Source: Ruegeria sp. THAF33 (GTDB taxonomy: Bacteria; Pseudomonadota; Alphaproteobacteria; Rhodobacterales; Rhodobacteraceae). From it: DNA of 64,000 bases. The notes beneath the pieces were generated by a model that was given only the letters and a program-made list of their open reading frames with translations, searched no databases and had not been told where the DNA came from. Position 1 is the first letter of the stretch. Each line of letters begins with the position of its first letter. This document shows, one piece after another, positions 1 through 64,000 of the stretch. The DNA is taken from the NCBI RefSeq assembly GCF_009363615.1, contig NZ_CP045387.1, positions 1 to 64,000 on the forward strand, given 5' to 3'. The position numbers and the translations under genes are program-made.

Positions 1-1356
1 ATGAGCGGTAGTCTAGAACAGTTTTTGACGGACCTGTCACGTGGGCTTGAGCGCACGATGGTGGCAGTGAACAAGGAACTCACCTTGCGTCAGCGCATCA
101 AGCGCACGTGGTCAATGCGCCAGTGCGCAAGGTTTATGAACGTCAGTATTCAGTATCTAACCAAGTTCGCCAATTCGAGCGACGACTTTCCCGCGGGCGA
201 ATATGTTGGAAGAGAGCGTGTTTTCACGCTTTCCGAATTGATGCACATGCGGGCCCTTCTGGCGGCCTCGGCAAAGCGGCCCTACGACTACCTAGCCTGG
301 CGCAAACCCGACGCCCCCTTACCCGTCATCTCGTTTGCCAGCCAGAAAGGGGGCACGGCTAAGAGCCTGAGCGCCGCGCATTTTGCGCAGTATCTCAGCT
401 TGCATTACGGCATGCGCGTTGGTGTCATGGATGCAGACCCGCAAAGCACGATAACGCTCTACTTTGTCGGGGGTGAAGGTCTTCCCCAGATGCCCGACGA
501 AAACACCGCCTCCATGGTGGACTTTGCCGGCCTCTTCCAGTCGGAAGATGCGCCATACACTGATCACGATGCGCAGACGCTCGACAGCTTCTTTCTAAAG
601 ACCTCCTGGCCGGGGCTGCGTCTGCTGCCGGCACATGGCGAAACGTCTGAGGGAGAGATCCAGATTGCGCGCCTTGTGCGAGAGGCCCCCGCCGGAAAGA
701 GCTTCTATCGCTACCTGCGCGATGCCCTTGATCGCTGGAAAGCGGGCCACCCGCCAAAAACGCTGCCCAACGAATTGGTAGTCGAGGGCAAGGTCGATCA
801 GCAGCGACTGAACGCTGCGCTGACCGAGACCCTCGATGTCATCATCATCGACTATCAGCCTGCGTTGACACTTTTCCAGCTGAATAACGTGATTGCGTCG
901 ACTTCGCTGGTCATCCCGCAAACCATGAAGGGGTTTGACATCGCAACGCTGTCGACCTTTGTGACCGGCCTGCTGGGGATGCTTCAGCATATTCTGGCCC
1001 ATGAACGGATCGAAATAGGAACTGGTGCCAACATGCTGTTGCCGACGATCGTCCAACGATCCAATGCGCAGGATCTAAACCACATCGGAAACCTGCTGGA
1101 ACACTGCCCCACGGAAATTCTGCCGGTGTTTTATCTGCGTTCCGACGCAATCTCGAATGCGTCGGACGTCTATCAATCCGTATACGAATATGAGCCGGAC
1201 ACGCCGGGAAAACGCAAGGGGATCAACCGGTTCATCACGAATGCCGATGCGGTTAACGACGCCATAGTATCGCGACTCTGGCCGGGCTTCGAACGCGGTT
1301 ATGCCAATACATGGATGGACGAGTTCTATGAAGATGACGGCGAGGGTGAAGCATGA
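1..1356 (+). CDS. repA: RepA, ParA-type plasmid partition ATPase
   Basis: First gene of a repABC operon. RepA is a ParA-family ATPase that segregates the plasmid with RepB and represses the operon. The 451-residue protein has an N-terminal helix-turn-helix region (about residues 35-90), then the deviant Walker A motif KGGTAKS at about 116-122 and DADPQ at 144-148, typical of ParA ATPases. A later hydrophobic strand ending IIIDYQPAL fits the Walker B position. It overlaps repB by 4 bp (ATGA), so the two are translationally coupled. The window opens exactly on the ATG, so the promoter is not visible. Confidence 0.93.
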   Translation: MSGSLEQFLTDLSRGLERTMVAVNKELTLRQRIKRTWSMRQCARFMNVSIQYLTKFANSSDDFPAGEYVGRERVFTLSELMHMRALLAASAKRPYDYLAWRKPDAPLPVISFASQKGGTAKSLSAAHFAQYLSLHYGMRVGVMDADPQSTITLYFVGGEGLPQMPDENTASMVDFAGLFQSEDAPYTDHDAQTLDSFFLKTSWPGLRLLPAHGETSEGEIQIARLVREAPAGKSFYRYLRDALDRWKAGHPPKTLPNELVVEGKVDQQRLNAALTETLDVIIIDYQPALTLFQLNNVIASTSLVIPQTMKGFDIATLSTFVTGLLGMLQHILAHERIEIGTGANMLLPTIVQRSNAQDLNHIGNLLEHCPTEILPVFYLRSDAISNASDVYQSVYEYEPDTPGKRKGINRFITNADAVNDAIVSRLWPGFERGYANTWMDEFYEDDGEGEA

Positions 1357-2375
1357 AACGCAGTATTCCAAGGTCGCTGGTCAGCAAGGCTACTAGTCCC
1401 GACACATCCAAGGAGCGCACGCCCGGTCCCGAAGGCCGGGCAGAAACGGGCGACGCTGTTTCTACTCCTTTCAAGGGGGCCGGCAGTGCTTGGAAATCAG
1501 GGGCGCTTGCGCAATCGCAAGCCGCTGTGGAGCGAAGCAGAGCTGAGCTTTGTTCGGATATCTTAAACGGCCGCCACGAAATAAGCCTGTCGCCAGACCA
1601 GATATCAGATCCGATGGGGACAGACCGCCGTCAAGACTGGATGTCCCAGGAAGCATTCAGGTCTCTGGTAAACAGCATTGCCTCGAACGGGCAGGACACA
1701 CCCATTCTGGTGTGGCCCGAGGATCCGGATTGGGAGCCGGATCCGTTGGAGCCGTCGAACGTCACTGGTGTTCCATTTGTCATGCTTACAGGACGCCGCC
1801 GACTGGCGGCCGCGTCGGAGTTGGGTTTACCTCTTCGTGCAATCCTCGCTTCGCCGGAAGCGCGAAACGCCGAGAACAGCAAGTTTGAGATGTTGTTTCT
1901 GCGGTTCCGCGAGAATGAGGAGCGCGAGAATCTTAGCCCATTTGAGCGTTTGGTTTCGATTGGTGAAATGTATGAAACGTTGGCTTCTGGGGCAGACAAG
2001 CTGACAGCTGTGGCCTTCGCAAAGAAAATTGGCGTGCATGAGAGCCTAGTCTCACGAGCGAGGTCTGTTTTCGCTGCGCAGGATCAGATCTTGAACGCGT
2101 TCAAGAATGTCTACGACATGAGCTTTCGTGATTTGCAGGGAGCCTTAGCGAGCTTGGAGAGGGTGAACAAACCCAAGCTCAAACCGAAGGCAAAGCCCAG
2201 AAAGCTCACGGTCAAACGCAAGGTGGGCAACCGAAATCTTTCGGCGACTTCAGTCGATGGAAACCTATCCATCAAGGTTGCAGGTGTGCCGATAGACCAA
2301 GAGCGTCTCGAGAAGCTCGGAGATTTAGTCGCCGACTACTTGAGCGCCGAAGGTTCGGGGAAGGAAACCGACTGA
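1353..2375 (+). CDS. repB: RepB, ParB-type partition protein
   Basis: Centromere-binding partner of RepA. The 340-residue protein has a variable N-terminus, then the ParB nuclease-like fold with GRRRL at about 147-151 and RENEERENLSPFERL near 190-205, a signature of ParB/RepB proteins. A helix-turn-helix region follows (LTAVAFAKKIGVHESLVSRA), and the C-terminus is lysine-rich. The start overlaps the repA stop codon. I could not find a convincing parS palindrome by eye. Order and size match repABC plasmids. Confidence 0.92.
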   Translation: MKRSIPRSLVSKATSPDTSKERTPGPEGRAETGDAVSTPFKGAGSAWKSGALAQSQAAVERSRAELCSDILNGRHEISLSPDQISDPMGTDRRQDWMSQEAFRSLVNSIASNGQDTPILVWPEDPDWEPDPLEPSNVTGVPFVMLTGRRRLAAASELGLPLRAILASPEARNAENSKFEMLFLRFRENEERENLSPFERLVSIGEMYETLASGADKLTAVAFAKKIGVHESLVSRARSVFAAQDQILNAFKNVYDMSFRDLQGALASLERVNKPKLKPKAKPRKLTVKRKVGNRNLSATSVDGNLSIKVAGVPIDQERLEKLGDLVADYLSAEGSGKETD

Positions 2376-2448
2376 CGACAATGTCAGCGACATATCCTCC
2401 AGAACGACGAGGCAAGGAGCAAAAAGGAACGACAATCGAAATAAAGGC

Positions 2449-2502
2449 AAAAGAAAAGCCCCCAAGCGGTGTGGCCTGAGAGCTGATCTTAATGGTTTGG
2501 TC
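2449..2502 (-). ncRNA. Counter-transcribed RNA (ctRNA) of the repABC operon
   Basis: The repB-repC gap holds a minus-strand transcription unit of about 54 nt. A promoter lies at 2537-2509. It is followed by a hairpin at 2484-2457 with an 11-bp stem (AGCTCTCAGGC with GCTTGGGGGCT, three G-U pairs) and a 6-nt loop. A TTTCTTTT tract at 2456-2449 makes this a clear rho-independent terminator. repABC plasmids are known to encode a 50-60 nt antisense RNA in this position that limits repC expression and sets copy number and incompatibility. The exact 5' end is inferred from the promoter. Confidence 0.82.
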
Positions 2503-2508
2503 ACCTTC

Positions 2509-2537
2509 AAGATAAGTCTCGCAGGATTCACTGTCAA
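2509..2537 (-). promoter_or_regulatory. Sigma70-type promoter of the ctRNA
   Basis: Read on the minus strand, there is a consensus TTGACA (-35, 2537-2532), exactly 17 bp of spacer, and TATCTT (-10, 2514-2509). It points away from repC and into the ctRNA hairpin. Confidence 0.8.
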
Positions 2538-2601
2538 CGACGAACGCTCCTGAGCGAACGGCTTTCTTTTGCCTCCACATAAACGGAGGTGAGATACAGG
2601 C

Positions 2602-3882
2602 ATGAAACATACAGGTTGGCGCAAGCCGACACCGGGTCTTGGGGTTGCTGAGCAACTTGCCCAAGCCGGTGAACGGGTAGCAGTACCCAAAACACGGGCA
2701 TTCGTGGCACTTAAGCGCGTGGGGGCACATATCGGCTTGAAGGCCGGAGACATGTTGCTCCTCGACACGCTCGGGGCCTTTACCCAGGCCCAGGACTGGG
2801 AGGAGGGGCAGCGTCCGATCGTCTGGGCGTCGAACGCCTATCTGATGGAGCAAACGGGTTTTTCGCTGTCTGCCCTCAAGCGCCACGCGCGGCGCCTTGC
2901 TGAGATCGGCGTGATCTCCTTCCAGGATAGCCCCAATGGCAAGCGGTGGGGCCGCAGAGACGTCGATGGCCGCATCGTCGAGGCCTATGGCTTCGATCTG
3001 TCGCCGCTCTCAGCCCGTGTCGAGGAGTTCGAGGAGCTTCATGCTGAGTTGCAGGCTGAACGCGAGCTCTGCCTACGCCTGAAGCGCCAGATCACTGTGG
3101 CGCGCCGGATGATCCGAGCCCGGATCGAGGCAGCTCTCAGCAGCGCTCTGCGTGGGCCCTGGAGGCAATTCACGGGGCTTTTTGAGGAGCTTCTGGAACG
3201 ACTTCCGCGCCGTCATGAAGCTTCAGAGCAGTTGGAGCGGCTATTGGCATGGTTCAAGGAACTCCAAGAACGGGTCGAGGCGGCTTATCTTAAGGCGACT
3301 GTTGCGACAAAACCTGTGGAAAACACCGATGATAAACACGCCCAAGTCACGAAGAAGACTCAAGAAATGAACCCCAGGGAGGTCATTTCTGAACCTCATA
3401 TACTAATTACAAACCAACTTAATCCTGTAACTAGTAATTCCTCTGAAAAAGAGGAAGCGGCGGGTGTGGTGCCTAATGCCCAACCCGAAGAGCGGGTTGA
3501 TAGGGAGCTGGAAGACTGGGTTGCCGAGGTACGCAAGAAGCGGACAGCGCTCGATCTGCCGACAATCATGCAGGCCTGTCCGGAATTCGCATCCTGGGCG
3601 CGGAATTTGGGTGGATTCCTGAAAGATTGGGGCGATCTGCACCGGGTTGCCGGTCAACTCAGGCCGATGATCGGGATCTCTGAGCATGCCTGGAACGTGG
3701 CGCAGGACCGAATGGGCACCCAGGTGGCCACGGCCGCGTTTGCCCTCGTCTTCGAGAAGCACAGTGCGGGCGAGGTTGCCTCGCCGGGCGGCTATCTGCG
3801 GGGCATGGTCGAGAAGGCCGGGGCAGGGGAGCTGCATCTCGAGCGCAGCTTCTATGGTAGGCTCAGTGGGCAGGCGGCGTGA
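2602..3882 (+). CDS. repC: RepC, plasmid replication initiator
   Basis: Initiator protein of repABC replicons, which binds an origin that in characterised members lies inside repC. The 426-residue protein has a winged-helix N-terminal domain (about residues 20-150), including the family-typical stretch with SPNGKRWGRRD and GFDLSPL. A coiled helical linker (about 135-200) and a RepC C-terminal domain follow. It is preceded by a strong Shine-Dalgarno (GGAGGTGA) and by the 226-bp spacer carrying the ctRNA. It converges with the recombinase gene 12 bp downstream. Confidence 0.93.
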   Translation: MKHTGWRKPTPGLGVAEQLAQAGERVAVPKTRAFVALKRVGAHIGLKAGDMLLLDTLGAFTQAQDWEEGQRPIVWASNAYLMEQTGFSLSALKRHARRLAEIGVISFQDSPNGKRWGRRDVDGRIVEAYGFDLSPLSARVEEFEELHAELQAERELCLRLKRQITVARRMIRARIEAALSSALRGPWRQFTGLFEELLERLPRRHEASEQLERLLAWFKELQERVEAAYLKATVATKPVENTDDKHAQVTKKTQEMNPREVISEPHILITNQLNPVTSNSSEKEEAAGVVPNAQPEERVDRELEDWVAEVRKKRTALDLPTIMQACPEFASWARNLGGFLKDWGDLHRVAGQLRPMIGISEHAWNVAQDRMGTQVATAAFALVFEKHSAGEVASPGGYLRGMVEKAGAGELHLERSFYGRLSGQAA

Positions 3883-3894
3883 TAGGGCAGGGGC

Positions 3895-5004
3895 TCAGAG
3901 ACCGGCGGCTTTGGTCAGGTTCACCCGGAACCGGTCCCGGCGGCGCTGATAGCGGCGGGTCATCTCGGCGGAAGCGTGGCCGAGGTGTTTCTGGACGTAG
4001 CGCTCGTCGACTTCGGCGGAGCTGGCGAGACCGGCGCGCAACGAATGGCCGGAGAACAGCGCCAGGCGGTCTTTCTCAGGCAGGTCCGACCGGATGCCGG
4101 CGTCGAGCACGGTGCGCTTGATCAGGCGCGCGACGTGTTTGTCGTTGAGGCGTGTCTCCAGCGCCTTCTTGCCGTCCCGCGAGGTGCCGACAAAGATTGG
4201 GCCAAAGTCGATCTTGGCGAAGTGCAGCCATTGTTCGAGCGCATGGACAGGGCAGGTCTGATCCTTGGAGCCGCGGCCGATCTCGACCTCGCGCCAGCCG
4301 GTCTTGGCATTGAGGGTGAGCAGGGTGCCCTTGTCGAACACTTCAACCCAGCCGCCCGAGTCCGGCGTGTCGTCCTTGTGGACATCGAGGCTGACGATTT
4401 CCGAGCGACGAAGGCCGCCGGCGTAGCCCAGCAGCAGGATCGCGCGATCCCTGAGGCCGCGCAGGTCAAAAGGCAGGGTGGCCACCATCGCAAGGATGTC
4501 ATCGGCCAGGATCGCTTCCTTTTGCACCGGCGGACGGGCGTGTTTGCGTTTGATCCCGGCCAGCACGGTGGCGATATGGCGGTTCTTGCGATCGAGGGCA
4601 AAGCCGCGCTGCGCATAGTTCCAGGCAAGGCCCGACAGGCGGCGGTCGATGGTGCTGACCGATAGGGCAGGGGAGGGGCCCGCTCCGGACGCCAGGTCCG
4701 CAAGGTAGAGCCCGATCATTTCGGGCGACGGGGGCAGAGTCTCCGCGCCCTTCATCCGGCACCAGCGCGCGAAATGCGCCCAGTCTTTCGCATAGGCCTT
4801 CAGCGTATTGTCCGAGGCCGCGGCGCGCGCATAGTCGCGCGCGGTATCCACCAGCCGATCGAGCGTGCCTGAACCAGCCACAAAGGAAGGAAGGCTCAAA
4901 GCCTCGCTGCTGGGATGATCTCTCTCGTTGTTCTCGCTGACCGAAGGCCCATTTGGCGGCTTTGAGATCGATTTCTCGTTGTTTTCTGACATGTCGCTGA
5001 GCAT
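3895..5004 (-). CDS. Tyrosine recombinase/integrase
   Basis: Site-specific recombinase with an N-terminal SAM-like core-binding domain (helical part starting TARDYARAAASDNTLKAY) and a C-terminal catalytic domain. The catalytic residues are visible: Arg in GGLRRSEIVSL, the HxxR box in SGHSLRAG, His in KHLGHAS and the Tyr nucleophile in MTRRYQRR. The reading frame is open further upstream, but that would overlap the divergent gene at 5118. I prefer ATG 5004 (or 4992), although neither has a strong ribosome site. The position beside repABC and the dif-like repeat just upstream suggest plasmid dimer resolution rather than phage integration. That role is inferred. Confidence 0.88.
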   Translation of the reverse strand: MLSDMSENNEKSISKPPNGPSVSENNERDHPSSEALSLPSFVAGSGTLDRLVDTARDYARAAASDNTLKAYAKDWAHFARWCRMKGAETLPPSPEMIGLYLADLASGAGPSPALSVSTIDRRLSGLAWNYAQRGFALDRKNRHIATVLAGIKRKHARPPVQKEAILADDILAMVATLPFDLRGLRDRAILLLGYAGGLRRSEIVSLDVHKDDTPDSGGWVEVFDKGTLLTLNAKTGWREVEIGRGSKDQTCPVHALEQWLHFAKIDFGPIFVGTSRDGKKALETRLNDKHVARLIKRTVLDAGIRSDLPEKDRLALFSGHSLRAGLASSAEVDERYVQKHLGHASAEMTRRYQRRRDRFRVNLTKAAGL

Positions 5005-5013
5005 ATTCTTTGG

Positions 5014-5040
5014 TGTCCGATAATGCAAACTTATTGGACA
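5014..5040. other. Candidate recombination crossover site (dif/lox-like)
   Basis: Two 10-bp arms, TGTCCGATAA and TTATTGGACA, form an inverted repeat with one mismatch around a 7-bp spacer (TGCAAAC). This 10-7-10 layout is what XerCD/Cre-type tyrosine recombinases use. It lies 9 bp upstream of the recombinase start, between divergent genes. It could instead be an operator for either gene. Confidence 0.5.
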
Positions 5041-5117
5041 TAGCGCGATCTTGCAGGCTGCGGCGGTTCTAACGCTATTTTCTGGTGAAAAGCGCCGCGA
5101 TGACGTAGGCTCCAAGC

Positions 5118-6002
5118 ATGACATATGCTCGGCTCGATCACACCAGCGACCTCGACACATTACCCCGGATGCCCGCCTGGGTCACCTCAGCGCGGGCTGA
5201 AAGCCTTGAAGATGTTGCGTTTTTGTCGGGCGCAGCGCTGAGCCACCTGCATGTTGTGCTGGAGCGCGAGGAGGTGCCCCAAGCCTTGTTGCGGGATCGG
5301 CTCGCGCTGCGCGCAGCGGAGGCCTGTGTCGCGTTTTCGGGGCGCCTGGAGAGAGCAGGGGATCTGCGCGACGCGGTGCATTTGTTGCGTTCTGGCGATC
5401 TGCCGGGACCGGCTGGCGAGACCTGCCTCGCCTGGCGGCGCGCGGTGGAGCGGCCGGTGTCGACCAAGGCTCTGGATCGAGCCTTGCCGGCCTTCGAGTC
5501 GGGCAAGATCGCGATGTGGCTCAATGCAGGGAAGGGGGCGCCGGTGACTCGGGCCGCGATGGTGCTGGAGGCGGTGCTGACGGAGGCGCCACGCGCTGAC
5601 GTAGCTTCGCTGGTCCTCGCGGATGCGGCTCTCGCCCAAACATTCGGTTGGGATCATCTCGTGCCGTTGTTGGCCGCGGGTCTGAAACGTGCCGACCTGC
5701 GCAAGCAGGGCGACGATTTGCGTCTCGTCTGTCATCGGGCACTCATCTTATCGGCGGTCGAGGCTGTGCGTCTCTCCGCCGACCTCGCGCGTCGGGCGGC
5801 ACACCTAAAGGCCGTTGCGCCAAAGCTTCGCGCCAAGGGAGCGGATGCCGCTGTCGAGATGTTCCTCACCCGCGATGCCGTGGCACCTTTGGCCTTGCCC
5901 TTGTCGGATCGCGCCGCGCGGCGGCTTTGCGACCGACTGGTCGATCTCGGCGCGGTGCGCGAGCTGACAGGGCGAGACACGTTTCGGCTCTACGGGGTGT
6001 AG
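5118..6002 (+). CDS. DUF1403 family protein
   Basis: A 294-residue, mostly helical and alanine-rich protein that I recognise as the DUF1403 family, known from alphaproteobacterial plasmids and symbiosis or accessory regions. No catalytic motif is visible and the function is unknown. It is followed after 2 bp by a ScpB gene, so the two are co-transcribed. The C-terminal part (LSDRAARRLCDRLVDLGAVRELTGRDTFRLYGV) resembles a winged-helix end. It is divergent from the recombinase across a 113-bp promoter region. Confidence 0.8.
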   Translation: MTYARLDHTSDLDTLPRMPAWVTSARAESLEDVAFLSGAALSHLHVVLEREEVPQALLRDRLALRAAEACVAFSGRLERAGDLRDAVHLLRSGDLPGPAGETCLAWRRAVERPVSTKALDRALPAFESGKIAMWLNAGKGAPVTRAAMVLEAVLTEAPRADVASLVLADAALAQTFGWDHLVPLLAAGLKRADLRKQGDDLRLVCHRALILSAVEAVRLSADLARRAAHLKAVAPKLRAKGADAAVEMFLTRDAVAPLALPLSDRAARRLCDRLVDLGAVRELTGRDTFRLYGV

Positions 6003-6004
6003 CG

Positions 6005-6601
6005 ATGGCGAAGGATCGTTCAGAGCCGGACCTGGACCGTGAGTTGGCCGACCTGCCGCCTGAGCTGCGCTGGCGGGAATGGATGCGCCGGATCGAGGCG
6101 GTGCTGTTTGCCTCGGCCTCGCCGGTGCCGCGCGAAGACCTGGCGCGCGTGGTGGGGCAGGGGGTCTCGGTGGATCTGTTGGTCGAGGATCTCGTCGCCG
6201 ATCTGGAAGGGCGGGCCTTCGAGATCGCCCAGGTCTCTGGCGGCTGGATGTTTCGGACGCGGGCGGCCTACGCTCCCGCGATCCGGGTCGCCGCGGATGT
6301 CGAGGATCAGCTACTCGACCTGAGTGAATTCGACGTCGCGGTCTTGGCCGCCATCGCCTATCACCAGCCGATCACGCGCGACGGGCTCAAGGACATCTTC
6401 GGCAAGGAGATCAGCCGCGACCTGATCGGTCGGCTGCATGCGCGCGACTTGATCGGGACCGGGCCACGATCGCCGCGCCGCGGTGCGCCATACACATTTG
6501 TGACGACCGAGCAGTTCCTTGTTGCATTTGATCTGGAGACTCTCGCGGATCTGCCAGAGCGGGAGCAGTTGGAGGACGCAGGTCTGGATGGCGGGTCATA
6601 G
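6005..6601 (+). CDS. ScpB-like segregation and condensation protein
   Basis: A 198-residue protein of the ScpB family, the tandem winged-helix subunit that binds ScpA in the SMC condensin complex. Typical features are the opening RRIEAVLFASASPVPREDLARVVG, a second winged-helix starting at about DLSEFDVAVLAAIAYHQPITRDGLKDIFG, and a conserved GAPYTFVTTEQFL near the end. The start is 2 bp after the DUF1403 stop. There is no scpA or smc in the window, so either it uses the chromosomal partners or it has a plasmid-specific role with DUF1403. Confidence 0.85.
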   Translation: MAKDRSEPDLDRELADLPPELRWREWMRRIEAVLFASASPVPREDLARVVGQGVSVDLLVEDLVADLEGRAFEIAQVSGGWMFRTRAAYAPAIRVAADVEDQLLDLSEFDVAVLAAIAYHQPITRDGLKDIFGKEISRDLIGRLHARDLIGTGPRSPRRGAPYTFVTTEQFLVAFDLETLADLPEREQLEDAGLDGGS

Positions 6602-6696
6602 GAATGGTTGCGGGCTGGCGATCCCCGTATTGGCCAAACGGTGAGGCATGTCGTGGACATTTCGTGACGCTCTCAGTTGTGACTTGTTGAGAGAAC

Positions 6697-7536
6697 TCAG
6701 GCTTCGATCCTGAGCCCTCTGAACAGAGCTTCCCAAGGGTCCCCATCCTCGGTCATCGCGCCCGGTTCCAGGTTTGCTATGTTCTCGTCGATGACTGCGT
6801 TGTGGTAGTTCTTGAGCCAGCTGTATTTGCGCCGCACCGTCGCGTTGGGACTGTCGGCGAGACCGCTCTCCACCAACGTTTTGTGCCTACCCAGAAACTC
6901 GATCCAGCCGGCGTATTCGCCGTCGAGCTCGCTCAGACTGGCGCGAAGATAGTCGATGTAGTGGAGGCCTGACTCGTCCTGGCGCAGGAGGTTGTTCAGG
7001 TGACGCTCTTCATCCTCATAGGAATGTCCTTCCCGCCAAAGCGTTTGGTCCTGTCGGTGGCGTTCGATGACATCTTCATGGATCGCAATGCGCGGGAAGA
7101 TGACCTCGCCTTCTTCCATGAAATAAGCCTGAACGAGGGCAGGCCCAAACACCGGACCACTGAAGTCGATGCCGAGATGCATAGGGCCGATGGTCATCGC
7201 GCCGCGCACCATTATGCCGTTCGCCACGCATTCGATCTGGATGTGCAGCAGATCGATGAGTTCCCAGACCAAAGGGCCAGCCTGGTACTGAGTTTCAATG
7301 GTTCTGGTTCTTACGATCGCGTCAGACACGATCTCTGCATGGACTTCGCTGATCATCCGCATCTCGTCGGAGCGGGTGGGCGGCGTGGCATCCCCTTCGG
7401 ACACCCTGCGAAACATCGAAAGCAAGTGCCTGATCTCTGCACCGCTTCGCGTGTGCAGGAGGTTCCTGAAACCGAGGACATCAAAAAAGGTCACAAGGCA
7501 TTCTTCGTAGTCGGGGTCGTTCTCGAAATCAGTCAT
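6697..7536 (-). CDS. Class III nucleotidyl cyclase-like protein in the AbiE operon
   Basis: A 279-residue protein with the outline of a class III cyclase catalytic domain. TFFDVLGFRNLL (residues 15-26) matches the first strand with its metal-binding Asp (FxDxxGF). VSDAIV fits the second metal Asp. RGAMTIGPM plus GPALVQAYFMEEGE resembles the region with the VNxAxRLE helix, but with Gln in place of the usual Asn. The C-terminal 110 residues are unknown and helical. It begins 13 bp after abiEii, so it is the third gene of that operon. ATG 7536 is preferred (GGACCAGAG upstream). Whether it makes a cyclic nucleotide is not known. Confidence 0.65.
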   Translation of the reverse strand: MTDFENDPDYEECLVTFFDVLGFRNLLHTRSGAEIRHLLSMFRRVSEGDATPPTRSDEMRMISEVHAEIVSDAIVRTRTIETQYQAGPLVWELIDLLHIQIECVANGIMVRGAMTIGPMHLGIDFSGPVFGPALVQAYFMEEGEVIFPRIAIHEDVIERHRQDQTLWREGHSYEDEERHLNNLLRQDESGLHYIDYLRASLSELDGEYAGWIEFLGRHKTLVESGLADSPNATVRRKYSWLKNYHNAVIDENIANLEPGAMTEDGDPWEALFRGLRIEA

Positions 7537-7549
7537 CTCTGGTCCATCT

Positions 7550-8467
7550 TCAGCCGAGGAGCTTCTCCAACTCTTCCCCTTGGGCGGCATGCTTCTTGGG
7601 GTTTTCTGCTTTCAGCTTGTTCACGTTGATGAGCTTCCATCGGACCGCTGGAAGCTCGGCCGCTTGAGGGCGGTCGATCGCGTCGAAGTCTGGATCGCCG
7701 TCATGCAGGGTTCTCAGAAACCTCTTCGCGCCCTCATCCAAGCGGGATTGGATATCACCGATCAGGCGGTCGCGCGTTGAGACCAATTCCGTTAGGTCGA
7801 CTGCTTCCTTCGTCATGCCCTCGAATTCCCGCGCGTAGGGCTGATCTAGATCGATCAGGTTTGGATTCAGCAGTTCGTGCGGCGGGCGTGGTGAACTCGC
7901 GAGGTAGATCAGAAACGTGCGGAACAACTCGTCGGTAAACCCTTCGTTCTCGTAGAGCAGTTTAACGTCGTAGAGGTCTCGCGGGTGCTGGCGATCTAGG
8001 GCCGCATGTAGCTTGCCGCCGAACAAATCCTCGAAGGAGACGATGTTCATCGTCGCATATCCGAACGCCTCCTCGACGGCTTCGGAGACTTCGCGTTGTT
8101 CCGGATCATGCACGACGCCCCGGGTAACGGGGGAGGTTTCGATTTTGATTTCGGCTGTGCCGAGGCGGGCGAGCGCACGCGTGGCGCCGCCGCCACCGCC
8201 GGCAATTCGCTGCGCTTTGGCGCCGGCGATGCCGCCTTCGATGGCGGCGGTAATCCGGTCCATCGCGTCGTTGATCTCGACGAGGCTGTCGGCGCGGTCC
8301 TTGACAGGCAGATAGGTCAGATCGATATCGACCGAGAGGCGCGGAAGGTCGCGATAGAAGAGGTTGATGGCCGTCCCGCCCTTGAGCGCAAATATCTCCT
8401 CCTTCGCCACATATGGAAGTACCCGTACGAGCAGGGCCACTTGGGCGGCATAGTCTTCACGCGCCAT
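7550..8467 (-). CDS. abiEii: AbiEii nucleotidyltransferase toxin
   Basis: Toxin of the AbiE type IV toxin-antitoxin/abortive infection system. It is a DNA-polymerase-beta-like nucleotidyltransferase that is bacteriostatic when not neutralised. The fold signature is clear near the N-terminus: LKGGTAINLFY, then R.S.D.D (RLSVDIDL, about residues 43-50). A later conserved stretch is SFEDLFGGKLHAALDRQHPRDLYD. The ATG at 8467 has an AAAGGA ribosome site 8 nt upstream. The gene overlaps the abiEi 3' end by 11 bp, the usual antitoxin-first order. Confidence 0.9.
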   Translation of the reverse strand: MAREDYAAQVALLVRVLPYVAKEEIFALKGGTAINLFYRDLPRLSVDIDLTYLPVKDRADSLVEINDAMDRITAAIEGGIAGAKAQRIAGGGGGATRALARLGTAEIKIETSPVTRGVVHDPEQREVSEAVEEAFGYATMNIVSFEDLFGGKLHAALDRQHPRDLYDVKLLYENEGFTDELFRTFLIYLASSPRPPHELLNPNLIDLDQPYAREFEGMTKEAVDLTELVSTRDRLIGDIQSRLDEGAKRFLRTLHDGDPDFDAIDRPQAAELPAVRWKLINVNKLKAENPKKHAAQGEELEKLLG

Positions 8468-9296
8468 CACCACGTTCCTTTCTTACAAACTCTTCGGGCA
8501 CCATGATCCTGTAGCGTGGATGTATCTTGCCGCCTTTGACCAATGCGCGATCCCCGCTGCCGAGGTCGAAGTCTTCCGGATCGAGACGCTTGCGCCAGGC
8601 ATGGTCGTGGCGGTCGGCGAACACGAAGAACAGGCGTTTGACCTTGATCTTCTTGCAACTTCTGAGCAGTGCCGAGAGGGTTCTTGGGCGCAACGTCGTC
8701 AGGCTTTCGAACACCATGTCGAGGTTGTGAAAGCTCTCCTGATCCGGCAACTCGTCAAGCGCTTCGAGGATGGCGCGTTCCGGCGAGGACATCACCAGTT
8801 TCCAGTCCCATGGCAGGGACGATGCTGTCTCGTTGAGATTATTTCGCGCGTCATTGACACCCAACTCTGGATCGGAGAACAGCGATACGCTGCGTGTGCG
8901 GAGTTCGGTGTTGAGCGGCAGTTTTTCGAGCCAGTTGGGGATTTTTGAGCCGTAGAGCCAGACTGTGCTCTTGTCGCCGAGTGAGAGGTAGTGCGCATAG
9001 CCTTGCAGGCCCAATGCCGTCGCCCCCCCGATATGGACAGGGTAGTGCATGATGTGCTGGAGCGAGAGCAGGCTGGTCTTCCAGTCGAGCGTATTCGTGG
9101 TGGCGCTGCTTGGTGCGGGACGGCGGAACACTCCGCGTCCTAGGCGTTCTAGCCAGCCGCGTTGCACATAGCCGTAGGACGAACGCCGACCTATCCCGTG
9201 GTGCTCCAGCCAGGCGGAGTCCACGAGGAACCCCGTGGGGACAGCCTCAAGAAGACTCTTTAGTTTTTCGTGTTCTTGTCCACTCATGGGCGACAT
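8457..9296 (-). CDS. abiEi: AbiEi antitoxin, transcriptional autorepressor
   Basis: A 279-residue AbiEi-type protein: an N-terminal winged-helix (about residues 10-70, with GIGRRSSYGYVQRGWLERLGRGVF) followed by the AbiEi C-terminal domain (HIGGATALGLQGYAHYLSL). Family members repress their own promoter and block AbiEii toxicity. It precedes and overlaps abiEii. The start codon has no obvious Shine-Dalgarno, so a leaderless or short-leader transcript is possible. ATG 9287 is an alternative. Confidence 0.87.
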   Translation of the reverse strand: MSPMSGQEHEKLKSLLEAVPTGFLVDSAWLEHHGIGRRSSYGYVQRGWLERLGRGVFRRPAPSSATTNTLDWKTSLLSLQHIMHYPVHIGGATALGLQGYAHYLSLGDKSTVWLYGSKIPNWLEKLPLNTELRTRSVSLFSDPELGVNDARNNLNETASSLPWDWKLVMSSPERAILEALDELPDQESFHNLDMVFESLTTLRPRTLSALLRSCKKIKVKRLFFVFADRHDHAWRKRLDPEDFDLGSGDRALVKGGKIHPRYRIMVPEEFVRKERGDGA

Positions 9297-9533
9297 AATG
9301 ATGTATTTTTAAAGATGCCGCCACTTGTTTCTGTGATAACCTGTGAGATAGTCCGTCAAGGATCGACAAATTCTGGAATTTTCAAAGAGACTGGTGGTTG
9401 TCAGCTCTGAAGCTCACCAGCAAAGCAGGGCGTGGATGCCCTCGGAGGGCTGAGAAGACATCCGGCCATTCGGATCGAACAGTCGAAGCTATGTGCCCCT
9501 GTCGAAGCCGCTGCGCCAAACCAGAGTCAGGTT

Positions 9534-10136
9534 TCACTTTCGATTGTGGCGTTCTTTTGCCCATACAAACATCGCACCGACGGCAGCATTGGCTTGCTGC
9601 ACGCTGAACACTTCCGGTTCGAACGCGCCCGCCCATTGCTTTGTATCGCGATGTTCCGGGTGGTGTTTGTCGGTCAGCGCGTCGAGAAACTCTTCGTAAG
9701 AGTAGGGTCCTCCACAGTCCTCTGGCGGGCAGGCTCGCTCTCCGTCAACACAGGCGGGAAAGTCCAGATCTGGTCTTCCGGTTGGTTTGCTAAACTTCTC
9801 AACGGTGACGAGATGCCGCCAGCCATCGCCGAAATCATAAGTGTATGTGAACTGACTGCCTTTCTTGACCAGCTTTCCAAGAGTAAACCTCTTCTCGTCC
9901 TTCCGCCCATCGGTAGGGTCCCAGCTGTCGTCACTTTCGTCGCGGGCCTCGAACCTGTCTTCGCCAATCTCGAACTCATGCAAATGATAGTCTTGCCAAG
10001 GCATAGCGCCCTGGAGAACGGAATGCAGGATGTCCAAGCTGATGTCATTCGGCACGACGATACGGCGCCAGATGGGTGGTTTGATGCCAACCAGTTCGAT
10101 TTTCAGCTCAATCAAAGTGTGTTCCGCCTGTCTCAA
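9534..10136 (-). CDS. Plasmid pRiA4b ORF-3 family protein
   Basis: A 200-residue protein with the pRiA4b ORF-3 fold: the opening LKIELVGIKPPIWRRIVVP, the central LQGAMPWQDYHLHEFEIG, and YTYDFGDGWRHLVTVE. The conserved Cys/Asp-rich stretch PACVDGERACPPEDCGGPYSY follows. The family is common on alphaproteobacterial plasmids and has no proven function. The start shown is TTG 10136 with a weak AGGG upstream and is uncertain. It stands alone between AbiE and Shango. Confidence 0.85.
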   Translation of the reverse strand: MRQAEHTLIELKIELVGIKPPIWRRIVVPNDISLDILHSVLQGAMPWQDYHLHEFEIGEDRFEARDESDDSWDPTDGRKDEKRFTLGKLVKKGSQFTYTYDFGDGWRHLVTVEKFSKPTGRPDLDFPACVDGERACPPEDCGGPYSYEEFLDALTDKHHPEHRDTKQWAGAFEPEVFSVQQANAAVGAMFVWAKERHNRK

Positions 10137-10531
10137 TGGCCCTGCCGTTGAAGTAACTTTTGATTCTTAAGTTGAAGCATTCAAGGGGAACATTGGCCCC
10201 TCCCGCCCTTTGGCCAGGACCGCGCCCTACTCGGTCGGCTGCGCGCAGCCGCCCTCCCCGAGCTGAAACGCCGCCTCTCCCTGCGACGTGCCGCTGGCCC
10301 GGCCGTCTCCTCCGGAGCCAGCCCGACCAGCCGTCGCATGGTCGTGGCAACGCTTCATCTCGGCCGTTCCGGTTACGGTCACTGGGGCAGGGGTGTGCCC
10401 GCAACGGTGCGAACAGATGTATGTGGCCATCGGCCCAATCAAGCATAAAGCATGGGAAGTGCTTCAACCATGACGTTAGTCGTTGCAAAGATGGCTGTGC
10501 AAAATAGTGTGGTTCGGAGAGGGTTCCGATA
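10137..10531. other. 395-bp intergenic region upstream of Shango
   Basis: No convincing gene. The first half is very GC-rich with short palindromes (for example GGCTGCGCGCAGCC near 10237). The 3' end carries the ribosome site GGAGAGGG for the downstream gene. It presumably holds the Shango promoter. Confidence 0.5.
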
Positions 10532-13060
10532 ATGTCTTCAATAATCAAGTTTTTCCGAATTACATTCTTTCTCGTCCTGTATTTTTTCTTATGTATGGTC
10601 GTGGTGACCACAATGCTTCAGGGTTGGCCGATTGGCGGCCAGATGTTGTTTGCATTTGGTGTTCCCGTCATTCTGGTCTGGTGGCAAGAAAAACGGAGAT
10701 CGCGGAAAGTCGCTGCAAAGGCGCAAGCTGAGGGGAGTTCCGAAAATCTACCCCCCCGACCTGAGCCGGTGCCGCGCCCAAGTGCCTACGACAAGCGTAT
10801 CGAGCGTGAGCGCGAACGAACTCGCGAAGCCAACGCGTCCAAACAGCCGGCTGCCGTGCAGGCTTACTCCCCACCAAAGCAGGACTACGCTGAAATCGTT
10901 CGGGCTGGAAAGTCTGCGGCGCCGGCACTTGCCGCGGCCGCTGAACGAAATCAGCCCTCGCGAGTGGCATCGAGCGCATCGGTCCGATCATCGAAAAGCG
11001 GGTGGGTCCCGTCTTATGAAACAGCTAGCGTCGCCGGCCGCAACATCGGCGGGATGGTCTATGTCGGCACGGCTCCCTTGCTGAACACCTACGGGTATCG
11101 TGACAAGTGCCGAGCCTATATCGATCCGTCTCTGTCTGTCGCGCGCTCTGGAGCCGACAAAGCTGGTGAAGGTATGCCTTACTGGCCCGGATACGCGGAT
11201 ATCTCACCTCAGTGCCGGGCGACCTACCTCGACTGGTTGGCCAGCGGGCGCAACGACGCCTCCTACAACCCCGGATACATGTTCCTGTACTTCTACGGGC
11301 TGGAGCGTCGCTTCTTCGTCGATCAGTCCAACGAAGATGCCAAGGATATCGTCCAGGAAGTTCGGCGGCTGCATTCACTTTACCCTGACAACCACTCCGT
11401 CAGGCGCTATTTGGGTGAGTTCCTCGACATTGCGATGCTTGCCGAAACCGACCTCGACGCTATCGAACCGATTTTCGAGAAGCAGGGCTGGGAACTTCCG
11501 TTCTCACTCAAATACGCAATCGGAGCTCGGATCGACAAAGGCGAGAACCTGACGGCTGACTGGTTGCTGAGTTGGTTCATCTGCCATCCGGAAACAAATC
11601 TGAGAACTCCCGCGACGCGGTGCCGTGACGAGTTCGTCGCTCTTTTCCGTATGCGGTTTGATCGGCGTTTTCCTGATGGGCTCAAAGTGACAAAACCCCG
11701 GAAATCACTCACGGCATCCTATCGCGCCGCCTCCAGCGAGTTTCAGGGGTCAGTCAATCCGACCGTGGATGGCAAACCCGTGCCCGACATCTCCGGCTTG
11801 CGCAAGCCGGTCGAGATTGCGCAAGAGCTGGCTGACGAGGTGATGAACGACCTCGACAAGCTCAGTCGCTTCCTGGGCCGAAACCCTGACGGCCGCGGAA
11901 GTGTGGAAGCGCATGCCTTGCTACCCTCTGAACTTTGGGATGCTTTCCCATCAGAGGAAATGGACCGCTTGAAATCTTGGGCAAGCGATATCGTCGATCG
12001 CGGGGGATTGGTGCCGCTTGAGGAGGTGATCGGACGACTGGAGGGAGAAACGAACGAGAAGATCGGAAAACGGCAAATGACAGGAGCCGCCGACGCGCTC
12101 GCGCGCCTCGGTTTCGGTCTGGCGCCCGACCCTCGGTTTGCGCTCCGGTCGCCCAAGACGGAGGAGCCTGTTGTGCTGTTTCGTCTGGGCGAACCCATCG
12201 AAAGACTGGAGGACGTTTCCGACAGCTATCGAAGCGCCTTGATCGAATTGGCACTTGGGTCGTTAGTCGCCCATGCTGATGGTCGCATCGCGGAGCCTGA
12301 ACGCAGGGCGTTGGAAGATCAGGTTTCTGCCACGGCCCTCAGCGATCAGGAACGCCGCAGGCTGCGTGCAAACCTTGAATGGTTCCTGGCCGTGCCACCG
12401 GACATGACGCTTCTGCGGCGCAAACTGAAGGAGGTGGGCCAAGACAGCCAAGCCGCTATGCGGGCAGCGCTGGTCGGTGCAGCACATGCCGATGGCATTA
12501 TTCACTCCGACGAAGTCGCAAGCATCGAGAAAATCTACAAGGCTTTGGGACTTGATCCTGCGCTTGCCTACACCGACCTGCATGCTGGCGAAGTTGCGGA
12601 TGGTCCACGCACTGTTCGCGCGTCGCAACCGGGTCGCCCGGGCGAAGCGATACCCGCGCTCGAAAAAGCCAGCGGACCGAAACTCGACGCTTCACGGATC
12701 GCAGCAATTCGTTCGGACACAGAGCGCGTGTCGTCCGTCCTCGGTCAGATTTTCGATGTCAAAGAGGAAGAAAGTGGTGCCTCCGCGCCTGCCAGCCAAA
12801 GCCAGCTGGTAGGGCTTGACCCGAAACACGGCGCCCTTGTCCTCGAACTGGTCACTCGAGAGCATTGGTCTGAAACCGAGTTCGAGACGATCTGCGCCTC
12901 GCATGGGTTGATGGCATCCGGGGCTTTGGAAGTCGTGAATGAATGGGCTTTTGAGACCTACAACGAAGCACTGCTCGACGAGTATGATGGATATGACGTG
13001 TCTCTGGAAATTGCGGAGGCGGTAAAAGAAAAGATGAGTGCGGAGGGCAGGGATGTCTAA
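10532..13060 (+). CDS. sngA: TerB-domain membrane protein (Shango SngA-like)
   Basis: An 842-residue protein. A hydrophobic N-terminus (about residues 8-52) makes one or two membrane segments, and a charged, proline-rich linker follows to about 150. Next is a TerB_N domain (from about GWVPSYETASVAGRNI to LGEFLDIAM). A central TerB domain (LALGSLVAHADGRIAEPERRALE and a second copy LVGAAHADGIIHSDEVASIEKI) carries the acidic metal-binding-like motifs. A TerB_C region ends the protein. Followed by an ATPase and a helicase, it matches the three-gene Shango anti-phage system. GGAGAGGG lies ahead of the ATG. Confidence 0.85.
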   Translation: MSSIIKFFRITFFLVLYFFLCMVVVTTMLQGWPIGGQMLFAFGVPVILVWWQEKRRSRKVAAKAQAEGSSENLPPRPEPVPRPSAYDKRIERERERTREANASKQPAAVQAYSPPKQDYAEIVRAGKSAAPALAAAAERNQPSRVASSASVRSSKSGWVPSYETASVAGRNIGGMVYVGTAPLLNTYGYRDKCRAYIDPSLSVARSGADKAGEGMPYWPGYADISPQCRATYLDWLASGRNDASYNPGYMFLYFYGLERRFFVDQSNEDAKDIVQEVRRLHSLYPDNHSVRRYLGEFLDIAMLAETDLDAIEPIFEKQGWELPFSLKYAIGARIDKGENLTADWLLSWFICHPETNLRTPATRCRDEFVALFRMRFDRRFPDGLKVTKPRKSLTASYRAASSEFQGSVNPTVDGKPVPDISGLRKPVEIAQELADEVMNDLDKLSRFLGRNPDGRGSVEAHALLPSELWDAFPSEEMDRLKSWASDIVDRGGLVPLEEVIGRLEGETNEKIGKRQMTGAADALARLGFGLAPDPRFALRSPKTEEPVVLFRLGEPIERLEDVSDSYRSALIELALGSLVAHADGRIAEPERRALEDQVSATALSDQERRRLRANLEWFLAVPPDMTLLRRKLKEVGQDSQAAMRAALVGAAHADGIIHSDEVASIEKIYKALGLDPALAYTDLHAGEVADGPRTVRASQPGRPGEAIPALEKASGPKLDASRIAAIRSDTERVSSVLGQIFDVKEEESGASAPASQSQLVGLDPKHGALVLELVTREHWSETEFETICASHGLMASGALEVVNEWAFETYNEALLDEYDGYDVSLEIAEAVKEKMSAEGRDV

Positions 13061-14360
13061 GTTGAAACCACGTGAACGCGATGCAATCGTACAGGCGCTT
13101 CGGGCCGGGGTCGTGCCCAAACTCGGTTTGCGCCATATTCAGGTTGGCCGCGTCCGAGAGATTGAAGAGCTCGTCAAGGACATGGACCGGATATCCGATG
13201 GCGGATCGGCGATCCGGTTCATCATCGGGGAGTACGGATCGGGCAAGACGTTCTTCATGAACCTGATCCGCCTCGTGGCTCTGGAGAAAGGCCTGGTCGT
13301 GATGTTCGCGGATTTAGCGCCAGATCGGCGCATTCACGCGACCGGCGGACAAGCTCGCGGGCTGTATGCCGAGATGGCCCGAAACCTCTCGACGCGGACC
13401 AAGCCCGATGGCGGGGCATTGGCCAGCGTGGTGGAGCGATTTGTCAGCCAGGCTCACCGAGATGCTGAAGAACGGGATTTGCCCACGGGGACCGTCATTC
13501 GTGAACGCCTTGGCCACTTTGAAGAACTTACCGGAGGGTTTGAGTTCGCCGAAGTCATCCGTCGATATTGGGAAGGCCATGAGACCGGCGACGACGAGTT
13601 GAAATCCGCAGCCCTGAGATGGCTGCGCGGCGAGTTCGCGACACGCACCGACGCGCGCAAAGCACTTGGTGTGCGAACGATCATCGACGACGCCAGTGTC
13701 TATGACCATCTGAAGCTGATGTCGGCATTCGTGTGCGAGGCCGGGTTTAAAGGATTGCTGGTCGGCCTCGACGAGATGGTGAACCTCTACAAGCTCACTT
13801 CGTCGCAGGCCCGCAATGCAAACTACGAACAGATCCTCCGGATCCTGAACGATGTGCTGCAGGGTAGCGCCGAGAACCTCGGATTCCTTATGGGTGGAAC
13901 CCCGGAGTTTCTGATGAACACCCGTCGAGGGCTCTATAGCTACGAAGCCCTTCAATCGCGTTTGGCCGAGAACACCTTCGCGCGGGACGGATTGGTCGAC
14001 CTTTCAGGACCGGTTGTCCGGCTGGCCAGCCTGACCCCTGAAGATCTCTTCGTTCTTCTGGCCAATGTGCGGCGGATCATGCAGGACGATGCCGGTGCTC
14101 TGCCGGACGACGCGCTCGAGGCCTTCATGGCGCATTGTTCGGACCGGATCGGTGAAGCTTACTTCCGCACCCCGCGCAATACGGTGACGGCATTCGTGAA
14201 CCTGCTTTCCGTGCTTGAGCAAAACCCCGGTGTCGAGTGGAGCGATCTGATCGAAAAGATCGAGGTCTCCGAAGACCTCGGCGAAGACATGAACGAGGTA
14301 GACGAGTCGACTGGTGCCCAAGACCCCGGTGACGATGATCTGATCAGCTTCAAGCTCTGA
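13053..14360 (+). CDS. sngB: BrxC/BrxD-like ATPase (Shango SngB-like)
   Basis: A 435-residue P-loop ATPase of the family used in BREX (BrxD) and Shango. Walker A is GEYGSGKT at about 59-66, Walker B is GLLVGLDEMVNLY at about 235-247, and a sensor-like GGTPEFL follows. The start ATG overlaps the sngA stop by 8 bp, with GGAGGG just upstream, so translation is coupled. The C-terminus is very acidic. It presumably works with the TerB protein and the helicase; there are no PglX or PglZ genes nearby, so this is not BREX. Confidence 0.87.
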   Translation: MSKLKPRERDAIVQALRAGVVPKLGLRHIQVGRVREIEELVKDMDRISDGGSAIRFIIGEYGSGKTFFMNLIRLVALEKGLVVMFADLAPDRRIHATGGQARGLYAEMARNLSTRTKPDGGALASVVERFVSQAHRDAEERDLPTGTVIRERLGHFEELTGGFEFAEVIRRYWEGHETGDDELKSAALRWLRGEFATRTDARKALGVRTIIDDASVYDHLKLMSAFVCEAGFKGLLVGLDEMVNLYKLTSSQARNANYEQILRILNDVLQGSAENLGFLMGGTPEFLMNTRRGLYSYEALQSRLAENTFARDGLVDLSGPVVRLASLTPEDLFVLLANVRRIMQDDAGALPDDALEAFMAHCSDRIGEAYFRTPRNTVTAFVNLLSVLEQNPGVEWSDLIEKIEVSEDLGEDMNEVDESTGAQDPGDDDLISFKL

Positions 14361-14365
14361 CGCCG

Positions 14366-16537
14366 ATGAGCAGTGCGTTCGACAAACTGGCGAGGCCTGT
14401 GCAGAAATGGATACGCCAGAAAGGTTGGCGCGAACTTCGCGACATCCAGGCGCGATCCATCCGGACGATCTGCGAATCCAATGCCGATTTAATCGTTGCA
14501 GCTTCTACGGCGGGCGGAAAGACCGAGGCGGCGTTCCTGCCGTTGATTTCACAGGTGCTTGACGAGCCGTCGGGCGGCACCGGCTTCGACCTGCTCTACA
14601 TCGGTCCGCTGAAAGCCCTGATCACGGACCAGGCCATGCGGCTGGAGGGCATCTGCCAGGAAGCAGAGCTTCCGGTTGTTCCCTGGCACGGAGATGTCTC
14701 GCAATCCATCAAGACGCGCGCGTTGATATCTCCAAAAGGGATCCTTCTGATAACCCCAGAGTCCCTTGAGGCGCTTTTCATTCGTCGCGGTTTGGAAATT
14801 GCCCGCCTGTTTGGGGCGACACGGGCGGTCGTGATCGACGAGCTGCACACAGTTCTGGACAGCGAACGCGGTGTCCAGCTTCGTTCACTGCTCACACGGC
14901 TCGAGCTCGCGATAAAGCGCCCAATCCGTCGGATAGGTCTGTCAGCTACGCTAGGCGACATGGACCTCGCTAAGGCCTATCTTCGCCCTGACGCCGCAAA
15001 CGCTGTCCAGCTGATCGAAGCAGATGGCGGCGAGGCTGAATTGAAGCTTCAGCTTCGCGGTTACCTTTCCGGCGATGAAGATGAAAACAGCCCATCCGCA
15101 ACGGACGCGATCGCAGCACATCTTTTCAAACACCTTCGAGGCAGCGACAACCTGGTCTTCGCCGGAGCGCGTCAACGGGTCGAGATTTACGCAGATCGGT
15201 TGCGGGAGCTTTGCGAACGGGAGCACCTGCCACAGGAATTCTATCCCCACCACGCGAGCCTCTCCCGAGAACACCGTGACTTCGTTGAGCGGCGCTTGAA
15301 GGACCCTGCGAAACCGACGACAGCCGTTTGCACATCGACGCTCGAGCTTGGAATCGACATCGGTGACGTGACCTGCGTGGCTCAAATCGGTGCGCCATTC
15401 AGCGTCGCCGCGTTGCGACAACGGCTTGGCCGATCAGGCCGGCGTGAAGGACAGCCGGCCATTCTCAGGCAGTATGCTGTCGAAGCCAAGTTGACGCCGG
15501 AGAGCAGTTTCGTGGATCGTCTTCGCCTCGGCCTGATCAGGTCCATCGCGATGATAGACTTGCTGCTGGAAGGCTGGTGCGAACCTCCAAAACCTCAGGC
15601 GCTTCATCTCTCGACGCTCGTCCACCAGATACTGTCAGTCATAGCGCAGCGCGGCGGTGCGTCTGCAAGCGTGGTCTACAATGTGCTCTGCCGCGAAGGC
15701 CCCTTTCGGAAGGTCACAACCGAAGTCTTCGCAGATGTGTTGCGTGCAATCGGCCACCCAGAAACCGGCTTGATCGAACAGGTCGGCAGCGGGCTGTTGC
15801 TTTTGGGACCCGCGGGCGAAAAACTGGTTGAGCATTACAGCTTCTATGCGGTGTTTCAGACGCCTGAGGAATTCCGGTTGGTCGCAGAGGGGCGGGACCT
15901 TGGAACCCTGCCGATCGATAATGTTCTTGCCCCTGGGATGCTATTAATATTCTCTGGGCGACGTTGGGTTGTTCAAGAAATCCATGATCGTGAAAAGGTC
16001 ATCGTCGTCAAACCCGCGAAGGCTGGTGTGCCGCCCGTCTTCGGCGGCGATGCGGGGGACATTCATGACAAAGTGATCGACCGAATGTTCGCCGTGCTCG
16101 AGGGGGATTCCAGCCCAGCTTACATGGATACAGTCTCTTTGATGATGCTCGAGGAAGCGCGTGCTCACTATGAACAGCTGGGGTTTAGGGCCAATAACCT
16201 ACACACCATTGGCGAGCATACATCAGTCATTGCGACGCGGGTCGGTACTGTGAAGACATCAACCCTCGCGCTAGCACTGAGAAGTGAGGGGTTTTCGGTC
16301 GAACTGCATGACGGGTTTCTGATGGTGGAGGCCGGGGACGAAACCCCCGATCTTCAAACGGTACTAGCGCACATTCGATCTGGCGAACCTGTCGATCTGT
16401 TCGCTGGAGCTGGGAATTTAATGTCGGAGAAGTTTCATCCTTACCTGTCGCAGCCCCTCTTGGAGTTGGATGCAATTTCTTCCAAGCTTGCGCCCGATAC
16501 TCTTACCGCGATGGTCGGTAGAATCGTCCCAGCATAA
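14366..16537 (+). CDS. sngC: DEAD/DEAH-box helicase (Shango SngC-like)
   Basis: A 723-residue superfamily 2 helicase, BrxHI/Lhr-like. Motif I is STAGGKT (47-53), motif II is DELH (about 157), motif III is SAT in IGLSATLGD, and motif VI is QRLGRSGRREG (about 352-362). A roughly 350-residue C-terminal extension follows the helicase core. It begins 5 bp after sngB and ends the operon. It converges with the HerA gene, leaving a gap of about 43 bp. The trio TerB-ATPase-helicase is the known composition of Shango. Confidence 0.88.
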   Translation: MSSAFDKLARPVQKWIRQKGWRELRDIQARSIRTICESNADLIVAASTAGGKTEAAFLPLISQVLDEPSGGTGFDLLYIGPLKALITDQAMRLEGICQEAELPVVPWHGDVSQSIKTRALISPKGILLITPESLEALFIRRGLEIARLFGATRAVVIDELHTVLDSERGVQLRSLLTRLELAIKRPIRRIGLSATLGDMDLAKAYLRPDAANAVQLIEADGGEAELKLQLRGYLSGDEDENSPSATDAIAAHLFKHLRGSDNLVFAGARQRVEIYADRLRELCEREHLPQEFYPHHASLSREHRDFVERRLKDPAKPTTAVCTSTLELGIDIGDVTCVAQIGAPFSVAALRQRLGRSGRREGQPAILRQYAVEAKLTPESSFVDRLRLGLIRSIAMIDLLLEGWCEPPKPQALHLSTLVHQILSVIAQRGGASASVVYNVLCREGPFRKVTTEVFADVLRAIGHPETGLIEQVGSGLLLLGPAGEKLVEHYSFYAVFQTPEEFRLVAEGRDLGTLPIDNVLAPGMLLIFSGRRWVVQEIHDREKVIVVKPAKAGVPPVFGGDAGDIHDKVIDRMFAVLEGDSSPAYMDTVSLMMLEEARAHYEQLGFRANNLHTIGEHTSVIATRVGTVKTSTLALALRSEGFSVELHDGFLMVEAGDETPDLQTVLAHIRSGEPVDLFAGAGNLMSEKFHPYLSQPLLELDAISSKLAPDTLTAMVGRIVPA

Positions 16538-16580
16538 TATGTGCGGCAATACTCGTTGACTGTTTTCATCGCTCCTAGGG

Positions 16581-18326
16581 CTAGTGATTGCTTTGTCTCC
16601 GCCAAGAAAGGACGGCATCTTCCGTTCCCGCAACTGGTGCCGCGTCACTCCAACGATCCCAGAAATTGACTGTCGCGCTATTGGGCTTGAAGCGCGGCTC
16701 GGACACCACAACTCGCGTCGGAAGCAAGCTCGCATCGCCGACCACCAATGCCTCACCGATGTCGAGGACCGGTAGAAGATCACCAAACCCGCCGAGGCTG
16801 TCAGGCAGCAACCGTTTGATCACGGATTGATCGTCGCCGTTGGTCAGCCGCATCGCAATGACATTGTTGCACTGGCTCAGAACGGTGCGGTTCACTTCGG
16901 ATGGTCTTTGGCTGATAACCACTAGTCCAACACCGTATTTCCTGCCTTCTTTGGCGATCCTCTCGAAAATCCCGACAGAGATCTCATCGGCTGACTCTGA
17001 CGATGCACGCTCCGGGATATACAGATGTGCCTCATCGCAGAACAATGCGATGGGATGACGGTTGTCTGGTGGCGTCCACTGGCTGACTGTGAATATCAGC
17101 CGAGCAATCAAGCTGACCATGAGCGGCAGGATGTCGGACGGCACTTCCGAGAAATTGATGATCTTGATCCCACCCTTGCCATCAGCTTGCGATCCGCGCC
17201 CGCCTATCAGGAAATGCGTTACCTCCGACAGCCAGGCCATATCCATACAGGCTGCTGGCGGCTGAAATATGAACCCAAGCCTGCGATCATTTCGTTTGGC
17301 TTCAAATCGCGCGATTAAGCGGCTGAGCTTGTCGAAGTATGGTCCTTGCTTATCCTTGTTGTTAGCGCCCGGAACCATTTGTTCGTTCAAGTCAGATAGT
17401 TGCTTGTGGACACTGTCGATATCGAAAGGCACGGGGCTATCGATAGTGAAATTTGCAAGAATGTCGGCGTGTTTTCCCGGATCAAGCATTGCGCGCTTCG
17501 CATCGGTGATACAGCGCGTCATGAGCATGGCTTGGTTCGGAGCGTTCTGATCGGACCGATCTACAAACAAAGCGACCAATGCCTCATAGCCGAGAAGCCA
17601 GAACGGTAGATGTAGAACACCGTCGGCCAGTCGGCGATCGTGTCCAATGTCCCCCGGCCCAGCGATGCGTAGATGCCGAAACTCGTCGCTATCGAGGGTC
17701 TGGTACTCACCATGGATATCGAACAAGATTACGTTGGCTTGTGGAAGACCGGCAATCTGGTCTAGGAGCCGCGCAGTTGTGTACGATTTGCCGCTGCCAG
17801 TGCTACCGACCACGATGGCATGACGTTGGAACAGACGGTTGCCGTTCAAGAAGGCCCGCGCGTCCTCGTCCAAAGCATAGCGACCAAGATCAAGCTGCGG
17901 GCCGTCGCCGGAAACCTGCGAAATGACCTGCATGAAGTCTGTCAGGCGCTGACCTTCCAAGGAAAAGCAATCCGCATCGATTTCGGGCACAGTCTCTAGG
18001 GTGCGCTTAAAGACGTTCTCTTTCAGCCCCTCCTTGTCTACGAGTGTTCCAATCAGAGCGACCCGAACGAGGTTGTTTTCGGGGAGCGCGGCTTCCGGAT
18101 CCTCCTCAGACCCGTCTATTGCAGTTTCGTCACCTGCTTTGCGTGTGATGCGCGAAACTATCCCGATTAAGTGCTGCCCGGCTTTCGAGCTTCTGATCGC
18201 GGTCAACCGATTGACCTGAATCCGTTTGAGGCGTTCAAGTTCATCGACTCGCACCGTCACAGTGGCAGTATCGACGGCAATAATTTTGCCGAGACTTTCA
18301 TCATCGTTGAAATCAAGTATGCCCAA
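16581..18326 (-). CDS. herA: HerA-like ATPase of a SIR2-HerA defence system
   Basis: A 581-residue HerA/FtsK-superfamily hexameric ATPase. The N-terminal HAS-barrel-like beta domain (about 1-140) is followed by Walker A GSTGSGKS (about 174-181), Walker B IALFCDEAHLYIP (about 424-436) and the HerA-typical KEGRKYGVGLVVISQRPSEV. It starts at TTG with a near-perfect AGGAGG 5-6 nt upstream, embedded around the SIR2 stop codon. Paired SIR2-HerA proteins form a complex that degrades NAD and/or DNA on phage infection in characterised systems. That role here is inferred from context. Confidence 0.9.
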   Translation of the reverse strand: MGILDFNDDESLGKIIAVDTATVTVRVDELERLKRIQVNRLTAIRSSKAGQHLIGIVSRITRKAGDETAIDGSEEDPEAALPENNLVRVALIGTLVDKEGLKENVFKRTLETVPEIDADCFSLEGQRLTDFMQVISQVSGDGPQLDLGRYALDEDARAFLNGNRLFQRHAIVVGSTGSGKSYTTARLLDQIAGLPQANVILFDIHGEYQTLDSDEFRHLRIAGPGDIGHDRRLADGVLHLPFWLLGYEALVALFVDRSDQNAPNQAMLMTRCITDAKRAMLDPGKHADILANFTIDSPVPFDIDSVHKQLSDLNEQMVPGANNKDKQGPYFDKLSRLIARFEAKRNDRRLGFIFQPPAACMDMAWLSEVTHFLIGGRGSQADGKGGIKIINFSEVPSDILPLMVSLIARLIFTVSQWTPPDNRHPIALFCDEAHLYIPERASSESADEISVGIFERIAKEGRKYGVGLVVISQRPSEVNRTVLSQCNNVIAMRLTNGDDQSVIKRLLPDSLGGFGDLLPVLDIGEALVVGDASLLPTRVVVSEPRFKPNSATVNFWDRWSDAAPVAGTEDAVLSWRRQSNH

Positions 18327-18335
18327 CTCTTCCTC

Positions 18336-19361
18336 CTAAAACCCAATCAATTCGTTCAATGCAGGCAACTCCCAATATTTGCCCCCGATAACAACAATAC
18401 CGTCTGGGCTGTCACGGTTGTAAACCATCGTCCCCTCATCGTGGTTCTCGAGCGCGAGGTAGTGACGCCCGGCGTTGTTCTTGAGAAAATCCTTGGCTTC
18501 GGGCGTTAAGGTGCGCGCTGCGACAAGGATGGGAACGTCATGCACACGACAACGCGTCATCAGCTTCGGATGGATATGGCCGTCGCGGAACCCGTATCCT
18601 ATGCAAATGAATGCGGTCGCGGCACTCAACACACGATCGGCGCCCTGTATCGCGCTCCGAAAGGGCTCGTCGTGCGTCCGCTGATATTTGCTTACACCTG
18701 GCGTGACGATCAACGGAACCAAACCATCGGGCAACTCGCTCGTCATCGGTAGCGACATCACACCCCCATGCGGGTCTGAAAACCAATCAAGAGACCCGTG
18801 GACTTTCCAGACTGTGACCGTCCGCGCCAAATTGGCCCCTTGTTTGAAAATCAGATTCTCCGCCCCATCGGCCCGTCGCAGATAGCCCGGAAGGAAACCC
18901 GTGTTGTGGATGTAGCCGCCTGAATCGGCTGCATACTCTGCAACGCGGTCGTAGTTTGTTGTTACGACATGGATATTGCGGTTTGTACTTCGGAATAAAC
19001 CTGTGAATAGGGTGCGGAGCGGAAAAATGGTCTCGGTCTTTATAGCTGATTTGAGCAGGCTATAATCGCCCTGAGCGATGAAGTCCCAGGTACTTCGGAC
19101 AATCTTGACAACCAAGGAGTCGGGTAGAGGCTTGTTTTCTAGTGCTGCTTCTAAATGATCTCCAGCGGCCAAGGCTGTTCTAACAAGTGTCCAGGCATCG
19201 ACTTCCGGTCCATCGTCGGCCTGTACATTATCGCGGAGCCAAACGGCCAAATCCCCCATGCCACGAATGCCATGCGGTATCGAGGCCCCGCTGCCCAAGA
19301 CTATCACTGGGCTATGCTGTGCACAGTTTTGGCACTGCTTTGCGAGTTCTTCTAGTTCCAA
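18336..19361 (-). CDS. SIR2-domain NADase-like effector
   Basis: A 341-residue SIR2 family protein. GSGAS (about 23-27), TTNYD (134-138), the catalytic-type His in WKVHGSLDW (His188) and GYGFRDGHI (about 255-263) are the NAD-binding and active-site motifs of defence SIR2 proteins. The start is TTG with GAGG about 10 nt upstream. It is the first gene of a two-gene operon with herA, 9 bp apart. Base composition is visibly less GC-rich than the plasmid backbone, as expected for a transferred defence cassette. Confidence 0.9.
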   Translation of the reverse strand: MELEELAKQCQNCAQHSPVIVLGSGASIPHGIRGMGDLAVWLRDNVQADDGPEVDAWTLVRTALAAGDHLEAALENKPLPDSLVVKIVRSTWDFIAQGDYSLLKSAIKTETIFPLRTLFTGLFRSTNRNIHVVTTNYDRVAEYAADSGGYIHNTGFLPGYLRRADGAENLIFKQGANLARTVTVWKVHGSLDWFSDPHGGVMSLPMTSELPDGLVPLIVTPGVSKYQRTHDEPFRSAIQGADRVLSAATAFICIGYGFRDGHIHPKLMTRCRVHDVPILVAARTLTPEAKDFLKNNAGRHYLALENHDEGTMVYNRDSPDGIVVIGGKYWELPALNELIGF

Positions 19362-19841
19362 AGCTATTTTGCCTCACTTCTTGTACTTCGGCTTAGTTTG
19401 TCTGTGCCCGAAAACGATTTGGTCCAAAATTTCGCTCTTACGATACCCCCGGTAGCACTTCTTTGTCACAGCAAGTTTTCGCTGTCGTCGCAAGGTGGGT
19501 GCGTCGGGAATCTGGCAAGTGACATGGATCCGAAAATGCCTGCTCCAGCTATGATCCATGCATCAACATGCGCCCTCTGGCATCTTTGACGGCTGTTCAC
19601 CATCCTTCCTTAGCGGCCAACGCACTTCTCCCTTTGTCTGAGTTGCATGACATGCTGGTCGCAGCTGTCGTCCCGTCCACAAAGGTTGCCGCCGATCTTT
19701 TTCCCCTGACCCTGCGGGTCATTCCTCGCGGAGCAAAAAGACCGGCACCTGCCCCTCTCCGCTACGCTTCGCCTTCGGTGTGCCCGGGCCTTGGCCAGCT
19801 GCAAGGTGACCATCATTGCAACGCAAACAAGGAGAAGAGCA
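19362..19841. other. 480-bp intergenic region, divergent promoters
   Basis: No supported gene. It lies between the divergent SIR2 and DUF736 genes and should hold both promoters. The GC-rich 3' half ends with GGAGAAGAG ahead of DUF736. Confidence 0.5.
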
Positions 19842-20180
19842 ATGACCACGAACTGCATCAAATTCACCAGCGCCGACATCGAGACCGCCAAGGGCACAGG
19901 CTCCATCTCGACCCTGACCTTCGACCTCGACATCACGGTCGAGCCCGTCGCGAGCACGAACCCGATGGCCCCCACGCACCGCGTCCTCGGCCGCTCCCCG
20001 CGCGGCAAGCTGGTCGAGTGCGGCGGCATCTGGAAGAAGCAGAACAAGGAGACCGGTGCCGACTACTACACGCTGACCATCCGCGACCACGGCTTCAACG
20101 CCAACCTCGGCAAGGCCGCGAACCAGGACGATCTGTCCCTGCAGGCCGTCATCCCCTGGGGCCCGAAAGACGCCGCCTAA
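19842..20180 (+). CDS. DUF736 family protein
   Basis: A 112-residue protein of DUF736, a family very common on rhizobial and rhodobacterial conjugative plasmids and usually next to mobilisation genes. It is beta-rich, with the conserved GSISTLTFDLDITVEP opening strands, YYTLTIRDHGFNANLGKA and a short hydrophobic C-terminus. There is no known activity. The start is chosen at ATG 19842 because of GGAGAAGAG just upstream. A strong hairpin follows the stop codon, so it is monocistronic. Confidence 0.88.
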   Translation: MTTNCIKFTSADIETAKGTGSISTLTFDLDITVEPVASTNPMAPTHRVLGRSPRGKLVECGGIWKKQNKETGADYYTLTIRDHGFNANLGKAANQDDLSLQAVIPWGPKDAA

Positions 20181-20188
20181 GCCAAGGG

Positions 20189-20210
20189 CCAGACCGCTCC
20201 GGCGGTCTGG
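20189..20210 (+). terminator. Terminator of the DUF736 gene
   Basis: Perfect 9-bp stem CCAGACCGC / GCGGTCTGG with a 4-nt loop, starting 8 nt after the stop codon and followed by CTATTTCT. Confidence 0.75.
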
Positions 20211-20640
20211 CTATTTCTCGTTATGAGGAATGGCAGCGGTTCGGGTCCGAAACCCGTGTCAGAAGGATGCGGCATATTTCGGACGCTGACACCGAGGCGG
20301 ATAGTCTGACTGGATCGATCGCAGAAGCAGCTTTGATCGTTCTGTTGAGGGACAGAGTGGATCGCGCGAACCCGAGGGTGAGCCGAAAGTCAGCAGGGGA
20401 AAAATGGGAGCCCACTGTGCGAGGTAAGCGCACCCCTTCTCTCAGTCGAGCAACCCGCGCTTGGGTCGTGTTGGCGAGGCTGCCAGGGTGCCGAACTCAC
20501 CCTTTGCCGCGAGGGTGTAAACCGCAGATCAACGTCATGCGTCCGGGGGGCGACGTCTCACGTCAGGGCCACCGTCGCGCGCCTTTCCGTCGACCTGTTG
20601 GCCTCTCAGATCGCTAGCCCGGGGTCGAGCGGCCGGCAAC
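20211..20640. other. Non-coding stretch between DUF736 and the structured element
   Basis: Weak open frames only; none has a recognisable product or a good ribosome site. Nothing convincing is seen. Confidence 0.4.
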
Positions 20641-20713
20641 GCTGGGGGCAGGTTTCTGGACGGCTGCGCCTTGAGCGCTGCGGTGCACCGCTCACAACAA
20701 ACCTGCCCCCGGC
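20641..20713. repeat. Nested inverted repeat, possible structured RNA
   Basis: Outer arms GGGGGCAGGTTT (20644-20655) and AAACCTGCCCCC (20699-20710) are perfectly complementary and can extend to 15 bp with a G-U pair. Between them TGAGCG (20672-20677) pairs with CGCTCA (20689-20694), and the loop is itself palindromic (CGGTGCACCG). The result is a two-tiered cruciform or a roughly 70-nt structured transcript. It lies about 100 bp upstream of the small gene at 20815. Function unknown. Confidence 0.5.
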
Positions 20714-20814
20714 GTGCTCCATTTCATTCCGCCCCGTGCCGGGTGCAGCCCGCTCTCATGCCCCCGGTCTTTTCCACGATCCGTCCAACGACGATCAACG
20801 GAAAGGATCACACC

Positions 20815-20991
20815 ATGACACTCGAACAATCCATCGACCTCGCCGAACTGCAAGCCGACATGGCCTTTGATGCCTACCTCGCCGCGTTTGATGAAGACGC
20901 CCATCCCGAGACACTCGACAGCCTCGAGACCGAGGCGCTGATCGCCCGCAGCCGCTACGACGACCTGCGCTCTCAGGGACTGGGTCACTGA
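20815..20991 (+). CDS. Small acidic protein, unknown
   Basis: A 58-residue, highly acidic helical protein (MTLEQSIDLAELQADMAF opening; ends SRYDDLRSQGLGH). GGAAAGGA precedes the ATG by 8-9 nt, and a clear terminator follows the stop, so it looks like a genuine single-gene unit. I do not recognise the family. The position beside DUF736 and the mob genes suggests a plasmid accessory or regulatory role. Confidence 0.6.
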   Translation: MTLEQSIDLAELQADMAFDAYLAAFDEDAHPETLDSLETEALIARSRYDDLRSQGLGH

Positions 20992-20999
20992 CCCAGACA

Positions 21000-21030
21000 C
21001 CCCTGCGGGTCTACTGATCCGCAGGGGTTT
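21000..21030 (+). terminator. Terminator of the small acidic-protein gene
   Basis: Perfect 9-bp stem CCCCTGCGG / CCGCAGGGG around a 10-nt loop, followed by TTT. It begins 9 nt after the stop codon. Confidence 0.75.
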
Positions 21031-21302
21031 GACACCGTCTCTCAGAAGCTTCGTGACGCCCTCGAATGGTGGGACCCGCGCTATCTCGCGCGGGCCGTTT
21101 TCGTGTTCTTCGCGCCCGATCCGTTACCGGCTCGGGCGCTCGGTTTGCCTGACATCGCGTGCTGCTCCAGCGCAAGTTTAGGCAGATTAATTCGACCAGA
21201 TTGCCGCGCATCGATGAGGACGGCGGCGTTCCATGTCGCGCTGCGGAGCAGTCTTGACTGCACCCTATTGCCAGCAAAAAGACACAGCATGCAAAATGCA
21301 AT
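21031..21302. other. Region upstream of the mobilisation genes, possible oriT area
   Basis: No gene supported. In related mobilisable plasmids oriT lies close to the relaxase operon, and this stretch and the promoter after it are the natural place for it. I could not identify a nic site by eye. Confidence 0.3.
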
Positions 21303-21332
21303 ATTGCGCAATGTGATGTATTGAAGTATAAG
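21303..21332 (+). promoter_or_regulatory. Promoter with palindromic operator for the mob operon
   Basis: TTGCGC (21304-21309), a 17-bp spacer and TATAAG (21327-21332) form a sigma70-like promoter. The -35 lies inside a perfect palindrome ATTGCGCAAT (21303-21312), which itself overlaps GCAATATTGC (21298-21307). This suggests repression by a dimeric regulator. Confidence 0.55.
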
Positions 21333-21400
21333 CAAAGGAGAGAAGGAAGACGTTGGCAGGATATGGCCAATGTTTGCACATTTTGTCCGAGGGGTCTGTC

Positions 21401-21517
21401 ATGGGCGTTTCCCGCAAAGCTGAATGCTCCGCCGCACGCGAAAGCGATTGCGAGCAATCGCTGCCTCGCGCGCGTCTGCGCATGCAATCTTTTTCTGGCA
21501 GCGGGAGAACGCCCTAG
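21401..21517 (+). CDS. Possible 38-residue leader ORF upstream of mobC
   Basis: Short frame starting MGVSRKAECSAARESD with a good ribosome site (GAGGGG, 7 nt ahead of ATG). Its TAG stop overlaps the GTG start of the next gene by one base (TAGTG), an arrangement used for translational coupling. No homolog is recognised. It may be a real small protein or simply a coupling leader. Confidence 0.4.
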   Translation: MGVSRKAECSAARESDCEQSLPRARLRMQSFSGSGRTP

Positions 21518-22137
21518 TGCCGAGGCCAGCGAAAAACCTGAAGCTTGAAGAGCGCATCGAAGTGGCGCGGCGCTTCACGGCGGGCGAGAGCGCGAAGGAG
21601 CTGGCGGCGGCGTTCGGTATCTCTCCGCGCCACGTGAACCGGCTCGCGAAAGAGGAGGCGGGCGAGGGGATCGCAGCGCGCGATCCGAGCGAGACAGTGG
21701 CTTTCCGGGCTAGTCAGTCTGAGCTTGCAGCGTTCGATGCCGAGTGGCGCGAACGGGGTTTTTCCAACCGGTCACAGGCGCTCAATGCGGTGCTGCGCGG
21801 ACGGTGCGGTTTCCTCGATGTGCCCCGTGATCTGGTCGCCGAATTTTGCGCCGCATGGCGACAGGCGAAGGATGTGAGCGACGCTGGCATGGTGCTCGCC
21901 AAGGCGGTCCATCGCGGTCGGCTGGAGGTCTCGGCGGCGGATCGCGCAGTGCTGATCGAACTGCTCGATCTTGCGCAGTCGATGAGCCGTGAGATGGGCC
22001 GGATGAAGGATGCGGCGCAAGCGCTGCGTCATCAGGAGTGGCCGCAAAGGGAAGAAGGGCAGGGGGCGGATGGCGCGGTTCTGGAGGGCACCCCGCGCGA
22101 GACCGTGACAGGTTTGAGGCTCGTCAGGAATGGCTGA
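21517..22137 (+). CDS. MobC/VirD1-like relaxosome accessory protein
   Basis: A 206-residue protein with an N-terminal helix-turn-helix (LKLEERIEVARRFTAGESAKELAAAFGISPRHVNRLAKEE, about residues 8-48) and a C-terminal mobilisation-type helical region (LSDAGMVLAKAVHRGRL-like segment). The frame is open upstream, but GTG 21517 has GGGAGA in front and abuts the leader ORF. It overlaps the relaxase gene by 8 bp, as oriT-binding accessory genes usually do. The exact family is uncertain; the context is strong. Confidence 0.7.
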   Translation: MPRPAKNLKLEERIEVARRFTAGESAKELAAAFGISPRHVNRLAKEEAGEGIAARDPSETVAFRASQSELAAFDAEWRERGFSNRSQALNAVLRGRCGFLDVPRDLVAEFCAAWRQAKDVSDAGMVLAKAVHRGRLEVSAADRAVLIELLDLAQSMSREMGRMKDAAQALRHQEWPQREEGQGADGAVLEGTPRETVTGLRLVRNG

Positions 22138-24070
22138 TCCGCTCGCCCTCTATGCCTCGGTCATGGGCCGGCTCTGGGAGGATGAGCGTATCCGGGGTCA
22201 GGCCGCGGCGCGGATCGACGCGCGGCTGGCGGGGCGTCGGCAGGGGCGAAGTTTCTCGCGCGTCGGATCCATGTCGGCGCGCAACGCGCTGAAAGTGGCT
22301 TCAGGGCAGAGCCGGGCTGCGGTGTTCAAACGGATCCGGGCAGGAGGCTGCAAGACGAGGTGTAGCCTCGGGGCGCAGATTTCCTACATCAACGACAAGG
22401 CGGTATACACCTATTCGACGATGACCAACGCGCTGACCGATGCGGCGGTGCTTTCTGAGGAGCAGAAAGAAGACATCATCGAGGATTGGGCCGGGACCTG
22501 GCGCGGCTCGACCAAGCTCGGGTTCACCTCGCACATGCTGCTCTCGTTCCCGACCGACGTGACGGTCGATCAGGTGTGCGACATCGCCATGGACTGGACG
22601 GAGCATTTCTTCGAGAGCGGGGAATATGGCGATCAGTGGGACTATGTCCTCGCGGTCCATGACGACCGGGCGCACAAGCATGCCCATATCATCCTGAACA
22701 ATCGCGGCGTCGAAAACGGCACCTGGTTCTCTTGCTGGGCCGAGGGCGTGATGTCGCCGCAGCTGATGCGCGAGAAGCAGGCCGAGATCGCTGAAGGCTA
22801 CGGCGTGACGCTCGACGCCACCACCCGGCTCGAGCGCGGCATTTTCGAGAAGCCCGCCGGGATTGAGGAGATCTACCGCGCCAAGGAAGAGGCCCGCCTT
22901 CCGCGCGAGATCGTCATGACGGCCCAGGAATCCGCCATGGCGCAGGCGCAGGTGGTGGGCTTCGCCAAGGACTACAAGTACCTCGCCGACCTGCTGGACC
23001 GGATGGACCAGCGTCACATGGCGCGCGCCGTGCGCGGCATGGCAGACGGTCTCGGCTCCGGCACGCCCTGGAACTTCACCGAAGGAGAGATAGACATGAA
23101 GGACATCAAGACCGTCGGTGATGCGATCGACTATTCCGAGCGCACGATCGAGGCGCTGAGGCTCAAGGCCGAGGAATTGGACCCGGCCGAGCGCGCCGCC
23201 TTCGAGGCCAAGGCCGCGCCGATCATCGCGGACCTCTCGCAGATGGTGCCTGACCCGGAGCTGCGCGCACGGTTTGGAAAGCAGCTCGAAGAACCCTATC
23301 CGCCGGGGGCGGGCAGCGAAGTGCTGATTGCGGCGCTGCAATCCGGCAATGACGAGGGGCTGCGCTACGTGCTCGAGCGCGCCGAGGAGGTGGGCATGGA
23401 CAGCGAGGAGCTGGTAGCCCGGATCACTGCCGGCGGCACGCGCAACTACGGCATGGCGCAAGACTGGGTCGAGCGCGACATGAACGCGGTGCTGGCCAAG
23501 GACGGTCTCAGCGTGGAGACCGCGAGTGACGACCAGCTCGATGCCGCGCTCGAAAAGGTCGACGGCGTGATGGACGCACTGATGGAGCGGGCGAAGGAAC
23601 TGGGCGTCGAGATCGGCCGAACCCTCGCGGACGAAGAGGAGGCGACACTGCCCCTCATCGACGAAGACGACCGGACGCCCAATCCCTACCTGCAGGACCT
23701 GGCCGACATGCTTCGGGACGGCAAGCTCACCGAGGAACAGGAAGAGGTGGTTGAGCGGACCCTGCAATCCGAGCTCTTCAAGGAGTTGGGTGAGGAGGGT
23801 TTGGCTGCACTTCGCCGCGGCAACTACGAGGTGCTGGACGCGGCCCTTCCGAGCAAGCTCGACCAGATCACCGTCACGCAGGAATTCCTCGAGATGACGT
23901 TTGAGGAGACCGGCGACCAAGTCTTCACCGACCGCGCCGCCGGGTTGCAGCAGGACAAGGCGACGGAGGTGGCGCGGATGCGCGGCCAGCAAGAGGCGCA
24001 GGAAATGGGGCGTGAACTTGCCCGAAACAAAACACTAGATCGTGGTCTCGATGACGAGATGGAATTCTAA
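22130..24070 (+). CDS. VirD2/MobP-type relaxase
   Basis: A 646-residue relaxase. The three-histidine metal motif is visible as HDDRAHKHAHIILNNRG (about residues 177-193). The N-terminal catalytic domain is followed by a long, acidic helical C-terminal half (from about 320), probably a secretion or DNA-handling region. Relaxases nick oriT, stay bound to the 5' end by a Tyr and pilot the strand through the coupling protein. The N-terminal nucleophile Tyr is probably in SYINDKAVYTYSTM (about 84-97). It overlaps the MobC-like gene and is followed by virD4. Confidence 0.88.
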   Translation: MADPLALYASVMGRLWEDERIRGQAAARIDARLAGRRQGRSFSRVGSMSARNALKVASGQSRAAVFKRIRAGGCKTRCSLGAQISYINDKAVYTYSTMTNALTDAAVLSEEQKEDIIEDWAGTWRGSTKLGFTSHMLLSFPTDVTVDQVCDIAMDWTEHFFESGEYGDQWDYVLAVHDDRAHKHAHIILNNRGVENGTWFSCWAEGVMSPQLMREKQAEIAEGYGVTLDATTRLERGIFEKPAGIEEIYRAKEEARLPREIVMTAQESAMAQAQVVGFAKDYKYLADLLDRMDQRHMARAVRGMADGLGSGTPWNFTEGEIDMKDIKTVGDAIDYSERTIEALRLKAEELDPAERAAFEAKAAPIIADLSQMVPDPELRARFGKQLEEPYPPGAGSEVLIAALQSGNDEGLRYVLERAEEVGMDSEELVARITAGGTRNYGMAQDWVERDMNAVLAKDGLSVETASDDQLDAALEKVDGVMDALMERAKELGVEIGRTLADEEEATLPLIDEDDRTPNPYLQDLADMLRDGKLTEEQEEVVERTLQSELFKELGEEGLAALRRGNYEVLDAALPSKLDQITVTQEFLEMTFEETGDQVFTDRAAGLQQDKATEVARMRGQQEAQEMGRELARNKTLDRGLDDEMEF

Positions 24071-24086
24071 GGGGGAGATGACAACC

Positions 24087-25994
24087 ATGACCAAGACACT
24101 CCCCCTTTGGGCCGCGCTCCTCTTCGGGGTGATCTGCGGCGCCGTCATCGGCACCATCGTCGCCGCCTTCTACCTGACCCTGGCCCTGAAAACCGGGTTT
24201 GGTAGTTTTGACATGCTGGCGCTCTGGAAAGCCAGCGCGGGCACCCGAGCGGCGCATCCCGAAGCGTTCAAGGTGGGGTTTGGCGCCGTAGGCTTCGGGG
24301 CGATTGGCCTCGGCGCCCTGGCGCTTGCCTGGACCTGGAAGAAGGAGCGGGACGACTATGGCTCGGCCCACTGGCAGACCAAGGCGGAGCTGAAGAAGAA
24401 CGACATGCTTCAAGCGCCTGGCAAGGGCTTTGTCTGTGGCAAGCTCGGAGCCCCGACGTCCAAAGCTGAGTTCATCTCCTCGACCACCATCCCGCATGTG
24501 ATGATGGTCGCGCCGACCCGGGCCGGTAAGGGGGTTGGCTTCGTGATCCCGAATCTTCTGAGCTTTGCGGGCTCGGTTGTGGTGCTGGACGTGAAGGGCG
24601 AGAACTTCGAGAAGACCGCGCGGCTCCGGGCGCTCAACGGCGACGAGGTCTATCGGTTCAGCCCGTTTGATTGGGCCAATGCCACGCATCGGTACAACCC
24701 GCTTGCGCGGATTGCCAAGGCCCCGACATTCGCGCAGCGCTTCACCGAGGTCTCGATCCTGGCAGACCTCTTCCTCGACAAGGACAACAAGACGCTCGAC
24801 ACCTTTTCCGAGGCCGGCAAGTCGATCTTCGTTGCGGCCTGTCTGCTGGCGATCCAACGCGGCACGCCGAACCTCGGCGAGGTGAACAAGATCGTCGCCG
24901 GGGGCGAATACAAGAACGCCCAGTACAAGACCTATGCCGACGAGGCCGAGGAAGACATCCTGCGCGAGCTCTGGACCAATGCGGCCTCAGCCTCGTCGCG
25001 GCTGCTGACCTCGAACATTCAGGCGCTGATGACGGCCGGTCTCAAGCAATGGGACAACCCGGCGGTGCGCTCGGCCACCGAGGCGAGCGACTTCGATTTC
25101 TCGACCTTCCGGAAGACCCCTCAGTCGCTTTACATCGCGGTGTCCGAGGATCACATCGCGACGCTGGCGCCGCTCTTGCGCCTGATGTTCGCCGATCTCA
25201 TCGCCTCGATCCGGCTGAACGAGCCCGGCCCGGACGAGCCCTGGCCGGTCATGATGATGATCGACGAATTCCAGCAGATGGGGGCGATGCCCTATCTCGA
25301 GCGGGCGATCCATTCGCTGGCAAGCTATGGCGGCCGCGTCGCGATGATCGCGCAGTCGCTGGCTTCGCTTGATCGGATTTACGGGCCCGAGGGCCGTGAA
25401 AGTCTCGAGAACGGGGCAGGGCTGAAGCTCTACATCACCCCGCGGGACCAGCGCACGGTGAAAGAGGTCTCCGCCGCGGTCGGCAGCACCACCCGCGAGG
25501 CGGTGACCCGGATGTACGGTCGCAACAAGGGCTTCCTTGGCGCGACCTCGACCTCGGCGCGTCTGGAAGAGCGGCCGCTACTTTCCGAGACGGAAGCGCG
25601 CCTCATGGATCCCGACGAGGTCATAATCCTCGCTTCGCCCCAGCACCCTATCAAGGCTAGCCGGATCAAGTATTACGACGATCCGTTCTTCAAGGACATG
25701 CTGGCCCGCCAGGACGGCAAGCCGTTCCCCTATCCGCCGAGTGTGCAGGGCGTGGGGCCCTGGGGCGGTGACTTTGAGGTCGGCGCAGACGACCAGGCGA
25801 AACTAGCCGAACGTGCGCCTGTCCGGGATCGATCGCAGCGGCGCGAAGCGCGCGCGATGAGCGTGATGCCGATTGAGGCCGGACGCGGGCAGCCCGAGCC
25901 CGAGACGCTCGAAAGGGAAGCCGCCGTGCCGAAGGATTGGAAGGCGGCGCTCGACCGGCAGGAGGACTTCATCGAGGAATTGTTGGGAGGGTGA
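24087..25994 (+). CDS. virD4: VirD4/TraG type IV coupling protein
   Basis: A 635-residue coupling ATPase that links the relaxosome to the secretion channel. Two N-terminal membrane segments (about residues 5-35 and 60-85) precede Walker A APTRAGKG (about 141-148), the conserved VLDVKGEN, and Walker B MMMIDEFQQMG (about 388-398). The C-terminus is proline- and charge-rich. I choose ATG 24087 because GGGGGAG lies 9 nt upstream; ATG 24078 abuts it. It is separated from the virB genes by the second accessory block. Confidence 0.92.
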   Translation: MTKTLPLWAALLFGVICGAVIGTIVAAFYLTLALKTGFGSFDMLALWKASAGTRAAHPEAFKVGFGAVGFGAIGLGALALAWTWKKERDDYGSAHWQTKAELKKNDMLQAPGKGFVCGKLGAPTSKAEFISSTTIPHVMMVAPTRAGKGVGFVIPNLLSFAGSVVVLDVKGENFEKTARLRALNGDEVYRFSPFDWANATHRYNPLARIAKAPTFAQRFTEVSILADLFLDKDNKTLDTFSEAGKSIFVAACLLAIQRGTPNLGEVNKIVAGGEYKNAQYKTYADEAEEDILRELWTNAASASSRLLTSNIQALMTAGLKQWDNPAVRSATEASDFDFSTFRKTPQSLYIAVSEDHIATLAPLLRLMFADLIASIRLNEPGPDEPWPVMMMIDEFQQMGAMPYLERAIHSLASYGGRVAMIAQSLASLDRIYGPEGRESLENGAGLKLYITPRDQRTVKEVSAAVGSTTREAVTRMYGRNKGFLGATSTSARLEERPLLSETEARLMDPDEVIILASPQHPIKASRIKYYDDPFFKDMLARQDGKPFPYPPSVQGVGPWGGDFEVGADDQAKLAERAPVRDRSQRREARAMSVMPIEAGRGQPEPETLEREAAVPKDWKAALDRQEDFIEELLGG

Positions 25995-26012
25995 GCGCCG
26001 TCGACTAGTCCC

Positions 26013-27434
26013 CTATTCGTCGTAGTAGAATTTCAAGTCGCGTCGCTCTTTCAATTGGGCAGGTCGGTAGGGTTTGACCTCGCCACACTGGGCGACGGCC
26101 TTGGCTCGCATGCGCTCTTCGACTGAAGGATGGAGCGGGAAGTCGTCGCCAACTGCGCGAATTCCCTTCTTCCAGCGGATGCGGAGGGGGCCAAATGCTA
26201 CCATCGCGTCTTCGCGGTGCTGCAAACCCAGAGGGTCAGGGGCGCGGTTCAAGACGTTCTCGTTGATCTGGATCGACGGCACGCAGTCTTTCAATTCGTC
26301 GACCATCCAATCGAGGGCGATATCGCTCAGGCGGGACTCTGCCTCAGGATAGCTTCCACCGATGTCGCTATGACAGCCCGGGAACCAGACCTGCTTCAAC
26401 CACTTCGGCTCTCGATCTTTGGTCTCAATCGCGGCCGCCTTCGATGCCCATCCAACCCTTGGAAAGTCAGCACGGTCTTCGTCGATCGCCATGGCGTGAC
26501 GGGCGTGTTGGACATCGGGATCCAGCCACTTGTCGTAGTTGCGCTTGTTCCAAGCCGCGAAATGACCCGTCTTGAGAATCTGCGGCCAATCGGTTGGGCG
26601 CCAGAGCTTCAGTTTGCGCTCGGGATCGTCCGAGAAATACTTGAAGTTGTCGAGCAACAGGGAACCTAGCTGCCAAAGAAGCGCGACTAGAAGTACGCCA
26701 AGCGGAACAACCAAAAGCCAAGACCATCCGAGTGCAACGCCTGCGGCCAAAGCCGCCCCGACCCCGAACGTGACGCCCCAGACCAAGGTGCGGACAACTG
26801 CCGTTCGCAGTGATGCCACCGTGTCGAAGACCCCGATGAATGTTGGCTGAACGTTTCCCTGATTTTCTTCGCCTACGAGCGGAAAGCTCGAATACTTCTT
26901 GCGAAATCGCTTGCCGAGTTCTTCACGGTTCTTGAAGTAAGGATCTTGTCCGCGCGGTTTTCCAGCACCGTGATTATACACGAATTTTACAGCGTCCTTG
27001 GCGATCTTGCGCAATCCGGGGCCGTAACGCGGGACCGGCGAACCATCTGGCATCTGCGTCGGGACACCGCAGAGGTTCATAACGTTTGCAAGTGCTCTTA
27101 CTGTGTAGGCCCCGCGCGAGAACCCAAACAGCAACACACGGTCGCCGGGCTCGTAATGGGCGATGATCTGCTCGTAGCAATCGATTATGTTGTGGTCGAT
27201 GCCAGTTCCGACGGCGCTTTCCAGGATGGGCTTGATCCGACCGAAAAACCCACCGCGTTCTCCTGTTCCCAAGCCCGGGTCGTAAAAAGCCACTTGGTCC
27301 TTAGGGCTAATTGGTGAATCTGGGCCGGGACGCATGGCTCGATACATCTTGTAAACATTCGACAGCCGTTGGTCTGGCCTGGCGCCACCCATCTGGCCGG
27401 TTCCGTCCGAGAATATGCAGATGTTCTTTACCAT
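26013..27434 (-). CDS. DUF2235 alpha/beta hydrolase, Tle1-like phospholipase
   Basis: A 473-residue DUF2235 protein. The opening KNICIFSDGTGQ and the nucleophile elbow GFSRGAYTVRALA (GxSxG, about residues 104-116) are those of the T6SS lipase Tle1 family. VFDTVAS and GCHSDIGGSYPEA supply candidate acid and His residues. Unlike secreted Tle1 proteins, it has hydrophobic segments in the middle (about 215-265), so it is probably membrane-associated. There is no VgrG, PAAR or immunity gene nearby. It sits alone beside virD4, so a defence or stress role is a possible alternative. Confidence 0.82.
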   Translation of the reverse strand: MVKNICIFSDGTGQMGGARPDQRLSNVYKMYRAMRPGPDSPISPKDQVAFYDPGLGTGERGGFFGRIKPILESAVGTGIDHNIIDCYEQIIAHYEPGDRVLLFGFSRGAYTVRALANVMNLCGVPTQMPDGSPVPRYGPGLRKIAKDAVKFVYNHGAGKPRGQDPYFKNREELGKRFRKKYSSFPLVGEENQGNVQPTFIGVFDTVASLRTAVVRTLVWGVTFGVGAALAAGVALGWSWLLVVPLGVLLVALLWQLGSLLLDNFKYFSDDPERKLKLWRPTDWPQILKTGHFAAWNKRNYDKWLDPDVQHARHAMAIDEDRADFPRVGWASKAAAIETKDREPKWLKQVWFPGCHSDIGGSYPEAESRLSDIALDWMVDELKDCVPSIQINENVLNRAPDPLGLQHREDAMVAFGPLRIRWKKGIRAVGDDFPLHPSVEERMRAKAVAQCGEVKPYRPAQLKERRDLKFYYDE

Positions 27435-27608
27435 TTGTCGCCCTATTCAAGAACACGAAGTACAGTCAAAATCCTAAACCTGCAGCAGTTCTGCCAAGCT
27501 AGGAGAGAGTGCAGCGGAAATGTTTCGCCCGAGTCGGGAAAAATTAGAACATAGTGGAAACACATATGTCTACCTGATATTGTGACACATGAGAAGGGAT
27601 TGCCCAAT

Positions 27609-27884
27609 ATGTTGGATACGATGCAGCAAATGGAAGTGTTCCCGACGACAGTCGATCTCAAGCGGGTCGACCTGTCTATCAACATGCGGCGCTTCTATAG
27701 AATGAGTGTTCAACCAGACCTGTTTGGCGGCGCATGCCTCGTGCGGGAATGGGGCCGTATCGGGTTTCGAGGGCAGATGATGATCGAATTTCATGATGAC
27801 GAGGGCAAGGCTGTCACGGCGCTCATGAAGCTCCATGCTAGCAAAAAGCAGCGAGGGTATAGGGCAGCCGTGGCGCAGAACTAA
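27609..27884 (+). CDS. WGR-domain protein
   Basis: A 91-residue protein consisting of essentially one WGR domain (core VREWGRIGFRGQ, about residues 45-56), a nucleic-acid-binding fold found in PARPs and bacterial regulators. Short stand-alone forms are frequent on alphaproteobacterial plasmids. The start is ATG 27609 with GAAGGGA about 9 nt upstream; an in-frame GTG at 27582 is less likely. The function is unknown. Confidence 0.8.
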   Translation: MLDTMQQMEVFPTTVDLKRVDLSINMRRFYRMSVQPDLFGGACLVREWGRIGFRGQMMIEFHDDEGKAVTALMKLHASKKQRGYRAAVAQN

Positions 27885-28115
27885 GATTGAATTTTAGAGA
27901 AGAAGATTTCGCATAGCATGTATTTCGCGTTTGTTTTCGGCAACCGGATCCTCCACCTTTCGGCGGTCCAGAATCCGTAGGCAGCTTAAGACCAACCGGG
28001 CACCAGTCATGGCTGGATCAGAGCCCAGTGGCAGGTCACCGCACACCAGGAAGAGCATAAACTCGAATACGAGCCAATTAATGAGCGATAGCCGATGGCA
28101 GCTCTGTGTTGATGA

Positions 28116-28403
28116 TCAGTAACACGCTCGAAAGGAGAATTTTTCTGTCGTTCCATCGACGCGGTTGACCCAGAAGCAGCGCGTTCCGTAATCCGCCGTT
28201 CTTACACTGAAGCTTTCAATTCCCGGGCCGATCTTTTCGGCGGCTTCGGGATGCATATGCATGAGATGCGTTAGTATTTCGGCGTCTTCATTGGTTACCT
28301 TGTCACCCAGTTCATATTTGTACAGCATATCCCTAAAAAAGTCGTTTGCGTCTCCTTTCCTCGCGAATGAGAGCGATCCGATCTCTACTGGCTTTGCGGG
28401 CAT
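28116..28403 (-). CDS. DUF3223 protein following Hachiman
   Basis: A 95-residue protein matching DUF3223: a helical start (FARKGDANDFFRDML), EDAEILTHLMHMHPEAAEKIGPGIESFSV, and the closing CFWVNRVDG plus FSF.AC pattern. In other proteins this domain occurs next to nuclease or nucleic-acid domains, but no activity is assigned. It begins 18 bp after hamB with a good ribosome site (GAGAGGAAG), so it is a third gene of the Hachiman operon. Confidence 0.75.
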   Translation of the reverse strand: MPAKPVEIGSLSFARKGDANDFFRDMLYKYELGDKVTNEDAEILTHLMHMHPEAAEKIGPGIESFSVRTADYGTRCFWVNRVDGTTEKFSFRACY

Positions 28404-28421
28404 AATCGCTTCCTCTCTACT

Positions 28422-31043
28422 CTATTCGCTGAATTCGTGGCCCGCTTCCGGATCATCAAGGCCCGATACCTGCAGCGTTTCCCTGACGATAAGGTTAGGC
28501 AGGTCCATCCCGGCGAAATTCGGGCCATGCTGATTAATCCAGGCCAGGCAACCTTCCTTGTCCAGATCGTCGCGCGCAATCTTCTCATACAAGGCCACCG
28601 CAGACATGCGGGAAAGCCCTAGTTCCATTAATGAGAGAAGCGTGATGCTGGAGACGCCAAACTCAAGCGCTATCCCGATGTCAAAGTCTTCATCAATCAG
28701 GTCCTCGCGCTCGGCTTCAGTCAAGAACAGGCGGAGGACATCCATATAGGCGGAAATATACTTCGGTGCCTTGAATCTTGCTGTCTCTTCCACCATGCTC
28801 ATCGTTTCGCGAATGAGCACTGGAAGCTTGAACGATCTGTTGTTTCGTTGCTGATACTCTATACGCTTCCTGATAATTGCAGCCAAAGACAATCCTTTCA
28901 GCCACTCGACAACCACGAGCGCGTGCAGGGGAATGAGACTGTCTGGCAGGAAGACAGGATACAAATTTGCGTTAATCCGTCGCATGACGGTGACGTACCT
29001 GTCGTACGCATCGACGCTTTCCGAAGGCGCGAGCAGCAGATTTTCGATATTGCCTTCGTACTTTCGAAAAGCTTCCAGCAAACGCTGCAGGCCCACCGCG
29101 CTGACGCCTGGATGTCTTACTAGAACATCCTGCGTAATATTGATCAGCGCCGAAATACCTTCGAGGCTTCTATCGAGTTTCCGGAGCGCATCTGGAGAAT
29201 GCCGTTTCGCAAATGCGGCATCGGAAAGCGTACCAAGACGAATATATGTATTGAGGAGGTAAGCCCCGACCTGTTCGAATTCTTCGCCTTGCGCAAGATC
29301 GGCCAAAGAGTCGATGTTTCTGTTCTCAAGATACGCAGCCAGTTCATCGGTGGAAGATATAACGACGTCAGTTTCTCTCTTGATCGGGTAGCGTGAGCGC
29401 TTCGGCACGCCGACGGGCCATGCTTTTTCATCCTTTGGATCGATACAGATAATATTGCCTTGGAATTCGTTTCCCCAGCGACCGGCCCGTCCCGCGAGGT
29501 TCCAGAAGTCGTGCGGCTCCATCGGGTTCCCACGGCCCTTCCGGGGACCGCGCACAACGATGGTCCTGCAAGAGAGATTTACTCCTTCAATCAGCGTCGA
29601 GGTGCAGGCAAGAAATCTTATCTTGCCGTCGCGGAACAGCCTCTCAACCTCGGTGCGGATGAGAGAGGGCATGTTTCCATAGTGAAAAGCGACACCACGT
29701 TCGACCAGCGGCGCGAGCTGATAATTACGGTGGACCCCTTTGCGGGCCAGATCAGCCAGGTCCAGCAATTCCTGATCATCTGTCTTCTCCGAGCCTTCCA
29801 ACTGGCTGATAAGGAGCGCGACGTCCTCCGCTTCAGCCGCGCCGTTGCAGTAAACCAGTGTGCCGCCGCGACCGCCTGCCGCCGCTGCGATAAACGCCAG
29901 CCTTTTTTTCAGGCCCGCAGGCTTGTTTGACAGTTTAAGCGTGCCCAGTGGTATGGGTGAATCGCCCCAGACAAGGTCCAGCGACCACTCCTTGGGCTTC
30001 CGAGGCACTTGCTCGGCTAGGATCACGTTCTGCAGAACGGTTGGCATATCGGTATTGACCGACGTTTTCGGCATATCGTTCGGCGCATCCTCAAGCAGTT
30101 CTCCGGGATTTTGTGTCGAAGGACTTACAAACACGACCTTCATCATCGGGTTCTGCCGAGACACCCGCTCGATTGCATCCTGCAGTATTACACCACGCTG
30201 ATTGTCTCCGATCTTGTGCGCTTCATCAACAATGAGAAGGTCTACACTGAAGTCCTCCCCGAGAAGATTGACAAGCAGGTGCAAACGCTCCTGCGTGAAT
30301 ACGAAGACGGCTTTCTTGTCTCCCGTCGTAGATGAGAAATAAACTTCCGTCAGCGGTAGCGACGTGATCTCGATGCCGGTGTCCGACTGACATAGCTCCT
30401 TCAGACTGAGTTCAATCTCACTCACCAAAGCCCGGGTTGGGGCAAGGTAAACGGCGATCTTTGTCTTGCTCGTGCGAACGTGATCGAGCAGCCACTGCAA
30501 AACGAGGTAAGTTTTTCCGGACGCGGTTGGCGCGGACGCTGAAAGCCAGCCGGCGCCGGAAGAGGCGCCCGCCCATAGTTCTTTCTGAAAATCGTTGACG
30601 CCTATCCATTTTCCGCTCGATTCAAGGAGTATCGAGTCCTCGAAACGTCTTCTGTTGGCTTCAAGGCGCATCGACACGCCCAGTCTGCCCTCAAGATCGG
30701 GAGCGATCCGGTTTCGCAGTATTGCCAGCTCGACGGACCTGCGATTGGACAGCTTTTCGAGGAGGACAGCCCCCGCATCCCGCACTTCCGGCGAAGTTTC
30801 GAGTGTGACGGCAGCGGTTGCGATCCGCAGCGCCGCCTCCTGATGCGTTCGTTCGGTTGATCTGGCCAAAAGGCTTCCGGCCAAAAGAAGCTGCTGCCAG
30901 TCAAAGCTCTTCTTTGGGTCAGCGGATTCATGGATTGCGTCCAGATTTGTTATCTCAGTCGCCACTGTGATCTGAGTCAACCTGATAATATCATCACGAA
31001 GCGCCTCACCCGACAGCCAATCAAAGAGTTCGGTATCTTTCAT
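28422..31043 (-). CDS. hamB: HamB, Hachiman helicase
   Basis: An 873-residue superfamily 2 helicase. Motif I is APTASGKT (about 170-177), the DEAH box is in LLIVDEAHKIGD (about 268-279), motif VI is NLAGRAGRWGN, and a long helical C-terminal region follows. In characterised Hachiman systems HamB monitors DNA and holds the HamA nuclease inactive until damage or infection releases it. The gene overlaps hamA by 4 bp (ATGA). Confidence 0.9.
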   Translation of the reverse strand: MKDTELFDWLSGEALRDDIIRLTQITVATEITNLDAIHESADPKKSFDWQQLLLAGSLLARSTERTHQEAALRIATAAVTLETSPEVRDAGAVLLEKLSNRRSVELAILRNRIAPDLEGRLGVSMRLEANRRRFEDSILLESSGKWIGVNDFQKELWAGASSGAGWLSASAPTASGKTYLVLQWLLDHVRTSKTKIAVYLAPTRALVSEIELSLKELCQSDTGIEITSLPLTEVYFSSTTGDKKAVFVFTQERLHLLVNLLGEDFSVDLLIVDEAHKIGDNQRGVILQDAIERVSRQNPMMKVVFVSPSTQNPGELLEDAPNDMPKTSVNTDMPTVLQNVILAEQVPRKPKEWSLDLVWGDSPIPLGTLKLSNKPAGLKKRLAFIAAAAGGRGGTLVYCNGAAEAEDVALLISQLEGSEKTDDQELLDLADLARKGVHRNYQLAPLVERGVAFHYGNMPSLIRTEVERLFRDGKIRFLACTSTLIEGVNLSCRTIVVRGPRKGRGNPMEPHDFWNLAGRAGRWGNEFQGNIICIDPKDEKAWPVGVPKRSRYPIKRETDVVISSTDELAAYLENRNIDSLADLAQGEEFEQVGAYLLNTYIRLGTLSDAAFAKRHSPDALRKLDRSLEGISALINITQDVLVRHPGVSAVGLQRLLEAFRKYEGNIENLLLAPSESVDAYDRYVTVMRRINANLYPVFLPDSLIPLHALVVVEWLKGLSLAAIIRKRIEYQQRNNRSFKLPVLIRETMSMVEETARFKAPKYISAYMDVLRLFLTEAEREDLIDEDFDIGIALEFGVSSITLLSLMELGLSRMSAVALYEKIARDDLDKEGCLAWINQHGPNFAGMDLPNLIVRETLQVSGLDDPEAGHEFSE

Positions 31044-31987
31044 TTCTTAATACCCAGCGCCTTAAGGAACGATGCGCGAAACCCATCCGCCGAAGGCACT
31101 GGCACACAGAAAAACTGAATGTCGAATTTGTCGAGTTTCTCCACCGATAGTCTGTTCTTTACATTCTTCACCCATTTTTCCATTTCGTCATTCGCCGCCT
31201 TCAGGATGTCCTCCCCGATGCCTTTTGCATCATCTTTCGGATAGAAATCCGCATCGAAGGCGATAAGCGCGATCCCGCAATATTCGACCCTGTTCGATAG
31301 CGGTGAGGTTCGGTCGAAATATTTCCGGAATGCGGCCGTAAGTTCCGGATCACTGAGATCGGCTTTGTCGCTGAGGAGCACGAGATCCCGCTCGCGATCA
31401 GCGCCTTCGTGGTCCGTCTCCACGAGGAAAGGGGCAAGTGATGAAAGGCAATCTCTTATGGCCGCTGTAGGGTCGCCATACACCTTTGACTCGCCCCAGA
31501 AAAGTTTGAGAAGGCCGTTTTCGTTTACGGAAGCATAGACGCCGTCCGCACCATGATAGTGCATGTGAGAGTCGGTCTTAAGGTCCATCTTACAGAGCAC
31601 CTGAGGAACCTTGAGAAAGCGCTCTGCGAGTAGGAAGAGCAGCATCTCGCCGCCTTCGCCAGTATTGGCAAGGTCCGTAAAAGTGCCGATTGCCTCGTGG
31701 TGCAGGGCTGCAACCGCGCTTCCGGACTTGAATCTGGCGTCCCGCGCCCGCGCATCATCCAACCGCGATTTCGGGACGGCATAATCGATAATTGAGTTGC
31801 GCATAAATTCCGCAAGACGCTCCGGCTTGACGCGTCCGTTCCCATCCACAGTCAGGCAATGACAGTGGAGACGGGCCACGCAATCTTTCAAGAGCACGTC
31901 CCGTTTAACAAGCTGGAGATGAACACCCAACTCTTCTGGATCGCCCGAAACTATATTAACCAAATCTTCTGGAAGTACTTGAGTCAG
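31040..31987 (-). CDS. hamA: HamA (DUF1837), Hachiman nuclease effector
   Basis: DUF1837 protein, the DNase partner of HamB. A PD-(D/E)xK-like site is visible: GEGGE (about residue 110), GAD (about 147) and GESK (about 165-168). The first ordinary start codon is TTG 31963, but it has no ribosome site. An in-frame CTG at 31987 lies 6 nt after a perfect AGGAGG (31999-31994), so I extend the gene to it (N-terminus MTQVLPEDLVNIV). Use of CTG is inferred. hamB follows with a 4-bp overlap. Confidence 0.88.
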   Translation of the reverse strand: MTQVLPEDLVNIVSGDPEELGVHLQLVKRDVLLKDCVARLHCHCLTVDGNGRVKPERLAEFMRNSIIDYAVPKSRLDDARARDARFKSGSAVAALHHEAIGTFTDLANTGEGGEMLLFLLAERFLKVPQVLCKMDLKTDSHMHYHGADGVYASVNENGLLKLFWGESKVYGDPTAAIRDCLSSLAPFLVETDHEGADRERDLVLLSDKADLSDPELTAAFRKYFDRTSPLSNRVEYCGIALIAFDADFYPKDDAKGIGEDILKAANDEMEKWVKNVKNRLSVEKLDKFDIQFFCVPVPSADGFRASFLKALGIKK

Positions 31988-32245
31988 TGGTCGCCTCCTT
32001 TCGTTTTAGGGTGGTTGTGCCGACCCCGCTGCTGCTCGCATAGAGAGTATCATACGTAATTCAAATAGTTAGGTTTTTCTTCGCGCTGCGGTCAAAGAAA
32101 TTGTGCGATACTCCTTCAACGCCCCAAGGTCCGGAGTGTCACCGCTGCCCGTTGATAATACGTCAGCTGTCTCCTTTTGGCGTGAACGCTACACTTCGCC
32201 TTGCGGAAGTTCAGTTCAGCGTTGCAAACGGCTGCATCGCGCCGT

Positions 32246-33241
32246 CTATGTCGGTAGTTTTCTCGACCCCGGCAGATAGAACTCCGTAATCCCCCGCTTC
32301 CCCTCGGCCCGCCCGAGCTGGACGATCACATCGATGGATTTCCGGATGTATTCCCGAACCTCGGCAAAGGTCAGTGGTGTGCCGGCCTGCAGCACCATGA
32401 TCGCCAGTCGATCGATTGCGAGTTCTGCGGTTTCCGCGTGGATGGTGGAAACCGACCCGCCATGGCCGGTGTTGATGGCCTCGAGGTAGGTCAGGGCCTC
32501 GGCACCGCGCAGCTCGCCGACGATGATCCGGTCAGGTCGCATACGGAGGGAGGCTTGAAGGAGAGCGTTGGCGCTGCGTTGCGAACCGGCACCGCGGTCG
32601 GCAAGGAGGGCGACGGTGTTGGGCTGGCCGGGGAAGAGCTCAAAAGCGTCTTCGATGGTGATCAGCCGCTCGTGCTCGCTCACATGGGTCAGGAGGTGGC
32701 GGGCGAACGTGGTCTTCCCGGTCGAGGTGCCGCCGCTGATCAGGACGTTGAGCCGCGCCTCGACCAGAGTCTGCAGCGCGGCCTCAAGGTTCTCCTCCGC
32801 TAGACTGGCGATGTTTTTCATCTTCTCCGCGCGGAGGGCGTCGAGCGAGACGGCCTTGCCGAAGAGATAAGCCGGGGCGTAGTCCCTAATGCTGCCAGAG
32901 GCGAAGAGGCGAATGGTGATCGAGGCACCGCGATCGATGGCGGGCGGCACGGCGACCTGGACCCGAAGCGGGCGGCCCGCATATTCCACCTTGCCGGAGA
33001 CGAGGGGGTTCTTTTCAGAGACGCGGGCCTTGGCATCGCCGACGATGGTCTGGGCCATGTTGAGGGCTGTGGTCCGATCCACGGTCTGACCTTCGTGGCG
33101 CATGCTGGCATCCCCCGCGACCTCGAGCCAGACCTTGCCGTCGGGGTTGATCGCGATCTCGACCACGTCGTCACGCCGCAGGAGATCGCGGAACGGGTCG
33201 AGATAACGCTCGAGGTATGAGGCTGGCGAGGCCTGATCCAT
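32246..33241 (-). CDS. virB11: VirB11 secretion ATPase
   Basis: A 331-residue VirB11/TrbB hexameric ATPase at the base of the type IV secretion channel. An N-terminal domain (1-about 150) precedes Walker A GGTSTGKT (about 169-176), the Asp box LITIEDAFEL, Walker B-like RMRPDRIIVGELRG and the His box TGHGGSVSTIHA. It is the last gene of the virB operon, 82 bp after virB10. ATG 33241 is used. Confidence 0.93.
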   Translation of the reverse strand: MDQASPASYLERYLDPFRDLLRRDDVVEIAINPDGKVWLEVAGDASMRHEGQTVDRTTALNMAQTIVGDAKARVSEKNPLVSGKVEYAGRPLRVQVAVPPAIDRGASITIRLFASGSIRDYAPAYLFGKAVSLDALRAEKMKNIASLAEENLEAALQTLVEARLNVLISGGTSTGKTTFARHLLTHVSEHERLITIEDAFELFPGQPNTVALLADRGAGSQRSANALLQASLRMRPDRIIVGELRGAEALTYLEAINTGHGGSVSTIHAETAELAIDRLAIMVLQAGTPLTFAEVREYIRKSIDVIVQLGRAEGKRGITEFYLPGSRKLPT

Positions 33242-33323
33242 CAATTCGGTGATTCCGGTAATATTGAACCTGGTTTCGCTGCCTCTCGCCTGCGGCTCGA
33301 ACGCGAAACCTGATGCTTCTTTT

Positions 33324-34766
33324 TCATTGTGAACCGGAACCCCCGTAGATCACCACATCCCGGTCCACGAGCACGGTGACCGAGGCGCCCTGATCGACAT
33401 AGATCGTCGGCGCGATCGAGACCTGATCGGCGATGACCGACCCGACAGCGTCCTGCAGGTCGCTGCTGACATCGCCCAGGACAATGCTTGTCGTCTCGTT
33501 GTTGGCACTCTCCGCCGCCACGGCAGGCGCCGCCCCGATCACGGAAATCAGCGCCGCCCCGCCGAAGCGCTCGGCAAACTTGGTGTCGACGAGACCAGTG
33601 AGGCCCGAGCGGCCAAGCTGGTCGCCGCCCACAGCGGCGATTTCCATCGAGGTGCCGTCCGGGGTCAGGACGCGGGTCCAGAGGATCAGGATGCGCTTCT
33701 GGTGCATTTCGATCCCGGAGCGGTATTGGCCAAAAAGGCGGGAGCCCCGGGGGATCAGGATCCGGTCCCCGGAAAACGCCGGGACCGGCTCGGAGACGAC
33801 CGCGACCACGGAGCCCGGCAGGTCGCTGTTTATAGCGGTCTGGAGCGCCGCCTGGATGACGGACCCTTGCGTCAGCGTGCGTTCGGGATGGGTGAGGCGG
33901 GCAGCTTCTTGCACTTCGAGTGGGCGCGCGCTTTGCAGGAACGCCTCATTGCCCGAGAGTACCGGGCCCCCGGTTCCAGCGGCAGCAGGATCGGCGACCG
34001 CCGCGCCACTTTGGCCACCACGGGGACCGTCAGCGTAGACCACGGCGGGGGATTTGATTTGCGCGGTCAGAAGCTCTTTGGCGACCTGTTCGGCCTCGCG
34101 CTGGCGCTGCTCCTCTTCCTGGCGTCGGCGTTCTTCGAGAAGGCGCTGATCGGCAATCAGACCCTCGCGGTCGAGCTCGGCCTCGAGCCCCTCGCGCTGC
34201 GCGCGTTCGGCATCCAGCATGGCCTGCAAACCTTCGATGCGGGTCTCGGTCTGGCGCTGCAGATTGGCCAGCTCGGTTTCCTTTGCGGCGAGCGTTGCTT
34301 CGAGCGCGGCCTTTTGCTCGTCGAATGCTTCCCGAAGATCTGAGACGGCGGACTGGATTTCCGAGTTGCGGGCGGCCTGGCTGGCGGCCAGCGCCTCGCG
34401 CAGCTTGGCGATCTCGGCCAACACTTCGGCGCTCGGCTCAGGTGCTGGCGCCGCAGGCACCTCGAGCGCTTCCTCGACGGCGATCAGCGCGTCGTTGACC
34501 CGTTGCTCGGTCTCGTCAGGCGGAAATTCCAGCCGCCCGCCGGTGCCGGGGCGGCGGTCCTGGAAGGTCTCGACATCGGAGGTCTCAAGTGCGCTGTCAC
34601 CTTCCTGCAGACCAGTGGCCAGGAAATACGCGACCCCGGCGCCGCCAAGGGCGAGGGCCGCGGCGAGCGCACCGACCCCGAGGCTGTTGCCCCGGCGTCC
34701 GGATTTTCCACGCTGGTTGAACTGGTCGAGGCGGTCCTGCAGATCGGGAGGGGTTTGATCGGCCAT
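33324..34766 (-). CDS. virB10: VirB10 channel core protein
   Basis: A 480-residue VirB10/TrbI protein spanning inner and outer membranes. It has a short cytoplasmic tail, one transmembrane helix (about residues 27-52), a long periplasmic coiled-coil segment (about 110-230, with runs of EERRRQEEEQRQREAEQ type), a Pro/Gly linker, and the C-terminal beta-barrel domain (LTQGSVIQAALQTAINSDLPG ... GSRLFGQY). It begins 2 bp after virB9. Confidence 0.93.
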   Translation of the reverse strand: MADQTPPDLQDRLDQFNQRGKSGRRGNSLGVGALAAALALGGAGVAYFLATGLQEGDSALETSDVETFQDRRPGTGGRLEFPPDETEQRVNDALIAVEEALEVPAAPAPEPSAEVLAEIAKLREALAASQAARNSEIQSAVSDLREAFDEQKAALEATLAAKETELANLQRQTETRIEGLQAMLDAERAQREGLEAELDREGLIADQRLLEERRRQEEEQRQREAEQVAKELLTAQIKSPAVVYADGPRGGQSGAAVADPAAAGTGGPVLSGNEAFLQSARPLEVQEAARLTHPERTLTQGSVIQAALQTAINSDLPGSVVAVVSEPVPAFSGDRILIPRGSRLFGQYRSGIEMHQKRILILWTRVLTPDGTSMEIAAVGGDQLGRSGLTGLVDTKFAERFGGAALISVIGAAPAVAAESANNETTSIVLGDVSSDLQDAVGSVIADQVSIAPTIYVDQGASVTVLVDRDVVIYGGSGSQ

Positions 34767-34768
34767 GG

Positions 34769-35491
34769 TCAGTTGCTCACGTAGATCGCGCTTTCGTCGC
34801 GCCAGGCGCAGATCGCCTCGTCGCCGATGCGCAGCGTCCAGTAAGTGTTCACCCCGAGCACCCGGACCGTGTTGCCTTGCTGGGTCCAGTTGACCGTCCG
34901 CTCGCGACCCTGGTCATCGGCCTTGAAGAGGGCGGGCTGGCGACTGTTCTCCGGGAAGACGAAATACGTGTAGCGCCCGTCGTCGTAGATATGGCTGGGG
35001 CGGAAATCACCTTCGCCCGAGACGCGGTAGTTGTAGTTCCGCGGAGCCTCATAGCCCTTGGGCTGGGTGGCACCCGCCGCGCGGCGTTCCTCGTCGGGGT
35101 AGCGGAAGCGCACCTCGAAGAACATACCAGTGCGGTTCGGGATCGAACCCTCGCGCAGGTGGAAGGAATAGGTGCGGCGGTTGGTGATCACCGTCATGTT
35201 GGTCGAGGCATTGGCCACATGCGGTTTGATCGTGAGAACATTGCCGAGCTCGGGGATCGGATCGACCTGGAAGCTCTCGGTGTCGCCGACAATGACCGCC
35301 TCGAACCTCTCCCCGGCCCCGAAATGAATCGTGGTCGAATGCCGCAAGTCAGTTTCGATCCGGTAGACCTGGTTTTCATTGTAGACGGCAGTGCGGATGC
35401 GGATATCGAGCGGGCCGCCTTGTGGCGTGGCTTCGGCGGATGCGGCAACGGGCATGGCAAGCGCCAGGAGGAGCGCAGGTAGAGATCTCAT
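34769..35491 (-). CDS. virB9: VirB9 outer-membrane core protein
   Basis: A 240-residue VirB9/TrbG protein: signal peptide (residues 1-about 20, ending ASAEA), N-terminal beta domain with VYRIETDLRHSTTIHFGAGE, and a C-terminal beta domain (YNYRVSGEGDFRPSHIYDDGRYTYF) that contacts VirB7/VirB10 in known structures. It lies 5 bp after virB8. Confidence 0.92.
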   Translation of the reverse strand: MRSLPALLLALAMPVAASAEATPQGGPLDIRIRTAVYNENQVYRIETDLRHSTTIHFGAGERFEAVIVGDTESFQVDPIPELGNVLTIKPHVANASTNMTVITNRRTYSFHLREGSIPNRTGMFFEVRFRYPDEERRAAGATQPKGYEAPRNYNYRVSGEGDFRPSHIYDDGRYTYFVFPENSRQPALFKADDQGRERTVNWTQQGNTVRVLGVNTYWTLRIGDEAICAWRDESAIYVSN

Positions 35492-35496
35492 TTAGG

Positions 35497-36177
35497 TCAG
35501 TTCTCCAGGGTCTCGGCGTCGACGCGGTAGGAGGTCACCACGAAGCCCAAGGGGTTGGCCCAGACGTCCTGAAGGCGCTGGCGGGTTTCGGGTTGGAAGT
35601 CGTAACCGACAGTGGCGACGTAAGACCGAGTGACGGTGCGGGTATCGCGGGGACGGCGCAGCGTGCGGGTGAAACGGACCTGGGCCACGCCGCGCTCGAT
35701 CTGGTTCACCGACTTGATCACCACCTCGATCTTGGCGTCACGGCCATAGACGGTAATCGGGTAGTCTTCGTTGGTGGAGGACCAGAGATCGCGCAGCGTG
35801 CGCGCGGCGTCGCCATCCGAACGGTCGAGCACCGAGTTGATGCGTTGCTCGCCATCGGTCAGGTCATAAGTTTCCCGATCATCGACATAGGCCACGAGAT
35901 TGGCCTGGATGATGGCATCGCTTTCCGAGAGTGTCAGCGCCTGGACGGCGGCGACCCGGTCCATTTCGCCGGTTTCCTTGTCGACCACGACCACGAAGGT
36001 TTCGGTCGTCTTGAGCGGAAAGAGGCTCGCGCCGGCGACCATGCCGGCCACGCCGACCAGCACACCGGCCGCCGCGACCAACCACGCGAAGCGCTCGCGC
36101 CGTCTTGGCCCGTAGATGAAATCCGCCTCAAAAGCATCGCGATCGGGCGCGGGGGAACTGGTCACAAGCTTCTTCAA
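35497..36177 (-). CDS. virB8: VirB8 assembly factor
   Basis: A 226-residue bitopic inner-membrane protein with one transmembrane helix (about residues 31-52) and the periplasmic NTF2-like VirB8 domain, including YPITVYGRDAKIEV and a conserved C-terminal NPLGFVVTSYRVD. The start shown is TTG 36177; GTG 36165 is possible. Confidence 0.9.
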   Translation of the reverse strand: MKKLVTSSPAPDRDAFEADFIYGPRRRERFAWLVAAAGVLVGVAGMVAGASLFPLKTTETFVVVVDKETGEMDRVAAVQALTLSESDAIIQANLVAYVDDRETYDLTDGEQRINSVLDRSDGDAARTLRDLWSSTNEDYPITVYGRDAKIEVVIKSVNQIERGVAQVRFTRTLRRPRDTRTVTRSYVATVGYDFQPETRQRLQDVWANPLGFVVTSYRVDAETLEN

Positions 36178-36194
36178 GTCAATCGTCTTTCACA

Positions 36195-37208
36195 TCAGGG
36201 TTTGCGGAAGGCCTTGGCGGCGGAGAGAAGCGCGCCGGGGCTTTGCCGGATCATCTCGCCGGTTTTGACCACGCCCGCATTGGCCATCTGGTTCAGCTCG
36301 TGCGGAGACTTGCCGGTGACGAGGCGGGAGGTCGCGCCGGTGCCATACTGGCGCGTGTTCACGAAGCCCTGACGCGCGAGGCCGGTCAGACCCACGGCGT
36401 TGGAGGCAATGCCCACGACGCCGGTGAGGTTGGAGGCGATGTAGGGGACCGAGGCCATGATCCCGGCGCTGAGGATCAGGATGACGAGGAAGGGCAGGAT
36501 GAGGCTGACGGTCTCGACATCACCCGGATCGGCGGAGGCGTCCCCGATGGCCTCGGCGATGGCGACAATGATGCCTGCGGCCCCGGCGGCGGCGACCGGC
36601 ATGAGCGCATAGCCGATGGTGGCGCGGGTCCAGGCCTCAAAAAGCGACTGGGTTGGTTTGAACAGCGAAGTCACGATCATGAAGGGGGCGATCACGATCA
36701 TCAGCGCGAACACAATGCGGGCGAAGGCGATGATCCCGGCGGTGACGGCGGCAAAGACGGCTGAAAGGACGAAGAAGATCGCGCCCAGGACCGCCCCGAA
36801 GACCCAGCCCGCCCGGTCGCCGATCGTGTCGCCATAGGCGGTGATGCGGGCGACCATGTTGTCGAGGCTCTCATAGACCCCGGCCTCATCGCCCGAGCCG
36901 GTGAGCGCGAGGATCGAGGCCCCGACGGAGTCGGGCACGCGCGTGACGATGTCATAGATGACGCTGAAATTATCCCAACTCTGCGCGAATATGCCCACGA
37001 GCGCCACCTTCATCCCGAAGGCAAAGCCGGTGCCGAAGGGCAGGGGGCGGAGTTGCATGACCGCGTTGATCCCGAGGAGCACGACGAGGAGCGCGGCCCC
37101 GGCCGAGATCACGTCGCCGACAGCGCCTGCCGAAGAGACAAAGCCGTCCTGCGCCACAGTGTCTACCGCGGCGTCGACCTGTCCCAGTATGTCGCGAATT
37201 ACTCCCAT
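36195..37208 (-). CDS. virB6: VirB6 polytopic channel protein
   Basis: A 337-residue VirB6/TrbL protein with several hydrophobic segments (about residues 30-50, 58-80, 140-190, 200-225 and 235-260) and a hydrophilic C-terminal tail. The large glycine- and alanine-rich periplasmic loop region is typical. It begins directly after the preceding small gene's stop codon. Confidence 0.88.
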   Translation of the reverse strand: MGVIRDILGQVDAAVDTVAQDGFVSSAGAVGDVISAGAALLVVLLGINAVMQLRPLPFGTGFAFGMKVALVGIFAQSWDNFSVIYDIVTRVPDSVGASILALTGSGDEAGVYESLDNMVARITAYGDTIGDRAGWVFGAVLGAIFFVLSAVFAAVTAGIIAFARIVFALMIVIAPFMIVTSLFKPTQSLFEAWTRATIGYALMPVAAAGAAGIIVAIAEAIGDASADPGDVETVSLILPFLVILILSAGIMASVPYIASNLTGVVGIASNAVGLTGLARQGFVNTRQYGTGATSRLVTGKSPHELNQMANAGVVKTGEMIRQSPGALLSAAKAFRKP

Positions 37209-37646
37209 CTATTCCGCACAGACCTCCACGACCTGAGCCTCGAGCGCGTCGGCCTGCGCGTAGAGATCGAGCACCTTGAACGGCAGACGCGGGTTGTCCG
37301 AGGTCTGGAACCGGGGCATGGCGTCAAGCGCTTGGTCCCAGGTGAAGTCGCCCAGCAGGCAGGTACAGCTCTCCGAGGCGAGCGCCTCTTCAGCGATCAG
37401 GATACGCAGAATCGCGCGGTAACCATTGCGAAGGTATGCGGTCTCGGCCAGATCGATGGGCGGTTTCGGGACCCGGCATGCGTCGGCCTGGTCCCGCGCG
37501 ATGGCCATCGAGTTGAAGGTCGTGTCGCCGGAGGGATCTGTGCTCGGGGTCTGGGCCAACGCAACACTGGGCAGGGTACTCACGACAAGTGCGGCGAAGC
37601 AAAGAGACCGAATTGATGCCAAGCTGTGAGTCATGGTTTGCCTCAT
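37209..37646 (-). CDS. Small exported protein of the virB operon, unknown
   Basis: A 145-residue protein with a clear signal peptide (about residues 5-31, cut after ALAQ) and a mature part with three cysteines (ACRVP ... SCTCLLGDFTW). It lies between virB5 and virB6, where some systems carry an entry-exclusion or TrbK-like gene, but I cannot assign it. Its ATG overlaps the virB5 stop (ATGA); ATG 37634 is an alternative start. Confidence 0.75.
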   Translation of the reverse strand: MRQTMTHSLASIRSLCFAALVVSTLPSVALAQTPSTDPSGDTTFNSMAIARDQADACRVPKPPIDLAETAYLRNGYRAILRILIAEEALASESCTCLLGDFTWDQALDAMPRFQTSDNPRLPFKVLDLYAQADALEAQVVEVCAE

Positions 37647-38410
37647 GGGTCCACCGCCATCGAGCGGAATTTGCGCTCATCCGCGAGGGTCGCGGCATCG
37701 ACGACGCCAAGCTGGCCGGCACTGACGCCTTGCGCCGCTTCCAGCCGCCAGATTTGGGTCAGGATGATGCCGAGCTCGGCGGTGACGCGGGTGTTGAGAT
37801 CGACAGCGGCCTTTAGACCGTCCTGATCATCGATGAGCCCGACCATGGTCTCGAGCCGCTCGAGGCTTTGGCCTGCCTCCTCGTGGCTTTCCTGCGCGGC
37901 GACGGACAGCATGGCGCTGGCTCCGGCGGAGGCGGCTATGCGGTTGTCGGCGGGCTGATCCGATCCCGAGAGCGTGCTCAGGCGCTCCGAGGTGAAGCCG
38001 CTGCCCGACAGCACGCGCTCGACGGAGGCCGAGAGTTCCGCACCGGGATTGAAGCCGCTGAGGAAATCGCCGCTGGCCAAGGACTGCGCGGTGTTGAGAG
38101 GAGCCACGAGCTTGCCGCGCAGCGCGCGGAATTCCTCGACTGTTGCGAAGAGCTCGCCCAACCCGCTGCCCTCGATCAGCGAGGTCAGTTGCGCCTCAAG
38201 GTTTGTGAGCTGCGACAGCTGGGTTTCCAGTTCCAGCCGCATGGTGGCGAGTTGCTGCATCTGGACATTTAGATCCTCAGCCATGTGTTCGAGCTGGGCG
38301 ACGAGTTGGCCAAGCTGCGAGCCATCGAAGGTCGGCACGCCCTGAGCCGTGGCGGGCCCGCTGAGCCCGAGCGCGGTGACCGCGGCGGCGGTCAGGAGAA
38401 GCTGTCTCAT
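37643..38410 (-). CDS. virB5: VirB5 minor pilin
   Basis: A 255-residue exported protein (signal peptide 1-22, cut after ATA) made of long helices with heptad-like repeats (about 30-90), as in VirB5/TrbJ pilus-tip proteins. It overlaps both neighbours by 4 bp. Family assignment is from size, helical pattern and position. Confidence 0.8.
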   Translation of the reverse strand: MRQLLLTAAAVTALGLSGPATAQGVPTFDGSQLGQLVAQLEHMAEDLNVQMQQLATMRLELETQLSQLTNLEAQLTSLIEGSGLGELFATVEEFRALRGKLVAPLNTAQSLASGDFLSGFNPGAELSASVERVLSGSGFTSERLSTLSGSDQPADNRIAASAGASAMLSVAAQESHEEAGQSLERLETMVGLIDDQDGLKAAVDLNTRVTAELGIILTQIWRLEAAQGVSAGQLGVVDAATLADERKFRSMAVDP

Positions 38411-39519
38411 TCGGGAACTCCCATTTGCATGAAGTCGCGCTCGGCCAATCGGTCGGCGACGAGGTGCTGCGCGTAGGCTGCCTCGCGCTGCTGGTTGGCG
38501 GCCATCAGCCGGACACGAAGATTGAGAATGCGGGCGATCTCGGCCTTGGCGTAGGTGTTGAGTTCCCAGGCCGCCTTGGCATTGGGCTGCGCATCGATCT
38601 GCAGGATGATCGCGCGGAGGCGGTTGATCACTTGCTCGGTCGTTGCCGAACTATCGGCGGCGTAATAGACGCCTGCCTCGGAGATGCTGGCATATTCGGC
38701 CAGTGCAAAATCCGAGGGCGAGAGCGTCCCGAGCGCGTCGGCGCCGCCAACGACAGCCAGGTATTCGTTGTAGAACTTCGAGATGTTGCGCACGTAGCCC
38801 TGGGTTTCGGCAAAGGGCGGCACGCCGCCATATTCGATGACCCGGCCCGGTCCGGCGTTATAGGCCGCAAGCGCATGGGGGATGTTGCCGAAGCGGCCCA
38901 ACTGCGTGGTGATGTAACGCGCGCCGCCGCGCAGGTTGTCCTTCACATCATAGCGATCGACGCCGAGGTCAGACGCGGTTCCAGGCATGAGCTGGGTCAG
39001 CCCATAGGCGCCGACCGGGCTTTCGGCGGCGACGTTGAAGCGGCTCTCCTGCTTGATCAGGGCCTGGAAGAGGCAGCGCCACTGGGTGGCGGAGAGGCCG
39101 GCGCGGGCCACACCCGGCGCGCCTGCGAACTCGCCCGCGACCTCGACGATCATCATCTCGACGGTCTCGCGGCCCTCGCCAAAAAGGCGGCTCACCATCG
39201 GACTCGCATCGGTGTTCGGGTAGACCGCCGCCACCCCGAAATCCGCATTGCCCTCGAGCGCGCGGATATCGAAGCCGGGGCCGGTGATCGCGGCGGTCAT
39301 CTCCTCGAGGACGCGCAGTTGGTCGGCCTGGACGTCGGCCAGCGTGGACTCGGTGCGGTCCTTGTCCTGCTGCACGCCCAGATCCTCGGCCAATGCCGTC
39401 ACCCGTGCGATGGCGCGGCCGATCGCGGAATTGTCCTGCGTCGGAACCCCTTGGGCATGCGCGGGCAGGGTACCGAGGCCGAGGCAAAGCCCGGCGGATA
39501 TGATCGCGGCGCGGTTCAT
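38407..39519 (-). CDS. VirB1-like lytic transglycosylase (second copy)
   Basis: A 370-residue exported protein (signal peptide about 1-24, ending AHA). The first 125 residues are unknown. An SLT domain follows, with catalytic Glu in IKQESRFN, then GAYGLTQLMPGTA, and [21 protein letters not shown]. The helical C-terminus resembles VirB5-type repeats. The start ATG 39519 overlaps the lipoprotein stop. Its role is to open the peptidoglycan for the channel. A second SLT gene lies upstream at 42682. Confidence 0.88.
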   Translation of the reverse strand: MNRAAIISAGLCLGLGTLPAHAQGVPTQDNSAIGRAIARVTALAEDLGVQQDKDRTESTLADVQADQLRVLEEMTAAITGPGFDIRALEGNADFGVAAVYPNTDASPMVSRLFGEGRETVEMMIVEVAGEFAGAPGVARAGLSATQWRCLFQALIKQESRFNVAAESPVGAYGLTQLMPGTASDLGVDRYDVKDNLRGGARYITTQLGRFGNIPHALAAYNAGPGRVIEYGGVPPFAETQGYVRNISKFYNEYLAVVGGADALGTLSPSDFALAEYASISEAGVYYAADSSATTEQVINRLRAIILQIDAQPNAKAAWELNTYAKAEIARILNLRVRLMAANQQREAAYAQHLVADRLAERDFMQMGVPE

Positions 39520-39725
39520 TCCGGACGGGGCAGGGGCTCGAAGGTGCAGTCGGGCTTGTCCGTCTCCTGAACCGCTGCGCCCATGGTCGAGAAGGAAAGC
39601 GCGGACCGGGTCACCTGCGGCTCGCCATTGCGACCGAAGCAGGGCGAGGTTTTCTCGGTGTACTTTTCGCAAGCCGACAGCAGGCTTGCGGCAGCGCAAA
39701 GCGCCAGGAGGGGTTTTGAACTCAT
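39516..39725 (-). CDS. Small lipoprotein, VirB7-like position
   Basis: A 69-residue protein with a lipoprotein signal (MSSKPLLALCAAASLLSAC; lipobox LSAC, Cys19) and a short Cys-containing mature part. Both ends overlap its neighbours (ATGA overlaps). VirB7 lipoproteins anchor VirB9 in the outer membrane, and no other virB7 candidate is present, so it may serve that role. Confidence 0.75.
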   Translation of the reverse strand: MSSKPLLALCAAASLLSACEKYTEKTSPCFGRNGEPQVTRSALSFSTMGAAVQETDKPDCTFEPLPRPE

Positions 39726-42100
39726 ATCACATGTCTCCAGAAATCGGGATTGGCGCGCCAATCGGCAGGCACGCGGGCCTCGCCGGTGGCACCGCCGCCA
39801 AGGATGGGAAGGAGGTCTCCAAGCGCGGAGAGATCGGCGTCGACGAAGACGCTGTCGCCCGCCGAGCGCACAAGCGCGATGCGCTGGCCGATGGTGGGCT
39901 GGACGAGAAGGGCCGCCTCTTTGGCGTTCACGCGGAGGAAATCGTAATCCGAGATTGTGGCGCGGTCGTTCGGGAAGAGGATCTGGGTCGGTACTGTCTC
40001 GACGATGGTCTTGCCGACGCGGCTGTCGCGCAGCTGGCTTGGATATTGCGTCATCATGATGACGACGCAGTTCATCTTGCGCAGCGTCACCAGCCAGTTT
40101 TCGAGTCGCGCCCCAAAGTAGGGATCGTCCAAGAGCTTCCAGGCTTCGTCGAGGACGATGATGGTGGGGCGGCGGTCCTCGACCACGCGTTCAATCTGGC
40201 GGAAGATATAGGAGAGCACCGCCATGCGCTCGGTGGTCATGTCGAGGATTTCGGTCATGTCGAAGCCGATGATGTCGGAGGCCAGTTCAAGCCCGGCACC
40301 CTGTTCCGGCTCGTCAAAGACCCAACCGTAGCGCCCACCCGGCGCCCATTCGGCGACGCGGCTTTGCAACTCGCCATCATCATCAAGCGATTGAAACAGC
40401 GTCTCGAAACTAACGAAGCGTTGCAGCGCCGCGCCCGCATCGGCGTTCTGCCCGACGGCACTCTGGATATGGCGGGATTGCTCGCCCGAGAGCGTGCCAT
40501 TGCGCGTGAGAAGGGTCGCAAGCCAGTCCGAGAGCCAGGCGCGGCCACGCTCATCGGTCTCGGTCGCAAGCGGGTTCAGCCCCGTGGGAACACCGGCCCG
40601 GATTTCGTTGTAGCGGCCTCCGAGGGCGCGCACGGCCATCTCGAGGCCGCGATCCTTGTCGAAGAAGAAGAGCCGCGCGCCGACCCGTTGCGCCTGCGCC
40701 GCGAGGAAGGCGGTGGTGAGCGTCTTGCCGGTGCCGGTGCGTCCCAGAACGAGGGTGTGGCCGACGGTCGGTTCCTTGCCCGGGCTGCCCGCCTCGTGGA
40801 AATTGAAGCGATAACCCGAGGTGCCGACCGTCGGCAGGACCGAAATGGTCTGACCCCAAGGCGACTGATCCGGCCCGCGCCCTTCGACGCTGCCGTGAAG
40901 TGCCGCGAAATCCGCGAAGTTGATCGAGGAGATCGGCGTCTTCCGCGCCCGGTAGCCGAAGTTGCCGGGGGACTGCGCGAAGTAGGTGGCTTTCAATGCC
41001 ATATTCTCGCGCACGATCACCGACATGATCTCCTGGCCCACGCGCTTGATCTGGGCGGCGGCCCGTTCGAGCGTGTCGCGGTCTGGTGCATAGACGGCGA
41101 TCGAGAGGTGATGGTCGCCAAAGGCGATGCGGCCTGCTTCCTGATCGTCGGCGGCTTGCCCGAGTTGCTCGCGCAGGGAAACGGCGGCATCGTCGGAGGC
41201 ATGCATCTGGCGGATGATCCTTTGGATGCGCTCAGCCATGATGTTGTTCGGGATCGGGCTGAAGGAGTTCGTCAGTACGATGTCGAGCGGCAGGTCGAGC
41301 GCGTCGAGCAGCGTGACGTCTGTAAGCGCCGGATAAGTCTTCATCGAGAAGAGAGCGCCGTATTTGACCTGGCCGGTCACGGCGTCGGTCAGGGTGACCA
41401 CGTCGCCGTCGAAGGTCGCGCGGCAGTTGCTGAGCGTGTGCGAGAGGGGCAGGGTGCTTTGCCCGAAGGAGATCGGGGAGAAGCTGCCTGCGTTCAGTGT
41501 GTTGAGGTAGCCCAGCCACTCCCCGCCCGACTTTGTGAGCCTCACGGGATTGGCCGAGGCAAGCGCCACCTCGAAGAAGCCCATGACCTCGTTCAGCTCC
41601 TGCAGGCGCGTCGCGCGGTCCTTGACCCAGGCCTTGCGGGCCAGCGCGCGGAGGAGCGGAATACGAGCCGAAATGTCGGGGCGCCGGATCACGCTGAGAT
41701 AGAGCTGGCGCTTGGCGGGGCAGAGGTCTTTGACATGGGCCTGCCAGCGCGCGTCGATCGCGGCTGCGAAACTGTCTCCCTCGATGGGGCGCATCCCGAG
41801 ATCCTGCGGCACGGAGATCCGGTGAATGTAGAAGCCGAAGGCACTGCCAGTCTGGGCGACGATGGCCGCGACCGCGCGTTTGAGCGCGTCGAGCCGGGCG
41901 TCCTCAGAGGTCATCGGATTCAGACCATCAAGGCGCAGGGTCGCCAAGAGGTCGCCTTCGCGCAGGACCATGACATCGTCTTCCGCGAGCGCAAAATACG
42001 GCAGATGCTCCGCGAGATAGCTCTCCCGCGCGAACGCCCCGCCGCCAGCCTGAAGCAGAGCGGTTCCGTGAGTGGAAAGAGTGCCCGCATCAAGCGCCAA
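39722..42100 (-). CDS. virB4: VirB4 ATPase
   Basis: A 792-residue VirB4/TrbE ATPase powering pilus assembly and transfer. Walker A is GRTGTGKT (about residues 453-460), Walker B IIVLDEAWKLLDD (about 647-659), and the conserved TQYPSQLRDS follows. I choose TTG 42100 because GGAGG lies 8 nt upstream and no ATG is well placed; it overlaps virB3 by 11 bp. It overlaps the lipoprotein gene by 4 bp. Confidence 0.93.
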   Translation of the reverse strand: MALDAGTLSTHGTALLQAGGGAFARESYLAEHLPYFALAEDDVMVLREGDLLATLRLDGLNPMTSEDARLDALKRAVAAIVAQTGSAFGFYIHRISVPQDLGMRPIEGDSFAAAIDARWQAHVKDLCPAKRQLYLSVIRRPDISARIPLLRALARKAWVKDRATRLQELNEVMGFFEVALASANPVRLTKSGGEWLGYLNTLNAGSFSPISFGQSTLPLSHTLSNCRATFDGDVVTLTDAVTGQVKYGALFSMKTYPALTDVTLLDALDLPLDIVLTNSFSPIPNNIMAERIQRIIRQMHASDDAAVSLREQLGQAADDQEAGRIAFGDHHLSIAVYAPDRDTLERAAAQIKRVGQEIMSVIVRENMALKATYFAQSPGNFGYRARKTPISSINFADFAALHGSVEGRGPDQSPWGQTISVLPTVGTSGYRFNFHEAGSPGKEPTVGHTLVLGRTGTGKTLTTAFLAAQAQRVGARLFFFDKDRGLEMAVRALGGRYNEIRAGVPTGLNPLATETDERGRAWLSDWLATLLTRNGTLSGEQSRHIQSAVGQNADAGAALQRFVSFETLFQSLDDDGELQSRVAEWAPGGRYGWVFDEPEQGAGLELASDIIGFDMTEILDMTTERMAVLSYIFRQIERVVEDRRPTIIVLDEAWKLLDDPYFGARLENWLVTLRKMNCVVIMMTQYPSQLRDSRVGKTIVETVPTQILFPNDRATISDYDFLRVNAKEAALLVQPTIGQRIALVRSAGDSVFVDADLSALGDLLPILGGGATGEARVPADWRANPDFWRHVI

Positions 42101-42368
42101 AGCTGTCGCCTCCGTGCAGGGCCCGGTTCTTCGTCGGGCGCACTGATCCATAGGAGACGCGCAGCACTTCGAAGAAATGCGGCTCGCGGTCAGCGACGAA
42201 CCAGAGGATCGGATAGGCGACAAGGCCGATCAGGAAGAACACCATCGACTTGGTCCAGATGAACGGCAGAACGACCCCGGTCGCCAGTACCACGAGGTAT
42301 CCGACAGGGAGGCCCAGATACTTGGGCGGTCGGGCGAGGCCCAGAAAAAGGGGGGATCGTTCTGCCAA
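42090..42368 (-). CDS. virB3: VirB3 inner-membrane protein
   Basis: A 92-residue VirB3 protein with the family-typical start (RSPLFLGLARPPKYLGLP), two membrane segments (about 20-36 and 40-58) and the conserved REPHFFEVLRVSY. It precedes and overlaps virB4. Confidence 0.92.
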   Translation of the reverse strand: MAERSPLFLGLARPPKYLGLPVGYLVVLATGVVLPFIWTKSMVFFLIGLVAYPILWFVADREPHFFEVLRVSYGSVRPTKNRALHGGDSFGA

Positions 42369-42383
42369 CTCTATTCTCCAACC

Positions 42384-42665
42384 TCAGGAGAAGCCGTCGA
42401 CGATGGTGCCGGCCGAGAAGATCAGCACGATCCCGATGATGACCGAGGCGAACCAGCCCCAGTTCAGCCGCCCCATCATGCACATGAAGCCGGTGCCGAT
42501 GACCGCGAGCGTGGCGACCGCGATCCCGATCGGACCGGTCAGCGCGGCCTCGACGGTTTCCAGCATGGTCTGGATCGGTGACAAGTCCTGCGCGAAAGCG
42601 GGCGTTGCGAAAGCTGCCAGGGTTGTGGCGACGGGCAAGAGGCGGCTGAGGCGATGTCTGAGCAT
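42384..42665 (-). CDS. virB2: VirB2 major pilin
   Basis: A 93-residue pilin precursor with a long signal peptide (1-about 27, ending AFAQ) and two hydrophobic helices (about 43-62 and 68-90) separated by a short basic or polar loop (MMGRLNWGW). ATG 42665 is chosen by the signal peptide and AAGGGAA upstream. Confidence 0.9.
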   Translation of the reverse strand: MLRHRLSRLLPVATTLAAFATPAFAQDLSPIQTMLETVEAALTGPIGIAVATLAVIGTGFMCMMGRLNWGWFASVIIGIVLIFSAGTIVDGFS

Positions 42666-42681
42666 GCGAAGTTCCCTTGTT

Positions 42682-43380
42682 TTACTGAAGATCGATGAGG
42701 ACCGGAGCGCGCGCAGGCACCCGGGCTGCGACGCGGATGTCCGGCGAGGAAACAGGTGTAGCCGCGAGTCGGGACCGGATCCGGTGGATGCGCGCGATGT
42801 AGTCGCGGGTCTCGGTGAAGGGTGGAATGCCGGAATGCTCGACCACGCGGTGCGGGCCGGCGTTATAGGCTGCGAGCGCCAGATCGATGTCCTTGAACGT
42901 GGCGATCTGCGCGAGCAGATAGCGTGCGGCGCCATCGAGGTTCTGAGAGGGATCGCGCGGATCGACCCCGAGGCTGCGGGCCGTGTCTGGCATCAGCTGG
43001 CCGAGCCCATAGGCGCCTTTGGGGCTCACGGCGGTCGGGTTGTAGCTGCTCTCGGCCTCGATAAGGGCGCGGAACAGGACGAGCCAGTGGCCTGCATCAA
43101 GACCCACCTTCCGGAGCGCATGGTTGCTCTGGTGGCGGGCAGCAGTCCTGCGGATCAGGTCGAGGATGTCGTCTCGACCCGAAGGAGGGGTGGCATCCCG
43201 AGACGCCAATACGACCCCGGCCTCAGCGTCACCATCCAGCCCTGCCCAAGCAGGTCGGTCTCCGTAGAAGGTCCAGCCAGACGTCCGGGCTGTGCCGTCG
43301 CGACCGAAGGCGATGACGTCAGCCGCGCTCCTCGAGGGTAATGCTGTAGTCAGGGCCAAAGCGCAGATCGCGCCCGTCAC
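42682..43380 (-). CDS. virB1: Lytic transglycosylase, VirB1-like (first copy)
   Basis: SLT-domain protein of about 232 residues. Catalytic Glu is in [10 protein letters not shown], followed by [20 protein letters not shown] and [22 protein letters not shown] hydrophobic export signal ([18 protein letters not shown]) lies near the N-terminus, which suggests GTG 43380 as start, overlapping the upstream gene by 62 bp. No good ribosome site is visible and the start is uncertain. It is placed directly before virB2, the usual virB1 position. Confidence 0.8.
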
Positions 43381-43633
43381 CGAACTCGAGATGATGTTTG
43401 AAGAGGCCCGGCCATATGTTGAAATACCGCGGCTCTGGCCCGTGCGGGGTGATCCGGGTCGAGACCAGAATGGCTTCCGGCTCGCCCTCGCGCAGGTAGA
43501 TGCACTGGTAGCGCGGCTTGCCATCGTCCGTGAACCCCACGAGTTCATACCGGCAGCGGAACGCGATGCCCTTTTCAAAAAGGTCTTTGACACCATCGAT
43601 GGTGATCAGGATCTGGTTGCGCGCTATCGGCAT
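43319..43633 (-). CDS. First gene of the virB operon, unknown
   Basis: A 104-residue soluble protein ([22 protein letters not shown] opening; YIREGEP-like and [23 protein letters not shown] segments). The ribosome site GGGAGAG precedes the ATG. I do not recognise the family. Being first in the virB operon and next to the divergent promoter, it may be a regulatory or chaperone component. Confidence 0.65.
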
Positions 43634-43704
43634 GTTCGGACTCTCCCCACGAGAGCCCTTCTACTTCACGACACTAAGGCCATAAAGTCATATGGAGTCA
43701 ATAC

Positions 43705-43731
43705 AACATATTGCGGAAAAAAACATATTGC
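43705..43731. promoter_or_regulatory. Direct repeats in the virB divergent promoter
   Basis: AACATATTGC occurs twice (43705-43714 and 43722-43731, 17 bp apart) in the 132-bp gap between the divergent virB operon and the exported-protein gene at 43766. The AT-rich setting and spacing suggest a regulator-binding site shared by both promoters. Confidence 0.5.
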
Positions 43732-43765
43732 ACGATAGTTGCCGCAACTTTTGCGGGAGAGCGAC

Positions 43766-44344
43766 ATGAATCGACAGGCGATGGCAGCGGCGATGGGGGC
43801 GATGGCGGTGTTCGGAGCCCCTGAGAAGGCGCAGGCCTATGATATCGACTGCGCTATCATGCTCTGCATGGCGGGAGGTTTCCCGCCGAGCGCTGTCTGC
43901 GCACGGGCCTATCGCACCATGATCCGCCGCATCACGCCCTGGCCCAGCCTGCCGCCCTTCGGGGTCTGTACCTTCGCTCACGTGCCGGTCGAGCTGGGCG
44001 GACCGGGTGGAGAGGGCGAACTCGACACCAACCTACCTGAATACGAATGGCTGAACCGGACTCATGTGATCTGGTTCACCGGGCGCTCCTACGAGCCGCG
44101 TGACGAGCCGCGTCAATGGGACTGGTCGATACGTTCTTGCGATCGCGAAAACCGGACCTGCCGCTACATCCAGCGGGTTTACGGATCCCACACGCCCTGG
44201 CCCGCGACATTCATCTCGGAAAGCGGTCAGGAGATTGCCTACCCAAGCGGTGGTGGCCTCTGGCACTTCTACTCCCGCAGCATCATGGTCGAATACGGCG
44301 ACTACGAGGGCAACATGGGTCATTCGGAGTGGTTTTCCTACTGA
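43766..44344 (+). CDS. TrbM-like exported cysteine-rich protein
   Basis: A 192-residue protein with a signal peptide (about 1-24, ending AQA) and a Cys-rich start of the mature part (IDCAIMLCMAGGFPPSAVCARAY), reminiscent of the conjugal transfer protein TrbM. The remainder is aromatic-rich. GGGAGAG lies ahead of ATG 43766. It is transcribed divergently from virB and probably belongs to the transfer machinery. The family call is tentative. Confidence 0.6.
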   Translation: MNRQAMAAAMGAMAVFGAPEKAQAYDIDCAIMLCMAGGFPPSAVCARAYRTMIRRITPWPSLPPFGVCTFAHVPVELGGPGGEGELDTNLPEYEWLNRTHVIWFTGRSYEPRDEPRQWDWSIRSCDRENRTCRYIQRVYGSHTPWPATFISESGQEIAYPSGGGLWHFYSRSIMVEYGDYEGNMGHSEWFSY

Positions 44345-44538
44345 TCCGAACTGTCCGATGCCTTCAGGGAGAACGGGCGAAGGTCGGCAAGATCTGTGTC
44401 ATAGCGTTCTGGATCAACATGCCAACGACGGCTCACCGAGCCATCATTCCAACGGTAATCGGTGAACAGGTGAATCTCCTGCGCACCATCGTTCAGAAAC
44501 CCGTCTTGGAAGGGCCAGCCTGTCTTCTTCTTACCCAT
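44338..44538 (-). CDS. Small protein downstream of the XRE regulator, unknown
   Basis: A 66-residue protein (MGKKKTGWPFQDGFLNDG opening, then IHLFTDYRWNDGSVSRRWHVDP) with GGAG upstream of ATG 44538. It lies 76 bp behind the XRE gene on the same strand and probably shares its transcript. No function is assigned. Its end overlaps the opposite-strand TrbM-like gene by 7 bp. Confidence 0.55.
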   Translation of the reverse strand: MGKKKTGWPFQDGFLNDGAQEIHLFTDYRWNDGSVSRRWHVDPERYDTDLADLRPFSLKASDSSDQ

Positions 44539-44614
44539 TGAACTCTCTGCACTCCATTTGACTACCTCTTGAGACGTTCCACTCCAGGACGCATCAGGAG
44601 CTGGCAAATAATGG

Positions 44615-44824
44615 CTAGCGTTTTGTGAAGAGCTCTTTTGGATCTACGTTCAGCGCTTTGGCGATACGTTCGAGAAGGTCGAGGGAGGCGGCGAACTTGG
44701 CGTTCTCGACCTTGCCCATATGGCCGCGGCTCACGTCGGCCCGATGAGCAAGCTCCTCTTGGCTGAGGCCGCGGGCGCGTCTCAAGTCCTGGATGTTCAG
44801 TGCTACACGGTCCCGCAAGTTCAT
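44615..44824 (-). CDS. XRE-family transcriptional regulator
   Basis: A 69-residue single-domain Cro/C1-type helix-turn-helix protein (residues 9-64, with RARGLSQEELAHRADVSRGHMGKVEN as the DNA-binding helices). Such compact repressors commonly control plasmid transfer genes. An inverted repeat just upstream of its start is the likely autoregulatory operator. The virB promoter lies about 1 kb away. Confidence 0.85.
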   Translation of the reverse strand: MNLRDRVALNIQDLRRARGLSQEELAHRADVSRGHMGKVENAKFAASLDLLERIAKALNVDPKELFTKR

Positions 44825-44851
44825 GCCCGCGAAACGGACACGCTGCGCGAA

Positions 44852-44868
44852 ATATCGCCACGCGATAT
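44852..44868. promoter_or_regulatory. Operator-like inverted repeat upstream of the XRE gene
   Basis: Perfect 7-bp arms ATATCGC / GCGATAT with a 3-bp spacer (CAC), 28 bp upstream of the XRE start codon. The size and symmetry fit an HTH-dimer operator. The flanking ATATGTTAC is similar, in reverse, to the AACATATTGC repeats before virB. The rest of the 44825-45165 gap has no gene. Confidence 0.6.
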
Positions 44869-45006
44869 ATGTTACATTCGGAAGTGCAGAGAAGAAATCT
44901 TGTAGCGGCGCGAGGTCGCCGAAATGGGATGCCTGCCGATACGCAGGTCACGGGATGATCCGTCTCGCAAACATTCTGGGCCGTTCAATCGTTCTTTCGG
45001 AAAAGG

Positions 45007-45031
45007 GCGGCACCGGCATTACCGGTGCCGC
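45007..45031. terminator. Hairpin at the left edge of the catabolic island
   Basis: Perfect 10-bp stem GCGGCACCGG / CCGGTGCCGC with a 5-nt loop, 135 bp beyond the thiolase stop. No T-tract follows on either strand, so its role as terminator is only likely. Confidence 0.5.
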
Positions 45032-45165
45032 TAGTCGGTCGCTCCCGGGGAAAATTTGAAAGGCGACAACAGGGAGGCTGTAGAGGACTAATTCTACCGG
45101 AAATTTTGGGTTGGCCAAAAATCCCATAAGAGAACTTATGTTAGTTTTGTGGTTGTCGCGGCACC

Positions 45166-46365
45166 TCAGACAGCTTCGAGCGCGATTGCAATCCCCTGTC
45201 CCACGCCAATACACATGGTCGATAACGACTTTTCTCCAGGTTTGAGGTCCAGCATCGCTGAACCAGTGATGCGGGCACCTGACATGCCAAGCGGATGGCC
45301 GAGAGCAATAGCGCCGCCGTTCGGGTTCACGCGGGCGTCATCATCCGCGATCCCCAGGTGCCGTAGTGTGGCCAGACCCTGCGAAGCAAAGGCTTCGTTA
45401 AGTTCGATTACCGAGAAGTCTTCTTGTTTCAGTCCAAGTCGCGCCATCAGCTTTTCCGACGCCGGTGCCGGCCCGAAACCCATGATGCGCGGTGCGACGC
45501 CCGCGGTTGCGCCGCCCAAGACCCTTGCGATCGGTGTGAGGCCAAATTTTTTTGCGACGTCGCTGGTGGCAAGGATCAATGCTGCGGCACCATCGTTCAC
45601 GCCCGAAGAATTCCCAGCGGTTACAGTGCCGTCCGCTTTTACGAAAGTTTTCAGTTGGGCGAGCGCTTCCAAAGTCGTACCCGCGCGAGGGTGTTCATCC
45701 TGTACGACGATCTTTGGCTCCCCCTTTCGCTGAGGAATCTCTACCGGGACAATTTCACGGGCCAAACGACCGTTCGCCATGGCATCTCTCGCCTTTCGCT
45801 GCGAACGCATGGCGAAGGCATCTTGGTCGGCGCGGTTGATGCTGAAGTCTTCCGCTACGTTTTCGGCCGTTTCAGGCATGCTGTCGACGCCGTATTGACT
45901 CTTCATCTGTTTATTGACGAAGCGCCAGCCGATGGTGGTGTCTTCAGCAGAATTTTCGCGCGAGAATGCAGTTGTAGCTTTTGGCATCACAAACGGAGCA
46001 CGAGACATGCTTTCCACACCGCCAGCAACAATGAGATCGGCTTCTCCAGCTTTGATCGCGCGGGCGGCTGTGATTACGGCGTCCATACCCGATCCGCACA
46101 ACCGGTTCATCGTCGTGCCAGGGACACAATCCGGAAATCCCGCGAGTAGCAGCGACATGCGTGCGACGTTGCGGTTGTCCTCGCCCGCCTGGTTGGCGCA
46201 GCCGAAAATCACTTCGTCAATGGCCGCTAGATCTAGCTTCGGGTTTCGGCTGGCCAGGGCCCTGAGTGGGATTGCACCAAGATCGTCGGCTCGCACAGAA
46301 GAAAGCGCGCCGCCATAGCGACCAATTGGTGTGCGGATGTAATCGCAGATGTAGACGTTTGTCAT
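45166..46365 (-). CDS. Thiolase, probable 3-oxoadipyl-CoA thiolase
   Basis: A 399-residue thiolase. The nucleophile Cys90 is in NRLCGSGMDAV, the catalytic His in GGAIALGHPLGMSGARI, and the second Cys in STMCIGVGQG near the C-terminus. The opening YICDYIRTPIGRYGGALSSVRADDLGA resembles PcaF/PaaJ 3-oxoadipyl-CoA thiolases, which release acetyl-CoA and succinyl-CoA. This would be the last step of adipate degradation here. Substrate is inferred from similarity and context. It lies 2 bp after etfA. Confidence 0.88.
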   Translation of the reverse strand: MTNVYICDYIRTPIGRYGGALSSVRADDLGAIPLRALASRNPKLDLAAIDEVIFGCANQAGEDNRNVARMSLLLAGFPDCVPGTTMNRLCGSGMDAVITAARAIKAGEADLIVAGGVESMSRAPFVMPKATTAFSRENSAEDTTIGWRFVNKQMKSQYGVDSMPETAENVAEDFSINRADQDAFAMRSQRKARDAMANGRLAREIVPVEIPQRKGEPKIVVQDEHPRAGTTLEALAQLKTFVKADGTVTAGNSSGVNDGAAALILATSDVAKKFGLTPIARVLGGATAGVAPRIMGFGPAPASEKLMARLGLKQEDFSVIELNEAFASQGLATLRHLGIADDDARVNPNGGAIALGHPLGMSGARITGSAMLDLKPGEKSLSTMCIGVGQGIAIALEAV

Positions 46366-46367
46366 TC

Positions 46368-47288
46368 TTAGAGTGCCTTTGTCATATCCGGGACGGCGTC
46401 GAGCAGGTCTGCGACCAGGCCGTAGTCGGCGACCTGGAAGATCTGGGCCTCTTCATCCTTGTTGATGGCGACGATGACCTTGCTGTCCTTCATGCCTGCA
46501 AGGTGTTGAATTGCCCCGGAAATCCCGACCGCGATGTACAGCTCGGGCGCCACGACCTTGCCGGTCTGGCCGACCTGCCAGTCGTTCGGTGCGAACCCGC
46601 TATCCACCGCCGCGCGCGAGGCGCCGACCGCCGCGCCCAGCTTGTCGGCCAGGCCCTCGATGATCGCGAAGTTCTCCTCGGAACCGACGCCGCGACCGCC
46701 CGAGACCACGATCTTGGCCGAGGTCAGTTCCGGACGATCCGACGCCGCGACCTTGTCCTCGACCCAGGCGCTCAGGCCCGCGTTGCCGGCCGCTGCGATG
46801 GCCTCGACGGCGGCCGAACCACCCTGGCCAGCCGCGTCGAAGGCGGTGGTGCGGACGGTCAGTACCTTCTTGGAATCGTTGGACTTTACCGTCTGAATCG
46901 CGTTGCCCGCGTAGATCGGGCGTTCGAACGTGGACCCGTCCACGATGGCGGTGACGTCCGACAAAACCATCACGTCCAGCAGCGCCGCGACGCGCGGCAG
47001 GATGTTTTTCGCGCTCGCCGTGGACGGAGCAACGATATGTTCATAATTGCCTGCCAGGCTGACCACCAGATCGGCGACCGGCTCGGCCAGGCCGTTGGCA
47101 TAGGCGGCGTCATCCGCCACCAGAACCTTTGCCACGCCGTCGATCTTCGACGCGGCCTCGCCTGCGGCAGCGGGGCCCGCAACCAGAACGGTCACATCGC
47201 CCAGCGATTTGGCAGCGGTCACCGCCTTGGCGGTGGCGTCCAGCGCCAGTGCACCACCGGCGATTTCTGCAAGGAGAAGAACAGCCAT
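46368..47288 (-). CDS. etfA: Electron transfer flavoprotein alpha subunit
   Basis: A 306-residue EtfA: N-terminal domain (LLLAEIAGGALALDATAKAV opening) and a C-terminal FAD-binding domain with VVSGGRGVGSEENF and PELYIAVGISGAIQHLAGMKDSKVIVAINKDE. It takes electrons from acyl-CoA dehydrogenases. Its start overlaps the etfB stop. A dedicated plasmid copy suggests high flux through the acyl-CoA dehydrogenase step of the island. Confidence 0.95.
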   Translation of the reverse strand: MAVLLLAEIAGGALALDATAKAVTAAKSLGDVTVLVAGPAAAGEAASKIDGVAKVLVADDAAYANGLAEPVADLVVSLAGNYEHIVAPSTASAKNILPRVAALLDVMVLSDVTAIVDGSTFERPIYAGNAIQTVKSNDSKKVLTVRTTAFDAAGQGGSAAVEAIAAAGNAGLSAWVEDKVAASDRPELTSAKIVVSGGRGVGSEENFAIIEGLADKLGAAVGASRAAVDSGFAPNDWQVGQTGKVVAPELYIAVGISGAIQHLAGMKDSKVIVAINKDEEAQIFQVADYGLVADLLDAVPDMTKAL

Positions 47289-48046
47289 TACACGATCCCC
47301 TTTTCTTTCAGCTTCGACACCAGCTCGTCGACCGAGCCAACCATTTCCCCGGCCGAACGCGCGGCGGGCTCTGCCGTCTTGACGACGGTCAGGCGCGGCG
47401 TGACATCGACGCCGAAATCGGCGGCGGTCTTTTCGTCCAGCGGTTTCTTCTTGGCTTTCATGATGTTGGGCAGCGAGGCGTAGCGCGGCTCGTTCAGGCG
47501 CAGGTCGGCGGTGACGATCGCCGGCAGCTTCACCTTGATGGTCTGCAGACCGCCGTCCACTTCGCGGGTCACGACGGCATGCTCGCCCTCGATCGCAACC
47601 TCAGAGGCATAGGTCGCCTGACCCCAGCCCAGCAGCGCCGCCAGCATCTGGCCGGTCGCGTTCATGTCGTTGTCGATCGCCTGTTTGCCCGCGATCACCA
47701 GGCCCGGCGCCTCGGCGTCGATCACGGCCTTTAGGATCTTGGCCACCGCCAGCGGCTCGATATCTTGGTGCACGTCGTCGGCGGCCACGACGAGGATCGC
47801 CCGGTCCGCGCCCATCGCCAGCGCCGTGCGCAGCGTTTCCTGCGCCTGTTTCACGCCGATCGACACGACGACAAGCTCGTCCGCCTTGCCCGCTTCCTTC
47901 AGACGGATCGCCTCTTCAACCGCAATCTCGTCGAACGGGTTCATCGACATCTTCACATTCGCGAGACCAACTCCGCTACCGTCCGCCTTAACGCGAACCT
48001 TCACGTTGTAATCAATTAGGTGTTTTATAGGTGCAATTATTTTCAT
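47288..48046 (-). CDS. etfB: Electron transfer flavoprotein beta subunit
   Basis: A 252-residue EtfB with the AMP-binding signature region ([18 protein letters not shown], then [10 protein letters not shown] and [22 protein letters not shown]). It heads a three-gene unit etfB-etfA-thiolase, separated from the SDR gene by a strong hairpin, and so is probably transcribed from its own promoter. Confidence 0.95.
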
Positions 48047-48078
48047 TGGCGTTTATCGTCTTGGAAATTTGCAATGGC

Positions 48079-48107
48079 AGTAACGGCCCGGGTTCCAGGC
48101 CGTTACT
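48079..48107 (-). terminator. Terminator between the SDR gene and etfB
   Basis: Perfect 10-bp stem AGTAACGGCC / GGCCGTTACT around a 9-nt loop, 15 bp past the SDR stop on the minus strand. No long T-tract follows. Confidence 0.65.
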
Positions 48108-48122
48108 TGGGATGTGTCTCTG

Positions 48123-48878
48123 TCAATTCGCAGTATAACCGCCATCTACTACAATCTCTGCTCCGTGAACGAACGATGACTCATCCGATGCGAGGAACAG
48201 GACCGCATTCGAAACCTCTTCAGGTTTGCTTGGCCGCTTGAGCAGCGTGGCCCCCAGAATTGCCTGCCGGGTCTCTTCGTCGGCGTGTAGCAGATCTTTT
48301 GTCATGGGAGTATCGATGACACCGGGATGGATCGAATTGACACGTATGCCACTTTCGGCCAGGTCGACTGCGCAGGATTTGGTCAACATCCGTACGGCGC
48401 CTTTGGATCCAATGTAGGCTCCCGCCGAAGCGGCACCAACAATCCCATAGATTGAAGAAATATTGATAATTGATGCTTTTTCGGTCTCTTTCATCAATGG
48501 AACCGCGGCTCGGATACCGAGATAAACACCGCGTACATTGACGTTGATCGTCATGTCAAATTCGTCAGGCGAGGTTTCGTGGAGCGGCTTCAGAATGAGA
48601 ATGCCAGCGTTGTTCACTAGCACATCAAGTCGACCAGCACTTGATTGCACCGTGGAGATGACATTCTTCCAATCTTCTTCAAGCGTCACGTCATGCTGAA
48701 TGAATTCCGCCTTCCCTCCGGCTCCAATGATACCTTTTACTACGCTTTCACCCGCTTCCGTATCACGGTCGGTTACAAATACATGCGCGCCTTCACGTGC
48801 CAGCGTTTCACAATGGGCTTTTCCCATGCCCATGGCGCCACCTGTTACCAGTGCGACTTTTCCGGATACCCGTCCCAT
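48123..48878 (-). CDS. SDR dehydrogenase, probable cyclohexanol dehydrogenase
   Basis: A 251-residue classical short-chain dehydrogenase: NAD-binding TGGAMGMG (about residues 11-18), NNAG, catalytic Ser in NISSIYG and YxxxK in AYIGSKGA. C-terminal HPGVIDTPM is typical. Lying next to the Baeyer-Villiger monooxygenase and hydrolase, it matches ChnA, which oxidises the cyclic alcohol to the ketone. ATG 48878 is chosen for AGGAGAG immediately upstream. Substrate is inferred. Confidence 0.82.
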   Translation of the reverse strand: MGRVSGKVALVTGGAMGMGKAHCETLAREGAHVFVTDRDTEAGESVVKGIIGAGGKAEFIQHDVTLEEDWKNVISTVQSSAGRLDVLVNNAGILILKPLHETSPDEFDMTINVNVRGVYLGIRAAVPLMKETEKASIINISSIYGIVGAASAGAYIGSKGAVRMLTKSCAVDLAESGIRVNSIHPGVIDTPMTKDLLHADEETRQAILGATLLKRPSKPEEVSNAVLFLASDESSFVHGAEIVVDGGYTAN

Positions 48879-48950
48879 AGTTCTCTCCTGAGTGTTCATG
48901 AACAAATTTAATTGTTTCCGCCGGGTTTTCTTAATGCCCGACGGAATTCT

Positions 48951-50588
48951 TTACACCTTCTCGGCAGTGCGGTCGCGGATCAGGGATGTATAACCTTCCT
49001 CCTTAACCGCACTAATGGCATTGCGATAATTGCCAATCCCGGCCATGTAGAACATCACCGCATTCTTCTTTCCGGGGATATTTGCGCCGAAGATCCAGCT
49101 TTCAGCTTTGGGGAAGAGTGTCATGTCGGCGATTTCACGGCAGGTGCCAACCCAAGCGTCGCGCGCCTCCACGGTTGGCTCCACACTTTGAACCCCCTCT
49201 TCTTCCATTGCGCAAATCGTGTCAGCGATCCATTCAACTTGCGTCTCAATGCTGGGGGGCAGGTTAGTGAAGGGGCCATTAGGGCCAAGGATCATGAAGA
49301 AGTTAGGGAAGTCTACCTCCATCATGCCGAGGTAACCGAGTGGGCCTTCCTTCCAAGTGTCGCGCATGGTCACGCCTCCGCGTCCGCGGAGGTCCATTTT
49401 GACGTAATTGCCGTCGACCGCATCGAAACCAGTGGCAAAGATTACGATGTCAAGCTCATGCTCCTCGCCGCTTTCGAGACGAATGCCGTTCGGAGTGAAC
49501 TCTGCGATCGGATCGGCCTTCACGTCGGCGAGGGTCACGTTGTCTCGGTTGTAGACCTCGTAATAGTTGTTTCCGCAAAGCGGGCGCTTGGCGTAAAGGT
49601 CCTTCGGCGTCAGTTTCTCTGCGACCTTGGGGTCCTTCACGATTTGCTTGATCTTGCCCTTGATGAAGTCAGCGGCCGCATCATTGGCCACTTGGCTGGT
49701 CGCAATATCGCAAAAGGTGCCAAACATGAAATAGAAACCACCGCCGCGCTGCCAGGCGGCTTCGAAGACCCGCTCCCGTTCCTCGGGCGAGGCGGTTTCG
49801 GCGGGTTCGGCGCTTTCTTCGAAGCCGAAGGCCACAACAGAATTCTTCACTTGATTCCAGATATTATCGTAGTTCGCCTTTTGCTCGGCGATGGTAGCAT
49901 CGTCTTGCGGGGTGTTCCCAATCGGCACGACATATTGTGCAGAGCGCTGAAAAACAGTCAGGTGTTTTGCAATTGGTGCCGTTGCAGTGATAACCTGAAC
50001 ACCCGTCGAGCCGGTGCCGATAATGCCCACGCGTTTGTTGCTCAAGTCCACTCCCTCGGGCCAGGCACCTGTGTGTAAGATACGGCCTTTGAAATCATCG
50101 ATGCCCTTGAATTTTGGAACATTCGTTGCGGACAAGAGACCGAGGCCAGTGACAAGGTATTTTGCGGTAACTGTCTCACCACTATCAGTGATCACGTTCC
50201 AGAGACCGGTTTTTTCATTATAGTGCGCGCCATCCACTTTGGTGTCGAACTTGTAGCTGCGTCGAAGATCGAGATGATCCGCTACCTCGTTCATGTATTC
50301 GAGGATCTCGGGCTGGGTCAGATACCGGGTTTTCCAGCGGCCTTTTCGAAGCAACTCTTTGTCAAAAGAATAGCGATAGACATAGCTTTCCGTGTCTGAC
50401 AGCGCACCGGGATATCGGTTCCACCACCAGGTGCCGCCAACGTCACTGGCGCTGTCATAGCCCCGGACGTTCAGTCCCTGCTCGTTGCGAAGTTTGTGGA
50501 CAGCGTAAAGCCCGCCGAAGCCCGCGCCAATGACGACTGCGTCAAAATCCGCTCCGACCGTTTTAGTATTCTCAGTCTGAATGTTCAT
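48951..50588 (-). CDS. chnB: Baeyer-Villiger monooxygenase, cyclohexanone monooxygenase type
   Basis: A 545-residue class I BVMO (FAD, NADPH) converting a cyclic ketone to the lactone. FAD-binding GAGFGG is at 21-26 and NADP-binding GTGSTG at 191-196. Between them lies the family fingerprint FKGRILHTGAWP (166-177; FxGxxxHxxxWP). Length and many segments (WNRYPGALSDTES, NRDNV, GPNGPFTNLPPSIE, SWIFGANIPGKKN) match Acinetobacter cyclohexanone monooxygenase as I know it. ATG 50588 has GGGAGGAG upstream. It could also accept cyclopentanone. Confidence 0.9.
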   Translation of the reverse strand: MNIQTENTKTVGADFDAVVIGAGFGGLYAVHKLRNEQGLNVRGYDSASDVGGTWWWNRYPGALSDTESYVYRYSFDKELLRKGRWKTRYLTQPEILEYMNEVADHLDLRRSYKFDTKVDGAHYNEKTGLWNVITDSGETVTAKYLVTGLGLLSATNVPKFKGIDDFKGRILHTGAWPEGVDLSNKRVGIIGTGSTGVQVITATAPIAKHLTVFQRSAQYVVPIGNTPQDDATIAEQKANYDNIWNQVKNSVVAFGFEESAEPAETASPEERERVFEAAWQRGGGFYFMFGTFCDIATSQVANDAAADFIKGKIKQIVKDPKVAEKLTPKDLYAKRPLCGNNYYEVYNRDNVTLADVKADPIAEFTPNGIRLESGEEHELDIVIFATGFDAVDGNYVKMDLRGRGGVTMRDTWKEGPLGYLGMMEVDFPNFFMILGPNGPFTNLPPSIETQVEWIADTICAMEEEGVQSVEPTVEARDAWVGTCREIADMTLFPKAESWIFGANIPGKKNAVMFYMAGIGNYRNAISAVKEEGYTSLIRDRTAEKV

Positions 50589-50703
50589 ATCACTCCTCCC
50601 AGAGTAAGACCGCTCCGCCCCGCAGATTGCGGGTGAGATGCTAGATGAATGTTTCGTAGGGGTTTGTCTCGCACCGCACCGCAATGCAGTGCGAGTACAG
50701 GTC

Positions 50704-51606
50704 TCAGAGGGCCCGATACCATGCGGCGATGCGACCAAGTTCCTCGTTTGCCTCGGGCGCGCGTCCCGAAAGCGCGGGAAAGACATGCTGCATGCCTTCG
50801 ACGATAGACAGGGTCACGTTTACGCCCTGTGCCTTGGCCTTTTCGTGCAACCGTTCGGCATCGCTCTTAAGCGTCTCGGCCCCTCCGGCATTGATATAGA
50901 GCGGCGGGTAACCGGTGAAATCGTTCTCCAGCGGGTTGGCCAACGGATTAAGCGGATCCGTGCCTTCACCGAGGAACATCCCCGCCATCGCTTCGAGGAT
51001 CGGTTTGCCGACTAGCGCATCGGTTTCCGCGTTGGTTTCCAGTGTTTCCCCGCGCATCGCCATGTCGAGCCAGGGCGAATAGGCGATGACCGCTCCGGGC
51101 AGTGGCAACCCAAGTTCGCGTAACTTCAGCACGCTGGCGATGGCAAGATTGCCGCCAGCACTGTCGCCAGCCGTCAGAATATTTCTTGCCTTGAAACCCT
51201 TATCCAGCAGCGCTTTGTATGCGGCTACTGCATCTTCGATCTGCGCCGGAAATGGGTGCTCGGGTGCGCGCCGATAGTGCAGGATCACCGACGTAACCCC
51301 AAGCACCTTAGCGAGGTGCCCTGCCATTTTTCGATGACTATCGGCTGAGCCGACGGCAAAGCCGCCACCATGAGTGTAAACAATTACACGCGAGGTATCT
51401 GCCCCGGCTGGTAGGGCCCAGATAGCCTCAACTCCTCCGACATGATCGCTTTTGTAGCTAACGTTTTCCGGCTCTAGTGCGGGCTGCCCCCATTCATCGA
51501 ACATGCTGCGCAGGTTCGCGATCGTCAGGTCTGGGTTCTCGACCATCTGATCGGTCCAATTCTGATAAAGCGCCCGCAGCGTATCCGCTTCTCTACTGAT
51601 TTCCAT
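50704..51606 (-). CDS. Alpha/beta hydrolase, probable caprolactone hydrolase
   Basis: A 300-residue hormone-sensitive-lipase-type hydrolase: oxyanion motif HGGGFAVGS, nucleophile elbow GDSAGGNLA, and the catalytic His in EGMQHVFP. Next to the BVMO it would open the lactone to the omega-hydroxy acid (ChnC role). ATG 51606 has GGGAGGA about 7 nt upstream. It heads the hydrolase-BVMO-SDR set. The promoter must lie in 51607-51893, where GACGTC occurs twice (51648 and 51666). Confidence 0.82.
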   Translation of the reverse strand: MEISREADTLRALYQNWTDQMVENPDLTIANLRSMFDEWGQPALEPENVSYKSDHVGGVEAIWALPAGADTSRVIVYTHGGGFAVGSADSHRKMAGHLAKVLGVTSVILHYRRAPEHPFPAQIEDAVAAYKALLDKGFKARNILTAGDSAGGNLAIASVLKLRELGLPLPGAVIAYSPWLDMAMRGETLETNAETDALVGKPILEAMAGMFLGEGTDPLNPLANPLENDFTGYPPLYINAGGAETLKSDAERLHEKAKAQGVNVTLSIVEGMQHVFPALSGRAPEANEELGRIAAWYRAL

Positions 51607-51893
51607 GTTTATCCTCCCAAGCATAACATTTGGCAAAGCCACCAACTGACGTCGCCAATCTCGAAGACGTCAAACGGTCAACGGCATACGCCAATTATCT
51701 CAGAGTAAGGGCGAAAAATGCGCCATGTATTGAACAATCCTGCTTTGGAAATAGTATGATCGTGCTCAGCCTGTCGTGAGGCAGATATGCCCGTTACTAG
51801 GCTCTGTTGATGGCGTGGATACCCCCTCCCGACGGCATCGCAATGTGCCACTATGATGAGCGTTAAAAGCCATCACAGAAGGAAGGAGCATCT

Positions 51894-52921
51894 ATGTCCG
51901 AAATTAAAATTATCGGTGTCGACTTGGCAAAGCGCGTTATCCAGTTGCATGGTGCGTACAATGATGGGTCAGTCGCGTTTCGCAAAAAGCTTTCACGAGG
52001 CCAGTTTCTCGCGTTCGTGGCACAGCAACCCAAATGCATGATCGCCATGGAGGCGTGGCCACGGCGTATGGCTGGGGCCGCGAATTTGAGAAGCTGGGGT
52101 GCGACGTGCGGTTGATACCGCCGGTCTATGTGAAGCCGTTCGTCAAACGCCAGAAGAATGATGCGACCGATGCAGAGGCCATCTTGGAGGCTGCATTGCG
52201 TCCAACCATGCGCTTTTTCGCAGTGAAGACGGAAGATCAGCAGGCCCGTGCCATGCTGTTTCGCACGCGGCAGATGTTTGTCGGCCAGCGCCCCCAGATG
52301 ATCAACGCTTTACGCGGCCACCTCGCCGAACACGGATTGGTCGCGGCCCGCGGGCCTGCCCATCTCAAGCGACTCGCGGACGCAATCGCAGGTGATGACA
52401 CCGCGCTGCATGCTGAGGTTCGTGACCTCGGCCGGATGTATCTGGGGCAGATTGAGGGGCTGAATACGCGTGTTGCAGAGCTTGACGCGAAGATGCGATG
52501 TGCCGCCAAGAAAGCCGACTTGGTGCGCCGAACACAAACCATGCCGGGCGTGGTTCCTGTCACGGCGCTTGCGATCGAGACATTTGCCCGTGACCTGGCC
52601 ACCTTCCGGCGCGGGTGCGATTTTGCCGCCTGGCTTGGGCTTGTGCCGAAGCAGCACTCGACGGGCGGCAAAGCCCGGCTCGGGAAGACCTCGAAGATGC
52701 GACAGCGCGACTCCGGACACTCTTGGTCTCTGGCGCTATGGCTGTCCTCCAGGCTGTCGAGCGGTTTGACACACCGAATAATGGCTGGCTGAAACGCCTA
52801 CTAACCCGCAAGCCGCGCATGGGTCGCCGCGATTGCGCTGGCCAACAAGATGGCGCGTGGCCTCTGGGCCATCATAATGAAACAAGAGGATTACCGGAAT
52901 CCGGTGGCGGCGATGGCATAG
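51894..52921 (+). pseudogene. IS110-family transposase, broken by frameshifts
   Basis: Remnant of an IS110/IS1111 transposase. The N-terminal DEDD domain starts MSEIKIIGVDLAKRVIQLHG and shifts frame near 52050 (the AMEA... region). It then continues as GREFEKLGCDVRLIPPVYVKPFVKRQKNDATDAEA. The C-terminal MPGVVPVTALAIETF ... LGLVPKQHSTGGK part shifts again near 52700 (LRTLLVSGAMAVLQAVERF) and once more near 52820, ending as ANKMARGLWAI to the stop at 52919. At least three indels make it inactive. The element ends were not determined. Confidence 0.88.
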
Positions 52922-53245
52922 CGAAGACGGCATGCCACGACGTCCCGGTAAGTTGGGAGTGTGAGGAGGTCACTGAAAAGTAAGGGCAAAGGATCGATCA
53001 GATCCGGGTCAGAGAAAGCAGCATTTGTGCAGGAGCCACCGAGCTCGGTTTGTTGATATGCCTCTGGTCCGCGCATCGCCATACCGGCCCGCGGTTACAT
53101 CAGCGCCGCACACAGAGGCCTGATACATGACCGCACCCGATCACACGCTCGCGCCGTTCAAAAAATCACTTGCACCAATGGGGGCATGCATGCACAAATC
53201 CCGTGTCGGACTCATCTTATGAATCCAGCGTGGTAGCTGAGGTGC
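52922..53245. other. Spacer between two decayed insertion sequences
   Basis: No gene supported. It probably contains the right end of the IS110-type element and the left end of the IS5-type element; I could not define terminal repeats. Confidence 0.4.
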
Positions 53246-53985
53246 ATGAGCAGACCGACAACCCCGACATACAAGACCATGAACTGGCCCGCTTATAACG
53301 AAGCGCTCAAGCGCCGTGGCTCGCTGACGATCTGGTTTGACCCCGAGATGAGCTGGGAGGCCGTGCCGACAGGCAGAAGAGTTACAGCGACGCCGCGACC
53401 CAGACCTGTCTTTCGATGAAGGTCCTGTTCGGCATGGCCTTGCGACAGGCGACCGGGTTCGTCGAGAGCCTGTTGCGGCTGATCGGTCTCGACTGGACGG
53501 TGCTCGACTTCAGCACCCTGTCCCGGCGCCAGAAGACCCTGGCCGTGAACATCCCGTATCGCGGCTCCAAAGGGCCGTTGCACTTGTTGGTGGACAGCAC
53601 GGGGATCAAGCTTGAAGGTGAGTGGCATGCCCGCAAGCATGGCGGCCCCAAGCGACGGGTCTGGCGCAAGATCCACCTCGGGATCGACGAGCAAACGTTG
53701 GAAGTGCGCGCTGTTCAGATCACCGGGAGCCACATCGGTGACGCTCCAGTGTTACCCAACCTTCTTGAACAGATCCCGGCAGACCAGCAGTGTCACGGCT
53801 GACGGTGCGTATGACACACGAAAATGCCAGGACGCGATTGCGGACCGTGGCGTCCACGCCGTTATCCCACCAGGTAAGAACGCAAAGTCTTGGAAGACCA
53901 TCACCGCCTAAGCCGCGTCGAGACGAAGATGCACTGTGTTAAGTTGCTGGGGCAGCGCCTTATGGCGCGGGACTTTGACCGTCAG
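53246..53985 (+). pseudogene. IS5-family transposase remnant
   Basis: Pieces of one IS5-type transposase in successive frames: MSRPTTPTYKTMNWPAYNEA from 53246, MKVLFGMALRQATGFVESLL from 53416, VTADGAYDTRKCQDAIADRG from about 53790, and ETKMHCVKLLGQRLMARDFD from about 53920. Frames are lost near 53380 and 53800. A stretch is missing after 53905, and the 3' end is cut off next to the fadB-like gene. DDE residues are present in part (VDSTGIK, DGAYD). Inactive. Confidence 0.85.
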
Positions 53986-56021
53986 GTCGCGAAAACCCTT
54001 TCTAAATAACGAGGCACCCTCCAGTCGCAAGGGTCCTCTTTGACAAGCGCGCTAAACAGCGCGGTCAACCGATCCTTGCCGATATTTTTGGCGTGGTGCA
54101 TCAGGCCTCCCCGCCAGCGGGGAAATCCGTAGCCGTGAATCATTACTAGGTCGATGTCTTGCGGTTTTTCTGCTACGCCTTCGTCAAGGATATCGCAGGC
54201 TTCCGCCACCATTGTGAGCAAGAGCCTTTCTACGATTTCGTCAGCTGAGAACTCGCGGCGAGTGAAGTTCATTTCTTCTGAGACACGGAGTATTTCGCTA
54301 GCGACCAGCTCCGAATGTGAGGGTTTGCCGTCTGGCCCATAGTCGTACCATCCGGCGCCCGATTTGCGTCCTAGGCGTTTGTGCTTTTCGACCAGCCGCT
54401 CGACCAAGGGCACGTGACCACAGCAGTTCCCTTCGGCAACTGCCTTGCGACGGATATTCGCGTAGGCGATGTCCAGCCCCGACATGTCCTGTGCAGCATA
54501 TGGACCCATCGCCATACCGAATCCGCGCATAGCCGCGTCGATCTCGTCGACATTAGCCCCCTCCACCAGAAGGCGATTAGCGGCGCGACGGTAGCTCGAC
54601 AAAATTCGGTTTCCGATGAAGCCATCGCAAACACCAGACAGTACCGGGATTTTACCAAGCCTGTGCGCCAGCACAAGTGCTGCACCTAATGTTCCGTCTG
54701 ACGTTCGGTCGCTCCTGACGACTTCCAGAAGTTTCATAATATGCGCAGGACTGAAGAAATGCATCCCTACAAAGCGTGCCGGGTGTTTCAACCCATCAGA
54801 GAGCCGATTTACATCGAGATAGGATGTGTTTGTGGCAATGATGGTCTCGGGTGGCAGTGCGCCTTCGAGTTCGGTCAGGATCGCGGTCTTAACCGCAAAA
54901 TCCTCGAAGGCCGCCTCGATTGCTAGATCGGTTGGTGGCAGAGCGTCATAGCCTGAGACCGTAACCAGCCGGTCTTCAACCGTCTTTGCCGCATCGACGG
55001 ACAGAATACCGCGACTGATACCCTGATCAATCAGCTTTTGCAGGTTTTTACTGGCCCACTCGGCGGACGAGGCACTACGTTCGACGACAGTCACCGAGAT
55101 CCCTGCGGTCGCCAGCGTGTACGCAATAGCTGCGCCCATATTGCCACCACCGACCACGATGGCGGTTTCAGCATCTCGGGAAGGTCGGGGGTAGGCGCGC
55201 CCCTTGTTGGTTGCGGTACGCTCGGTGAAGAAAACGTGCCTAAGGGCCCGCGCCTGATCCGAGGTACGAAGGTCCAAAAACGCAGAGCGCTCGCTGGCTA
55301 GTGCGTCGTGCAGCGGCGTCGTCGCACTGGTCGCGACTAGGTTCACCGCAACCTGCGGGGCATTCTGGCCAGGCATACGCCGCGCTACATGCGCTCGGGC
55401 GACTTCCGCTGCGACGTGGTTTGGCTTTGGTGAAGGAAGATTGTCGGGTGCCTGTGCCGCCTCAAGTACATCGTCATCGAGAGCTATGGCCGCGCCAAGC
55501 GGGTCATCGGCTAGCAGCTGGATCAGTCCCATTTTCAGTGCCTGCTCGGCGGAAACAGCCTTCCCGGTGACAATCATGTCAAGCGCAGCTTCAATACCGA
55601 TAAGTCGCGGCAGTCTTTGGGTTCCCCCTGCGCCAGGCACGATCCCCAAGTTTACCTCTGGCAAGCCCAGTTTGGCAGAAGTTGAGGCGATGCGATAGCA
55701 GCAAGCCAGAGCAATCTCTAGTCCCCCACCAAGCGCAGCCCCGTTGATTGCTGCGATAGTAGGAATCGGGAGGTGTGCAAGTTGCATCAGCACATCATTT
55801 AGTTGTGGATCAACAGGCAACTTACCGAATTCCTTCGCATCCGCGCCCGCGACGAAGGTCGTTCCTGTGCCGGTGATAATCAGCCTGGTAGCCCCAGTTT
55901 CGAGGACTTTGAAGATACAGTGTTGTATTCCAGCCCGAACCTCCGCGTTGATTAGGTTAAGCGGCGAATTGTCTATGGTCAGAATTGCTGCGTCATTTGA
56001 GAAGCTTAATTCAACAGGCAT
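53982..56021 (-). CDS. Fused enoyl-CoA hydratase / 3-hydroxyacyl-CoA dehydrogenase
   Basis: A bifunctional beta-oxidation protein of about 679 residues. The N-terminal crotonase has GADAKEFG, GGGLEIALACCYRIA and LPEVNLGIVPGAGGTQRLP. The dehydrogenase part begins at about residue 290 with VVGGGNMGAAIAY and contains GMHFFSPAHIMKLLEVV. It would convert 2,3-dehydroadipyl-CoA to 3-oxoadipyl-CoA. I prefer ATG 56021 (TGAGG 6 nt upstream); 56027 and GTG 56033 are possible. The last codons and stop lie in IS5-derived DNA, so the natural C-terminus may be slightly altered. Confidence 0.9.
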   Translation of the reverse strand: MPVELSFSNDAAILTIDNSPLNLINAEVRAGIQHCIFKVLETGATRLIITGTGTTFVAGADAKEFGKLPVDPQLNDVLMQLAHLPIPTIAAINGAALGGGLEIALACCYRIASTSAKLGLPEVNLGIVPGAGGTQRLPRLIGIEAALDMIVTGKAVSAEQALKMGLIQLLADDPLGAAIALDDDVLEAAQAPDNLPSPKPNHVAAEVARAHVARRMPGQNAPQVAVNLVATSATTPLHDALASERSAFLDLRTSDQARALRHVFFTERTATNKGRAYPRPSRDAETAIVVGGGNMGAAIAYTLATAGISVTVVERSASSAEWASKNLQKLIDQGISRGILSVDAAKTVEDRLVTVSGYDALPPTDLAIEAAFEDFAVKTAILTELEGALPPETIIATNTSYLDVNRLSDGLKHPARFVGMHFFSPAHIMKLLEVVRSDRTSDGTLGAALVLAHRLGKIPVLSGVCDGFIGNRILSSYRRAANRLLVEGANVDEIDAAMRGFGMAMGPYAAQDMSGLDIAYANIRRKAVAEGNCCGHVPLVERLVEKHKRLGRKSGAGWYDYGPDGKPSHSELVASEILRVSEEMNFTRREFSADEIVERLLLTMVAEACDILDEGVAEKPQDIDLVMIHGYGFPRWRGGLMHHAKNIGKDRLTALFSALVKEDPCDWRVPRYLERVFAT

Positions 56022-56029
56022 GGGCATCC

Positions 56030-57484
56030 TCACAGCACTGGCGCGCGATTGCGCGAGATAAATTTGGTAATGAGATAGCCTTCGAAGGTTTCCGTCCCGC
56101 CTTCAGTCCCATAGCCGCTGTCTCTCACGCCTCCAAACGGAGTCTCGGGCAGAGCGAGGCCGAACTGGTTGATGCTTACCATACCTGCCTGCAAACCCGC
56201 AGCTGCTTTATCTGCACGCTCTAACGAATTGGTAAAGACATAGGACGCCAGCCCGAAGGGTAGCCCGTTGGCCCGCGACAGTCCGTCCTCTATGTCACGA
56301 AAAGACGAGACGACAGCAATCGGGCCGAAGGGTTCTTCGCGCATCAAGTCAATGTCGTCGTTGGGCGTATCGACGATTGTCGGGGCATAGAAGTTACCAT
56401 GATTTCCAAGCCTTTTGCCTCCCGTCAACACCCGTGCGCCGTTTTCGCGGGCATCCTCGACGAGCTTTTCCATCGCATTCACGCGTCCGCGATGACACAA
56501 TGGCCCCATCTGTGTGCCCTCGGTTAAACCATCGCCCACCTTTACGCTCTCAAATGCTGAAACTAGCTCGGACAGAAATCGGTCGTAGATGCCTTGTTGT
56601 ACGTAAAACCGGGTTGGGGCGATGCACACCTGGCCTGCATTGCGCAGCTTGTTGCCCGCCAAGGCGCGCGCCGCGGCCGTGGCATCGGCGTCGTCGAACA
56701 CCAATACGGGCGCGTGACCGCCGAGTTCCATCGTCGCCCGCTTCATGTGGCGGCCAGCCAATTCTGCCAGATGCTTGCCCACCTCGACCGAACCGGTGAA
56801 GGTGATCTTGCGCACCTCGGGGCGCGCAATAAGAGTTTCCGAAATGAAGGCCGCATTACCCCAGACAAGGTTCAGACAGCCTTCGGGCAAGCCTGCATCC
56901 AGCAGATAGCGCGCAATTGCCATGCAGCCCGCCGGAGCCTCTGCCGGGGCTTTCAAGATCATCGTGCAACCTGACGCAAGCGCCGCCGCGACCTTGCGTA
57001 CCGCTTGGCTCAGCGGAAAATTCCAAGGCGTGATGGCAAGGCAGACGCCTATCGGTTCGCGCACGACAAGCTGCTGTACCCCCGGGCTGCGCGATGGAAT
57101 GATGCGCCCATAAATGCGCCGACATTCCTCGGCGTGCCAGTCGACGTGGTCAGCTGAGGCGCGGACCTCAGCCAAGGCCTCAGCCAGCGGCTTGCCTTCA
57201 TCGAGAGTGATCCAGCCAGCGATCAGTCTGTCATTTTGGCGCAGCAGGTCGGCAAACCGTCGCAAAATTGCACTTCGTTCCATGGGAGAGCTGTTTTTCC
57301 ATCGGCGAAAAGCTGATTCGGCCGAGTGAACCGCATGGTCCAGATCTGCGGCGCTAGCCTGCGGAATCTGTCCGATAGTTTGCCCGTTTGCAGGGTTTAT
57401 GACTGCACGATCCTCCGGCGTGGGAGAAGCGATCCAGTCCCGTCCGATGAGGTGCTGGATGGTCGGATAATTCATTTCTTTCAT
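56030..57484 (-). CDS. Aldehyde dehydrogenase, succinate-semialdehyde type
   Basis: A 484-residue NAD(P)-dependent ALDH: PWNFPLSQ, FTGSVEVGK (cofactor site), catalytic Glu in MELGGHAPVLVF and catalytic Cys in NAGQVCIAPTRFYV. The family acts on omega-oxo acids, which fits oxidation of 6-oxohexanoate to adipate (ChnE role). ATG 57484 is chosen because the IclR operator at 57557-57575 would otherwise be inside the gene, and GAGGG lies upstream. It abuts the hydratase-dehydrogenase gene. Confidence 0.88.
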   Translation of the reverse strand: MKEMNYPTIQHLIGRDWIASPTPEDRAVINPANGQTIGQIPQASAADLDHAVHSAESAFRRWKNSSPMERSAILRRFADLLRQNDRLIAGWITLDEGKPLAEALAEVRASADHVDWHAEECRRIYGRIIPSRSPGVQQLVVREPIGVCLAITPWNFPLSQAVRKVAAALASGCTMILKAPAEAPAGCMAIARYLLDAGLPEGCLNLVWGNAAFISETLIARPEVRKITFTGSVEVGKHLAELAGRHMKRATMELGGHAPVLVFDDADATAAARALAGNKLRNAGQVCIAPTRFYVQQGIYDRFLSELVSAFESVKVGDGLTEGTQMGPLCHRGRVNAMEKLVEDARENGARVLTGGKRLGNHGNFYAPTIVDTPNDDIDLMREEPFGPIAVVSSFRDIEDGLSRANGLPFGLASYVFTNSLERADKAAAGLQAGMVSINQFGLALPETPFGGVRDSGYGTEGGTETFEGYLITKFISRNRAPVL

Positions 57485-57556
57485 GGCGTTATGCCCTCGC
57501 TCAGTTGTGTCATCCGCAGGATCCGGCACGAAGGGGACCAGATGGACGACTTTAGT

Positions 57557-57575
57557 TTTCCGCATAGCGGAAAAG
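57557..57575. promoter_or_regulatory. Candidate IclR-family operator
   Basis: Perfect 8-bp inverted repeat TTTTCCGC / GCGGAAAA with a 3-bp spacer (ATA). It sits in the gap between the divergent aldehyde dehydrogenase and IclR genes. Symmetry, size and sequence are of the kind bound by IclR-type regulators. Confidence 0.7.
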
Positions 57576-57588
57576 TTTACCACAGTAT

Positions 57589-57616
57589 TGACGCGGACGT
57601 TATCGATCGTTTAGAT
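57589..57616 (+). promoter_or_regulatory. Putative promoter of the IclR gene
   Basis: TTGACG (57589-57594), a 16-bp spacer and TTTAGA (57611-57616), about 40 bp upstream of the GTG start. The operator lies 13 bp upstream of the -35. Confidence 0.5.
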
Positions 57617-57655
57617 GTGTTTCAAGACGCATAATTCTTCCCGAGGAGGGATGTC

Positions 57656-58450
57656 GTGAGACCAAGGAAAGACCGCACCAAGGACGCCGAGAGACAGGAC
57701 CGCGATTTTGTCACGGCGTTGGCGCGCGGCTTGGAGCTGTTGCGGGCCTTTCGGCGGGAAGGGGAAGCTCTGGGGAATGGTGAGTTGGCCGAGCGCACTG
57801 GCCTGAGCAGATCGACGGTCTCCCGGCTGGCCTATACACTGAACAAGCTGGAATACCTCAGCTACGACCCGGATACAGCACGTTATCGACTGGCCCCTCC
57901 AGTGCTTTCGTTGGGTTTCTCCTGCCTTGCAGGGATTCCGCTGCGGCAACTGGCGAAGCCCTTTATGCAGGAGCTGGCTGATTACACAGGCATGCCGGTG
58001 GCCATGGCCAGTCGTGACCGGCTATCGATGGTCTATCTGGAGCGGTGCAAGGGCACTAATGCCGTCACGCTGGCGATCGAGGTTGGTGCCCATATTAAAC
58101 TGGCCACGACCGCGGTTGGTCGCGCCTGCATAGCGGCGCACGACCCGGATGAGCGGGCCAGAATTCTGGCCCTTGTGGAGGAACATGAAGGCGACAACTG
58201 GCCGAATGTGCAGCCCGGAATCGAAGCAGCTATCGCAGACTACCAACAGCACGGTTACTGCACGTCCTTCACGGAGTGGAAACGTGATGTGAACGCTGTA
58301 GCGGTGCCCTTCGTGCCGAAGGACGGCTCACCCATTATTGCCTTCAACTGCGGTGGCCCTTCGCAAACCCTTACGCGCGACTGGATCGAAAGCGACGTCG
58401 CGCACCGCCTTGTCGATCTTGTCCGCCGCGTTGCGGCGGTCGCACCCTGA
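57656..58450 (+). CDS. IclR-family transcriptional regulator
   Basis: A 264-residue IclR regulator: N-terminal winged helix (about residues 22-85, LGNGELAERTGLSRSTVSRLAYTL) and C-terminal effector domain (TTAVGRACIAA ... GYCTSFTEWKRDVNAVAVPF). The GTG start has GGAGGG upstream. It is divergent from the ALDH-hydratase operon and co-directional with the acyl-CoA dehydrogenase genes 15 bp downstream, so it probably controls both sides. The effector may be a pathway acid or CoA ester; this is inferred. Confidence 0.9.
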   Translation: MRPRKDRTKDAERQDRDFVTALARGLELLRAFRREGEALGNGELAERTGLSRSTVSRLAYTLNKLEYLSYDPDTARYRLAPPVLSLGFSCLAGIPLRQLAKPFMQELADYTGMPVAMASRDRLSMVYLERCKGTNAVTLAIEVGAHIKLATTAVGRACIAAHDPDERARILALVEEHEGDNWPNVQPGIEAAIADYQQHGYCTSFTEWKRDVNAVAVPFVPKDGSPIIAFNCGGPSQTLTRDWIESDVAHRLVDLVRRVAAVAP

Positions 58451-58465
58451 ACAATAGAGAGCATC

Positions 58466-59626
58466 ATGGCCCTTGATAAAGATACCCTTTCCCAGTTTCT
58501 CGACGCGCTCGACCGCTTCGTGAAAGAGCGACTAATCCCTTACGAGGATCGCGTCGCCGACGAGGATGTGATTCCGCCGATGCTGGTCGATGAAATCCGC
58601 ATGATGGGCCTTTTCGGCATGTCGATCCCGGAAGATTTCGGCGGGCTCGGCTTGTCGATGATAGAGGAAGTGCAAGCCGCTTTCGTTCTTGGCCAGGCTT
58701 CGCCTGCGTTCCGGTCGCTAGTTGGCACCAACAACGGGATCGGCTCTCAGGGAATCATCATCGATGGAACCGACGAGCAGAAGGCGCAGTATCTACCAGC
58801 TCTCGCGTCCGGAGATATGATCGCATCCTTCGCCCTAACCGAGCCAGATGCTGGGTCGGATGCTGGCAGTCTGCGCACTACGGCGCGGCGTGACGGTAAC
58901 GATTTCCTTCTGAACGGCACGAAACGCTACATTACCAATGCACCGCGTGCCGATCTATTCACGGTTTTTGCCCGGACCAATCCAGAGGCGGAAGGTTCTG
59001 CCGGCGTAAGCGCCTTTCTCGTCGAGGCAGGGACGCCAGGCATAACGCTTGGCCAGCCTGACAGGAAGATGGGGCAGAAGGGCTCGCACACATGCGACGT
59101 CATCCTTGACAATGTCCGCGTGCCTGCCGCGAACATTATCGGCGGGCCGGACCGTCTGAACAAGGGCTTTAAGACAGCAATGAAAGTCCTTGACCGGGGC
59201 CGACTGCATATTTCTGCCGTCTGTGTGGGCGCCGCCGAACGGCTGATCCGTGACAGCCTATCCTATGCGATGGAACGCAAACAATTCGGTGAACCCATCG
59301 CTGAAAAGCAACTGATCCAAGCCATGCTGGCTGACAGTCGCGCCGAGGCCTTCGCAGCGCGTTGCATGATCGAAGAAACAGCACGCCGCAAGGACGCTGG
59401 TCAGAACGTGTCGACTGATGCTGCCTGCTGCAAGATGTTTGCCAGTGAGATGGTAGGTCGAGTGGCCGATCGCGCAGTGCAAATCCACGGCGGTGCAGGA
59501 TACATGGCCGAATATGCGGTCGAGCGCTTCTATCGCGATGTGCGTCTCTTCCGCATCTACGAGGGGACAACCCAGATTCAGCAAATACTGATCGCGCGGA
59601 ATATGATCCGCACTGCAGCAGCTTAA
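58466..59626 (+). CDS. Acyl-CoA dehydrogenase, probable adipyl-CoA dehydrogenase
   Basis: A 386-residue FAD acyl-CoA dehydrogenase with SFALTEPDAGSDAGS, KRYITNAPRADL, the FAD-contact QIHGGAGYMAEY and the catalytic-base region RIYEGTTQIQQILIARNM. It passes electrons to EtfAB, encoded in the same island. It lacks the obvious glutaryl-CoA dehydrogenase sequence pattern, which argues for adipyl-CoA rather than glutaryl-CoA. It lies 15 bp after the IclR gene. Confidence 0.88.
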   Translation: MALDKDTLSQFLDALDRFVKERLIPYEDRVADEDVIPPMLVDEIRMMGLFGMSIPEDFGGLGLSMIEEVQAAFVLGQASPAFRSLVGTNNGIGSQGIIIDGTDEQKAQYLPALASGDMIASFALTEPDAGSDAGSLRTTARRDGNDFLLNGTKRYITNAPRADLFTVFARTNPEAEGSAGVSAFLVEAGTPGITLGQPDRKMGQKGSHTCDVILDNVRVPAANIIGGPDRLNKGFKTAMKVLDRGRLHISAVCVGAAERLIRDSLSYAMERKQFGEPIAEKQLIQAMLADSRAEAFAARCMIEETARRKDAGQNVSTDAACCKMFASEMVGRVADRAVQIHGGAGYMAEYAVERFYRDVRLFRIYEGTTQIQQILIARNMIRTAAA

Positions 59627-59644
59627 CAGGAGCGAAGACAAACT

Positions 59645-60799
59645 ATGGACTTCAATTTCCTTTCCACCCCGAGGATCGTCTGCGAGAGCGGTGGGCTTGG
59701 CCGGATCGGCAGCCTGATGCAAGATTTGTCTTGCACCCGTGCGCTGGTCGTGACGGACCCGGGCATATTGGCCTGTGGTTTTGCGGACGAGGCAGCCGCC
59801 TCACTTAGGGCTGCTGGCATCGAGGTTGAGATTTTTCATAAAGTCGAAGCGGACCCCCCGATCGCTGTCGTCGAGGCCGCGGTAGAGGTCGCGCGGGCCT
59901 TTGGTGCTGACGGAATCATCGGACTTGGCGGCGGCAGTTCACTGGACACTGCCAAGGTCATCGCAGCGGCGGTAGCCAACGATCAACCGATTACGGACAT
60001 GATCGGGATTAATCAGGTCACCGATAAACGCTTGCCACTGATCCAGGTGCCAACCACGGCAGGGACCGGATCAGAGGTAACATGGGTGTCCGTGCTGACT
60101 TCGGAAAGCCACGAAAAAAAAGCGGTATATGCACCGCAGCTTCTGCCTGACGTTGCCTTGCTAGATGCAAAGCTAACATTGGGAATGCCTCGTCACATCA
60201 CAGCGGCCACGGCGTTAGACGCAATGGTTCACGCCATTGAGGCAGTAACCAGTCGCACCAGAAAGAATCCCATTTCCGATGGAATGGCGGACAAAGCGCT
60301 GGTGCTTCTCGGTCAGAACTTACCAATCGTCATGGAAACGCCTTCGGACCTGTCAGCGCGAGAGGCCATGCTGTTGGGGGCGACACTGGCTGGGATGGCC
60401 TTCATTAATGCCAGCGTGGGGGCGATTCATGCCTTGTCATACCCACTTGGAACAGGTTTCAAGGTTCCTCACGGGCACGCAAACGCTCTGGTCGCAGGAC
60501 CAGTGATGAGGTTCAACATGCCCGTTGCAGAAGCTGAATATGCTCGTCTATCGCGGTTACTACTGCCCTCGCGGCCTTTCAACTCTGATGCGGCTGCGGC
60601 CCATGGCCTGATCGACGAGATGGAACGGATGCTAGTCGAAAGCGGACTTGAGTCTCGACTTTCTGGTGTCGGAGTGACCGAGGCAGCCATTCCCGGAATG
60701 GCTAATGAGGTCGTGACCGGTATCACGCGATTGCTGGAGACCAACCCGCGCGACATGACAGCCGAAGATGTGTCGCGCCTCTATCAGGAGGCGCTTTGA
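59645..60799 (+). CDS. Iron-containing alcohol dehydrogenase
   Basis: A 384-residue group III (Fe) alcohol dehydrogenase: GLGGGSSLDTAK (about residues 93-104, NAD binding), TTAGTGSEVT, and metal ligands in LDAMVHAIEAVTS and AIHALSYPLGTGFKVPHGHANAL. In the island it would oxidise 6-hydroxyhexanoate to 6-oxohexanoate, a step done by a zinc-type ChnD in Acinetobacter. Substrate is inferred. Its stop overlaps the next start (TGATG). Confidence 0.87.
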   Translation: MDFNFLSTPRIVCESGGLGRIGSLMQDLSCTRALVVTDPGILACGFADEAAASLRAAGIEVEIFHKVEADPPIAVVEAAVEVARAFGADGIIGLGGGSSLDTAKVIAAAVANDQPITDMIGINQVTDKRLPLIQVPTTAGTGSEVTWVSVLTSESHEKKAVYAPQLLPDVALLDAKLTLGMPRHITAATALDAMVHAIEAVTSRTRKNPISDGMADKALVLLGQNLPIVMETPSDLSAREAMLLGATLAGMAFINASVGAIHALSYPLGTGFKVPHGHANALVAGPVMRFNMPVAEAEYARLSRLLLPSRPFNSDAAAAHGLIDEMERMLVESGLESRLSGVGVTEAAIPGMANEVVTGITRLLETNPRDMTAEDVSRLYQEAL

Positions 60800-62001
60800 T
60801 GGCTGGCTCATTGGACGGGATCAAGGTGGTCGACCTCAGCCGCGTGCTGGGCGGGCCTTACTGCACCCAAATGCTTGCGGATCATGGCGCTGAGGTCATC
60901 AAGGTGGAGCCGCCTCTGGGCGACGAGACCCGCAGTTGGGGCCCGCCTTTCAATGATGAACTCAGCGCTTATTTCTCTGGCGCCAACCGCAACAAGCGGT
61001 CCATCGCTATCGATCTGCAGCAACCGGAAGGGCGCGACCTGATTTTGCGGTTTCTTCAGGATGCGGATGTTTTAGTTCACAATTTTAAGTCTGGTACTCT
61101 TGAAAAATGGGGGCTTGGTTATGCTGATGTTCTCAGGGCACGTTTTCCTAGACTGGTACTCTGCCATGTGACTGGATTTGGTTCCGATGGCCCACTTGGC
61201 GGTTTTCCCGGCTATGACGCCGTGGTACAAGCTATGACGGGCCTCATGAGCATCAACGGCAATCCCTCCGAAGGCCCGACACGCATGGGTACGCCCATCG
61301 TGGACATCGGCACCGGTCTGATCGCCTGTAACGCTATTCTCGCCGCACTTTTGGAACGGGGCCGGTCCGGATTGGGCCAAGCCATCGAAGTGCCGCTATA
61401 TGATTGCGCGATCAGCATGATGCATCCCCAAGCGGCTAATTCCCTCATGTCCGGACAGATACCAATGGCGACCGGCAATGGGCATCCAAATATCGTACCA
61501 TACGACATGTTCGAAACAAGTAATGGCAAACTCTATCTGGCTATCGGTAACAATGGTCAGTTCGCAAAACTCTGTGACGTGCTTGGCCTACCTGAGGTGC
61601 CCTGCGATCCACGATTTGCCGACAATGCCGCGCGTCTTGCGCATCGGTCAGAGATGACAGAGGTCTTGTCAGAGTGCCTGGTGCAACATGACGCCTTCAA
61701 ACTTGAGCCGGTGCTTTTGAAAGCTGGGATTCCCGCCGGAGTCGTTCGGAATGTGAATGAAGCGTTGGAGCATCCACACACCCGACATCGCGGCATGGTG
61801 GTATCAGTTGGCACCTACCGCGGCACCGGCGTGCCAGCACGCTTGTCGCGTACCCCCGGAGCGGTTCGCGCGGCACCGCCTCGCTTCGGGCAGCATAGTA
61901 GGGAGTTGCTTAGCGAGGCTGGACTGACAGAAGCTGAAATCGATAGATTGACTCAAGCGAATATCGTTCGAGAAGAACCGCGGATGCGCGAGACGACCTA
62001 A
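60799..62001 (+). CDS. CaiB/BaiF family III CoA-transferase
   Basis: A 400-residue family III CoA-transferase with the N-terminal SLDGIKVVDLSRVLGGPYCTQ, GANRNKRSIAIDL, and the probable catalytic Asp in MGTPIVDIGTGL. It would activate adipate to adipyl-CoA using another CoA ester such as succinyl-CoA, saving ATP. ATG 60799 overlaps the dehydrogenase stop, with AGGAG upstream. Confidence 0.88.
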   Translation: MAGSLDGIKVVDLSRVLGGPYCTQMLADHGAEVIKVEPPLGDETRSWGPPFNDELSAYFSGANRNKRSIAIDLQQPEGRDLILRFLQDADVLVHNFKSGTLEKWGLGYADVLRARFPRLVLCHVTGFGSDGPLGGFPGYDAVVQAMTGLMSINGNPSEGPTRMGTPIVDIGTGLIACNAILAALLERGRSGLGQAIEVPLYDCAISMMHPQAANSLMSGQIPMATGNGHPNIVPYDMFETSNGKLYLAIGNNGQFAKLCDVLGLPEVPCDPRFADNAARLAHRSEMTEVLSECLVQHDAFKLEPVLLKAGIPAGVVRNVNEALEHPHTRHRGMVVSVGTYRGTGVPARLSRTPGAVRAAPPRFGQHSRELLSEAGLTEAEIDRLTQANIVREEPRMRETT

Positions 62002-62053
62002 GCCGAAATTTCAGCTCAAGCGGACGATCGTGAAAAAGTTCAGGGAGGCCAAG

Positions 62054-62935
62054 ATGGAAAGACTGCTCATATCACCGGACCGGATACCCGAATGGATTCC
62101 CGGCACGACTACGTTGGACAGTTCCGGGTGCAACTGGAACGGCATTACCCTGAAGGGCTATCGTTATGAGCGACAAGACGCGGCAATTCCCCCCATGCGC
62201 GACTATATGATTGTTGCATATGATGGCGCGCCAACCACTATGCGCCGCACGAGTGGCGGCCCATGGCAAAGCGCGCGCGTAGAGAAAGGTAGGATTTCCT
62301 TGCTCACGCGTGCAGAGGAATCCACTTGGAGTTGGTCCGAGCCTATCACGGTTAGACACGTCTATCTCAGTCACAGTGAACTCGAAAACACGGCCCTTTC
62401 GGTCTTTGATCGTGACCCGAAGTCCATTGAGATCAATGATTGTCTGTCTGCGAAGGACCCCTGTATCCTGAACTGCATCCAATTGCTAGAGAATGAGCTA
62501 AAGAACGGTGGAATCGGCCAGAGATTGATCATCGACGCCCTGCGCATCCAGATCGCCGTTCACCTTCTGCGTCAGTACGCCAAGGTCTCTTTGACCAGCG
62601 ACGCAAACTCGAACTTCAGCCCTGCTCAAAGGCAGAGAATCATCGATCTCGTTGAAAGCTGCTTAGGTGAAAACCTCAGTCTGGAAGACATGGCCGCATC
62701 TATCGGTTTCAGCCAGTTTCACTTTTCGCGTCAGTTCAAGGCGGAGTTTGGGTTGGCACCGTATGCATATGTTTTGCGCAAGCGAATATCGAAGGCCCAG
62801 GAGATGCTGAGAAAGGGTAATGCCCCCCTGAAAGTGGTCGCGCTTGACTGCGGTTTTGCAGATCAGAGTCATTTTAGTCGAACTTTTCGAAAAATGACAG
62901 GCGCGACCCCCGCCGAATTCCGGCGCATGGCATAA
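62054..62935 (+). CDS. AraC-family transcriptional activator
   Basis: A 293-residue AraC/XylS regulator: variable N-terminal sensing domain (1-about 185) and two C-terminal helix-turn-helices (LSLEDMAASIGFSQFHFSRQFK and VVALDCGFADQSHFSRTFRKMTGATPAEFRR). ATG 62054 has GGAGG 6 nt upstream. It parallels ChnR, the AraC-type activator of cyclohexanol genes in Acinetobacter, so it may sense cyclohexanone; this is inferred. Confidence 0.88.
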   Translation: MERLLISPDRIPEWIPGTTTLDSSGCNWNGITLKGYRYERQDAAIPPMRDYMIVAYDGAPTTMRRTSGGPWQSARVEKGRISLLTRAEESTWSWSEPITVRHVYLSHSELENTALSVFDRDPKSIEINDCLSAKDPCILNCIQLLENELKNGGIGQRLIIDALRIQIAVHLLRQYAKVSLTSDANSNFSPAQRQRIIDLVESCLGENLSLEDMAASIGFSQFHFSRQFKAEFGLAPYAYVLRKRISKAQEMLRKGNAPLKVVALDCGFADQSHFSRTFRKMTGATPAEFRRMA

Positions 62936-63008
62936 TGACCGGAAAACTATTCCTTCCTATCGCTGTCACGCACCAGAGACAAAGAAATGTTGAGCCCGTA
63001 ACGCTGCA

Positions 63009-63467
63009 ATGAATGTACCAGAAACAGAATTTAAACCACGATTTGCCTTCGAACGCAGGATTTTCTTTGGCGACTGTGACCAGCTGGGAATCGCCTTTAC
63101 TGGCCGGATTACGAATTTCGCGCTGGAAGCGATCGAGACTTTCTGGGACGATTTGCTTTCAGGCCGGGGCTGGCTTTTTCTACTCACGGAAAGAAACACG
63201 GCCATGCCTTTTGTCTCTATGGACCTACAATTCCATGCGCCGGTGAAAGCAGGCGCGAACCTAGCATGCGAGGTCTATGTGGTCCATGTCGGGGAAAGTT
63301 CAGTTGGTCTAAAAGTTGTCGGCCGTCAGCATGACTTGATTTGCTTCGAATGCGAAACGAAGTCAGTTTTCCGAGATGCTTCAACATTTGGTAAAGTCAA
63401 AATTGAAAGCTCAATTCGGCAGATTTTGCTCGCGGAAGTGGGTTCGGAAAATCAAACAGTGAGCTAG
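63009..63467 (+). CDS. Hot-dog fold acyl-CoA thioesterase-like protein
   Basis: A 152-residue 4-hydroxybenzoyl-CoA thioesterase-type protein: RIFFGDCDQLGIAFTGRITNFALEAIETF carries the family Asp (GDCDQLG; Asp at about 23-25), followed by VSMDLQFHAPVKAG. It could hydrolyse stalled dicarboxylyl-CoA intermediates and free CoA. It is the last gene of the catabolic island. Confidence 0.8.
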   Translation: MNVPETEFKPRFAFERRIFFGDCDQLGIAFTGRITNFALEAIETFWDDLLSGRGWLFLLTERNTAMPFVSMDLQFHAPVKAGANLACEVYVVHVGESSVGLKVVGRQHDLICFECETKSVFRDASTFGKVKIESSIRQILLAEVGSENQTVS

Positions 63468-63473
63468 GCCTGT

Positions 63474-63496
63474 AGGCTTTGGAGACAGCAAAGCCT
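63474..63496 (+). terminator. Hairpin after the thioesterase gene
   Basis: Perfect 8-bp stem AGGCTTTG / CAAAGCCT with a 7-nt loop, 7 nt after the stop. There is no T-tract, but the position marks the right edge of the catabolic island. Confidence 0.55.
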
Positions 63497-63616
63497 GTGC
63501 AAAACGATCTCATGTAAGGGAACACAAGAAAAAGCCAGAGAAAGGGAAGCCCGGGTGCCGGGCTTGAAAGGATAGAGAGAGGCTCTTCCGGGTCCGGCGT
63601 GACAAGGACCCTGACC

Positions 63617-64000
63617 ATGGCCAAGACCACAACCCGCCCGAAACCCGCCACTGCGAAGAAAACCGAAGCCACTGAGTTGTCCGTGCCTGGCGGCGGGACC
63701 GACATCCGGATGATCCCGCTCGACCAGTTGGAGCCGAGCCCGCTCAACGTTCGAAAAGTTGCGGCCAGCGCCAGCGACGATGCTGAGCTCCTCGTCAGTA
63801 TCCGCGAGACCGGAATTAAACAGAATCTGGTGGTTCATGCGCTGTCAGAGACACGTTTTGCAGTCGATGCCGGCGGTCGTCGCCTCAAGGCGCTGAAGCA
63901 GCTCGCTGAGGACAGCGTCATCCCCGCCGATCACCCCGTGCCCTGCCTCGTCGATGATAAGCGCAACGCCATCCTTACTTCTGCAACTGAAAACCTCCAG
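63617..64000 (+). CDS. ParB/Spo0J nuclease-domain protein, truncated by window end
   Basis: The first 128 residues are visible. A basic, Thr/Lys-rich start is followed by a ParB N-terminal domain: IPLDQLEPSPLNVRKV, SIRETGIKQNLVVH and the GGRRLKALKQLA box. It differs from RepB and is not next to a parA gene. Stand-alone ParB-domain proteins of this kind are common on alphaproteobacterial plasmids and may regulate transfer or act as nucleases. The C-terminus lies outside the window. Confidence 0.85.
   Translation, partial: MAKTTTRPKPATAKKTEATELSVPGGGTDIRMIPLDQLEPSPLNVRKVAASASDDAELLVSIRETGIKQNLVVHALSETRFAVDAGGRRLKALKQLAEDSVIPADHPVPCLVDDKRNAILTSATENLQ

Follow-up and report, generated by a model that had tools for sequence, protein, structure and literature searches.

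The island at positions 45166-63467 of the window (the whole 64,000-nucleotide stretch analysed) is quite probably a self-contained catabolic unit that would convert C6 alicyclic alcohols and ketones to central metabolites, under IclR control, and that spreads on RepABC plasmids. What the sequence analysis shows is which genes and motifs the island has, the residues in one enzyme's pocket, synteny, purifying selection and distribution; all substrates and the regulation given below are predictions. Each enzyme that a preliminary description had placed in the island was found there with Pfam and NCBIfam (Table 1), as was a candidate enzyme for each step of the C6-ring pathway it proposed. Additional to that list are the IclR and AraC regulators, a 4HBT thioesterase and two transposase remnants. 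The contig, a RepABC-type plasmid of 78,249 bases, has ParA-like and RepC genes at 1-3882, with a gene without Pfam match between them. It also encodes a relaxase, a coupling protein and homologues of VirB1, 4, 5, 6, 8, 9, 10 and 11. This full set of transfer genes agrees with the earlier claim that the plasmid is conjugative, and transfer is predicted.

Table 1. Features of the island, in window coordinates
Feature	Position	Strand	Matches and motifs
PcaF-type 3-oxoadipyl-CoA thiolase, putative last step	45166..46365	-	TIGR02430, PRK09050; NRLCGSG, GHPLGMSG
EtfA, putative electron acceptor for acyl-CoA dehydrogenase	46368..47288	-	PF00766, PF01012
EtfB	47288..48046	-	PF01012
SDR alcohol dehydrogenase, probable cyclohexanol dehydrogenase	48123..48878	-	PF13561, PF00106; YIGSK, NNAG
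Type I Baeyer-Villiger monooxygenase (BVMO), cyclohexanone monooxygenase (CHMO) type	48951..50588	-	CHMOs closest among solved structures
Alpha/beta hydrolase (HSL family), probable caprolactone hydrolase	50704..51606	-	PF07859; HGGG, GDSAG, DPL, HVF
IS110-type and DDE transposase remnants, outside the pathway	51894..53980	+	Pfam; broken frame
Fused enoyl-CoA hydratase/3-hydroxyacyl-CoA dehydrogenase (FadB-like)	53982..56033	-	PF00378, PF02737, PF00725
Aldehyde dehydrogenase (SSADH-like), probable 6-oxohexanoate dehydrogenase	56030..57484	-	PF00171; GQVC
Palindrome in divergent region, probable IclR operator	57556..57574	none	TTTTCCGC-ATA-GCGGAAAA
IclR-family regulator, nearest PcaR/PcaU/PobR	57656..58450	+	PF09339, PF01614
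Acyl-CoA dehydrogenase, probable adipyl-CoA dehydrogenase	58466..59626	+	PF00441, PF02770, PF02771; YEGT
Iron-type alcohol dehydrogenase, probable 6-hydroxyhexanoate dehydrogenase	59645..60799	+	PF00465, PF25137
Family III CoA-transferase, probable succinyl-CoA:adipate CoA-transferase	60796..62001	+	PF02515
AraC-family regulator	62030..62935	+	PF12833
4HBT-type acyl-CoA thioesterase, accessory	63009..63467	+	PF03061

In the proposed pathway, cyclohexanol would be oxidized to cyclohexanone by the SDR, and from this ketone the CHMO-type BVMO, using NADPH and O2, would form epsilon-caprolactone. Opening of the lactone by the alpha/beta hydrolase would give 6-hydroxyhexanoate, and two further enzymes, the iron-type alcohol dehydrogenase and the aldehyde dehydrogenase, would oxidize this via 6-oxohexanoate to adipate. 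Activation to adipyl-CoA would follow, the CoA probably coming from succinyl-CoA via the family III transferase. The acyl-CoA dehydrogenase would then form 2,3-dehydroadipyl-CoA and pass the electrons to the island's own EtfAB, for which the host would have to supply the membrane Etf:quinone oxidoreductase. Finally, the fused hydratase/dehydrogenase would yield 3-oxoadipyl-CoA and the PcaF-type thiolase would split it into acetyl-CoA and succinyl-CoA; since succinyl-CoA would be regenerated in this step, ATP would not be needed for adipate activation. The IclR regulator probably controls both divergent operons through an operator of the form TTCCGC-N3-GCGGAA as long as no pathway intermediate is present, and the unit would travel on RepABC plasmids with transfer genes. 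No transporter was recognised within the island with Pfam, and no RNA element reached the gathering threshold in 44-64 kb. P450 matches, of interest for cyclohexane hydroxylation by the host, lie on contigs C1 and C2 of the genome and none on the plasmid contig. These two contigs also encode relatives of island proteins: C1 has a second EtfA (78% identity) and a CoA-transferase (44% identity), and C2 a thiolase (66% identity).

True gene starts were taken from the annotation of a near-identical copy of the island (L002) and likely give proteins shorter than the longest open reading frames: 545 aa for the BVMO (48951-50588), 251 aa for the SDR, 300 aa for the hydrolase and 484 aa for the aldehyde dehydrogenase. 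Of 35 motif patterns run on the island proteins, 11 found no match, including those for the third thiolase cysteine, the iron-alcohol dehydrogenase histidines and the SDR glycine motif, as well as two each for the aldehyde dehydrogenase and the CoA-transferase and three for the hydratase/dehydrogenase. Likely residues were then found by eye in the sequences of the thiolase, iron-type alcohol dehydrogenase, SDR, aldehyde dehydrogenase and hydratase/dehydrogenase.

Type I BVMOs share the pattern FxGxxxHxxxW(P/D) and two Rossmann motifs. The island enzyme belongs to this type, with the fingerprint F-x-G-x3-H-x3-W-P at residues 166-177 (FKGRILHTGAWP) and the Rossmann motifs GAGFGG and GTGSTG. Among solved structures, it scores 723-745 bits against seven CHMO-named sequences, 658-701 bits against ten entries named 'putative flavin-binding monooxygenase' and 552 bits against one 'putative monooxygenase', compared to at most 493 bits for steroid monooxygenase and at most 470 bits for phenylacetone monooxygenase. 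The steroid monooxygenase score trails those of the CHMOs by about 230-250 bits, and a steroid-type BVMO was rejected. Identity to two solved CHMOs is 59.8% and 59.2%, and all 13 residues at the positions that we take to line the CHMO pocket are equal to those of both. The full pocket is found in 17 of 96 aligned proteins, a set that includes the window BVMO, its near-copies and both references, whereas the best score among the 72 relatives of less than 50% identity is 11/13. By its nearest structures and its pocket the BVMO is thus CHMO-like, and it is predicted to convert cyclohexanone to caprolactone. Of the NCBIfam models, the SDR passes just a broad subfamily one, 'glucose 1-dehydrogenase'; an SDR of this type adjoins or lies near the BVMO in the related loci L004, L086, L087, L088, L090 and L091, and is absent from the L089 stretch.

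CHMOs take many ketones, and the natural substrate might be a related compound that feeds into this route. Substituted cyclohexanones, caprolactone/caproate oligomers, 6-hydroxyhexanoate or adipate esters would be examples, cyclohexanol being incidental. In line with this, two plasmids retain the aldehyde-to-CoA arm after loss of the BVMO region, and the sources of the carriers point to no single compound. We nevertheless find this reading rather doubtful, because the pocket is identical to those of two enzymes named cyclohexanone monooxygenase and because a lower arm for unbranched C6 acids, with PcaF as its last enzyme, would poorly suit branched acids.

None of the alcohol, aldehyde and acyl-CoA dehydrogenases, nor the hydratase/dehydrogenase or the CoA-transferase, reaches a specific equivalog cut-off in NCBIfam. 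The aldehyde dehydrogenase scores 464.4 bits against TIGR01780 (cut-off 646.35) and the hydratase/dehydrogenase 454 bits against its top FadB model (cut-off 870). The CoA-transferase is a family III member (PF02515, 429.4 bits, threshold 23.3) and has the Asp common to its aligned solved relatives, which we take to be the catalytic residue; its substrate is probably adipate. In the YEGT motif of the acyl-CoA dehydrogenase the Glu is presumably functional. The top curated match of the CoA-transferase is succinate-glutarate CoA-transferase (NF052585), as might be expected if the island encoded a cyclopentanol/glutarate or cycloheptanol/pimelate pathway. That match, however, is far below its cut-off (361 versus 750 bits), as is the acyl-CoA dehydrogenase for glutaryl-CoA dehydrogenase (NF045552, 237.5 bits, cut-off 470) and for pimeloyl-CoA dehydrogenase. 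Moreover, the thiolase exceeds the cut-offs of the PcaF equivalog TIGR02430 (669.7 versus 597 bits) and of PRK09050 (705.9 versus 605 bits). The glutarate or pimelate pathway, which we consider most improbable, was rejected on the evidence of thiolase, acyl-CoA dehydrogenase and the CHMO-type pocket; much the same evidence (pocket, thiolase and low glutaryl-CoA dehydrogenase score) weighs against steroids and glutarate, the alternatives named beforehand in the preliminary description.

The palindrome beside iclR, with the core TTCCGC-N3-GCGGAA, is a probable, predicted IclR operator. Allowing one mismatch, it occurs in the window and in nine of nine related loci, in four of the nine exactly; at one mismatch the palindrome by itself is not improbable by chance. 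The IclR regulator scores 135.6 bits against the PcaR/PcaU/PobR model TIGR02431 (cut-off 284.75). As to the AraC-family regulator, ChnR of the classical chn clusters is an AraC-type activator. A consensus scan of the divergent region found no sigma-70 promoter; by eye, TTGACG-17-TTAGAT can be seen upstream of iclR.

The position of the palindrome also bears on whether the island might consist of two independent modules, a chn upper pathway and a general dicarboxylate beta-oxidation, that are adjacent by chance and separately regulated. Such an origin would account for upper genes being combined with other lower arms in L086, L087 and L091, for the IS21 derivatives that retain the lower arm, and for the GC3 of etfA and etfB, which is about 0.81 compared to 0.50-0.69 in the rest of the window's island genes. 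But in L086 and L006 the palindrome sits between iclR and the hydrolase gene, and in the window between iclR and the aldehyde dehydrogenase gene. In addition, a plasmid of Roseibium sp. Sym1 (L004) has the same 13 genes, from pcaF to araC, in the same order and orientation, and upper genes (82-88% identity) and most lower genes (80-89%) are similarly diverged, with lower values for the hydratase/dehydrogenase (66%), PcaF and Etf (74-80%) and AraC (69%). Finally, the 20 plasmids that carry a relative of the hydratase/dehydrogenase (at least 60% identity) are exactly those that carry a relative of the CoA-transferase (at least 80%). The BVMO (at least 80%) is present on 18 of them, and in the other two an IS21 element replaces the upper genes. 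The gene order repeated on a different plasmid in Roseibium and the 20-plasmid linkage indicate that the clustering is not due to chance, and we regard the two-module origin as unlikely.

The island is found, whole or nearly so, in 12 deposited roseobacter plasmids, and public roseobacter plasmids match it by up to 98.3% across 20 kb. Its spread across genera is patchy, with nearly identical copies. Five more Roseibium/Labrenzia plasmids give database matches like that of Roseibium sp. Sym1. Among the matches listed, seven of 14 roseobacter records come from algae or invertebrates; the carriers, together with a partial relative in Actibacterium, derive from algae, corals, a copepod, seawater, a vent plume, a polyethylene surface and an oil-contaminated tidal flat. 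There is about an even chance, in our judgement, that a single conjugation event delivers the complete route from ring to TCA cycle, that is a CHMO pathway and an ATP-free adipate arm in one IclR regulon, recurrent among roseobacter genera and shared with Stappiaceae. If so, C6 cyclic alcohols or ketones would have to be supplied to marine habitats repeatedly. If the proposed pathway is right, the marine fate of cyclohexanol-type compounds could be tested in culturable bacteria. It would also name a function for the cargo that a widespread family of roseobacter plasmids carries and offer adipate and caprolactone biotechnology a compact one-piece pathway, including ATP-free adipate activation.

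The transposase remnants lie between the hydrolase and hydratase/dehydrogenase genes, in a gap of 2375 bp compared to 240 bp in Roseibium. The IS110-type remnant has a Pfam match on 52034-52792 and a broken frame, each of the three forward frames containing stops, and the DDE transposase piece spans 53416-53802 (Pfam). Since this 2.4 kb gap splits the hydratase/dehydrogenase gene from the downstream hydrolase and BVMO genes, the upper genes may be transcribed differently in this lineage. The remnants, together with the partial islands and broken genes seen on some plasmids, could suggest that the island is a decaying, non-functional relic. This is very unlikely, however, as all 14 island frames are open in the window, the copies L002 and L097 have no stop in any of the 14 genes, and dN/dS between window and Roseibium, for the 12 genes of 13 in which dS is finite, is 0.04-0.24; these dS values all exceed 0.78 and are near saturation. 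In one copy pcaF contains a stop and two genes have broken frames, which, with the partial islands, indicates that maintenance is not universal.

Clusters of chn genes for cyclohexanol and cyclohexanone are known from Acinetobacter and Rhodococcus, and every enzyme type of the island is already known. The novelty of the island is weaker than first claimed. The classical chn set (SDR, BVMO, hydrolase, and hydroxyacid and aldehyde dehydrogenases, the latter two by predicted role) is present together, and the row hydrolase-BVMO-SDR is shared with Polaromonas JS666 (L090), whose plasmid copy of upper-pathway genes is an already deposited case of plasmid-borne chn genes. ChnD is a zinc-type 6-hydroxyhexanoate dehydrogenase, whereas the island enzyme is iron-type (PF00465) and the JS666 gene is annotated as 'alcohol dehydrogenase'. 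Unlike the chn clusters and JS666, the island also holds adipate activation, beta-oxidation enzymes, Etf and PcaF. The claim that known chn clusters stop at adipate does not hold for pYLL2 of Rhodococcus sp. YL-1, a plasmid whose chn genes, including a BVMO with a 13/13 pocket, adjoin genes for an acyl-CoA dehydrogenase, a CaiB-type CoA-transferase, an SDR, a thiolase and a MaoC dehydratase. It differs from the island in having MaoC and a FabG-type SDR annotated in place of the fused hydratase/dehydrogenase, a thiolase below the PcaF cut-off (389 versus 597 bits) and no Etf among the listed genes, and it is typed non-mobilizable. The dca genes of Acinetobacter baylyi, unlike the island, have no tie to ring opening, and their CoA-transferase we take to be a two-subunit family I enzyme. 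As proposed for the island, adipate is CoA-activated there and then enters beta-oxidation (PMC10870600).

Among the papers listed for roseobacter or Sulfitobacter together with cyclohexan- terms, none deals by its title with this plasmid cargo, and 'cyclohexan' is absent from the roseobacter-plasmid papers searched, including one that names two carrier plasmids. To our knowledge, adipate would be a new substrate for family III CoA-transferases. Compared with the other clusters examined, the island stands out in two ways: it probably forms one all-in-one regulon that includes an Etf, a PcaF-type thiolase and a fused hydratase/dehydrogenase of its own, and it is spread in patchy, near-identical form across genera. 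This version and its spread among ocean bacteria look little studied. The Roseibium sp. Sym1 island, from a host of the order Hyphomicrobiales rather than the Rhodobacterales of the roseobacter carriers, differs in having no transposase remnants and no counterpart of the thioesterase, and in its unrelated flanks and higher GC.

The plasmid contig comprises 78,249 bases, the first 64,000 of which form the window, and belongs to a host genome of 4.63 Mb in five contigs. In addition to replication and conjugation genes it carries an island of 14 genes arranged in a leftward and a rightward block. The preliminary description had proposed that this island encodes a complete plasmid-borne cyclohexanol/cyclohexanone pathway. 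This observation stands, and all 14 reading frames are open. The complete pathway is well supported and probably works, and the plasmid that bears it also has conjugation genes.

Features of the window and of related loci
Feature	Position	Content or remark
Replication genes	window start	RepABC-type
RepB candidate	1353-2375	no Pfam match
Defence-rich stretches	7550-19361 and 28422-31963	AbiE pair; SngABC trio (TerB, BrxC/D-like, helicase); HerA + SIR2; Hachiman HamA/HamB (PADLOC)
Relaxase and coupling protein	22-26 kb	
Tle1-like phospholipase-domain protein	26013-27434	between coupling protein and Hachiman genes; no match in PADLOC
VirB homologues	32-43.6 kb	
Island, leftward block	from 45166	pcaF, etfA, etfB, SDR, BVMO, hydrolase, transposase remnants, hydratase/dehydrogenase, aldehyde dehydrogenase (ALDH)
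etfA/etfB	46368-48046	GC3 ~0.81
Hydratase/dehydrogenase	53982-56033	
Palindrome	57556-57574	putative IclR operator
Island, rightward block		iclR, acyl-CoA dehydrogenase, iron alcohol dehydrogenase (ADH), CoA-transferase, araC, thioesterase
Region of chn core and CitE-like lyase, L086 (roseobacter plasmid)	19264-23264	
Region of chn core and CitE-like lyase, L087 (roseobacter plasmid)	5424-9009	CoA-transferase short
Second full-length BVMO of the host	G000 C3:204580-206193	on a different contig; 41% identical to island BVMO

In a search of solved structures, the Baeyer-Villiger monooxygenase (BVMO) scored 723-745 bits against seven sequences named cyclohexanone monooxygenase (CHMO), 658-701 bits against ten entries named only "putative flavin-binding monooxygenase", 552 bits against one "putative monooxygenase", and at most 493 and 470 bits against steroid and phenylacetone monooxygenases, respectively. 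It is 59.8% identical to Thermocrispum CHMO across 527 residues and 59.2% identical across 522 residues to the CHMO of structure 4rg3, which we take to be the Rhodococcus HI-31 enzyme. Thirteen positions lining the CHMO pocket have the same residues in these three proteins. As a control we aligned 96 BVMOs, consisting of the window's, the two references and one protein (two for L088) from every retrieved locus whose match spanned at least some 480 residues; the window copies L001 and L092 were left out, whereas the near-copies L002, L003, L093, L094 and L097 (97-100%) were kept. The full pocket was found in 17 of the 96, every one at least 57.8% identical to the window's BVMO. Seven BVMOs between 50% and 66% identity matched 8-12 positions, and of the 72 below 50%, 68 matched 4-7 and four matched 9-11.

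Island proteins were also scanned with 35 motif patterns, 11 of which were unmatched. Those present include the BVMO fingerprint, HGGG, GDSAG, DPL and HVF of the hydrolase, Y-x3-K of the SDR, GQVC of the ALDH, HFFSP of the hydratase/dehydrogenase, YEGT of the acyl-CoA dehydrogenase, and NRLCGSG and GHPLGMSG of the thiolase. Thiolase CIGVGQG, SDR TGGAMGMG, ALDH ELGG, the Asp/His residues of the iron ADH and two crotonase Glu were read by eye, their roles being presumed. The thiolase lies above the PcaF equivalog cut-off. None of the acyl-CoA dehydrogenase, ALDH, iron ADH, hydratase/dehydrogenase and CoA-transferase reaches any specific curated-model cut-off, and their substrates are therefore assigned by context. 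In most carrier plasmids the hydratase/dehydrogenase homologues are annotated as "FAD-dependent oxidoreductase", probably a misleading automatic label.

The 13 genes from pcaF to araC occur in identical order and orientation on a different plasmid in Roseibium sp. Sym1 (Stappiaceae), whose island has no counterpart of the thioesterase. Megablast pieces cover 65% of a 20-kb query at 75.4% identity, and dN/dS is 0.04-0.24 in 12 of the 13 genes, with an infinite dS for the SDR and finite values of 0.79-4.6, near saturation. GC3 is 0.80-0.91 in 12 of the Roseibium genes and 0.72 in araC; in the window it is 0.50-0.69 for the island genes other than etfA/etfB. Another contig (C1) of the genome encodes a further EtfA, with 78% identity to that of the island. 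In the plasmid search, relatives of the hydratase/dehydrogenase (at least 60% identity; 20 of 110 matching records) and of the CoA-transferase (at least 80%; 20 of 39) define the same 20 plasmids. BVMOs of at least 80% identity were found in 19 of 121 records, 18 of them within these 20; Actibacterium sp. EMB200-NS6 is the sole such record without the lower arm, and in the two arm-bearing plasmids without BVMO an IS21 element replaces the upper genes.

ALDH and iclR diverge from a 171-bp intergenic region that contains the palindrome TTTTCCGC-ATA-GCGGAAAA. A scan of the window for TTCCGC-N3-GCGGAA that tolerated one mismatch gave a single match, which by itself is not significant because 0.51 are expected by chance at this tolerance; its weight as evidence comes from conservation. 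The exact form is found in four of 97 loci (L002, L004, L086 and L097), always adjoining iclR. Moreover, all nine related loci checked have it between iclR and the adjacent, oppositely oriented gene, with no mismatch in these four and one in L003, L006 (which has a run of N in this interval), L094, L095 and L096. L002, L003 and L094-L097 are closely related to the window; the independent lines are L004 (the Roseibium island) and the pair L086/L006, in which the palindrome lies between iclR and the hydrolase-BVMO genes, not ALDH. We infer that it is a putative IclR operator.

A search of 394 genomes from the family for the BVMO at E<=1e-200 gave hits in 2, and a search of 390 genomes from the order for the CoA-transferase at E<=1e-190 gave hits in 6, which belong to 5 of 139 genera. 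Both counts include the host, and all six CoA-transferases are 99-100% identical. Sporadic occurrence and near-identity therefore point to recent horizontal transfer. In eleven deposited plasmids a single site matches 80% or more of the 20-kb query, and BVMOs of at least 95% identity occur in 12 plasmid records, all among the 18 with both BVMO and arm. The S. alexandrii copy is without araC and thioesterase and has a shortened CoA-transferase, those of S. indolifex and S. pontiacus OXR-199 have lost the upper genes, and in that of S. pontiacus BL28 a stop codon interrupts pcaF and two genes contain frame breaks, which may be assembly errors. Compared in 1-kb bins, the island (46000-63000) combines sequence from two plasmid lineages. 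Identity is 99.6-100% to S. faviae (L002) across 46-54 kb, 99.5-100% to BL28 (L003) across 54-56 and 58-63 kb, and 97-99% to both across 56-58 kb, with the switch point near the transposase remnants.

The claim that known chn clusters stop at adipate or use chromosomal beta-oxidation was overstated, and the island is a variation on known systems rather than the first of its kind. The Polaromonas JS666 plasmid likewise carries hydrolase, BVMO, SDR and ADH genes, in that order, and encodes elsewhere a CoA-transferase that shares 58.6% identity with that of the island. In Rhodococcus YL-1 pYLL2 a CoA-transferase/beta-oxidation set, which would act on adipate, adjoins the chn genes, and an acid arm beside chn genes is thus not unique to the island. 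In another phylum, Neobacillus drentensis has a BVMO 69% identical to the island's within 10 kb of hydrolase, iron ADH, ALDH, AMP-ligase and CoA-transferase genes. The literature states that adipic acid made by ChnE may enter fatty acid beta-oxidation (PMC9477822) and that A. baylyi dca genes were used for adipate (PMC10870600); PMC7923564 and PMC6941271 gave background only. A listing in PMC9025767 includes two carrier plasmids, pDSM107133_g (CP085161) and pDSM14862_e (CP084956). A word search of the main texts of PMC9025767, PMC13386836, PMC9044938 and PMC5513947 did not find "cyclohexan", which, with supplements and most subscription literature outside its scope, is no proof that the cargo is undescribed. 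Finally, in L086 and L087 the chn core lies near genes for a CitE-like lyase, a MaoC dehydratase, a CoA-transferase and an acyl-CoA dehydrogenase. We speculate that a lyase replacing the thiolase would be appropriate if a branched acid were degraded by way of a tertiary alcohol, and that these clusters are possibly a methylcyclohexanone variant.
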